Part shown: positions 1 through 26,296 of the stretch, piece by piece
Layout of the letters: each line of letters starts with the position of its first letter
Position numbering within the stretch: the stretch's first letter is position 1
IMG/VR virus record: IMGVR_UViG_3300042868_010856
Location: 1-26,296 of that record
Source of the DNA: a virus
Reading direction: 5' to 3' (one strand)
DNA length: 26,296 bases
Translations under genes and position numbers: made by a program
The notes under the pieces: generated by a model
Told to the model about the DNA's origin: nothing
Seen by the model: the letters and a program-made list of their open reading frames with translations, nothing else
The model's database searches: none

Positions 1-152
1 GTCTCGCAGTAGCTTACGCCCTGCGCGTTAAAGAAGATCGTGACCGGCTCGCGTTCATTCTGAAAGCCGTAGTCGAAGACGAAGCCAAATACAGAATCCT
101 GCGCAACGAAGCCGCAGCACTGCGTAAGGCCCGTGACAGCAAGCACGTCTAA
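1..152 (+). CDS. C-terminal end of an unidentified protein (5' partial)
   Basis: The frame is open from the window edge (first full codon at 3) to a TAA at 150-152. It gives 49 residues rich in Arg, Lys, Glu and Ala, with a helical, charged look (LRVKEDRDRLAFILKAVVED, then RNEAAALRKARDSKHV). No motif is recognisable from so short a tail. Its stop codon lies inside the first copy of the 14-bp palindrome, the same arrangement as the next genes, so it is probably the preceding member of the same operon. Confidence 0.6.
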   Translation, partial: LAVAYALRVKEDRDRLAFILKAVVEDEAKYRILRNEAAALRKARDSKHV

Positions 153-160
153 GATTAGAC
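147..160. promoter_or_regulatory. 14-bp palindrome, copy 1 (GTCTAA-GA-TTAGAC)
   Basis: Perfect 6-bp arms around a 2-bp centre. The TAA of the left arm is the stop codon of the upstream gene, and the site lies 40 bp before the MoxR gene start. It is one of seven copies in the window. The symmetry suits a dimeric DNA-binding protein. As RNA it could also form a 5-bp stem with a 4-nt loop. Confidence 0.7.
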
Positions 161-199
161 CAACCGTTAAGTAAAACCCAACCTATCTAGGAAACCAAA

Positions 200-1261
200 A
201 TGAAACTCGCAATCAACCTTTCTCAAGCCACCACCCTGATCGAAAACTGCGGCGCAAGCAACACCATCCTGTTGCGGGGTGCACCCGGCGTAGGCAAGTC
301 AAGCATCCTCAAGACGCTGGCCCAACGCATGCCGGACTACCTGCCCTGCTATATCGACGTGGCCAACCTCGACCTTGGTGACTTGGCCATGCCAGTGATT
401 GACCGGGACAGCATGACCACATCGTATGCACCCAACGCTCGCTTCGGTATCGCCAAGGGTCAGCGCAAGCCCGTGCTGCTCATGCTCGACGAGTTGGGTA
501 AAGCCTCACGCCCTGTGCTCAACATGCTGTTGCCCGTCATCCTCGAACACCGACTGGGTGACGTTGAACTGCCCGTGGGTAGCGTGGTGTTTGCGACGAC
601 CAACCTTGACACCGATGGGGTGGGCGACAACATCCCTGCACATGCATACAACCGCATGACTGTGGTCAACGTGGGCAACCCGACAGCGGACGAGTGGTTG
701 CACTGGGCCGCGGCCAACGACGTGACCCCCGAGGTGATGGTGTTCGCCAAGCAATACCCGCAGGTGTTCGACAGCTACACCGACTTGGATGACGGCGACA
801 ACAACCCGTATATCTTCAACCCACGCGCTGGTCAGATCAAGGCGTTCTGCTCACCACGTTCGCTGGAGAAAACATCCAACATCATCAAGCGACGTGAGGT
901 GTTGGGTGATGCGCTTATCCCTGCACTGGCTGGCACGATCGGCGAGTCAGCGGCGCGTGACATGGAAGCCCTCGTGCACTTGGCCGACCAGATACCTACG
1001 TTCGAGGCAGTGACCACAGCGCCCGACAAGACCAAGCTGCCCGAGGGTGCAGGTGCTTACTTCCTCATGGCGTTCATGCTGGCTGGCCGTGTCAAAGAGG
1101 ACACGATGGATGCAGTCATGGCCTACGTCGATCGTTGGGAACAGTTCGAGGCACGGACTCTGTTCATCTCCACGCTGGCGACCAACGCATCCAAGGTAGG
1201 TATGGCATGCAAGAACAAAGCGTTCACCAAGCAAGCCGCATCGCTGGGCAAATACTTCTAA
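200..1261 (+). CDS. MoxR/CobS-type AAA+ ATPase
   Basis: This 353-aa protein is an AAA+ ATPase of the MoxR/CobS type, a class that usually couples ATP hydrolysis to remodelling or metal insertion together with a VWA-domain partner. It shows Walker A GAPGVGKS at residues 27-34, Walker B LLMLDE at 93-98, a sensor-1-like ATTN at 132-135, and an NRM segment at 151-153 that may carry an arginine finger. The C-terminal third looks like the helical lid. The VWA partner is encoded two genes downstream in the same direction, the normal context for this family. The start at 200 follows AGGAAACCAAA. Translation covers the usual single-ATPase-domain length. Function as an ATPase is secure. The substrate is unknown, and no CobN-like chelatase subunit is present, so cobalt insertion is not supported. 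Confidence 0.9.
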   Translation: MKLAINLSQATTLIENCGASNTILLRGAPGVGKSSILKTLAQRMPDYLPCYIDVANLDLGDLAMPVIDRDSMTTSYAPNARFGIAKGQRKPVLLMLDELGKASRPVLNMLLPVILEHRLGDVELPVGSVVFATTNLDTDGVGDNIPAHAYNRMTVVNVGNPTADEWLHWAAANDVTPEVMVFAKQYPQVFDSYTDLDDGDNNPYIFNPRAGQIKAFCSPRSLEKTSNIIKRREVLGDALIPALAGTIGESAARDMEALVHLADQIPTFEAVTTAPDKTKLPEGAGAYFLMAFMLAGRVKEDTMDAVMAYVDRWEQFEARTLFISTLATNASKVGMACKNKAFTKQAASLGKYF

Positions 1262-1269
1262 TCTTAGAC
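1256..1269. promoter_or_regulatory. 14-bp palindrome, copy 2 (TTCTAA-TC-TTAGAC)
   Basis: Differs from the perfect palindrome only at the first base. TAA at 1259-1261 is the stop codon of the MoxR gene. The site is directly followed by the GGAG of the next gene. Confidence 0.65.
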
Positions 1270-1273
1270 GGAG

Positions 1274-1289
1274 CACCCCTCGCGGGGTG
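1274..1289 (+). promoter_or_regulatory. Hairpin between Shine-Dalgarno and start codon
   Basis: CACCCC-TCGC-GGGGTG is a perfect 6-bp stem with a 4-nt loop. GGAG at 1270-1273 is 23 nt from the ATG at 1297, too far for normal initiation. Folding the 16-nt hairpin leaves 7 nt, an ideal spacing. No other good ribosome-binding site lies nearer the ATG. Confidence 0.55.
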
Positions 1290-1296
1290 AAACACA

Positions 1297-1866
1297 ATGG
1301 CAAATTCATTTGACGCAGTGCGCGATCTGCGCACACCGGGGCTTGTGATTGGCTCAATCTACATCGACCCACAACAGGTTCCCAAGCGCATCAAGACAGC
1401 AACCCAACGCATGCTACGTAAGCTCACGGTGACCGGGGGGCATAGCTCTAAGTCTCGTAAGCTGTTCGAGATGCTCATGCAAGACTACGGGGACAACGTG
1501 GCGTGGATATGCGACTGGGGCACGGTCTTCAACATCCACCTCACACCCCAACCCTTGCGCGATCAGTGGTGCGAGTATCTGGAGCTGGACTACACCATAC
1601 GTTCGGCGAATGGGCGCTACCCCACTCCTATCAACCAGAGTTACGCACGGGATTCTACGGAGGCGGCAATTGCGCGAGTGCGTAGCGGCACGAGCAGATA
1701 TGCAGGCTTCTCAAACGACACGGCCCGGTGCGACGACGCAGTAACCCCGTTGGTTGTCGAAGCGTTCCTTACACACATGCCGCCTGAACACAAGGCCATA
1801 GGTGAAGCACTCGCCGCTCGACTCGACGGCACTGCGCCCATCCCAGTAAGTATTCGAGGCATCTAA
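1297..1866 (+). CDS. Unknown protein encoded between MoxR ATPase and VWA protein
   Basis: This 189-aa soluble protein has no motif I recognise. The N-terminal half is basic (KRIKTATQRMLRKL, then SSKSRKLFEML) and contains a Trp/Cys-rich stretch (VAWICDWGTVFNIHL). The C-terminal half has RYPTPINQSYARDSTEAAIARVRSG and a helical end. There is no signal peptide or membrane segment. It sits between the AAA+ ATPase and the VWA/metallopeptidase gene, so it may be an adaptor or third subunit of that complex. That role is inferred from position only. Translation probably depends on the hairpin-spaced ribosome-binding site upstream, and the stop codon lies in the third palindrome. Confidence 0.75.
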   Translation: MANSFDAVRDLRTPGLVIGSIYIDPQQVPKRIKTATQRMLRKLTVTGGHSSKSRKLFEMLMQDYGDNVAWICDWGTVFNIHLTPQPLRDQWCEYLELDYTIRSANGRYPTPINQSYARDSTEAAIARVRSGTSRYAGFSNDTARCDDAVTPLVVEAFLTHMPPEHKAIGEALAARLDGTAPIPVSIRGI

Positions 1867-1874
1867 TCTTAGAC
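1861..1874. promoter_or_regulatory. 14-bp palindrome, copy 3 (ATCTAA-TC-TTAGAC)
   Basis: One base from perfect symmetry. TAA at 1864-1866 is the stop of the upstream gene. GGAG follows at once, and the VWA gene starts 12 bp after the site. Confidence 0.65.
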
Positions 1875-1885
1875 GGAGAACGACA

Positions 1886-3073
1886 ATGACACCACTTGAC
1901 CGAATCAAAAAAGCCCACGTCAGTATCATGAGACACAAGCGCTTCTGCGCTTTCTCTGGTGTGCTGGCCTGTGGCGAGACGACCATTGACGACACCATCC
2001 CCACGGCATGCACCAACGGCTGGGACAAGCGATACAACTCGACGTTCGTATCGACCGTGCTGGCCAGTGACCCATGCTTGCGCTTCGTTGTGTTGCATGA
2101 GGCCATGCATGCGTCATACAAGCACCTCACTGTATGGCGCACCCTGTGGAAAGAGAACGCACAGTTGGCCAACATCGCCGCCGACCACTTCGTGAACCTT
2201 GCTCTGCAAGACATGGACAAGGACGAGGGGTTCATCCTCATGCCCGAGGTAGGTGTGCAACCCGATGCCAAGTATCGTGGCTGGTCAGTCCATCAAATCT
2301 TCAACGACCTCAAGCAGCAGCAACAGCAGAACCCCAACTCGGGCGATGGCGACGGTGAGGGTGACGGCTCAGGCAGTGGCATCGACGAGCATGACTGGGA
2401 GAACGCAGGTCAGAAGGATGCCAAGACCCAAGCCGCGCAAGCCCAAGAGATTGATCGTGCTCTGCGTCAGGGCGAGGCACTGGCCCGCAAGCGTGGCGAG
2501 GGTGCGGGTGACAAAGATGGTGTGTTGGGTGACTTGCTCAAGCCTCAAGTTAACTGGCGCGAGAAGCTACGTGAGTTCGTGCAGCAGACATGCCAAGGCA
2601 ACGACGAGAGCACATGGCGCAAACCCAACCGACGCTACCTGACACAGGACATATACATGCCCTCCATGCACAGCGAGACGATGGGTGAGCTGGTCATTGG
2701 GTTCGACACGTCGGGCTCTTGCTTCTCGGGTACGGTCCTCACTAGGTTCAGCAGTGAGATCGCGGCCATCGTTGCGGCGGTTCGACCTGAGAAAACCCGC
2801 GTGATCTATTGGGACTACAACGTGCAGCTTGAGCAGGTGTTCGACAACGGCGAGTTCAGCATGAGCAGCCTCACACCCCGCGGCGGTGGCGGCACTGATG
2901 GTTCCGTGCTGGCCGACTACCTCAAGGAGAAGCACATCACACCGCAAGCGATCGTGCAGTTCACCGATGGCTACGTAGGTAGCTGGGGCGACGAGGTTGC
3001 ACCAACACTGTGGGCCATCACCGAGAACCACATCCGCGCACCGTTCGGCCAGACGTTGCACATCGACGTCTAA
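1886..3073 (+). CDS. Metallopeptidase-like plus VWA domain protein (DUF2201-like), MoxR partner
   Basis: This 395-aa two-domain protein has a putative metallopeptidase domain at the N-terminus with HEAMH at residues 71-75 inside VVLHEAMHASYKHL. A flexible Gln- and Gly/Asp-rich linker follows at about 143-166. The C-terminal VWA domain carries a MIDAS metal site: DTSGS at 274-278, Thr337 in GGGGTD, and Asp361 in FTDG. This matches the DUF2201 putative-metallopeptidase/VWA-like architecture that is commonly encoded beside MoxR ATPases. The expected role is substrate recognition or target binding for the ATPase. Whether HEXXH is catalytically active cannot be seen. GGAGAACGACA upstream of 1886 is a good ribosome-binding site. 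The palindromes flank the gene on both sides. Confidence 0.88.
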   Translation: MTPLDRIKKAHVSIMRHKRFCAFSGVLACGETTIDDTIPTACTNGWDKRYNSTFVSTVLASDPCLRFVVLHEAMHASYKHLTVWRTLWKENAQLANIAADHFVNLALQDMDKDEGFILMPEVGVQPDAKYRGWSVHQIFNDLKQQQQQNPNSGDGDGEGDGSGSGIDEHDWENAGQKDAKTQAAQAQEIDRALRQGEALARKRGEGAGDKDGVLGDLLKPQVNWREKLREFVQQTCQGNDESTWRKPNRRYLTQDIYMPSMHSETMGELVIGFDTSGSCFSGTVLTRFSSEIAAIVAAVRPEKTRVIYWDYNVQLEQVFDNGEFSMSSLTPRGGGGTDGSVLADYLKEKHITPQAIVQFTDGYVGSWGDEVAPTLWAITENHIRAPFGQTLHIDV

Positions 3074-3081
3074 TCTTAGAC
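3068..3081. promoter_or_regulatory. 14-bp palindrome, copy 4 (GTCTAA-TC-TTAGAC)
   Basis: Perfect arms. TAA at 3071-3073 is the stop of the VWA gene. AAGGAG of the next gene begins immediately after the site and its ATG is at 3094. Confidence 0.7.
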
Positions 3082-3093
3082 AAGGAGAACATC

Positions 3094-3492
3094 ATGGGAT
3101 ACAGAAGCCAAGTGACAGCAGTCATCTACCCCGCCGCACCCGAGGACCCACTAGGTCCCGACGCATACAAAGAGTATGAGGCTGAGAAGTATGAAGCACT
3201 GCGGGTCCTGATGAGCACCAAGTTCGAGCAGCTTATGGGCAAGTGGTTCGGCGGTGAAGCGCAGTGGGACGACCGGAATCAGCGCCTCGTGTTCGAGATG
3301 CAAGACGTCAAGTGGTACGAGAGCTACGAGGACGTGAAAGCGTTTGACGCGATGCTCATCAACATTACAGAGCTTGGGTATTGCTCAGAGTTTGTCCGCG
3401 TCGGCGAGGAGACTGATGACATTGAACATCGGTACGAAGGCGACGGCGTGAAATACATACTGAATGTGCAGCGAACCATCACGATTGACTAA
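3094..3492 (+). CDS. Conserved phage protein beginning MGYRSQV
   Basis: A 132-aa acidic protein. I chose the ATG at 3094 because AAGGAG lies just upstream; a longer frame from 3010 would run back into the VWA gene. The N-terminus MGYRSQVTAVIYP resembles a small family of phage proteins that begin MGYRS(D/E)V, whose function is unknown to me. The middle is rich in Trp, Tyr and acidic residues (KWFGGEAQWDD, VKWYESYEDVKAFD). There is no membrane segment. It is followed after 10 bp by the next gene, with its own AAGGAG. Confidence 0.8.
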   Translation: MGYRSQVTAVIYPAAPEDPLGPDAYKEYEAEKYEALRVLMSTKFEQLMGKWFGGEAQWDDRNQRLVFEMQDVKWYESYEDVKAFDAMLINITELGYCSEFVRVGEETDDIEHRYEGDGVKYILNVQRTITID

Positions 3493-3502
3493 GGAGTTCA
3501 AC

Positions 3503-4138
3503 ATGACGACCAAAGAAATTTCCGTGCTTGAGTTGCAGAAGCTCGACCCCAAGCGGTTCGAGCGTGAGTATTGGGATTGGGTGTCACACCACTGGTGGGA
3601 AGGCGACAACACCATCGAATGGTTTGTTTCCGAGCAAACGTCTAAGGGTATCTTGGACATTGACCCGAAGGACGTCACCTACTCTGGGTTCTACTCGCAG
3701 GGCGACGGCGCGGCGTTCGATGCCCGTGTGGACGTGCTGCGATTCATGCGCGACAAGGGCTACGACAACACCTACATGCCGCTGTATATGGACATGGAGA
3801 ACTACGGCGTGACGTGCAAAGTCAGTCGTGGGAGTCATCGTGCCAACTACATGGCGCAGGGCGCGGACATTGACTACACACCGGGCAACTGTTTGCCCGC
3901 AGGGATATTCAGCGACATGAGCCAAGAGGATTGGGACACGCTGTTGGAAGAACAGTGGGGCTACCTTGAGAACGAGCTGGCCACAGAGATTCACGAGTAC
4001 GCCAAGGATGCGGCCGAGGAACTCTACAAGGCGCTCGAAGAGGACTACGACGCATGCACCAGTGAAGAGGCGTTCATAGATTCCTGTGAGTGCAACGAGG
4101 TAACTTTTAAATTGGAGGATGAATCATGCGAGGCTTAG
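3503..4138 (+). CDS. Conserved phage protein with SGFYSQGDGAAF motif
   Basis: This 211-aa acidic protein starts at the ATG preceded by AAGGAG. It contains YSGFYSQGDGAAFDARV at about residues 65-80, a motif I recall from hypothetical proteins of podoviruses and other phages, followed by a long acidic, probably helical C-terminal half (residues about 150-211, many Glu and Asp). No catalytic motif or membrane segment is visible. A 13-bp overlap with the next gene indicates translational coupling. Function unknown. Confidence 0.8.
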   Translation: MTTKEISVLELQKLDPKRFEREYWDWVSHHWWEGDNTIEWFVSEQTSKGILDIDPKDVTYSGFYSQGDGAAFDARVDVLRFMRDKGYDNTYMPLYMDMENYGVTCKVSRGSHRANYMAQGADIDYTPGNCLPAGIFSDMSQEDWDTLLEEQWGYLENELATEIHEYAKDAAEELYKALEEDYDACTSEEAFIDSCECNEVTFKLEDESCEA

Positions 4139-4392
4139 TAAAAATTGGTGGGCGTGATGTTGTGCTCAACGAAGCACGCATGGCTGCACTGCTTGACCTG
4201 ATGCGCGACGCGGTGCACATCAAGGACGAATACATCGGCAGCAACAAGGGCGACAACGGCACCAACTACAAGAAGCTGGTGCGCGCAATCCCTATGGAAG
4301 AGCTGCTGGGTATAACCCTCATGCCCGATGACTACATCGACACACTGATTTTCAAAACCAAACTGCATGACGAAGCGGCAAGCTCCAAGTAA
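4126..4392 (+). CDS. Small protein of unknown function
   Basis: An 88-aa protein that starts inside the end of the preceding gene, with GGAGG 9 bp upstream of the ATG. It has a basic N-terminus (MRGLVKIGGRDVVL) and a helical middle (ARMAALLDLMRDAVHIKDEYIGSNK). No known domain. Confidence 0.72.
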   Translation: MRGLVKIGGRDVVLNEARMAALLDLMRDAVHIKDEYIGSNKGDNGTNYKKLVRAIPMEELLGITLMPDDYIDTLIFKTKLHDEAASSK

Positions 4393-4411
4393 GCCGCGTG
4401 TAAGCAAACTC

Positions 4412-4425
4412 ATCTACGATTAGAC
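4412..4425. promoter_or_regulatory. 14-bp palindrome, copy 5, imperfect (ATCTAC-GA-TTAGAC)
   Basis: The right arm is intact; the left arm has two changes. The site lies in the 47-bp gap before the DUF3150-like gene, just upstream of its AGGA. Unlike copies 1-4 it does not carry a stop codon. Confidence 0.5.
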
Positions 4426-4439
4426 AATAGGAAAACACA

Positions 4440-5342
4440 ATGACACAACAAAACGTAGCCGGTGTGGCCCGTGCAGCCATGCTCGTATCCCTGAACATCA
4501 GCACCTACTCTGGACGCAAGCAAGACAAGCGCACCCAAGGCGAGGTCACTACATCCAAAGGTTCTGGCTCTACCCGTGCGGCGTCGGTATACAAGAACCT
4601 GTTCGCTGACTGCGCCGAGCTGGATGCCATCGTGAAGTTCCAAGCTCGTGCTCGTATGCGCCACTACCAAATGACCCTGCCTTGGGATGACATGGGCCCA
4701 CGCCTGTTGTCTACCGCGGCCTTCATGGACTACAAGACGGACATGAACCGCTATGAAGATCAGTTTAGGTTGCTGGTCGATGCGTTCCTCGACAAGTACG
4801 AGACGCTGGTGGCTGCTGCTGCGTTCAAGCTGGGCACTCTCTTTGACCGTGACGAATACCCCGAGCGCTCGAAGATCGCCAAGAAGTTTAGCTTCGACCT
4901 TACGTTCACACCCCTGCCCACCTCGGGCGACTTCCGACTGGACATTGAGCGTGAGGTGCAGGACGACTTGGTTCGTCAGTATGAACAGCGCTTGCAGATT
5001 CAGGTTGCGGCCGCACAGCAAGATGCATGGCGTCGTATGCACGAGGTGCTCACCCGCCTCAAGGACCGTCTAACATTAGACGACATGGGCAAGCGCAAGA
5101 CGTTTCACGACACGACAGTGACCAACGCGCAGGAGCTTTGCGGTCTGTTGACTCAGCTCAACGTGACCAACGACCCCGCGCTTGAGAAAGCCCGACAACA
5201 GCTTGAGGCAGCGATGGCTGATGTTGACCCCAAAGAACTCCGCAAGGAGGAGAGTGTGCGCCTCGACACCCTGCAGAAAGTCACCTCGACTCTCGACGCA
5301 TGGGACTGGGGCATTGAAGAAGGAGTAGCGAATGACGAGTGA
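4440..5342 (+). CDS. DUF3150-like protein, probable part of the MoxR/VWA module
   Basis: A 300-aa, mostly helical, charged protein with no membrane segment. Residues about 8-30 read VARAAMLVSLNISTYSGRKQDK. The middle has YEDQFRLLVDAFLDKYETLVAAAAFKLG and FTPLPTSGDFRLD. The end is coiled-coil-like (EKARQQLEAAMADVDPKELRKEE). Layout and sequence fit DUF3150, an uncharacterised family I recall near MoxR/VWA genes in phages and proteobacteria. That assignment is from memory of the family and is moderate. AGGAAAACACA precedes the ATG. A copy of the palindrome lies inside the gene at 5068-5081. Confidence 0.75.
   Translation: MTQQNVAGVARAAMLVSLNISTYSGRKQDKRTQGEVTTSKGSGSTRAASVYKNLFADCAELDAIVKFQARARMRHYQMTLPWDDMGPRLLSTAAFMDYKTDMNRYEDQFRLLVDAFLDKYETLVAAAAFKLGTLFDRDEYPERSKIAKKFSFDLTFTPLPTSGDFRLDIEREVQDDLVRQYEQRLQIQVAAAQQDAWRRMHEVLTRLKDRLTLDDMGKRKTFHDTTVTNAQELCGLLTQLNVTNDPALEKARQQLEAAMADVDPKELRKEESVRLDTLQKVTSTLDAWDWGIEEGVANDE
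5068..5081. promoter_or_regulatory. 14-bp palindrome, copy 6, inside coding sequence (GTCTAA-CA-TTAGAC)
   Basis: Perfect arms, extended to 16 bp by flanking C and G. It is read as Arg-Leu-Thr-Leu-Asp, with CTA and TTA leucine codons that are uncommon in the surrounding gene. Confidence 0.6.
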
Positions 5343-5625
5343 CCAGATGGATGACTTGGTTAACACGCAGCCACACGTCTGCCGGTATGTGGAACAGGTG
5401 GATGGGTCGTGGAACCTGAGCATGTTTTTCCCAGCCGAGTCCAAACGAGGTGAAGGCGCGGGTGGCACAGTTGGTACGCAACCCGCGTGGCTCAAGAAGA
5501 TCGTGGACATAGCCATAGTAGCTGACGCGTTTCAAGTAGTGCCGCACCCACCACCGGGGCGCGTCTTGTGGTTCGAGCTGGACGACCACGGCGATTTTTT
5601 GACATTCAGAGACCCAGCAAAGTAA
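5332..5625 (+). CDS. Small phage protein of unknown function
   Basis: A 97-aa protein that overlaps the end of the preceding gene by 11 bp, with GAAGGAG upstream of the ATG. It contains a Gly-rich loop (ESKRGEGAGGTVGTQ) and a Pro-rich stretch (FQVVPHPPPGRVLWFEL). No known domain. Confidence 0.7.
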   Translation: MTSDQMDDLVNTQPHVCRYVEQVDGSWNLSMFFPAESKRGEGAGGTVGTQPAWLKKIVDIAIVADAFQVVPHPPPGRVLWFELDDHGDFLTFRDPAK

Positions 5626-5634
5626 GGACCTAAC

Positions 5635-5817
5635 ATGTATGAACACTTGAGCGATCAAGAATTGCTGCGCATGGCGCAGCACGAGACCCACCCGTTGTTG
5701 GTGGCCATTGCAGAACGCCTCGACATGAGGATACGTGACTTGGAGGACTACGATGCCCACCCCAAACCCTACCACCCCCAGCAACTCGAACTCGACTTCG
5801 GAGGTTCCAATGAATGA
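5635..5817 (+). CDS. Small acidic protein of unknown function
   Basis: A 60-aa protein with a helical N-terminus (SDQELLRMAQHETHPLLVAIAERLDMRIRDLEDY) and a Pro-rich tail. AAGGACC precedes the ATG. It overlaps the next gene by 8 bp. Confidence 0.7.
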   Translation: MYEHLSDQELLRMAQHETHPLLVAIAERLDMRIRDLEDYDAHPKPYHPQQLELDFGGSNE

Positions 5818-5992
5818 CCCATTGACTTATGTGCACCCCCGCACGGTAGAGCAAGCGTTTGGCCCCGGTGAGCGAGGCCCTGTGGTTGAGAAGGACGCAG
5901 AGCCTGAGATGTATTGGGATGACAAGCTGATGCTGTGGGTTGCCCCCGCGGTTGTGATTTTTCTTATTGTTTTATTTGCACTGGAGAACTGA
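5810..5992 (+). CDS. Small single-pass membrane protein
   Basis: A 60-aa protein. GGAGG just upstream fixes the start at 5810 rather than at an upstream in-frame ATG. Residues 1-38 are hydrophilic. The C-terminus is one hydrophobic segment, LMLWVAPAVVIFLIVLFAL, so it is probably anchored by its tail in the inner membrane. Function unknown; it could be holin-like or spanin-like, but nothing specific supports this. Confidence 0.68.
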   Translation: MNDPLTYVHPRTVEQAFGPGERGPVVEKDAEPEMYWDDKLMLWVAPAVVIFLIVLFALEN

Positions 5993-5994
5993 AA

Positions 5995-6366
5995 ATGAAA
6001 GACATTCAAAAACGTGAATTGACTCGTGCCATTAACCTGATCAACGCATTGGGTTGCACCTACAAGATCATCACCCCCGAGGGTGAGAAGTTTGGCGAGC
6101 TTAGGGTTGTCGAGCCGACAGTCAGGACCAAGCGTGCCGAACTTCGGTATCCATATGGCGTGCTGAAGCGCTACGTCTGCGACGAAATGAAAATGGACCT
6201 TGCCATCGGTGAAGTGTACGAGGTGAAGTGTGGACAATTTCACGCGGCGACGTTGCGAGCTTCGATCTGCGCACACCTGACAAAAAATTGGGGTTCGAAA
6301 ACGTACACCACCGTGGCTCACAAAGATCGTATTGAGATTCTACGTACTGCGGCGAGGGCTGAGTGA
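5995..6366 (+). CDS. Conserved phage protein, possibly nucleic-acid-binding
   Basis: A 123-aa basic protein starting two bases after the previous stop, with GGAG upstream. The C-terminal part (FHAATLRASICAHLTKNWGSKTYTTVAHKDRIEILRTA) resembles the tail of a recurrent family of small phage proteins and could bind nucleic acid. That is inference from charge and pattern only. It overlaps the next gene by 4 bp. Confidence 0.72.
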   Translation: MKDIQKRELTRAINLINALGCTYKIITPEGEKFGELRVVEPTVRTKRAELRYPYGVLKRYVCDEMKMDLAIGEVYEVKCGQFHAATLRASICAHLTKNWGSKTYTTVAHKDRIEILRTAARAE

Positions 6367-6590
6367 AATACGTTGCCGCAATCTGGCTGGCGCTTACCAT
6401 CTTCATCGGTTACGAACTGATGGGGATGGCATTCACCAAGGGCTACGAGCAGGGCTACGTTGAGGGGCGTGAACGCGCCTTGATGGACGATCAGTCGCTC
6501 TACAAGCACTGCACCGCTTGGTGGTTCGATGGCAGTGAGCCACGGGCCATCAAGGAGATCAACAAGTACTGTGATCGGAGAAGCAAATGA
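6363..6590 (+). CDS. Small protein with N-terminal membrane segment
   Basis: A 75-aa protein with a GTG start that overlaps the previous TGA. The N-terminal hydrophobic segment (VAAIWLALTIFIGYELMGMAF) is followed by a soluble, charged part with two Cys residues. It is probably a signal anchor with the tail in the periplasm. It overlaps the next gene by 4 bp. Function unknown. Confidence 0.68.
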   Translation: MKYVAAIWLALTIFIGYELMGMAFTKGYEQGYVEGRERALMDDQSLYKHCTAWWFDGSEPRAIKEINKYCDRRSK

Positions 6591-6916
6591 AACACATCAT
6601 CACGGCGCTGGCCCTTGTTGCCAGCACAACCGCATCGGCGCAGTTCTACTCGGGCAACGAGCTGCTCCAGCGCATGGACTCTGGAGATGCTAGTCAAAAC
6701 ATGCTGGCCATGGGTTATGTGGCTGGCGTGGTTGACATGACTCGCGGTGAATACCACTGCGCCCCCGCAACCGTGACGCTCGGTCAAGTGCGGGACATGG
6801 TGCGCAACTACATCTACAACAACCCCGCCAATCGACACATGAACGGCTCGGTGTTGGTGGCTTTACCTCTCGTGGAGATATGGCCCTGCGTTACAAAGAA
6901 AGGCGGGAAGTTATGA
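6587..6916 (+). CDS. Secreted Rap1a/Tai-like protein
   Basis: A 109-aa protein with a clear signal peptide (MKHIITALALVASTTASA, cleavage expected before Gln19). The mature part reads GYVAGVVDMTRGEYHC, then TLGQVRDMVRNYIYNNP, ending LVEIWPC. This pattern fits the Rap1a/Tai family, named for periplasmic immunity proteins that neutralise type VI secretion amidase effectors and also common as small phage proteins. The two mature Cys residues could form a disulfide. GGAG is 4 nt before the ATG, and the gene overlaps its upstream neighbour by 4 bp. The phage role is not known. Family assignment is from memory of the motif. Confidence 0.75.
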   Translation: MKHIITALALVASTTASAQFYSGNELLQRMDSGDASQNMLAMGYVAGVVDMTRGEYHCAPATVTLGQVRDMVRNYIYNNPANRHMNGSVLVALPLVEIWPCVTKKGGKL

Positions 6917-6942
6917 ACAACACAAACACAGGTGGACCAGCG

Positions 6943-6970
6943 TTGACAGATCAATTCAAAATAGTACACT
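6943..6970 (+). promoter_or_regulatory. Sigma70-type promoter for the zinc-finger/HNH gene
   Basis: TTGACA at 6943-6948, a 16-bp AT-rich spacer, and TACACT at 6965-6970. The gene starts at 6998 with AAGGAG at 6987-6992. The -10 box sits in a small interrupted repeat, TACA-C-TGTA. Confidence 0.65.
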
Positions 6971-6997
6971 GTAGTCATTCCAACAAAAGGAGTTGAT

Positions 6998-7543
6998 ATG
7001 AAGTGCGCTCGCTGTGATTGTGATGCAACCATTAAACAGGGCAATCAGACTTTGTGCGACAAGCACTACAGGTTTGGGCAAATGAGGGCGTCGGCCAAAA
7101 GAAACGGCAAGGTAGTCCCAACCAATGAGCAACTCGAAGCGTTTGTCAGTGTAGGAATGAACTGTCCCGATTGCGGCGTGCCTATGAACTGGCGGTCAAA
7201 GGATGGAATGCCAACGGTTGCCAGCCTACAACATTACAGAAGTGGCCGGATCGGAATCGTTTGCTTGTCCTGCAATGTCAGACATGCCGCAATGAGTGGA
7301 GACAGTTATTGCGACATGCCGAAAGACCACAAACGCTGCCCGTCTTGTTTGGAGACAAAACCAGAATTTGAGTTTTATGTGGACATCGGAAGGACCGGCC
7401 CACTCAAACGGAAAAGTATTTGCAAACAGTGTTCAAACGAAAAAACCAAGCAATGGCAAGAAAGGAACAGAGATGAATACAACGCATACCAACGAGCTTA
7501 CAGGGCAAAGCGTAAAGCAAGCGGCAATCCAGTTGAGCGGTGA
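6998..7543 (+). CDS. Zinc-finger/HNH-like endonuclease
   Basis: A 181-aa Cys-rich basic protein. Paired cysteines occur at 3/6, 56/59, 89/92, 114/117 and 142/145, so several zinc ribbons are likely. The central part, SLQHY around residues 77-80 followed by IVCLSCNVRH at 87-96, looks like an HNH nuclease core with His79, Asn93 and His96 as candidate catalytic or metal residues. The C-terminus is basic (KTKQWQERNRDEYNAYQRAYRAKRKA) and probably binds DNA. The gene has its own promoter, lower GC than its neighbours, and a 71-bp overlap with the next frame, all consistent with a mobile insertion. Nuclease activity is inferred. Confidence 0.75.
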   Translation: MKCARCDCDATIKQGNQTLCDKHYRFGQMRASAKRNGKVVPTNEQLEAFVSVGMNCPDCGVPMNWRSKDGMPTVASLQHYRSGRIGIVCLSCNVRHAAMSGDSYCDMPKDHKRCPSCLETKPEFEFYVDIGRTGPLKRKSICKQCSNEKTKQWQERNRDEYNAYQRAYRAKRKASGNPVER

Positions 7544-7751
7544 AATGCTGAATCCAAGAGAACAATTCGAGCAGGAACATTTCAACATCAGCCCCGCCAA
7601 GGTGGGCAAGCGCATCCCTGCGTTTTGGATTCACCAAGCCCCTAGCGCATGGCGCAAGTCTATGAAGTACTGGGCCGCGCTGTGGCTGGGCATCGTGCTC
7701 GGTGCCATCGGTGCTGGTGTGTTGGCTGTGTTTGTGGGGGTGGTGAGATGA
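7473..7751 (+). CDS. Small protein with C-terminal membrane segment
   Basis: A 92-aa product from the ATG at 7473 (AAGGA 8 nt upstream). A shorter 68-aa version could start at the ATG at 7545, right after the stop of the HNH gene. Both share a hydrophilic part (NPREQFEQEHFNISPAKVGKRIPAFW) and a C-terminal membrane segment (WAALWLGIVLGAIGAGVLAVFVGVV). The start is uncertain because the longer form lies 71 bp inside the upstream gene. It overlaps the next gene by 4 bp. Function unknown. Confidence 0.65.
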   Translation: MNTTHTNELTGQSVKQAAIQLSGEMLNPREQFEQEHFNISPAKVGKRIPAFWIHQAPSAWRKSMKYWAALWLGIVLGAIGAGVLAVFVGVVR

Positions 7752-7885
7752 ACGAAAAAACAGAAGGCTACCACTGCGTAGTGTGCGGCAGGTTTCTGCC
7801 AGCAGATGAATACGGCGTCATCGTGCATGACGACATCCCACACCCGCCAGAGATGGATTTTGCAGAAGAGGAGAAGCCGCAATGA
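7748..7885 (+). CDS. Small zinc-ribbon-like protein
   Basis: A 45-aa protein starting at the ATGA overlap with the previous gene. One CxxC pair (YHCVVCGRFLP) is followed by an acidic tail with a His-Pro-Pro segment (DIPHPPEMDFAEEE). It may bind one zinc with a His or as a dimer. Function unknown. Confidence 0.65.
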   Translation: MNEKTEGYHCVVCGRFLPADEYGVIVHDDIPHPPEMDFAEEEKPQ

Positions 7886-8574
7886 CGCCGTTGGTGCGGG
7901 AAATGGTCAAGATGGTATCGGTTGCTAATCTTGACCCAACTCAGATGCAGTGGTTTGATGTGACTGGAGCAATCAAAAAATACATTGGAGCAGACCCAAA
8001 ACAATACTTGTTACATCCAGCACCGTACAAAAACATGATGTTGTGTGGAAAGACAGCGCAGGGTGACTTCATGTTGTCAGTGCTGGCAGAGCCAACAGCA
8101 ACCATTGTGACTGGTTGGATTATGAAGCCGACGGGATACAAATCCCTTGGGTCGTTCCTTGTTGCCGAGCACAATGGTGAGCCAAAGACGGGAGCCGTAG
8201 ACAAGCCTATTGACCCAAAAGACCAGTCAATGATGTGCGGGATTTTGGCTATGTTTTATGCGTCGCTTGACATGAAGATTGAAGCATATGTGCCAACAGC
8301 CAAAGACACATTCACAAATCGCCGCAAAATAAAAGAAGGCAAGTTGCCCACGTACGACTGGCACACAGTGACGATTGAGCCGCCCAAGCATCAGTCAGAA
8401 TCTCGCGGCGGTACACACGCAAGCCCACGCAGGCATCAAGCAAGAGGTCATTGGCGCACTTATAAGTCCGGCAAGCGCGGCTGGGTCAAAGAGTGTTGGC
8501 GCGGCGATGCCAGCAAAGGCGCAGTGTTTAAAGATTATGAATTTAAGGAGAAACCAAATGAGAGACACGATTGA
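7882..8574 (+). CDS. Conserved phage protein with C-terminal RGHWRTYKSGKRGWVKEC motif
   Basis: A 230-aa protein. Residues 1-155 form an alpha/beta-looking domain (MMLCGKTAQGDFMLSVLAE, then TIVTGWIMKPTG). After a basic His-rich linker, the C-terminus reads ARGHWRTYKSGKRGWVKECWRGDASKGAVFKDYEF, a pattern I recall from many phage and prophage hypotheticals. The gene is visibly more AT-rich than its flanks, with different codon preference, suggesting recent acquisition. It overlaps both neighbours. Function unknown. Confidence 0.75.
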   Translation: MTPLVREMVKMVSVANLDPTQMQWFDVTGAIKKYIGADPKQYLLHPAPYKNMMLCGKTAQGDFMLSVLAEPTATIVTGWIMKPTGYKSLGSFLVAEHNGEPKTGAVDKPIDPKDQSMMCGILAMFYASLDMKIEAYVPTAKDTFTNRRKIKEGKLPTYDWHTVTIEPPKHQSESRGGTHASPRRHQARGHWRTYKSGKRGWVKECWRGDASKGAVFKDYEFKEKPNERHD

Positions 8575-8854
8575 GCTGGCCCGTGAGGCTCAGATGCCGT
8601 ATTTCTGGCAATCAGGTGAGATTGCACATCTTGAACAACTCAAACGCTTTGAAGCCCTTGCCCGTGCTGACGAGCGAGAGGCGTGTGCGAAGGTGGCTGG
8701 TTGGTTGCATCAGCAATACATTGACACCAAGGACGCGCACGAACGTCTTTCGTCAGAACCGTTTAGGTCTAGTCAATTTGGGTTTGACCAATCAACGGTT
8801 CAGCAGTCACAACGGATTGCTGACGCCATCCGAGCAAGAGGAGAAACCAAATGA
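8558..8854 (+). CDS. Small phage protein (EALARADEREACAKV type)
   Basis: A 98-aa protein. AAGGAG upstream supports the ATG at 8558 over earlier in-frame starts inside the previous gene. LKRFEALARADEREACAKVAGWL and IADAIRARGETK are typical of a widespread class of short phage proteins of unknown function. Mostly helical. It ends in a 4-bp overlap with the next gene. Confidence 0.72.
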   Translation: MRDTIELAREAQMPYFWQSGEIAHLEQLKRFEALARADEREACAKVAGWLHQQYIDTKDAHERLSSEPFRSSQFGFDQSTVQQSQRIADAIRARGETK

Positions 8855-9219
8855 ACGAACAACAACTGGCCGCAGTGAAACAGGCGCTGGGGGCGTTGAA
8901 AAAAGGCACTGGGTGGATGGAGCATGGAGAGATCATCACCGCCCTGCAATCCATCATCAGCCAAGACGCCCTCGACAAGAAGGCAGAGAACGCCCGTGAG
9001 CTTGGGTTAAATTATGACGATGAGCCAAAGATCGGCTGTGTGAACCACGACTGCGACAAGTGCAGGGCGCAGGAGCCATCTGTAAAAACTTGGGTGGGGC
9101 TGACGGATGAAGAGCGTGATGCAATTACAGTGATGCGGACGGCAAAGTGGCGCAATAGGTTCAGAAACCACGCCAAAGCCGTTGAGCAATTGTTAAAGGA
9201 AAAGAACCATGACCACTGA
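8851..9219 (+). CDS. Small phage protein with WVGLTDEE motif, copy A of a duplicated pair
   Basis: A 122-aa protein. Residues 1-50 are helical. NHDCDKCR in the middle carries a CxxC pair. The C-terminal part begins TWVGLTDEERDAI and ends LLKEKNHDH. The last third matches the 55-aa product at 9301-9468 in motif order (WVGLTDE, then KEKNH), and each is followed by a one-segment membrane microprotein. Start overlaps the previous stop. Function unknown. Confidence 0.7.
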   Translation: MNEQQLAAVKQALGALKKGTGWMEHGEIITALQSIISQDALDKKAENARELGLNYDDEPKIGCVNHDCDKCRAQEPSVKTWVGLTDEERDAITVMRTAKWRNRFRNHAKAVEQLLKEKNHDH

Positions 9220-9304
9220 AGCAATTCAAATCCTGTTGGCGCTGGCTTTTGGCGCGGCGTTTGGCCTCATTGTGGGCTGGGCATTATGGGGAGAGAAGCG
9301 ATGA
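9209..9304 (+). CDS. 31-aa membrane microprotein A
   Basis: MTTEAIQILLALAFGAAFGL followed by IVGWALWGEKR: one hydrophobic segment with a basic end. AAGGAAAAGAACC lies before the ATG. Its last codon overlaps the ATG of the next gene (ATGA). It pairs with the microprotein at 9461-9562. Confidence 0.6.
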   Translation: MTTEAIQILLALAFGAAFGLIVGWALWGEKR

Positions 9305-9468
9305 TTGACGACGACGATACACAAGAGTACGCACACCAGCGCCAGTGGGTTGGGCTGACGGATGAGGACATCGAGCAGGGCTGGAAAGAGTCTTGGGTGG
9401 ACAAGCAAGCGTTTGAGTCCGCCGTCTGGTGGGCTGAGAAAAAACTCAAGGAGAAGAACCATGGATGA
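9301..9468 (+). CDS. 55-aa phage protein with WVGLTDED motif, copy B
   Basis: MIDDDDTQEYAHQRQ followed by WVGLTDEDIEQGW and ending AEKKLKEKNHG. It starts at the ATGA overlap and resembles the C-terminal third of the 8851-9219 product, so it is likely a shortened duplicate. It overlaps the next gene by 8 bp. Confidence 0.65.
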   Translation: MIDDDDTQEYAHQRQWVGLTDEDIEQGWKESWVDKQAFESAVWWAEKKLKEKNHG

Positions 9469-9562
9469 CTGGGACCAACTGCAAACCATCTGCCTGTACG
9501 TTATCTACATGACCATCATCATTGGCTTCGGCATGTTGGTGGCTTTCTGGATCATGGCATGA
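9461..9562 (+). CDS. 33-aa membrane microprotein B
   Basis: MDDWDQLQTICLYVIYMTII followed by IGFGMLVAFWIMA: one hydrophobic segment and an acidic N-terminus. AAGGAGAAGAACC before the ATG nearly repeats the leader of microprotein A. It ends in a 4-bp overlap with the next gene. Confidence 0.6.
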   Translation: MDDWDQLQTICLYVIYMTIIIGFGMLVAFWIMA

Positions 9563-9972
9563 GAGTCAAGTACGTCAGCAAGAACACAGCCCTCAACCCT
9601 GTGGCCCGTGCCATGGCGCAGAAGAAGCTGGCCGATGACCTGACCACCCGCAAGATCAAGCTCTACATGATGGAAGACGGTGAGCCATGCGCTGACCTAC
9701 TGGAGAACTTGGCCTTGATGCTGGCGACCATCGGTGTGGCCTCAGAGATGGACCCTGACATCGGCGGTGAGGATGTGGGTGTGCGCATACTGCGTGGTGG
9801 GATGTCTGCATGCCAAGCCCTGATCAAGACGGACAAGTGGGACTCCGCTCAAGCGGTGCCCATCGAACGCGCACTGGACGAGGCGCAGGTGCTGAACCGG
9901 CGGGTACACCCCGTTTACATCGCTCGGGCAAACTCCATACGAACTGAGATTCACAACGAGGTACAGAAATGA
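9559..9972 (+). CDS. Conserved phage protein of unknown function
   Basis: A 137-aa soluble, mostly helical protein. It has a basic N-terminus (MRVKYVSKNTALNPVARAMAQKKLADDL), then GEPCADLLENLALMLATIGVASEMD and a C-terminal helix. No signal peptide, membrane segment or known catalytic motif. It overlaps both neighbours by 4 bp. Confidence 0.72.
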   Translation: MRVKYVSKNTALNPVARAMAQKKLADDLTTRKIKLYMMEDGEPCADLLENLALMLATIGVASEMDPDIGGEDVGVRILRGGMSACQALIKTDKWDSAQAVPIERALDEAQVLNRRVHPVYIARANSIRTEIHNEVQK

Positions 9973-10154
9973 AATACGAACAAGCCAAGCCGCTGGTCGA
10001 GAAGCTGATGATCATATCTACGCTTTACTTCGGTTCACCAAGCCTGTTGCGAGAGAAGATATACAACGCACTGGACGAGTTCCTGCCGGACCTCGACGAG
10101 GGATGCCGGGAGCGCGGGTGCATTGCAGTGGATGACTTTAAGGAGAAACCATGA
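9969..10154 (+). CDS. Small protein of unknown function
   Basis: A 61-aa acidic protein with helical content (LVEKLMIISTLYFGSPSLLREKIYNALDEFLPDL) and two Cys near the end (GCRERGC). It starts at an ATGA overlap and ends in one. Confidence 0.66.
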   Translation: MKYEQAKPLVEKLMIISTLYFGSPSLLREKIYNALDEFLPDLDEGCRERGCIAVDDFKEKP

Positions 10155-10330
10155 ACATCGACGAACGAGTCTGGCCCCTGCCCAACGCATTCAACATCCG
10201 AGAGGGTAGTCCGTTTGGCAAGAGTGAGAAGATGATCAAAGACCAAGAGCAATCCCTCAAGGCATCCAAGGCGGGTCAGGCCCACCGAGCCAAGACCAAA
10301 GACACTCGCTTTAAACCCAAGGCAAAATAA
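10151..10330 (+). CDS. Small basic protein of unknown function
   Basis: A 59-aa protein, MNIDERVWPLPNAFNIREGS onward, with a strongly basic C-terminus (KASKAGQAHRAKTKDTRFKP). AAGGAGAAACC precedes the ATG. It could bind nucleic acid. It overlaps the next start by one base (TAATG). Confidence 0.62.
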   Translation: MNIDERVWPLPNAFNIREGSPFGKSEKMIKDQEQSLKASKAGQAHRAKTKDTRFKPKAK

Positions 10331-10530
10331 TGCTTCGCATCTTCTTCGCCGACTTCATCCGTTTACTCCACCCCCCGACCGCCATCAAGCTGGCCGAGGA
10401 AGAGTTAAATCAAGCCCAGCGTGAATTACTTAGAGCGTACAGCTCAGAAGAGTACGCACACCACATGGCCAACTACCACGAAAAGCGCATCGAGCGCTTA
10501 ACCAAATTTATCGAACAACAGAAAGCATGA
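10330..10530 (+). CDS. Small coiled-coil protein
   Basis: A 66-aa protein with an N-terminal amphipathic stretch (MLRIFFADFIRLL) followed by a heptad-like helix (AEEELNQAQRELLRAYSSEEYAHH, then EKRIERLTKFIEQQK). Start shared with the TAATG junction. Function unknown. Confidence 0.65.
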   Translation: MLRIFFADFIRLLHPPTAIKLAEEELNQAQRELLRAYSSEEYAHHMANYHEKRIERLTKFIEQQKA

Positions 10531-10531
10531 C

Positions 10532-10744
10532 ATGAACGATCGTGAAATTGATCTGCTTGTCGCAGACCTTCAATATGAAAACCGTCAACTCAGAAACCAA
10601 CGTGACGCCGCAGTCGAAGAAGCTATCCACCTGCGACACACCCTCGAGCACATCTACGCAAAATGTGTTCTGGCCATTCAAACGGGTGGACCCTCGACTC
10701 CTCGAGGCAATCCACAAGCGCACGGTGACAAAGCATCGTATTGA
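10532..10744 (+). CDS. Small coiled-coil protein, overlapped by another frame
   Basis: A 70-aa protein, MNDREIDLLVADLQYENRQL onward, with a helical heptad pattern to about residue 45 and then a Gly/Pro-rich tail. The ATG lies just after the upstream stop (ATGACATGA) with no strong ribosome-binding site, so it is probably translated by re-initiation. The last 170 bp are shared with a second frame at 10575-10778. Confidence 0.6.
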   Translation: MNDREIDLLVADLQYENRQLRNQRDAAVEEAIHLRHTLEHIYAKCVLAIQTGGPSTPRGNPQAHGDKASY

Positions 10745-10778
10745 TCAACTCAACCAACTAGGAGAAGCAACACTATGA
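10575..10778 (+). CDS. Possible overlapping small gene
   Basis: A 67-aa frame offset by one base from the preceding gene. Its C-terminal half (WPFKRVDPRLLEAIHKRTVTKHRIDQLNQL) has a convincing charged helical pattern and G/C-rich third positions. Its stop overlaps the ATG of the next gene (ATGA), the junction style used throughout this region. The N-terminal half is Ser/Thr-rich and less protein-like, and there is no good ribosome-binding site at 10575, so the true start is uncertain. Confidence 0.45.
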   Translation: MKTVNSETNVTPQSKKLSTCDTPSSTSTQNVFWPFKRVDPRLLEAIHKRTVTKHRIDQLNQLGEATL

Positions 10779-11062
10779 CAACACCAACCAGCACCGAGAC
10801 TATCCTGCAAGAACGTGGTAACCGCTACGGCACCTTCGTTGACAATGCATCAACCTCGCAATCCCTCAAGCGCGTGATGGCGCAGCACTTGGCCAAGCAC
10901 AACAAAGAACTGGCCGACGACCAGTGGGAAGCTATGGAGATGATCGCTCACAAGCTGGCCCGCATCATCAACGGCGACCCGGACTACCACGACAACTGGG
11001 CCGACATTGCGGGCTACGCCAAGCTCGTAGCCGATCGACTCGAAACAGGCAAGGAGGCTTGA
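10775..11062 (+). CDS. DUF6378-like phage protein
   Basis: A 95-aa protein containing ILQERGNRYGTFVDNA near the N-terminus and QWEAMEMIAHKLARIINGDPDY followed by DNWADIAGYAKLVADRL. This matches the pattern of a common phage family (DUF6378 as I recall it), whose function is unknown. TAGGAGAAGCAACACT precedes the ATG. It is all-helical and of the usual length for the family. Confidence 0.8.
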   Translation: MTTPTSTETILQERGNRYGTFVDNASTSQSLKRVMAQHLAKHNKELADDQWEAMEMIAHKLARIINGDPDYHDNWADIAGYAKLVADRLETGKEA

Positions 11063-11063
11063 T

Positions 11064-11366
11064 ATGTCCGCTATCAACAACGCATGGAACCGCACAACGT
11101 CAACGGCAACGGAAGAAATGATTAAACAGCAGTATCAACAAGCCATCGGGGGTGGCGGAGGCAGCGGAGGCGTTACCACTAGCATCGCCCAAAGCCGTAT
11201 GTATCACCCCGACCGATGGGAAACTGGTACCGCCACTACGCGGTTTACTGTGACCAAAGCGTCGAACGGATACATACTCGAAACCGGTGCCGAGGTATAC
11301 ATCGCCGACACCGTCGAACATGTGCAAGGTATCGTGGCCACCATGCTGATTGCAAAGGCTGAGTGA
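11064..11366 (+). CDS. Small protein of unknown function
   Basis: A 100-aa protein with an N-terminal region (NNAWNRTTSTATEEMIKQQYQQA), a Gly-rich hinge (IGGGGGSGG) and a beta-looking C-terminus (TRFTVTKASNGYILETGAEVYIAD). It overlaps the nuclease gene by one base (TGATG). Confidence 0.68.
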   Translation: MSAINNAWNRTTSTATEEMIKQQYQQAIGGGGGSGGVTTSIAQSRMYHPDRWETGTATTRFTVTKASNGYILETGAEVYIADTVEHVQGIVATMLIAKAE

Positions 11367-11743
11367 TGGCTGATACCCCAGAGGCCAAAGTCAAGAAAAA
11401 GATTCACGCCCTCCTCAAGAGTGTCGGTGCCTATGCGGTGAACTACATCGGTGGGCAGTACGCCAACAGCGGAACCCCAGACATTCTGGTGTGCATCAAA
11501 GGCCGGTTCGTTGGTATCGAGGCCAAGGCTGGGCGAGGTAAGCCCACGCAGCTACAACTCAACAACCTACGCAACATTCACGATGCCGGTGGTGTAGCAC
11601 TCATCATCAACGAGCAGAACTTGCACACGCTTTCCGGAGCGCTACTGGCAACCGTCATTGGGGGACAGCCCTCCAACTACACCGACTTCTTACCTAAAAC
11701 TCCAATAGAGAACACCGATGAGCCAACTTTGCGCCGCAGGTAG
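11366..11743 (+). CDS. VRR-NUC domain nuclease
   Basis: A 125-aa single-domain nuclease of the VRR-NUC branch of the PD-(D/E)XK superfamily. The core is GTPDILVC (Asp39), GRFVGIEAKAG (Glu52, Lys54) and KPTQLQ (Gln64), followed by AGGVALIIN. Stand-alone VRR-NUC proteins in phages are thought to act as structure-specific or Holliday-junction nucleases. I take ATG 11366, which overlaps the previous stop, over the adjacent GTG 11363. Last gene before the promoter of the HNH gene. Confidence 0.85.
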   Translation: MADTPEAKVKKKIHALLKSVGAYAVNYIGGQYANSGTPDILVCIKGRFVGIEAKAGRGKPTQLQLNNLRNIHDAGGVALIINEQNLHTLSGALLATVIGGQPSNYTDFLPKTPIENTDEPTLRRR

Positions 11744-11758
11744 GGACTAGCGTACAAT
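11729..11758 (+). promoter_or_regulatory. Probable promoter for the HNH gene
   Basis: TACAAT at 11753-11758 is a good -10 box. The best -35 match, TTGCGC at 11729-11734, is poor, with an 18-bp spacer. The position, in the only gap between VRR-NUC and HNH genes, supports it. Confidence 0.45.
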
Positions 11759-11765
11759 AGACTCA

Positions 11766-11777
11766 TAGAATATTCTA
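11766..11777. promoter_or_regulatory. 12-bp perfect palindrome (TAGAATATTCTA)
   Basis: Located at or just after the expected transcription start of the HNH promoter and touching its AGGAG. A repressor site here would block transcription start or elongation. It is unrelated in sequence to the 14-bp palindrome. Confidence 0.4.
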
Positions 11778-11787
11778 GGAGTCAAGA

Positions 11788-12270
11788 ATGGCTAAACAGC
11801 AAACACCGGAGTCGTTTTGGGCAAAGGTATCCGTAGGAGCGCCCGCCGAGTGTTGGGAGTGGCAGCGATGTGTAAATTCGTCTGGGTACGGCAATGTCGC
11901 GTGGGGACAAAAACTATACACCGCGCATCGTGTTTCCGCGTGGTTAAGCGGTTTGGTTGCTTCGCCGTCAGCGCCTTCTAGTAGCCGCGAGCCCACACAC
12001 GTACTGCATACATGCGACAACCGTCGATGCTGCAACCCCGGGCATTTCTTCCTAGGGACGTTTTCAGACAACATGGTTGACGCGTACAAGAAGAAGCGCA
12101 AACAACAACCTACCGGCGCGCGGCATGTAAACGCCAAGCTAACCGCAGCCCAAGCGACTGAGATACGGAAGCGATATACGGCCGGCGAGCTGCAGGTTCC
12201 GTTAGCCAAAGAGTATGGCGTGTCACAGCGCGCAATTAGTTTAGTTGTTAGAGGAGAAACGTACAAATGA
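11788..12270 (+). CDS. HNH endonuclease with C-terminal HTH (homing type)
   Basis: A 160-aa protein. CWEWQ at 22-26 and GYG at 33-35 begin the HNH_3-type fold. AHR at 46-48, VLHTCDN at 72-78 and CCNPGHFFLGTFSDN at 81-95 give the HNH core (His47, His74, Asn83, His86), with cysteines that can hold a structural zinc. After a basic linker, residues 118-155 form a DNA-binding helix-turn-helix (EIRKRYTAGELQVPLAKEYGVSQRAISLVV in two parts). This architecture is that of free-standing phage homing endonucleases. It has its own promoter and overlaps the DNA polymerase gene by 4 bp. Polymerase genes are a frequent target neighbourhood for such elements. Confidence 0.85.
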   Translation: MAKQQTPESFWAKVSVGAPAECWEWQRCVNSSGYGNVAWGQKLYTAHRVSAWLSGLVASPSAPSSSREPTHVLHTCDNRRCCNPGHFFLGTFSDNMVDAYKKKRKQQPTGARHVNAKLTAAQATEIRKRYTAGELQVPLAKEYGVSQRAISLVVRGETYK

Positions 12271-14156
12271 CCAGAATATGTGTATGCGATTTAGAAACTT
12301 TTTATGACCGGGATTTCTCCCTGTCGCGTATCACCACCGAAGCGTATGTGCGGGACACGCGGTTTGAGACCATTGGCCTGAGCTACACCTTCGGAGACAA
12401 GACCGAGTGGCTACCCCGCCCCAAGGTCAACGAGTTCCTGCGGGATACCGACTGGAGCGACACCATGATCGTGGCGCAGAACACTGCGTTCGACGGCTCC
12501 ATCCTGCACTGGCACTACAAGGTGCAACCCAAAGCGTGGCTAGATACCTTGGGTATGTCCCGCGCCCTGTTCCCACACGAGAAGTCGCACAGCCTCAAGG
12601 CACAGGCCGATCGCATGGGTGTAGGCGTCAAGGGCGACGAGGTGCTTAACGCGCTGGGCAAACGCTACAAAGACTTCACATCCGAGGAGCTGGCACGCTA
12701 CGGCATGTATTGCAACAACGACGTGGACCTGACGCGCAAATTGTTTACGATGTACATGGGCATGGGGTTCCCACTCCAAGAACTCAAGCTCATCGACATG
12801 ACGCTGCGCATGTTCATCGAGCCTCGTCTAATCTTAGACGTGCCGTCGCTCCAGCTTCATCTGGAGAGGGTACGATCATCTAAGCTTGCTTTGCTTGAGC
12901 GTGTGCGCGACAACATGCTGCGCGATTACACGGACCCCGAAGCCGTGCGGGCTGTGTTTGCCGATGGCACCGAAGGCATCAAGACTCTGCTCATGTCCAA
13001 TGAGAAGTTTGCACAGGCCCTACGTGACCTCAACGTCGAGCCGCCCATGAAGATCAGCCCGACGACCAAGCGCCCTGCGTATGCGTTCGCCAAAACCGAC
13101 GAGGCGTTCAAGGAGCTGGCCGAGCATGATGACTTGGACGTTCAAGCGTTGGTGGCTGCACGCCTTGGCAACAAGACCACGCTGGAGGAGACCCGCACGG
13201 AGCGGTTCATCGAGATGGCTACCCGCGGTGCGTTCCCTGTGCCCCTGCGTTACTACGGTGCCCACTCGGGGCGCTGGTCTGGCCAAGACTCTGTGAACAT
13301 GCAGAACCTGCCGAGCCGTGGACCGGACGCTGGCAAGATCAAGAAGGCGATTAAAGCACCCCCGGGGCACATGATGATTGACTGTGACTCCGCGCAGATC
13401 GAAGCCCGTGTGCTGGCGTGGCTTGCTGGGCAGGATGACTTGGTGCAAGCTTTCGAAAGGAAAGAAGATGTTTACAAGCTCATGGCCTCAAAAATTTATG
13501 GCGTACCTATCGACCAGATCACCAAGCAGCAACGCCAAGTCGGAAAGACTGTGGTTCTTGGCGCAGGTTACGGGGTTGGCCACGTCAAACTTCAAGGGTT
13601 CCTCAAGACCCAAGCGGGTGTCGAGGTCTCGTTGGATGAGGCCAAGCGTATCATCGACACGTACCGGAATTCTGCGTATCGCATTGCGGACCTCTGGAAG
13701 AAGGCCGGCTCGGCTCTTCAGTACCTCATCGCAGGGCAGGAATTTACTGTCGATTCGCCCGGGATCGTTCGTGTCGTACCCGGTAGAGGACTGACGCTGC
13801 CCAGCGGCCTATTCGTCCAATACCCCGACCTGCGTTCAATCCGCAACGAGGAAGGCAAGCAAGAGTTTGTCTACACTTCCAAAGGTCTGCCTGTGCGTAT
13901 CTACGGCGGGAAGGTGGTGGAGAACTTTACGCAAGCCATCGCCCGTTGTGTTGTGGCCGAGCAGATGCTACGTATCCAGAAGCGCTACCAAGTGGTGCTG
14001 ACCGTGCATGACGCCGCGGCCATCGTCGCTCCCATAGCAGAGGCCAAAGAGGCGCAGTTGTTTGTGGAGAACTGCATGAGCTGGGTGCCTAAGTGGGCTA
14101 CGGGCCTACCACTGGCGTGTGAGTCTGGCATGGGAGAAAGCTATGGCGACTGTTGA
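12267..14156 (+). CDS. Family A DNA polymerase with 3'-5' exonuclease domain
   Basis: A 629-aa phage replicative polymerase. The N-terminal DEDD-type exonuclease has CDLET (Asp8, Glu10), QNTAFDG (Asp76) and YCNND (Tyr148, Asp152). The polymerase domain has motif A DCDSAQIEAR (Asp374, Glu379), O-helix motif B RQVGKTVVLGAGYG (Arg423, Lys427, Leu431, Tyr435) and motif C VHD (His581, Asp582). There is no 5'-3' exonuclease domain, as usual for phage enzymes. The position equal to E. coli Pol I Phe762 is Leu431. The start overlaps the HNH gene (ATGA), with AGAGGAG upstream. A palindrome copy lies in the gene at 12826. Confidence 0.95.
   Translation: MTRICVCDLETFYDRDFSLSRITTEAYVRDTRFETIGLSYTFGDKTEWLPRPKVNEFLRDTDWSDTMIVAQNTAFDGSILHWHYKVQPKAWLDTLGMSRALFPHEKSHSLKAQADRMGVGVKGDEVLNALGKRYKDFTSEELARYGMYCNNDVDLTRKLFTMYMGMGFPLQELKLIDMTLRMFIEPRLILDVPSLQLHLERVRSSKLALLERVRDNMLRDYTDPEAVRAVFADGTEGIKTLLMSNEKFAQALRDLNVEPPMKISPTTKRPAYAFAKTDEAFKELAEHDDLDVQALVAARLGNKTTLEETRTERFIEMATRGAFPVPLRYYGAHSGRWSGQDSVNMQNLPSRGPDAGKIKKAIKAPPGHMMIDCDSAQIEARVLAWLAGQDDLVQAFERKEDVYKLMASKIYGVPIDQITKQQRQVGKTVVLGAGYGVGHVKLQGFLKTQAGVEVSLDEAKRIIDTYRNSAYRIADLWKKAGSALQYLIAGQEFTVDSPGIVRVVPGRGLTLPSGLFVQYPDLRSIRNEEGKQEFVYTSKGLPVRIYGGKVVENFTQAIARCVVAEQMLRIQKRYQVVLTVHDAAAIVAPIAEAKEAQLFVENCMSWVPKWATGLPLACESGMGESYGDC
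12826..12839. promoter_or_regulatory. 14-bp palindrome, copy 7, inside polymerase gene (GTCTAA-TC-TTAGAC)
   Basis: Perfect arms, extended to 16 bp by flanking C and G. It is read in the same frame as copy 6, giving Arg-Leu-Ile-Leu-Asp with CTA and TTA leucine codons. It falls near the exonuclease/polymerase domain boundary. Confidence 0.55.
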
Positions 14157-14346
14157 TCGCCGAGGGAAGTCGGTGGCCCCCGCTGTGCACAGTGTGAGTC
14201 TCATGCCGCTCGAAGATTACGACTCCGCGTATGCACTGTGGAAGATGGGGACCCCGGTCAAACAGTTGGCGGAGCAATACAACGTCAACGACATGGTACT
14301 GGACTATTCGTTCGAGCTGCGCCTAATCCACGAGTCGAAAGAGTAA
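14143..14346 (+). CDS. Small HTH-like protein of unknown function
   Basis: A 67-aa protein that overlaps the polymerase end by 14 bp, with GGGAGAAAG upstream of the ATG. ALWKMGTPVKQLAEQYNVNDMVL looks like a short helix-turn-helix. It may be regulatory. It could be too short to act alone. Confidence 0.65.
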   Translation: MATVDRRGKSVAPAVHSVSLMPLEDYDSAYALWKMGTPVKQLAEQYNVNDMVLDYSFELRLIHESKE

Positions 14347-14378
14347 ACTTGGGACTCCCAAACCAACCAAGCAATCCT

Positions 14379-15041
14379 ATGGCACTCGCGCATTCCTACT
14401 CATCCGTCAAGATGTTCGAAAACTGTGGTCGACAGTTCAACGAAGTCCGAATCCTCAAGAAGTTCAAGTCCTCGCCAACCGAAGCCACCATGTATGGTGA
14501 GCGTGTTCACAAAGCTTTCGAAGAATTTATCCGTGATCGCAAACCCCTTCCTGAAAATCTGGAGCACTACCGCGGCTTTGTGGAACCTCTCGCCGGTGTG
14601 TCGGGTGACATTCGATGCGAAGAGAAGCTCGGCATCCGCGCAGACTTCTCGCCCTGCGGGTTCTTTGACAAGGATGTGTGGTTCCGTGGCATCCCCGACT
14701 ACCTTGCCATCAACCCAGCGGGAACCGTTGCCCGAGTGGGCGACTACAAGACCGGCAAGTCAAGCCGGTACGCAGACACAGGCCAGCTAGAGCTGATGGC
14801 TGCCATGGTCATGGCACACCACCCGAAAGTCCAGAAGGTCAAAGGGGCCTTGATTTTTGTGGTGGCAAAGGACATCATTCAAGCTGAGTACACCCGCGAC
14901 CAGTTGCCAGATATCCTCTCGCGCTGGGCTGGGAAAGTAGCGCAAATTGAAGCCGCCGTGGAGAATGGTGTCTGGAACGCACGTCCGGGACCCCTCTGCG
15001 GTTTCTGCCCCGTAACTGAATGCCCTCACCACCGAGGCTAA
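14379..15041 (+). CDS. Cas4/RecB-like PD-(D/E)XK nuclease with probable Fe-S cluster
   Basis: A 220-aa nuclease. The N-terminus (SYSSVKMFENCGRQF) is typical of RecB/Cas4-family nucleases. GERVHKAFEEF places His44, GIPDYLA gives Asp107, GDYKTGK gives Asp122 and Lys124, and GQLELMA gives Gln136. Cys16 plus a C-terminal cluster Cys207, Cys210 and Cys215 (LCGFCPVTECPHH) match the one-plus-three cysteine pattern that holds a 4Fe-4S cluster in Cas4 and AddB. The expected activity is single-strand exonuclease in recombination or end processing. ATG 14379 has no strong ribosome-binding site. A TTG at 14349 in frame is a possible alternative. Confidence 0.88.
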   Translation: MALAHSYSSVKMFENCGRQFNEVRILKKFKSSPTEATMYGERVHKAFEEFIRDRKPLPENLEHYRGFVEPLAGVSGDIRCEEKLGIRADFSPCGFFDKDVWFRGIPDYLAINPAGTVARVGDYKTGKSSRYADTGQLELMAAMVMAHHPKVQKVKGALIFVVAKDIIQAEYTRDQLPDILSRWAGKVAQIEAAVENGVWNARPGPLCGFCPVTECPHHRG

Positions 15042-15050
15042 AGGAATCCC

Positions 15051-15308
15051 ATGCCACGCAACCCACGCGATTACGCCAAAGAGTACGCTGCCTACGACGG
15101 CACGCCCGAAGTCAAGAAGAAACGTGCTGAGCGCAACCGCGCGCGCCGCAAGATGGTGGCCGAAGGCAAGGCCCACAAGGGTGACGGCAAGGACGTACAC
15201 CACGTAACCCCGCTGGCCAAGGGCGGCATGGGCAAGAGTAAGCTGGCTGTAATCCCCGCGGGTAAGAATCGCTCGTTCGCCCGTACCAAATCGGCCAAGA
15301 TGAAGTAA
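15051..15308 (+). CDS. Small HNH-like phage protein
   Basis: An 85-aa very basic protein. The N-terminal half is Arg/Lys-rich (KKKRAERNRARRKMVAEGKAH). Then GDGKDVHHVTPLAKGG (Asp48, His50, His51) and KNRSFARTKSAKM follow. It is like the minimal HNH-type proteins found in many phages. A truncated or minimal HNH nuclease is likely. The second half of the usual core is short, so activity is uncertain. AAAGGAATCCC precedes the ATG. Confidence 0.78.
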   Translation: MPRNPRDYAKEYAAYDGTPEVKKKRAERNRARRKMVAEGKAHKGDGKDVHHVTPLAKGGMGKSKLAVIPAGKNRSFARTKSAKMK

Positions 15309-15317
15309 CATTGGGGT

Positions 15318-15340
15318 ACCGGGGGTCATTGCCCGGTTTT
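15318..15340 (+). terminator. Rho-independent terminator 1
   Basis: Stem ACCGGG/CCCGGT with an 8-nt loop, followed by a short T run ending at 15340. It lies 10 bp after the stop of the HNH-like gene. Confidence 0.7.
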
Positions 15341-15357
15341 CTCCTAGATCAGTTTGC

Positions 15358-15387
15358 GCCGGGTAGTACAACTACCCGGCTCTTTTT
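15358..15387 (+). terminator. Rho-independent terminator 2
   Basis: Perfect 10-bp stem GCCGGGTAGT/ACTACCCGGC with a 3-nt loop, followed by TCTTTTT. A strong terminator only 18 bp downstream of the first one. Confidence 0.85.
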
Positions 15388-15408
15388 CGTTTCTATTCCA
15401 TATATCCC

Positions 15409-16989
15409 ATGCAAATCCTCGACAACAAAGCCTTGGTCTTTGTGACCAGAAAAGCCGACCAGATCGCCGCGCTCATACCCAAAAGCAAAGTGCTGGCCAC
15501 CAACGAAGACAAAGCCAAGATCATGGTCCATTGGGGCCTAGACGAGTGGCAAGTGCTGAAAAACCTCGGCATCAAAGAGCCGCCGCACCCCATCCTCGGC
15601 CGGTACAAATGGCCCGGGGTATACACCCCGTTCGACCACCAACGAACCACCGCGGCGTTCCTCGCCACCCATCCACGCTGCTTCTGCTTTAACGAGCAGG
15701 GAACGGGCAAGACCTCTGCCGCTGCGTGGGCAGCTGACTATCTGTTGACGCATGGCAAGGTCAAGCGCGTGCTGGTTGTGTGCCCGGTGTCCATCATGGA
15801 TACGGCATGGCGAGCTGACCTCTTCCGAACCGTCATGCACCGCACAGTAGGCATCGCCACCGGAGACCGCAAGCAGCGCGAGAAGATCATCAACAGCGGC
15901 GCTGAGTTCATCATCATCAACTTCGACGGCGTGAAGGTAGTCAACGATGCGCTGGCCAAGGGTGGGTTTGACCTAATCATTGTGGACGAGGCCAGTCAGG
16001 TCAAGTCGACCAGCACCGACCGCTGGAAAGCGCTCTCCTCCCTCGTGCAACCAAGCACCCGTGTGTGGGCCATGACAGGCACCCCAGCCGCACAGTCTCC
16101 GCTCGACGCCTATGGGTTGGCCAAGCTCATTGCCCCGACCTCAGTGCCCCGGTTTGCTGGTGCGTGGCGGGACAAGGTGATGGTCAAGATTACCCAATAC
16201 AAATGGGTGCCGCGGGAGAACGCACAAGCCATCGTGCATGAAGTTTTGCAGCCCGCTATCCGGTTCACCAAAGAAGAGTGTCTGGACCTGCCGGACCAGT
16301 TGACCACCACCCGGGAAACTCCGTTGACACCGCAGCAGCAAAAGTACTACGACACGATCAAGAAGCAGATGGTGGCCCTTGCCGCGGGCGAAGAAATTAC
16401 AGCGGTCAACGCTGCTGGCATGCTCAACAAGCTACTGCAAATCTCACAAGGCGCAGTCTATACGGACACTAGGGAAGTGGTGGAGTTCGATGTGGGCAAC
16501 CGCATAGACGAGCTGATGGACATCATCACCAGCACACGCCACAAGGTGCTCGTGTTCGTTCCGTTCCGGCATGTCATGGACCGTCTGGAGCGTGAGCTTA
16601 ACAACCGGCGCGTGGCGCTTATCGCCGCAGACCCCAACAGCTACGAGATAGAGCACATCCACGGCGGCGTGCCGTCTGGCCAGCGTGCAGACATCATCAA
16701 GCGGTTCCAGACCGAGGACCGGGTCAAGGTGCTGCTGCTCATCCCACAGGCCACAGCGCACGGCATCACGCTCACCCGCGCTGATCAAGTTGTGTGGTGG
16801 GGGCCTATCCCGTCAACCGAGACGTATCTGCAAGCCAACGCTCGAGCGCACCGCGCAGGGCAGGTCAACAAAGTCACAGTCACGCACCTGCAAGGCAGTC
16901 CGGTGGAGAAGCGCATGTACACGATGCTGCAAGGCAAGATCGACCTGCACTACGACCTCGTTGATTTGTATCGTCAAGAAATCGCTTGA
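15409..16989 (+). CDS. SNF2-family DEAD-like helicase/translocase
   Basis: A 526-aa superfamily 2 ATPase. TPFDHQRTTAAF at 73-84 carries the SNF2-like Q region. Motif I is NEQGTGKT (95-102, Lys101), motif II is DEAS (193-196), motif III is TGTP (223-226), and motif VI appears near the end as QANARAHRAGQ. The DEAS box and RAHRxGQ are typical of SNF2-type phage helicases, which translocate on duplex DNA. It sits between nuclease and SSB-like genes, so recombination or replication restart is likely. The start is 22 nt after the T run of terminator 2, with no visible ribosome-binding site, so initiation may be weak or unusual. Confidence 0.9.
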   Translation: MQILDNKALVFVTRKADQIAALIPKSKVLATNEDKAKIMVHWGLDEWQVLKNLGIKEPPHPILGRYKWPGVYTPFDHQRTTAAFLATHPRCFCFNEQGTGKTSAAAWAADYLLTHGKVKRVLVVCPVSIMDTAWRADLFRTVMHRTVGIATGDRKQREKIINSGAEFIIINFDGVKVVNDALAKGGFDLIIVDEASQVKSTSTDRWKALSSLVQPSTRVWAMTGTPAAQSPLDAYGLAKLIAPTSVPRFAGAWRDKVMVKITQYKWVPRENAQAIVHEVLQPAIRFTKEECLDLPDQLTTTRETPLTPQQQKYYDTIKKQMVALAAGEEITAVNAAGMLNKLLQISQGAVYTDTREVVEFDVGNRIDELMDIITSTRHKVLVFVPFRHVMDRLERELNNRRVALIAADPNSYEIEHIHGGVPSGQRADIIKRFQTEDRVKVLLLIPQATAHGITLTRADQVVWWGPIPSTETYLQANARAHRAGQVNKVTVTHLQGSPVEKRMYTMLQGKIDLHYDLVDLYRQEIA

Positions 16990-17013
16990 CAAGGCTCTTA
17001 AACACTGTATGAT
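16986..17013 (+). promoter_or_regulatory. Strong sigma70-type promoter
   Basis: TTGACA at 16986-16991 (perfect -35), a 16-bp spacer, and TATGAT at 17008-17013. It overlaps the stop codon of the helicase gene and drives the run that starts at 17035. TAGGAG follows at 17023-17028. Confidence 0.8.
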
Positions 17014-17034
17014 TTAATCCTCTAGGAGAAGTCA

Positions 17035-17439
17035 ATGACACAAGAAACCCCGCAAGTCGATAAGCTGGTTCAGGCGTACATCAAGATACGCGACGCCAAG
17101 GACATCATGGTGCGAGAGCACGACGATGCTGTCAAGGTACTGCAAGCCAACCTCGATACGATCGAGCAAGAATTGCTGGAGCTGTGCAAGTCCACAGGAC
17201 AAGACGGCGGCAAAACACAGCATGGCACGTTCACACGTACCGTCAAGGAGCGCTATTGGACCAACGACTGGGACAGCATGTACCGCTTCATCAAAGAGCA
17301 CGACGCACCAGAGCTTCTGGAGCGGCGCATAGCCCAAGCCAACTTCAAAGAGTTTCTTGCGCAGAACCCAGACAAGTTGCCTGAAGGCACCAACGTAGAC
17401 TCCCGGTATGCAATCACTGTGCGCCGGGCCAGATCATAA
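17035..17439 (+). CDS. Conserved phage replication-module protein, coiled-coil
   Basis: A 134-aa protein. Residues about 8-55 form a long helix, VDKLVQAYIKIRDAKDIMVR then DAVKVLQANLDTIEQELLEL. The second part reads QHGTFTRTVKERYWTNDWDSMYRFIKEHDAPELLERR and NVDSRYAITVRRA. I know this pattern from uncharacterised phage proteins encoded beside SSB-like and helicase genes. A Gam-like DNA-end role would fit the shape but is not shown. First gene after the strong promoter. Its stop TAA starts a block that looks like a decayed palindrome leader. Confidence 0.78.
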   Translation: MTQETPQVDKLVQAYIKIRDAKDIMVREHDDAVKVLQANLDTIEQELLELCKSTGQDGGKTQHGTFTRTVKERYWTNDWDSMYRFIKEHDAPELLERRIAQANFKEFLAQNPDKLPEGTNVDSRYAITVRRARS

Positions 17440-17453
17440 TCTCGGAGAACACA

Positions 17454-17708
17454 ATGACATTCAAAATCGAAAAAGGCATCCCCCTGCCGGTTAGTGCGCG
17501 ACGCGCGCCTAACTCCGTGTACCCCTTTGACCAACTGGCCGAAGTCGAGGACAGCTTCCTTGTGCCCTGTGCTGCGGATGAAATCAAGACAGTGCGGCCC
17601 CGTGTTTCGTCTGCTGTGGCGCAGTTCCACAAACGACACAAAGAACTGGGAGTGCGGCTTGCTGTTCTCCCCGTACCCGGCGGCGTGCGCGTTTGGCGCA
17701 CTGCCTAA
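17454..17708 (+). CDS. Small conserved phage protein (KIEKGIPLP type)
   Basis: An 84-aa protein. It begins with a conserved-looking motif (FKIEKGIPLPVSARRAPNSVYPFDQL), then DSFLVPC, and has a basic second half (VAQFHKRHKELGVRLAVLPVPGGVRVWR). It resembles short phage proteins of unknown function found near SSB-like genes. CGGAGAACACA precedes the ATG. Confidence 0.72.
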   Translation: MTFKIEKGIPLPVSARRAPNSVYPFDQLAEVEDSFLVPCAADEIKTVRPRVSSAVAQFHKRHKELGVRLAVLPVPGGVRVWRTA

Positions 17709-17737
17709 TTTCCTATCCTTCCAATCGAAAGCAAATC

Positions 17738-18622
17738 ATGAGCAATATGACTCTCTTTAAGTCCGGCAACGTAGCCCTCCCAGACTACCTCCGCGAAGTC
17801 GATGAAACCACCCGAGCCCTCGCCGGCAACGGCGGCGGCAAACAAATCTCCATCAAGGGCGGCGTGTGGCGCATGATCGTCGGCGGTGAAGAGGTGGCCA
17901 AGAACGAAGACCGTGCGATGAATTTCGTCGTGCTGGGTGCTGCACCAAAAGTGTCGCGCACGTTCTACATGGGCAAGTACGAAGAAGGCAAAGACGTGTC
18001 CCCCGCTTGCTGGTCGGCTGATGGTGAGCGCCCCAACGATGAAGTCCCCGCAGCAACCCGCCAAAGTGCGACGTGCACCAAGTGCCCACAGAACATCGAG
18101 GGTTCCGGCGAAGGCAAATCGCGCGCATGCCGTTACAGCCGACGTCTGGCCGTGGCTCTGGAGAACGACCTCGAAGGCAACATCTATCGTTTGCAACTTC
18201 CCGCTAAGTCCTTGTTCGGCAAGGCCGATGGTGAGAAGATGCCGCTGGATGCCTACGCTAAGTTTTTGGCAGGTCACGGTGTGCCTATCACCGGCGTGGT
18301 TACCGAAGCCCGATTCGATACCGCTGAAGCAGTCCCTGTTTTGAAGTTCCGCGCCGTGCGCCCCTTGACTCGAGAAGAGTGGGACGTGGCCAAGGAAGTT
18401 TCGCAAAGCGAAGAAGTTCGCCGCGCAATCGAGTTCAAGATGGTGGTCAAAGCCAAGAGCGATGACGGCGGTGCTAAGGAGTACCAAGAGCCCGCAGCTG
18501 CGGCCCCAGTCGACGAGCCTGTGAAGCGCCCCACAAAGGCCGCCAAAGCAGCTCCTCCGGCTGAACCCGCTGCTGGCTCCGTAGAAGATATCCTGAAAGA
18601 CTGGGGCGGTGACGATGCCTAA
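17738..18622 (+). CDS. Probable phage ssDNA-binding protein
   Basis: A 294-aa protein. The N-terminal and central part (GGVWRMIVGGEEVAKNEDRAMNFVVLGAAP in two blocks) looks like an OB-type beta fold. Four cysteines, Cys91, Cys113, Cys116 and Cys131, could form a zinc site, comparable in position to the zinc-bearing core of T4 gp32 but not the same spacing. A Pro/Ala-rich linker (about 252-280) leads to an acidic tip (VEDILKDWGGDDA), the hallmark of SSB and gp2.5-like proteins that recruit partners. Neighbours are helicase, primase and polymerase genes. SSB function is inferred from this layout. The start at 17738 has only a weak ribosome-binding site (GAAAGCAAATC). Confidence 0.7.
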   Translation: MSNMTLFKSGNVALPDYLREVDETTRALAGNGGGKQISIKGGVWRMIVGGEEVAKNEDRAMNFVVLGAAPKVSRTFYMGKYEEGKDVSPACWSADGERPNDEVPAATRQSATCTKCPQNIEGSGEGKSRACRYSRRLAVALENDLEGNIYRLQLPAKSLFGKADGEKMPLDAYAKFLAGHGVPITGVVTEARFDTAEAVPVLKFRAVRPLTREEWDVAKEVSQSEEVRRAIEFKMVVKAKSDDGGAKEYQEPAAAAPVDEPVKRPTKAAKAAPPAEPAAGSVEDILKDWGGDDA

Positions 18623-18869
18623 TCACCGTGGGTTTTCCATGCGGTTTGTGGAAGCGGTGTATGCCGCAGACCAGACACACCCTGCAATTGAATTGGCCTC
18701 CCTGTGCATCGAGCACGGGGTCTCGGTCAAAGCAGTCGCAGAAAAGCTCGGGGTAACCCGGGCCACGGTGTACAGCTGGTTTGCCGGTACGCGCAGCCCG
18801 CGACCCGAGATGTTGAGCAAGGTTGTCCGAATGCGGGACAAAATGCGCACCATTCGGGCTCGTGCATAA
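18615..18869 (+). CDS. Small HTH (XRE/Cro-like) DNA-binding protein
   Basis: An 84-aa protein. HGVSVKAVAEKLGVTRATVYSW is a clear helix-turn-helix, followed by FAGTRSPRPEMLSKVVRM, in the style of XRE/Cro-type regulators. It overlaps the SSB-like gene by 8 bp, so it is co-expressed with it. It is the best candidate in the window for a palindrome-binding repressor, but nothing in the sequence ties it to a given site. ATG 18615 is preferred over the GTG at 18609. Confidence 0.78.
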   Translation: MPNHRGFSMRFVEAVYAADQTHPAIELASLCIEHGVSVKAVAEKLGVTRATVYSWFAGTRSPRPEMLSKVVRMRDKMRTIRARA

Positions 18870-18876
18870 TCCGCGG

Positions 18877-18945
18877 TCCGGAGCTAGATTCGGCTGATCC
18901 CCGAATGACGAGGCGGTACACGGGCCCGCCGCTCCGGAACTTTTA
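18877..18945 (+). ncRNA. Structured intergenic element, three-way junction or terminator
   Basis: Outer stem TCCGGAGC (18877-18884) pairs with GCTCCGGA (18931-18938). Inside are two hairpins: ATTCGG/CCGAAT (18888-18906, 7-nt loop) and GGCGG/CCGCC (18912-18930, 9-nt loop). CTTTTA follows the outer stem. It fills the 101-bp gap between the HTH gene and the primase gene. It may be a terminator with an elaborate stem, a leader RNA, or an origin element. Confidence 0.45.
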
Positions 18946-18970
18946 GCCCCCCTTCACCCCGTGAGGATAC

Positions 18971-21838
18971 GTGAACCTATTCCTAGAAACCGTGCTCCCC
19001 TCTGGAGGCACATACTGTGTCGTCGGCATCGGGTCTGGACGCACGAGACAAAAATTCCTTACCTCCTTGGACGCCGTTCAAGAAGCTGCTACCCAGCTCG
19101 ACACCAGTGGCATCGACGCCTATTTCGCGCTGGCTTCATTCAACGCCAACAGCCGCAAGGCTGATGACGCAAGCGAACTGCGTTCGTTTTTTGTAGACCT
19201 TGACTGCGGTGAGGGTAAACCCTACGAAGCCGCGGCGGATGCCGCCCAAGCTCTGTCTGTGTTCGTGGCCGAGACGGGTTTGCCAAGTCCCATCGTGGTT
19301 CATTCAGGCGGCGGTGTGCATGCGTACTGGCCGTTCACTGAGGCTGTGCCTGTGGCCAAGTGGTTACCCGCTGCGCGCGCTTTCAAGGCCCTGTGCGTTG
19401 AGCACAAGTTGGGCATCGACTTGTCGGTCACGGCCGACGTGGCCCGTATCCTGCGCGTACCCGGCACCTACAACTACAAGCTGACTGATAACCCCCGCCC
19501 CGTGCAGATTGCTGTGTGGGGTGCGCAAACGCCGTTTGAGACCCTGTTGGAGTTCCTCCCTACCCCTGCGCTGGACTTGAGCGCTGCGCGCGCCTACGGC
19601 CACGATGGTGTGACCGCGGCACTGGCCCAAGGTGACCTGCCCCCATGCAATTTCCAACGCCTCGTGCGCAAGAGCGTCAAGGGGTCGAGCGGGTGTAATC
19701 AGATCGCTATTGCCATAAAAGACGCGGCAATCTTGGATGAGCCCCTGTGGCGCGCGGCTCTGTCGGTTGCGTGGAACTGTGAAGACGCCGAGCAAGCCAT
19801 CCATGCATTGTCGAAGCGTCACCCGGACTACACCCCCGAGAACACGCTGGAGAAAGCTCAACGTACTTCGGGTAAACCCTATACCTGTGACTGGTATCGC
19901 CAAAATAACCCCAGTGGGTGCGAAGGGTGCACACACCGCATCACGAGCCCTATCGTGCTTGGCAAACGCATTGAGGAAGCTACCGCCACAGATGGCGTGT
20001 ACTCGCTGGAGACCGTGATCACCCCGGACAACGAAGTGGTGCAGACCCGCGTGTCTATCGAGATTCCTGCATACCCCTTCCCGTACTTCCGTGGGGCCAA
20101 GGGGGGCGTGTACCGCAAAGATACCGGGCCAGAAGGTGAACCGATAGAGATTGAAGTTTACCCACATGACCTATATGTAACAGCACGGTTCTATGATTCC
20201 AACGAGCATGGTGACGGTGAAGGCGAACTGGTGGGTATCAACCTACATCTCCCACACGACGGCGTTCGCCGCTTCCATGCCCCCGTAGCGGCTCTCATGA
20301 CCAAGGACCGCATGCGTGATTTGCTCGTCAAGCACGGTGCGATTATTTTTGGCAAACAAGTAGACACACTTATGGCATACCTTGCATCGGCTATCCGCGG
20401 GTTACAAACCCGCCTCGCATCAAACCGCACCCGCAGCCAGATGGGCTGGACCTCGGAGAACACCTTCGTGGTGGGCGAACTCGAATACACCGCAGACACA
20501 ACCAAACTGGCACCCCCCGCCAGCGGTACGCGGGACTTGGCCCCACTGCTGCACAGCAAAGGCTCACTGGAGGAATGGTGCAAAGTCATCAACTTCTACG
20601 ACCGCCCGGGACTTGAAGGCCACGCCTTCGCACTGTTTGTGGGTTGGGGCTCCCCCCTGCTGCAGCTGCTGAACAACCAGCAAGTCCGTGGTGCAGTGCT
20701 GAACTTGGTGTCCAACGAATCCGGCACGGGTAAGACCACCGTGCAAATGGCCATCAACTCGATCTTCGGACACCCCTCTGAGCTGCTCATGGGCCAACGC
20801 GACACCACCGCGTCGAAGTTTCACCGTCTGGGCACGCTCAACAGCATCTGCATGACCATCGACGAGATGACCAACGAAACGCCCGAGGGTATCTCCACCA
20901 TCGTGTACGGCGCAACGACTGGCCGTGGTGCACACCGCATGGACCCTCAAACCAACAAACTGCGCACGAACAACACCTCATGGTGCTCGTTTACTGTTAC
21001 CTCCAGCAACGCTGTGATGGCTGACGCACTCTCTACCTTCCGCTCGGCGGTGGATGGAGAACTCAAGCGGGTGATCGACTTGCACATCAGCATTCCTCCC
21101 GGCGTGCCCAAAGCAGAGTCCGACGAGGTGTTCGCCCCTCTGGCCGACAACTACGGTTTGGCGGGACCGGTCTTCATACAGTACGTCATGAACCACCGGG
21201 ACTGGGTGGAGAACATGCTGCAGAAGATGCAAGCCAAGGTCGACGCTGAGATGGGTCTGGTGCGCGGTGACCGCTTCTATTCCGCTGTGCTGGCCGTGGC
21301 ATTCACCGCCGCGCTGATCGGACGCCGTATAGGTCTGCACAGCATTGACATGGAGCGTGTCTACCAATACGCCATCGCCACGGTAGGCAGCATCAAGCAA
21401 GCCAACAGCACGACCGTGGGTAACACCGAGGTGCTGGCCCAAGAGACGCTGGCCAAGTTCATCAACGAGAACGTGAACAACACCCTGATCATCAACGGCA
21501 ATAAGGGCGCAGACATTGCAGCCCCCGTTCAGATGCCGCGTGGTGAGCTGCGCATGCGATACGAGCCGGACACCGGGGAGCTGGTCATCGTGGCCCAAGA
21601 CCTGCGCAAGTACTTTGTGGAGCGCCGGGTGGACTTCCGCTCAAGCTTGCACGCACTCAAGGCATCGGGAGTTCTCAAGGTGCCCGCCAAAGGCTCGGAG
21701 TGGACAGTTGTGCGTCGCCCCGCCGCGGGTGCCATCGGCAACATGGCCGGCTCACCAACCCGATGCTACGTGTTTGACGGCGCGAAACTGGGGGTGATGA
21801 ATGCAATCAACGCCGAAAACGGAACCGCCGCCGGTTGA
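18971..21838 (+). CDS. Primase-helicase (AEP-type primase fused to an ATPase/helicase domain)
   Basis: A 955-aa replication protein with a GTG start after GTGAGGATAC. The N-terminal domain looks like an archaeo-eukaryotic primase: FFVDLDCGEG (Asp76, Asp78), HSGGGVHAYW (His117) and DVARILRVPGTYNYK (about 156-170). A helical region follows, then a Cys cluster (TCDWYRQNNPSGCEGCTHR) that may bind zinc. The C-terminal half is a P-loop ATPase: NESGTGKTT with Lys588 and CMTIDEMT with Asp631 and Glu632, in the style of DUF927/superfamily 3-like phage helicases. It would unwind DNA and lay primers for the family A polymerase. It overlaps the next gene by 38 bp. Confidence 0.88.
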   Translation: MNLFLETVLPSGGTYCVVGIGSGRTRQKFLTSLDAVQEAATQLDTSGIDAYFALASFNANSRKADDASELRSFFVDLDCGEGKPYEAAADAAQALSVFVAETGLPSPIVVHSGGGVHAYWPFTEAVPVAKWLPAARAFKALCVEHKLGIDLSVTADVARILRVPGTYNYKLTDNPRPVQIAVWGAQTPFETLLEFLPTPALDLSAARAYGHDGVTAALAQGDLPPCNFQRLVRKSVKGSSGCNQIAIAIKDAAILDEPLWRAALSVAWNCEDAEQAIHALSKRHPDYTPENTLEKAQRTSGKPYTCDWYRQNNPSGCEGCTHRITSPIVLGKRIEEATATDGVYSLETVITPDNEVVQTRVSIEIPAYPFPYFRGAKGGVYRKDTGPEGEPIEIEVYPHDLYVTARFYDSNEHGDGEGELVGINLHLPHDGVRRFHAPVAALMTKDRMRDLLVKHGAIIFGKQVDTLMAYLASAIRGLQTRLASNRTRSQMGWTSENTFVVGELEYTADTTKLAPPASGTRDLAPLLHSKGSLEEWCKVINFYDRPGLEGHAFALFVGWGSPLLQLLNNQQVRGAVLNLVSNESGTGKTTVQMAINSIFGHPSELLMGQRDTTASKFHRLGTLNSICMTIDEMTNETPEGISTIVYGATTGRGAHRMDPQTNKLRTNNTSWCSFTVTSSNAVMADALSTFRSAVDGELKRVIDLHISIPPGVPKAESDEVFAPLADNYGLAGPVFIQYVMNHRDWVENMLQKMQAKVDAEMGLVRGDRFYSAVLAVAFTAALIGRRIGLHSIDMERVYQYAIATVGSIKQANSTTVGNTEVLAQETLAKFINENVNNTLIINGNKGADIAAPVQMPRGELRMRYEPDTGELVIVAQDLRKYFVERRVDFRSSLHALKASGVLKVPAKGSEWTVVRRPAAGAIGNMAGSPTRCYVFDGAKLGVMNAINAENGTAAG

Positions 21839-22043
21839 CATCATTACCCTGAACGGGTCGGAGTACCTGATCAACTGGAAGCGCCTCACCCGGGGCGCGT
21901 CCTTCTTCATGCCAACCACAGCTACACCGAAACAAGCCGAAGAGGCACTGGTGGACGCAGCACGAGAGCTGAACATGGAGTTCGAAGTACGCGCCCGGTG
22001 TGAGTACGGGCGGTACGGCGTGCGGGTCTGGCGGGTTTACTGA
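21801..22043 (+). CDS. Small conserved phage protein of unknown function
   Basis: An 80-aa protein that starts inside the primase gene. After a Pro-rich leader come LNGSEYLINWKRLTRGASFFMP and a C-terminal FEVRARCEYGRYGVRVWRVY that looks like a compact beta motif. No known domain. Its end overlaps the end of the minus-strand gene by 7 bp. Confidence 0.72.
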   Translation: MQSTPKTEPPPVDIITLNGSEYLINWKRLTRGASFFMPTTATPKQAEEALVDAARELNMEFEVRARCEYGRYGVRVWRVY

Positions 22044-25000
22044 TTACGTATCGAGGCGCGAGCCTCACGCAGCCAGCCAACCAACTCCACTTCGATGCGG
22101 CGCACTTTTTCCAGTTGCGCTTTGCGCTCTTCCATGCTCATAGAAGCTGCCGAGGCTTTGCTGTTGAGGAAGTTCTTGTACCCCCGGGTGTCCGAAAGCT
22201 CAGCCAGTGCTGAGTTGATGCCCTGCGCCAGAATCAAATCCTGCTCATGCACCTTCATGTACTCTTCGGCGCGGTTTGGGTCGTACTTGGCCAACTCCCG
22301 CATGGTGTTGAGCTTGGGCACGGTTTTCTCGCGCATATCGTAGAACTCGTTGACCCGGCGCGTGCCGACTGGGTCATACAAGAAGTTGCTCAGCATCCAG
22401 TATTTGTTCATCGGACGGTCGATGCGGTCTGGGTTGATCAACTGGTCGGTAGCCATCGTCAGCATGCCTGAGACCGAGCCGAAGTAGCCTTGCAGGAAGT
22501 TGTCGATCTTGATCGGAGAGATGGTCGCTCCCTCACCAAACGTGCTGCTGGTGAAGTTTGCAATCGCCTTGGCCAACTCGCTGGTGTTTGAGCGCACGCG
22601 CTGGCTCGATACCAATTCCTGCTGAAACGTGCCTTCGAGCTGTTCGCCAGTAAAGAACGAGTAATTTGTCCACGCTTCCAATACTGGCTTGATCGCAGCA
22701 GGGACAGGCACCGTGCGGCCGAGGTACTGCTCGAACGCATACTTGAGGGCCGTGATCGACGCTTCGGCAGCTTCCATATCCTCTGGCGTGCCGTTGCGAC
22801 GGAAATACTCCAGCGCCATCTCAACGGGCACCTTGTAGATCGCAGACAGTTCTTCTGGCACTGGGAGCTTAAACCCACCGGGGAGCAGCCAGTTGTTGTT
22901 GCGGGTGCGCAGGTCGGCTTCTTCGTACTCATCTTCCCCGCTCATCATGATTGCGTAGATAGCGGAGAACATAGCCATGGTGGCTACCTTGCTGGCAAAC
23001 AAACGCCGTGCCTGAGCCCTACCCACCGATGCACTTGCGCTTTTGCCGGTCGCTGCACGGTACAGCACGTCCATACCTTGTATGTAGGCGTTGAAGAACG
23101 GGATAGTAGCGGTCAGCGTGGGCATGATAGCCCCAGCGCCGCGGCGTCGGAAGTTGATGAACTCACGGGCCCGAGTCTGCGCCAGCAGGGCGTCGTCCTG
23201 CGATTCCTTCATGGTCTGTTCGTAGATTGCTTTACGCACAGCCAAGTCAGAGGCGCGGGTGATGCCGTCGAGCTTGTGCAGCAACCCTTTAAGCGGCCCC
23301 CGTGCCTTGAACCCCAAGTCATACATGATGGAGTCCATGGGGTTGCGCGTGTCGAAATCGTAGTCGCCGGTGATACCTAGCTGGCCAAACTTCTCCACTG
23401 ATGGGTGCCGCTTGCCCATGACCTCATACGCGGCGATCGTCACAAAATTGCGCAGTGCCGGCAGAATGATGGCATAGGGATTCTGCACCCCAGACGTTGC
23501 AAACGCACGCTGGATGTCGTTGATAACCTGCCGCACCGCGAAGGGAGGCATAGACGTAATGGTCTTGCGCAGCAAGTTGGACGGACCCGAAAACAAATCA
23601 ACGATCACGCCTTTTGGCTGCGCCATGTCTTTAAACGCTAATACGTCCCAGCGAGATGGCAGCTCGAAGAATACTTTCTCACCTTTGACGTAGGACTGCA
23701 CGAGCTTTTCAGTGGGCGCTGCGCCAGCGCGCTGCCCCAAAAACTTGGCGTAGCCCATGTCCTCCATCATACGCAGTGTGGTGAGCGTAGCGTCCTGCTG
23801 CACGATTTGGTTCAGCATCCACCCAGCGGTCTTGGTAAAGTTGTTCAGCACATCGCCTACTTCGCGCTCTTGGGTCGTTACGAGCTCAGGCAGTTTGCCC
23901 AGTTGTGCAATACCGCCGCCTGTGCGCTTAGAAGAGCGAAACTTGGTAGCAAATTCTTCAATGCGGTCGAACGGCACGTAGTCGGTGGCATCTCTCCATG
24001 CCTTACCTTCTTCGGGGGTCAAACGCCCCACAGACACCATCTTGTCGATCAGCTCGAAGCGCATTTTGTCCATCTTGGCTTTGATCAGGGCCAGTTCAGG
24101 ATTGGCGGCGTACTCTGCCAGTGCAACGTCGATCTGCTCGTCGGCGGTGCGGGAGTCTTTTAGCGACAGCTTGTTGATAGAGAACTTAGTTTCGCCAGCA
24201 GCGTTCGACTTGCGAAGCGCGTCCAGACGCAATGCTTCCAACATCTTGGAGAACTGCGCCATGCCGCGGTCAAATGAGATGCCCTTGCTCTTGGCCCATG
24301 TCTGCACGTCGGTCAGCACCTCCTTCATGGAGGGGACGCCGTCTTCGACGCCGGTTTCGTACTGGCCGGTTTCCTTGTTCTTGATCAGCGAGCCGTCCGT
24401 AAACCATGTAGTCAGTAGCTTGCTGGTGTCCTGTGCCTGACGGTACAGACCCATAGGGTTCAAGATACCCTTGGCAGTGCGCACTGCGCCGTCGAACAGC
24501 AGGTTGATCTTGGTCTCCATCGACGCGCCCGCGTCAGCCGTCAAGGTGCGGAACCGATCGCCAAACGTCACCCCTTCAGCCGTAGTAAACGCTTCTACCA
24601 TTTGCTTAGCCGCGGTCTTGATGAGTCCGGGTTCGTCCTTCATGAGCTCACTGGACTCTACGATCTCGTCAAAGTCGGACTTGGTGGCTGGCTTCATAGC
24701 CTGTTTGGACTGCTTGCGTACCGCGGGCTCGTCACCCATACCGGGCTCTACGTTGGTACCTGCCTCGGCAATCTGCATGTCCCGGCCAGTGTCCAGCATG
24801 GAATCTACGGCGATGAGGGCCTCGGCCAGCGCGGTGTTCTCAGTCGTAGGACTGATACCCAACATCTGCAGCACGGACTTGGCAAACGCAGTGAACGCAT
24901 TGGTGCGTTGGTACGGAATCTTCTGCAGCTCCGCTTGGAACTCGGGGTTGGACATGGCCTCCGATGCAAACTCGCTCAGGTTCTTCAGGCCGTAGGTGTC

Positions 25001-26296
25001 GGCCAGTGCAGGGTTGGCCTTGCGCACGTAGTCCATCACAGCGCGCAGCTTGCGCACCCCGGCGTTCTGTACGGTACCGGCGTTCTCCGCGGCAATCAAG
25101 CGGTGAACGAAACCATGCACTGTCTCGTGCAAGACCGTGTGCGAATCAACCTCGCGCAGTATTGCCGTATCCGTACTGGGGATGTATTGGCCAGACGCAT
25201 CTAGCGCCGGGTTCACTGTCACCTTTGGCAAGTTCTTGTTGCGCATCAGTCGGTTGGCAACCAACTTGTCGATTGGGCTGAACCCCTTGCCTGTGGCAAT
25301 CTCTTGGAGCGCCGCACGGGTATCTCCAGCTTGCGCCGCCGCGGTCAGGGGTTGCGTGGCTACGCCCCGCCCGGTGCCGTCTACCGCAACTTGGGGACCC
25401 TCTGGGAACAACGGCATTGTGAGGCTGTCTTTTGGCTGTGCCGGCGCGTCTTGCTGCGCACGCGACTCCTTTAGAGCCTGTGCCTGACGTGCCACCACCA
25501 GCTTGCGGGCCTCCGCGTCTGACATAGGCTCGATCATCTGCTGCGCGCCGCGCGCTGCCACGCCGCCGGGTAGTGTCCCAATAGGCTCTAGCCGTGTGCG
25601 GTCTACCGGCTGAGCATCGGCTGCTGGGGCTGGCTGCGCGTCGGCGCGGCGTGGGGGCATACCCTTCGGGGTTTCTGGTAGGGGCGCAGGTGCCTGTTGG
25701 GCCTCTTCCGCTTGGGGCAAGCCTTGGGCGCGGCGTACTGCAGCGTCGTACTTTTTCAGGAACGCTGGGTTGTTGCGGTTGGCCTCCAAAATTTGGTTGG
25801 CCTCGTCGTACCCCGGAGCCTTTACATCCTGCATAGCACGCACCAACTCGTCAAACGCAGCGTCCTGCTCGGTTACTGCAGGGGGAGCAGCTCGCGCAAC
25901 GCTAGGTTTTGCTCCAGCAGGTCCGTCACTAGGTACCACTCCAGCGGTGTCAGGTGTTTTAATTCCTGCGGCATCGGGCTGCTCAATGGGCTCGACAGGT
26001 GCGCCCACGCTAGGCTCAGCTGCGCTTCGTTTACGCGATCGCTTAGGTTGAACGTCTGTCGCTGTAGCTGTTGTGTCACTAGGAGCCTCCACGAATTCTG
26101 CCGCTTTAGGCGCGAGGATTTCGCGCAATACCTTGGCCCGGTCGGTCTTGCCTTCGACAAGCTTGGGGTCTGCGTCGACCATGGCTTGCACTTGCTCGGG
26201 GGTCTTGCCCACCACGTTGGTCTCAAACCAGTTCTTAGACGAGCGCATCGGTTTGCCGATGCCTTGGAGTTCTTCCAAGGTAATAGCTCCGGGTAC
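22037..26296 (-). CDS. Very large polyvalent/internal-virion protein, LPD38-like (5' partial)
   Basis: At least 1419 aa, open to the window edge. A TTG at 26278 could start it, but the frame runs on without a stop, so it is treated as partial. Numbering below is from that TTG. Residues about 60-330 are Pro/Ala/Gln-rich and disordered. DSHTVLHETVHGFVHRL around 378-394 carries HEXXH (384-388) with a further His392, a zincin-like protease motif. A long helical region follows. FINFRRRGAGAIMPTLTATI then PFFNAYIQGMDVLYRAATGK, near 1035-1085, matches the LPD38 domain of large polyvalent proteins, which phages package and inject. Expected role: ejected virion protein. Its transcription is opposite to the replication module. 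Confidence 0.85.
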   Translation of the reverse strand, partial: VPGAITLEELQGIGKPMRSSKNWFETNVVGKTPEQVQAMVDADPKLVEGKTDRAKVLREILAPKAAEFVEAPSDTTATATDVQPKRSRKRSAAEPSVGAPVEPIEQPDAAGIKTPDTAGVVPSDGPAGAKPSVARAAPPAVTEQDAAFDELVRAMQDVKAPGYDEANQILEANRNNPAFLKKYDAAVRRAQGLPQAEEAQQAPAPLPETPKGMPPRRADAQPAPAADAQPVDRTRLEPIGTLPGGVAARGAQQMIEPMSDAEARKLVVARQAQALKESRAQQDAPAQPKDSLTMPLFPEGPQVAVDGTGRGVATQPLTAAAQAGDTRAALQEIATGKGFSPIDKLVANRLMRNKNLPKVTVNPALDASGQYIPSTDTAILREVDSHTVLHETVHGFVHRLIAAENAGTVQNAGVRKLRAVMDYVRKANPALADTYGLKNLSEFASEAMSNPEFQAELQKIPYQRTNAFTAFAKSVLQMLGISPTTENTALAEALIAVDSMLDTGRDMQIAEAGTNVEPGMGDEPAVRKQSKQAMKPATKSDFDEIVESSELMKDEPGLIKTAAKQMVEAFTTAEGVTFGDRFRTLTADAGASMETKINLLFDGAVRTAKGILNPMGLYRQAQDTSKLLTTWFTDGSLIKNKETGQYETGVEDGVPSMKEVLTDVQTWAKSKGISFDRGMAQFSKMLEALRLDALRKSNAAGETKFSINKLSLKDSRTADEQIDVALAEYAANPELALIKAKMDKMRFELIDKMVSVGRLTPEEGKAWRDATDYVPFDRIEEFATKFRSSKRTGGGIAQLGKLPELVTTQEREVGDVLNNFTKTAGWMLNQIVQQDATLTTLRMMEDMGYAKFLGQRAGAAPTEKLVQSYVKGEKVFFELPSRWDVLAFKDMAQPKGVIVDLFSGPSNLLRKTITSMPPFAVRQVINDIQRAFATSGVQNPYAIILPALRNFVTIAAYEVMGKRHPSVEKFGQLGITGDYDFDTRNPMDSIMYDLGFKARGPLKGLLHKLDGITRASDLAVRKAIYEQTMKESQDDALLAQTRAREFINFRRRGAGAIMPTLTATIPFFNAYIQGMDVLYRAATGKSASASVGRAQARRLFASKVATMAMFSAIYAIMMSGEDEYEEADLRTRNNNWLLPGGFKLPVPEELSAIYKVPVEMALEYFRRNGTPEDMEAAEASITALKYAFEQYLGRTVPVPAAIKPVLEAWTNYSFFTGEQLEGTFQQELVSSQRVRSNTSELAKAIANFTSSTFGEGATISPIKIDNFLQGYFGSVSGMLTMATDQLINPDRIDRPMNKYWMLSNFLYDPVGTRRVNEFYDMREKTVPKLNTMRELAKYDPNRAEEYMKVHEQDLILAQGINSALAELSDTRGYKNFLNSKASAASMSMEERKAQLEKVRRIEVELVGWLREARASIRNQ

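Follow-up and report, generated by a model that had tools for sequence, protein, structure and literature searches.

Dispersed palindromes in an IMG/VR phage record and its relatives as probable operator-type sites with group-specific words

What are the short palindromes that recur along one side of an uncultivated phage record, at gene ends and inside genes? The window, the stretch of DNA analysed here, was the whole IMG/VR record IMGVR_UViG_3300042868_010856 (26.3 kb; 26,296 nt). By appearance it is a phage fragment, since it begins mid-gene and is without most structural genes. A first-pass annotation had listed seven copies of a palindrome and read them as operators of a dimeric phage or host protein, or as RNA hairpins.

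Palindrome copies in the window

A scan with up to two mismatches to GTCTAANNTTAGAC, whose GTCTAA half-sites are 2 bp apart, returned four exact copies, two with one mismatch and one with two, at the seven positions annotated before (Table 1). There was no further site at this threshold in the whole record; 12840–26296 is therefore free of copies. Across 300 dinucleotide-preserving shuffles of the window, the mean was 0.43 matches (0 exact, 0.017 with one mismatch and 0.41 with two), with a maximum of three in any shuffle. With the threshold at three mismatches the count was not special (nine observed versus 4.9 expected; 5 of 100 shuffles reached nine).

Table 1. Palindrome copies and a candidate regulator gene in the window
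Feature	Position	Strand	Mismatches	Sequence and context
Palindrome copy 1	147..160	.	0	GTCTAAGATTAGAC; upstream gene ends on the TAA; ATPase start (200) 39 nt downstream
Palindrome copy 2	1256..1269	.	1	TTCTAATCTTAGAC; ATPase stop codon within; next gene from 1297
Palindrome copy 3	1861..1874	.	1	ATCTAATCTTAGAC; stop of gene 1297–1866 within; VWA gene start 1886, 11 nt on
Palindrome copy 4	3068..3081	.	0	GTCTAATCTTAGAC; VWA stop codon within; next gene from 3094
Palindrome copy 5	4412..4425	.	2	ATCTACGATTAGAC; intergenic; gene 4440 begins 14 nt later
Palindrome copy 6	5068..5081	.	0	GTCTAACATTAGAC; within gene 4440–5342; codons CGT CTA ACA TTA GAC
Palindrome copy 7	12826..12839	.	0	GTCTAATCTTAGAC; within family A DNA polymerase gene 12267–14156; codons CGT CTA ATC TTA GAC
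Cro/CI-type HTH protein, 86 aa, candidate regulator	18609..18869	+		Pfam HTH_3, E 4.9e-10

At copies 1 to 4 the upstream gene ends, in frame, on the TAA of the left arm, as had been claimed, and several junction copies lie directly 5' of Shine–Dalgarno sequences. None of four promoter-like matches in the window was within 60 bp of a site. An RNA family search of the window gave no match at gathering thresholds.

Positions and words in related phages

A single-sequence VWA scan of IMG/VR yielded no relative, and relatives were found with an alignment-based VWA search. Most came in through VWA or polymerase similarity and are therefore not a neutral sample. An exact 14-mer scan matched at least 120 stretches, and 141 loci (L005–L145) were checked for further sites. 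Among these 141 loci, only L041 had more than two sites at up to one mismatch, and three others had two. The exact match in L017, which shares its contig with L125, corresponds to a close relative's polymerase site, and the remaining single 14-mer matches among those listed appear chance-like. The relatives whose host is known infect proteobacteria. L170, a Spiribacter chromosome considered as a prophage, appears to be a host island and had no palindromes.

The window motif occurred 13 times in 3300047306_000042 and five times in 3300037606_000081, and several of these copies share a junction or an in-gene position with the window. Copies were dispersed, with few near promoter-like matches, in the window (7), G001 (13) and L157 (11). 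Record 3300010158_000299 has ATCTAANNTTAGAT at corresponding places; in G009/L157 both outer bases were changed symmetrically to give this word, with eight exact copies. More distant relatives had CTAATACGCGTATTAG, TAAACANNTGTTTA, CTTTTAANNTTAAAAG, TGGTACAACGTACCA, TGGGCTTANNTAAGCCCA, GTTACC-N6-GGTAAC and others at comparable positions, GTTACC-N6-GGTAAC being the word of the cultured Rhizobium phage RHph_TM3_14A. Words differed even between phages whose ATPase and VWA proteins are approximately 70% identical.

Junctions and in-gene places were common to the window and relatives with 56–69% identical proteins. The copy 1 junction is also occupied in L150 (9971) and L157 (8744), and the ATPase stop is embedded in L167's own palindrome too (L167 542). 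A site precedes the VWA gene in L150, L151, L157, L167, L171 and G008, the end of that gene is occupied in L157 (11168), L167 (3451) and L155 (10836), and sites lie upstream of the gene 4440 homologue in L155 (7303) and L171 (1419). Conservation at homologous junctions, the test that the first-pass annotation had set for a regulon, was partial: several junctions retained a site and others did not (6 of 9 before the VWA gene, 4 of 8 at its end).

When three first-order shuffles were made of each of 31 sequences, the largest palindrome family had 1–2 copies. A second shuffle control used patterns drawn from the records under test and therefore overstates significance; the general 31-sequence control is the fairer one. 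No palindrome family above chance was detected in G004, G005, G015 and G016 or in the examined parts of KPP25, Rollin, V45iii and nACB1, all with homologous polymerase, ATPase or VWA genes, or in nine shorter polymerase loci of 4–14 kb (L126, L129, L130, L133, L134, L136, L137, L139 and L145). G006, with three copies, is a weak case, and the palindromes of G013 may belong to a hairpin element of another, longer kind. Unlike in the window, G001 and G008, sites were also found among structural genes in RHph_TM3_14A and in the second half of G012.

Three relatives had one copy just 5' of a promoter-like −35 box, recognized by sequence, that precedes the first early gene. The site centre was 9.5 bp upstream of the box in L150 and 8.5 bp in L157, and in L155 a 2-bp gap separated the site from TTGACA. 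L155 also had two consensus promoters in which a site follows the −35 box at a distance of approximately 90 bp.

Recombination boundary sequences, or another non-regulatory repeat, would account for the five of seven window copies at gene junctions. Against this stand the copies beside early promoter-like sequence in those three relatives, the fact that L157 differs from the GTCTAA records in the outer base of each arm jointly, and the maintenance of copies within conserved genes via synonymous sites, and we consider such a repeat highly improbable.

Selection on the sites within genes

Both in-gene copies of the window reach 16 bp (C..G) and encode R-L-x-L-D via CTA and TTA. These were called unusual leucine codons at first pass, and they make up 5.5% and 3.7%, respectively, of 507 leucines in 31 window genes. 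Copy 6 lies in the gene for a 300-aa product, the L150 relative of which gave a sub-threshold DUF3150 match. Its counterparts are present in L150 (14148) and L151 (4276); the three site-bearing phages have CGT CTA, and L157, with no site there, has CGC TTG ACC GTC GAT. The polymerase copy has counterparts in L125, L151 and L157, is missing from L126 (65% identical polymerase), and was retained in all four group members covering that position. The Walker B stretch LLMLDELG is identical in three phages, and it is encoded with CTT CTA ATG TTA GAC only in L150, which has a site there. The closest site-less relatives thus encode the same or similar residues with other codons, which bears out the earlier suggestion of selection on a nucleic-acid site. 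Judged by codon comparison, selection at the nucleic-acid level on the sites is shown.

The codon evidence is equally compatible with a DNA site and an RNA site. An RNA hairpin, GUCUA-NNNN-UAGAC, acting in translational control or mRNA processing, would suit the Shine–Dalgarno sequences right after several junction copies, and the 14-mer folds with a 5-bp stem (−2.9 kcal/mol; one RHph copy −6.6 kcal/mol). Several relatives' words barely fold, however (UUGUUUAAACAA, 0.0; UAAACACAUGUUUA, −0.7 kcal/mol), the inner A..T around the 2-nt gap is conserved though unable to pair in RNA, and the copies 5' of the −35 box in three relatives lie outside the transcript of that promoter. The hairpin offered as an alternative at first pass is very unlikely because, across 44 RHph copies, A·C mismatches equalled or outnumbered G·U pairs wherever a position pair had either. 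Of 36 central dinucleotides, 25 were pyrimidine–purine steps and none was purine–pyrimidine; such a centre would be the signature of a dimer site. Changes in the arms comprised 16 one-sided, one symmetric double and one asymmetric double.

A proposed early regulator and its probable operators

We conclude that the copies are probably sites of the operator or stoperator type, and that a dimeric protein encoded by the phage, proposed from its sites, regulates early transcription through them with a specificity that diverges fast. The dimeric-protein operator of the first-pass annotation is strongly supported by the relatives' sites at corresponding junctions and in-gene places. Each copy would be a double-stranded DNA site bound by a dimeric regulator acting on the early region; the copies are dispersed along the early operon, at the ends of genes, directly 5' of Shine–Dalgarno sequences and inside genes. 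The bound protein most likely represses the first early promoter and most likely stops RNA polymerase at downstream copies, which would make the sites operators plus stoperators. Each phage group would have its own word at corresponding positions because operator and regulator diverge together: the words do change, and the binding partner would change with them.

The binding protein could instead be a host-encoded regulator recruited by the phage. No regulator was found in the phage, and the early promoters resemble host sigma-70 promoters, both of which would fit. Yet in each of three MAGs the word was confined, within that MAG, to the phage-like contig (3 of 3 and 3 of 3 exact, 4 of 4 at up to one mismatch; binning may be wrong), and a host protein sits poorly with words that differ between phages with such similar ATPase and VWA proteins. 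The host option of the first-pass annotation is accordingly disfavoured, and we regard it as quite unlikely.

The gene for a phage-encoded regulator of the window's group may lie left of 147, off the contig, or may be the HTH gene of Table 1. Homologues of the latter were found in two of eight records searched (G005 and G006), both without the GTCTAA motif. The contigs of motif-bearing relatives stop short of the expected place of the HTH gene. Other HTH-type candidates, from a scan of part of the proteins on incomplete contigs, were a MarR-like protein in L151 (5388–6182) and a CI-like protein in G007. By position, the first early genes are the best candidates. The first early gene as the regulator was nevertheless rejected. 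It is not recognisably homologous between groups: the L150 (5782–6321) and L157 (4817–5329) products are 40% identical, and those of L155, L156, L169 and G008 had no significant BLAST similarity to these or to each other. There was no GenBank phage match at E 0.01 for the products of L150, L155 and L156, and no credible Pfam match for those of L150, L155, L156, L157 and G008. An AlphaFold model of the L150 product, from a two-sequence alignment, was poor (pLDDT 43). Presence/absence clustering of 1162 ORFs from 23 records, with G006 and G014 counted as palindrome-negative, revealed no protein family whose distribution matches the full set of palindrome-bearing records. Of the families found, six were confined to such records, each in 3 to 5 of 14; the most widespread (5 of 14) was partly joined by single linkage, and its G009 member retrieved only G001 and G008.

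To our knowledge, dispersed phage operators inside operons or genes are known in detail for few systems (mycobacteriophage stoperators, SPbeta and phiC31). The conserved inverted repeats of the Streptomyces phage phiC31 are palindromic and lie scattered over the early region, where the phage repressor binds them; the palindromes of the window's group are likewise dispersed in the early region, although phiC31 is unrelated. The C1 operators of phage P1 are dispersed too, but asymmetric rather than palindromic. Cluster A stoperators (L5, Bxb1, Trixie) have many copies genome-wide, some at the early promoter and most not promoter-associated, with related but different words in related phages (PMC6550527). 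They are 13-bp asymmetric sites mostly in one orientation, and their binding partner in TipsytheTRex is a monomeric protein that has two DNA-binding domains (PMC9283540). Stoperators resemble the window-type sites in being many, dispersed, mostly away from promoters and variable in word among relatives, and differ in being asymmetric and from mycobacteriophages, whereas the site here is palindromic and the known-host relatives are proteobacterial phages. The cluster A repressor has an HTH and a Stoperator domain and blocks transcription elongation; the HTH-type proteins named above are candidates for a comparable repressor. SPBRE of SPbeta is a 15-bp motif in about ten promoter regions that was noticed in silico long before its protein, the repressor MrpR with a tyrosine-recombinase-like fold (PMC10516654). 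As with SPBRE, a short repeated phage motif was here noticed in silico first; unlike in SPbeta, there was no match to PF00589 (E 0.001) in 15 records.

This search bears on a narrower form of the phage-regulator reading, that a temperate phage's immunity repressor, like those of L5 or SPbeta, binds the copies. The layout is similar, with one operator-like copy at the early promoter, many at junctions or in genes, and group-specific sequences. However, the 15 records without tyrosine integrase, although mostly fragments and open to a very diverged member being missed, included the complete RHph_TM3_14A, and a resolvase or ParA-family match was missing in 11 of 12 records, mostly fragments, with only G013 positive. 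A lysogeny repressor is therefore not indicated, and we consider it somewhat unlikely.

With lower confidence still, we speculate that a lineage apparently without integration genes may have a phage-specific operator 'barcode' every few early genes, rewritten per group with many positions kept. A phage's regulator would then shut down early transcription from its own genome or from a sibling infecting the same cell, and ignore other barcodes, a heteroimmunity without classical lysogeny. The synonymous codon switch at the Walker B motif is a clean case of one gene with two messages. The phage set, which includes the cultured RHph_TM3_14A, presents a wide choice of operator-like words set among comparable genes, a natural series for co-change of operator and regulator specificity and for how coding sequence bends to hold a binding site.

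Copies of the palindrome and related words

The first-pass annotation had described seven copies of the palindrome GTCTAA-N2-TTAGAC, and all were recovered at 147, 1256, 1861, 3068, 4412, 5068 and 12826 (four exact, two with one mismatch, one with two), confined to the first 12.84 kb. Dinucleotide-preserving shuffles of the window (n = 300) gave a mean of 0.43 and a maximum of 3 copies at up to two mismatches. At 147, 1256, 1861 and 3068, the left-arm TAA was the stop codon of the upstream gene, as claimed. Although the window is an entire IMG/VR record (26,296 bases), it appears to represent only part of a phage.

Features of the window and of related loci
Locus	Position	Feature
Window		MoxR/AAA-type ATPase
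Window		DUF2201 VWA/metallopeptidase-like protein
Window	4440-5342	300-aa gene
Window	6587-6916	Small protein with Rap1a immunity domain (Pfam E 1e-15)
Window	12267-14156	Family A DNA polymerase
Window		PD-(D/E)XK nuclease
Window		SNF2 helicase
Window	18609-18869	HTH_3 protein
Window	18971-21838	DUF927 protein
Window	Opposite strand, beyond DUF927 gene	Large protein with LPD38 domain
L041	8939-11560	Large terminase gene of G001
L041	9850-10596	248-aa ORF in another frame, inside the terminase gene
L132 (G007)	6728-6745	Site within polymerase gene
L151	5388-6182	MarR-like protein
L157 (G009)	16241-16843	200-aa early protein
L159 (RHph_TM3_14A)	31240-34323 (record 42239-45322)	Annotated putative integrase
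L170 (Spiribacter salilacus scaffold)	8887-11158	ATPase-VWA pair

An exact 14-mer scan of IMG/VR returned at least 120 stretches. Among the matches listed for 141 loci (L005-L145), only L041 (record G001, 39,918 bases) had more than two sites at up to one mismatch. It contained 13 sites at up to two mismatches, all within 2.3-11.4 kb, and no site of the reversed control pattern; G001 also encoded the ATPase-VWA pair (68% and 59% identical to that of the window). A second relative, L151 (9,575 bases), had five sites, and a third, L125 (4,156 bases; polymerase 89% identical), had one, within the polymerase gene. The large terminase of G001 was 873 aa long, versus about 500-520 aa in L155, L156 and L157, with a long insertion that by eye looks like an intein.

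In L157 (record G009), both outer bases of the word were changed together (ATCTAANNTTAGAT; 8 exact copies, 11 at up to one mismatch). More distant relatives with homologous genes carried other words. As a control, the 31 sequences examined first were each put through three first-order shuffles, in which the biggest palindrome family with 6-bp arms had 1-2 copies.

Palindromic words of more distant relatives
Word	Source	Exact copies	With one mismatch
CTAATACNNGTATTAG	L155	9	
TAAACANNTGTTTA	L156	5	
CTTTTAANNTTAAAAG	L167	2	4
TTGTTTAAACAA	L169	3	
TGGTACNNNGTACCA	L171	3	
TGGGCTTANNTAAGCCCA	G008	6	
GTTTGACNGTCAAAC	G006	3	
GTTACT-N5-AGTAAC	G012	6	20
GTTACT-N6-AGTAAC	G007	2	7
GTTACA-N4-TGTAAC	G014	2	12
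GTTACC-N6-GGTAAC	Rhizobium phage RHph_TM3_14A	15	38
ACAAACGGAG-N5-CTCCGTTTGT (possibly a different element)	G013	8	

G013 carried a long inverted repeat, GGACAAACGGAG-N5-CTCCGTTTGTCC, at 11 places with up to four mismatches, several just before start codons (L206, L208); it may be an RNA hairpin instead of an operator. Palindrome families did not exceed chance in G004, G005, G015 and G016, in the portions retrieved for KPP25, Rollin, V45iii and nACB1, or in nine polymerase loci of shorter length (L126, L129, L130, L133, L134, L136, L137, L139 and L145). In the other VWA-bearing bacterial loci (L168, L170, L172-L187), no exact family with 6-bp arms went beyond three copies. This sample is not neutral, the relatives having been found mostly through VWA or polymerase similarity. 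The ATPase-VWA pair of L170 lies on a bacterial chromosome and adjoins large helicase-like genes whose translations, on visual inspection, are reminiscent of a defence island, perhaps of the DISARM type.

Conservation of place and of coding sequence

Conservation at homologous junctions in related phages had been set beforehand as a test, and it held in part. Among the nine records whose VWA genes were most closely related, a site preceded the VWA gene in six (window, L150, which is a reversed part of G001, L151, L157, L167 and L171) and was missing in L155, L169 and L156, the last having a degenerate site scored as a miss. At the VWA gene end, 4/8 records had a site (window, L157, L167 and L155; L156 is cut off there and was not counted), and none lay directly there in L150, L151, L169 and L171. 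Just before the ATPase gene, the window, L150 and L157 had a site, and L155, L156 and L171 had none. Outside the nine, G008 had sites before both genes and RHph_TM3_14A had one at the VWA gene end.

The in-gene copies had been attributed to selection on the nucleic acid, DNA or RNA, and codon patterns in three genes bore this out. In the polymerase gene, the window, L125, L151 and L157 all retained the site as CTA-ATN-TTA-GAY with differing surrounding codons; the next relative (L126, 65% identical) had CTG-GTG-CTT-GAC. A single leucine codon was kept in all four at only 7 of 25 invariant leucine columns (L151 being partial). CTA or TTA occurred occasionally at one of the two places in polymerases without the word there (L127, L129, L130, L133). 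The site in the 300-aa gene was present in the window, L150 and L151, all with CGT-CTA, and absent from L157 (CGC-TTG-ACC-GTC-GAT). At the ATPase Walker B motif, three phages had the identical protein sequence LLMLDELG, and the site-bearing L150 alone encoded it with CTT-CTA-ATG-TTA-GAC. The reading frame was common to all four in-gene cases examined. Judged from these codons, selection acts on the palindrome as nucleic acid. In L132, a distant relative, a copy of that phage's word (TTTACTCTCGATAGTAAC, one mismatch) sits in the polymerase gene, displaced by about 4 bp, as read from the alignment, relative to the site in the window; this single case could be chance.

DNA site or RNA hairpin

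The evidence favours a DNA site, and an RNA hairpin is unlikely. The GTCTAA word and an RHph_TM3_14A copy do fold (-2.9 and -6.6 kcal/mol), so that an RNA role keeps a small probability for these. Against it, the L169 and L156 words fold at 0.0 and -0.7 kcal/mol. The centres of 36 sites from four records were pyrimidine-purine in 25, YY or RR in 11 and never purine-pyrimidine, and arm changes were mostly one-sided (16, versus one symmetric and one asymmetric double). Across 44 RHph_TM3_14A copies, read on the transcribed strand, A.C mismatches were never fewer than G.U pairs at any position pair showing one or the other (A.C, then G.U; 1/18: 5, 3; 2/17: 2, 1; 6/13: 3, 3; 7/12: 8, 3; 8/11: 17, 9; 9/10: 5, 5).

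Regulator, promoters and lifestyle

Whole-MAG motif searches covered three MAGs, each with a related phage-like contig (L169, recognized by its terminase gene, and two others, 4.7 and 6.4 kb long, for which the ATPase-VWA genes were the criterion). All exact matches to TGGTACNNNGTACCA (3/3) and TTGTTTAAACAA (3/3), and all four matches to CTTTTAANNTTAAAAG at up to one mismatch, lay on the phage-like contig within the MAG carrying it. The CTTTTAA word had one exact and four one-mismatch matches in the other two of these MAGs. Because each motif was restricted to that contig within its own MAG, the regulator is probably a phage product, provided that the binning is correct. A candidate regulator, the HTH_3 protein, had homologues in two of the eight records searched (G005 and G006, both lacking the GTCTAA word); G001, G009, L151, L155 and L156 end before the expected place of the gene. 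Further HTH-type candidates were the MarR-like protein just behind a site in L151 and a CI-like protein of about 150 aa in G007. The early protein of L157 combines a C-terminal sigma-70 region 4 domain (Pfam E 5e-14) with an N-terminal half without assigned domain, and is possibly a phage sigma-like regulator.

In L150 and L157, a promoter-like match (TTGACA-17-CATAAT or TACATT) precedes the first early gene, beyond divergent terminase genes, and site centres lay 9.5 bp (L150) and 8.5 bp (L157) before its -35 box. L155 had a 2-bp gap between site and TTGACA, with a weaker -10, and two TTGACA-17-TATAAT matches, in both cases with a site some 90 bp farther on. None of four promoter-like matches in the window was near a site. 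The likely mechanism is repression by a phage dimer, with one operator at the main promoter and roadblock sites within the operon.

The regulator could be a lysogeny repressor, though the genes looked for do not point to one. No tyrosine integrase was found in the 15 mostly fragmentary records searched, and 11 of 12 records had neither a resolvase nor a ParA-type match, the exception being G013 with both. The annotated integrase of RHph_TM3_14A matched DUF927 and the DUF927 gene of the window, and is likely a misannotation.

The phiC31 CIRs, for which no paper on point was found, and the P1 operators are comparison systems. Stoperators (PMC6550527, PMC9283540) and SPBRE/MrpR (PMC10516654) are described in the literature. 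PMC8601537 mentions Rhizobium phages with RHph names, and its text does not contain 'palindrom'. Literature on dispersed phage palindromes and repressor sites, in a coverage that excludes most subscription journals, yielded no paper on this motif. The palindrome is real, partly conserved in place and very probably a protein-binding site, the system being a variant of the dispersed-operator kind.

Follow-up and report, generated by a model that had tools for sequence, protein, structure and literature searches.

A phage three-gene module encoding a MoxR-type ATPase, a metallopeptidase-VWA protein and a DUF3150-like protein has counterparts on conjugative plasmids

What could a phage gain from a MoxR-type ATPase encoded together with a metallopeptidase-VWA protein and a DUF3150-like protein? 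This combination stands at the head of the replication block of the window analyzed here, a stretch of 26,296 bases that is the complete IMG/VR record IMGVR_UViG_3300042868_010856 and probably represents part of a genome of approximately 60 to 65 kb. The source is a tailed phage that, in its replication genes, most resembles Rhizobium phage RHph_TM3_14A and Pseudomonas phage KPP25; the polymerase, the exonuclease, the SNF2 protein and the product of 17693-18622 are common to all three. A search of 50,697 phage records revealed no close DNA relative. A sequence-only reading of the window had described a complete MoxR-type machine with extra partners and had named takeover, counter-defence or virion maturation as possible roles. 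The open reading frames that it listed are present on the plus strand at 200-1261 (353 amino acids [aa]), 1297-1866 (189 aa), 1886-3073 (395 aa) and 4440-5342 (300 aa).

The product of 200-1261, the counterpart of N4 gp24, was identified as an AAA+ ATPase, as had been claimed, by its match to PF07728 (23.5 bits; cut-off, 22) and to phrog_1297 "ATPase" (E value of 2e-51). Walker A (GAPGVGKS, approximately 278-301), Walker B (DE, approximately 488-493), the sensor-1 Asn (approximately 602) and the conserved Arg residues were all found, and G30, G32, K33, D97, N135, R152 and R220 are invariant in a 16-row alignment. The gene is paired with one for a VWA protein, as is characteristic of MoxR ATPases. 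The best solved relatives of the ATPase are midasins (E value of 1.5e-42), with Clp/Hsp100 proteins far behind (4e-13) and NorQ as another match. Midasin combines AAA modules with a MIDAS domain to remove assembly factors from pre-ribosomes. Searching by tblastn revealed relatives of the ATPase in 535 phage records and relatives of the VWA protein in 525.

The VWA protein (1886-3073, plus strand), the counterpart of N4 gp25, scores above the cut-offs for PF13203 (E value of 2e-28) and PF09967 (E value of 4e-15) in one chain, which consists of a metallopeptidase-like domain, a Gly/Asp-rich linker and a VWA domain and so has the architecture of the DUF2201 metallopeptidase-VWA (N4 gp25-like) proteins. 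The metallopeptidase-like domain contains HEAMHASYKH (HExxHx4H, approximately 2096-2125), and the MIDAS pattern D-x-S-G-S...T...D is intact (DTSGS, approximately 2705-2719, with T337 and D361). H71, E72, H75, H80, D274, S276, S278, T337 and D361 are invariant over 16 rows, and HExxHx4H was present in all 20 VWA proteins checked by hand. The Walker A/B, HExxH and MIDAS residues are thus intact, as had been noted. An AlphaFold model of the protein (pLDDT of 72.7) matches VWA/I-domains in the Protein Data Bank; Foldseek matches to Ro60, which could have suggested RNA binding, were put down to the VWA domain.

The third protein (4440-5342, plus strand) had been called DUF3150-like. It gave no direct match to PF11348, even at an E value of 10, and the name holds through homology instead: 4 of its 11 relatives match PF11348 (best E value of 1.7e-7), and comparison of its profile with plasmid DUF3150 proteins gave an alignment of 219 columns (probability of 91.5%, E value of 8.5e-7). 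The AlphaFold model (pLDDT of 78.5) is mostly helical. No solved fold matched it at an E value of 0.001 or below, and for this reason no function was read from the model; the protein is best read as an adaptor or client. Among GenBank phages, a relative was found in only three records, one of them annotated as DUF3150, and a search of the open-access literature yielded no paper naming DUF3150. Phage G gp569, considered as a further relative, is a coiled-coil protein and was dropped.

To find further loci, IMG/VR viral contigs were scanned. Scans with single proteins gave no matches, and 7-row alignments of the VWA and MoxR proteins were too diverse for scanning; success came with paired or clade alignments of the DUF3150 protein. 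The first round revealed 11 DUF3150-type loci, all 11 with the three genes on one strand. Two wider scans yielded 77 viral loci, some on the same contigs as in the first round. MoxR, VWA and DUF3150-like genes lie on one strand in 73 of these, and the four loci without the full triad are on contigs cut short. The triad is complete in all 42 loci that have flanks longer than 4.5 kb in both directions and in 47 of the 48 clusters formed at 90% identity, and it also occurs on a contig from a metagenome-assembled genome (L019). Simple regular-expression patterns, applied to frames that were in part incomplete, detected HExxHx4H in 70 of 73, MIDAS in 69 of 73 and Walker A in 73 of 76 of the second-round cases. 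The genes therefore do co-occur across related phages, the point on which the sequence-only reading had staked its proposal. The gene order is MoxR-DUF3150-VWA in 55 loci, DUF3150-MoxR-VWA in 11 and MoxR-VWA-DUF3150, the order of the window, in 7. Because the order varies while the company is constant, this result speaks for a functional link beyond mere common ancestry of one stretch. Chance similarity is excluded for the gene families.

The genes between the core three show no such conservation. The protein encoded by 1297-1866 has no significant match in Pfam, PHROG or the set of relatives. In other phages the gap that it fills is held by homing endonucleases or other genes, such as the annotated HNH-type genes of G7C and phiTE, and it is probably a passenger. 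The product of 3094-3492 (approximately 132 aa) has no relative in loci L002 to L018. Relatives of neither protein were found in any locus tested, including L008, whose core proteins are 58 to 69% identical to those of the window. The product of 3503-4138 resembles phrog_5162 (E value of 3e-15) and recurs in L008 and, weakly, in the metagenome locus L019; at approximately 211 aa it is less small than the "three small proteins" of the earlier description implied. The protein encoded by 4126-4392 (88 aa) is common to the window and L008 only. All four genes are on the plus strand. Because of their poor conservation, the product of 1297-1866 and the small proteins were rejected as machine parts. 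What stands of the proposed complete machine with extra partners is the set of three conserved genes; the other four are lineage-specific passengers.

The presence of a MoxR/VWA pair in a phage is not new, although it had been presented as an unexplained surprise: such pairs are widespread and published (PMC7824862; PMC4193335; PMC4124505). N4 gp24/gp25 are core genes of N4-like phages, of unknown function, and belong to the middle transcripts (PMC4193335; PMC7650795). These Schitoviridae proteins (phrog_1297 and phrog_1314) share the ATPase family, the HExxH-VWA architecture and the adjacency of the genes with the pair in the window, at approximately 23 to 30% identity, but no DUF3150 gene was found in the Schitoviridae searched (G7C and Presley). 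The jumbo-phage MoxR/peptidase-vWA chaperone pair consists of the same two proteins with the same peptidase-vWA fusion, and the accessible part of its description makes no mention of DUF3150 (PMC7824862). A MoxR pair was noted in Bacillus phage 0305phi8-36 in 2007 (PMC2147016). In the archaeal virus ATV, the MoxR ATPase p618 has a VWA partner, p892, and binding of the two was shown (PMC4124505); as points of difference, p618/p892 are part of the virion and, according to PMC7824862, lack the peptidase domain. In most phages with the ATPase/VWA pair no DUF3150 gene was detected, so the third part is dispensable there. While the pair is known, the tightly linked third gene appears to be a new, seemingly undescribed part, and its placement beside DNA recombination genes on plasmids appears to be undescribed as well.

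A PF11348-type protein was found in 1,168 plasmid records, 978 of them predicted to be conjugative. In nine plasmid loci inspected, a small sample chosen from hit lists that includes IncC, the AAA ATPase, DUF3150 and VWA genes occur together without exception. Genes for bet/recT and a lambda-type exo lie within approximately 5 kb in seven of the nine; a Xanthomonas plasmid carries SSB and PD-(D/E)XK nuclease genes instead, and a Geoalkalibacter plasmid has neither set. The plasmid machine thus sits among Red-type recombination genes. The module encloses the bet and exo genes in two cases, an Aeromonas plasmid and a Klebsiella IncC plasmid, the latter with the order AAA-hypothetical-ssb-bet-exo-DUF3150-VWA. 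Loci of IncC and related MOBH plasmids have the same three parts as the phage module, and HExxH and MIDAS are kept, being invariant in the plasmid VWA proteins. They differ from it in their CobS/CbbQ-type ATPase and CobT-like VWA protein, which are distant in sequence, and in that bet, exo and ssb are next to the locus or within it. Similarity between plasmid and phage VWA proteins was detected only in the HExxH region (E value of 6e-6, 69 columns). The phage-type triad is also found on two Burkholderiales plasmids, which the MoxR tree places inside the phage triads, grouped with locus L016 (support of 99/97). On this tree the three-gene state requires two changes, a number reached by none of 500 shuffles. 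The evidence points to the two N4-like core genes and the IncC-type resistance-plasmid block being versions of one machine, which turns two questions of function into one that is testable in laboratory Escherichia coli or Pseudomonas fluorescens.

In phages, the module is surrounded by genes for an SNF2 helicase, a RecB-type exonuclease, DNA polymerase, primase and HNH proteins; terminase, portal or Clp-protease genes are also found within some 10-kb flanks. This replication-gene neighborhood may reflect only early/middle transcription. KPP25 has replication genes in common with the window and neither MoxR nor VWA, which shows that replication in itself does not require the module.

We propose that the three genes encode a midasin-like, ATP-driven and possibly proteolytic remodelling machine that acts inside the cell on DNA replication/recombination complexes, and we hold this reading to have even chances of being correct. 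The machine itself is well supported. We infer DNA-bound protein complexes as its target because of the settings of the module in plasmids and among phage replication genes. The MoxR-type ATPase would assemble as a ring, to which the VWA protein would bind, its MIDAS metal site gripping an acidic residue that belongs to a partner or to the target. The helical DUF3150-like protein would serve as the adaptor or dedicated client that delivers the target. ATP hydrolysis would then pull the target apart or alter its conformation; cleaving the target or sensing its state would probably fall to the HExxH domain of the VWA protein. The action would most likely be on a DNA-bound protein complex in the infected cell during replication or recombination, and not on the virion. 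A literature search found no interaction, ATPase or peptidase test of this family. By analogy, the phage set looks like the midasin principle in separate subunits. Midasin (Rea1/Mdn1), the closest solved AAA relative, is a single giant chain, found in eukaryotes, whose action is directed at ribosome precursors, whereas the phage proteins would be separate small subunits, with a peptidase-like domain joined to the MIDAS subunit by a flexible Gly/Asp-rich linker. More tentatively, DUF3150 could be a third subunit, and an obligate one, of a machine of mobile elements that also comprises the midasin-like AAA ring and the peptidase-VWA adaptor. Such a machine would serve the recombination system of the element itself, for example, by stripping or cleaving proteins from recombining DNA, and would have moved between phages and conjugative plasmids; this extension seems to us possible but rather doubtful.

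The dispensability of the module in KPP25 points to a conditional rather than a basic function, which leaves room for counter-defence or host takeover. In that case the machine would remove or cleave host proteins (defence proteins, RecBCD or nucleoid proteins) bound to phage or plasmid DNA that is entering the cell or being replicated. The accessory distribution of the module, which some phages have and others lack even though they share replication genes, is consistent with such a role, as are its occurrence in both phages and plasmids and its position next to bet and exo in the latter. Comparison of PADLOC families with the three proteins, however, revealed only weak P-loop or partial matches, and the fact that nearly all N4-like phages, from many hosts, have kept the genes points to a general role, so that we regard counter-defence as unlikely. 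Counter-defence and remodelling of replication/recombination complexes overlap, the target alone being different.

A role as a chaperone of virion assembly or maturation, with the MoxR ring and the VWA/peptidase protein folding, assembling and trimming structural proteins, was proposed for the jumbo-phage pair (PMC7824862). ATV offers a parallel, with tail growth as the analogy, since its MoxR ATPase p618, which has a VWA partner, is located in the virion (PMC4124505); in the PA5oct record the ATPase gene is tagged as detected by mass spectrometry, and in RPP1 virion-protein genes are close to gp24/gp25 (PMC4193335). Against this role, N4 gp24/gp25 are middle transcripts (PMC4193335), the module of the window heads a replication block, and the module is missing from KPP25 although structural genes are present there. 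A role in the virion only fits poorly because conjugative plasmids carry the module and produce no virions; maturation, which we consider improbable, fits least well of the three roles named at the outset. MoxR/VWA pairs with a metal-insertion function are established, and the plasmid counterparts resemble CobS and CobT, but activation of a metalloenzyme, of phage or host, in the manner of a chelatase or of NorQ/NorD is very improbable. The scores are far below the curated CobS/CobT cut-offs (95 versus 559 bits and 33 versus 759), and no large chelatase subunit (CobN/BchH) or dedicated metalloenzyme was recognized among the main open reading frames searched in the window, which is probably a fragment, or in the plasmid neighborhoods inspected.

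The palindromes mentioned in the sequence-only reading are real. Allowing one mismatch, TCTAANNTTAGA occurs in seven copies in the window, compared to 0.21 expected, and five of them lie just before module genes. On the plus strand, TCTAAGATTAGA (148-159) precedes the ATPase gene; TCTAATCTTAGA spans the ATPase stop codon (1257-1268) and the VWA stop codon (3069-3080), each time before the next gene, and is positioned directly 5' of the Shine-Dalgarno sequence of the VWA gene (1862-1873); the variant TCTACGATTAGA (4413-4424) precedes the DUF3150-like gene. Module palindromes, of the approximate form GTCTAA-NN-TTAGAC, lie at or shortly after stop codons and 5' of Shine-Dalgarno sequences; two further copies are within genes, at 5069 and 12827. 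No sigma70 promoter was predicted in positions 1 to 6000 (2.5 expected), and terminator-like sites occurred at chance frequency. Palindromes of this type are absent from L008. The palindromes look like putative operator sites of a phage regulator, outside the machine. Other triad phages have different palindromes, for the most part at comparable positions: GGTTCA-N3-TGAACC occurs 16 times in MinM2 and TTACACAGCTGTGTAA five times in L018.

Comparison of the phage metallopeptidase-VWA protein (window 1886-3073) with database records revealed that its family is labelled "HNH endonuclease" in phrog_1314 and in many RefSeq phage records. This name is an error; Pfam detected no HNH domain in the protein. 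The misnaming may have arisen from neighbouring HNH genes, such as those adjoining the metallopeptidase-VWA gene in phages G7C and phiTE.

Other genes were found near the triad of AAA+ ATPase, metallopeptidase-VWA, and DUF3150-like genes. A phrog_5162-type protein is encoded alongside the triad in three loci, the window (3503-4138), its viral relative L008 (8324-8956), and the MAG contig L019 (12504-13208). A gene of L008 (9263-9940), positioned between small phage genes and the DUF3150 gene and flanked by hairpin-like sequences, is apparently an insertion; judged by eye, its product resembles a phage KilA-N/antirepressor-type protein. In IncC-type plasmids (L125, L036, and other MOBH plasmids), ssb, bet, and exo adjoin or interrupt the AAA-DUF3150-VWA block, which may therefore have a part in Red-type recombination.

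Several unrelated phages each carry a recurrent palindrome of their own, located in the window at positions 148, 1257, 1862, 3069, 4413, 5069, and 12827, in the viral locus L002 at 16 sites, and in the viral locus L018 at sites spread over 151-8392. The palindromes mostly lie between the stop codon of one gene and the Shine-Dalgarno sequence of the adjacent gene. These palindromes are possibly operator or "stoperator"-like sites of a phage regulator.

Elsewhere in the window, a His-Me/HNH-type homing endonuclease gene (11788-12270) is positioned directly upstream of the DNA polymerase gene. The gene at 22037-26278 lies on the minus strand, opposite to the replication block, and its 1413-aa product contains an LPD38 large-polyvalent-protein domain.
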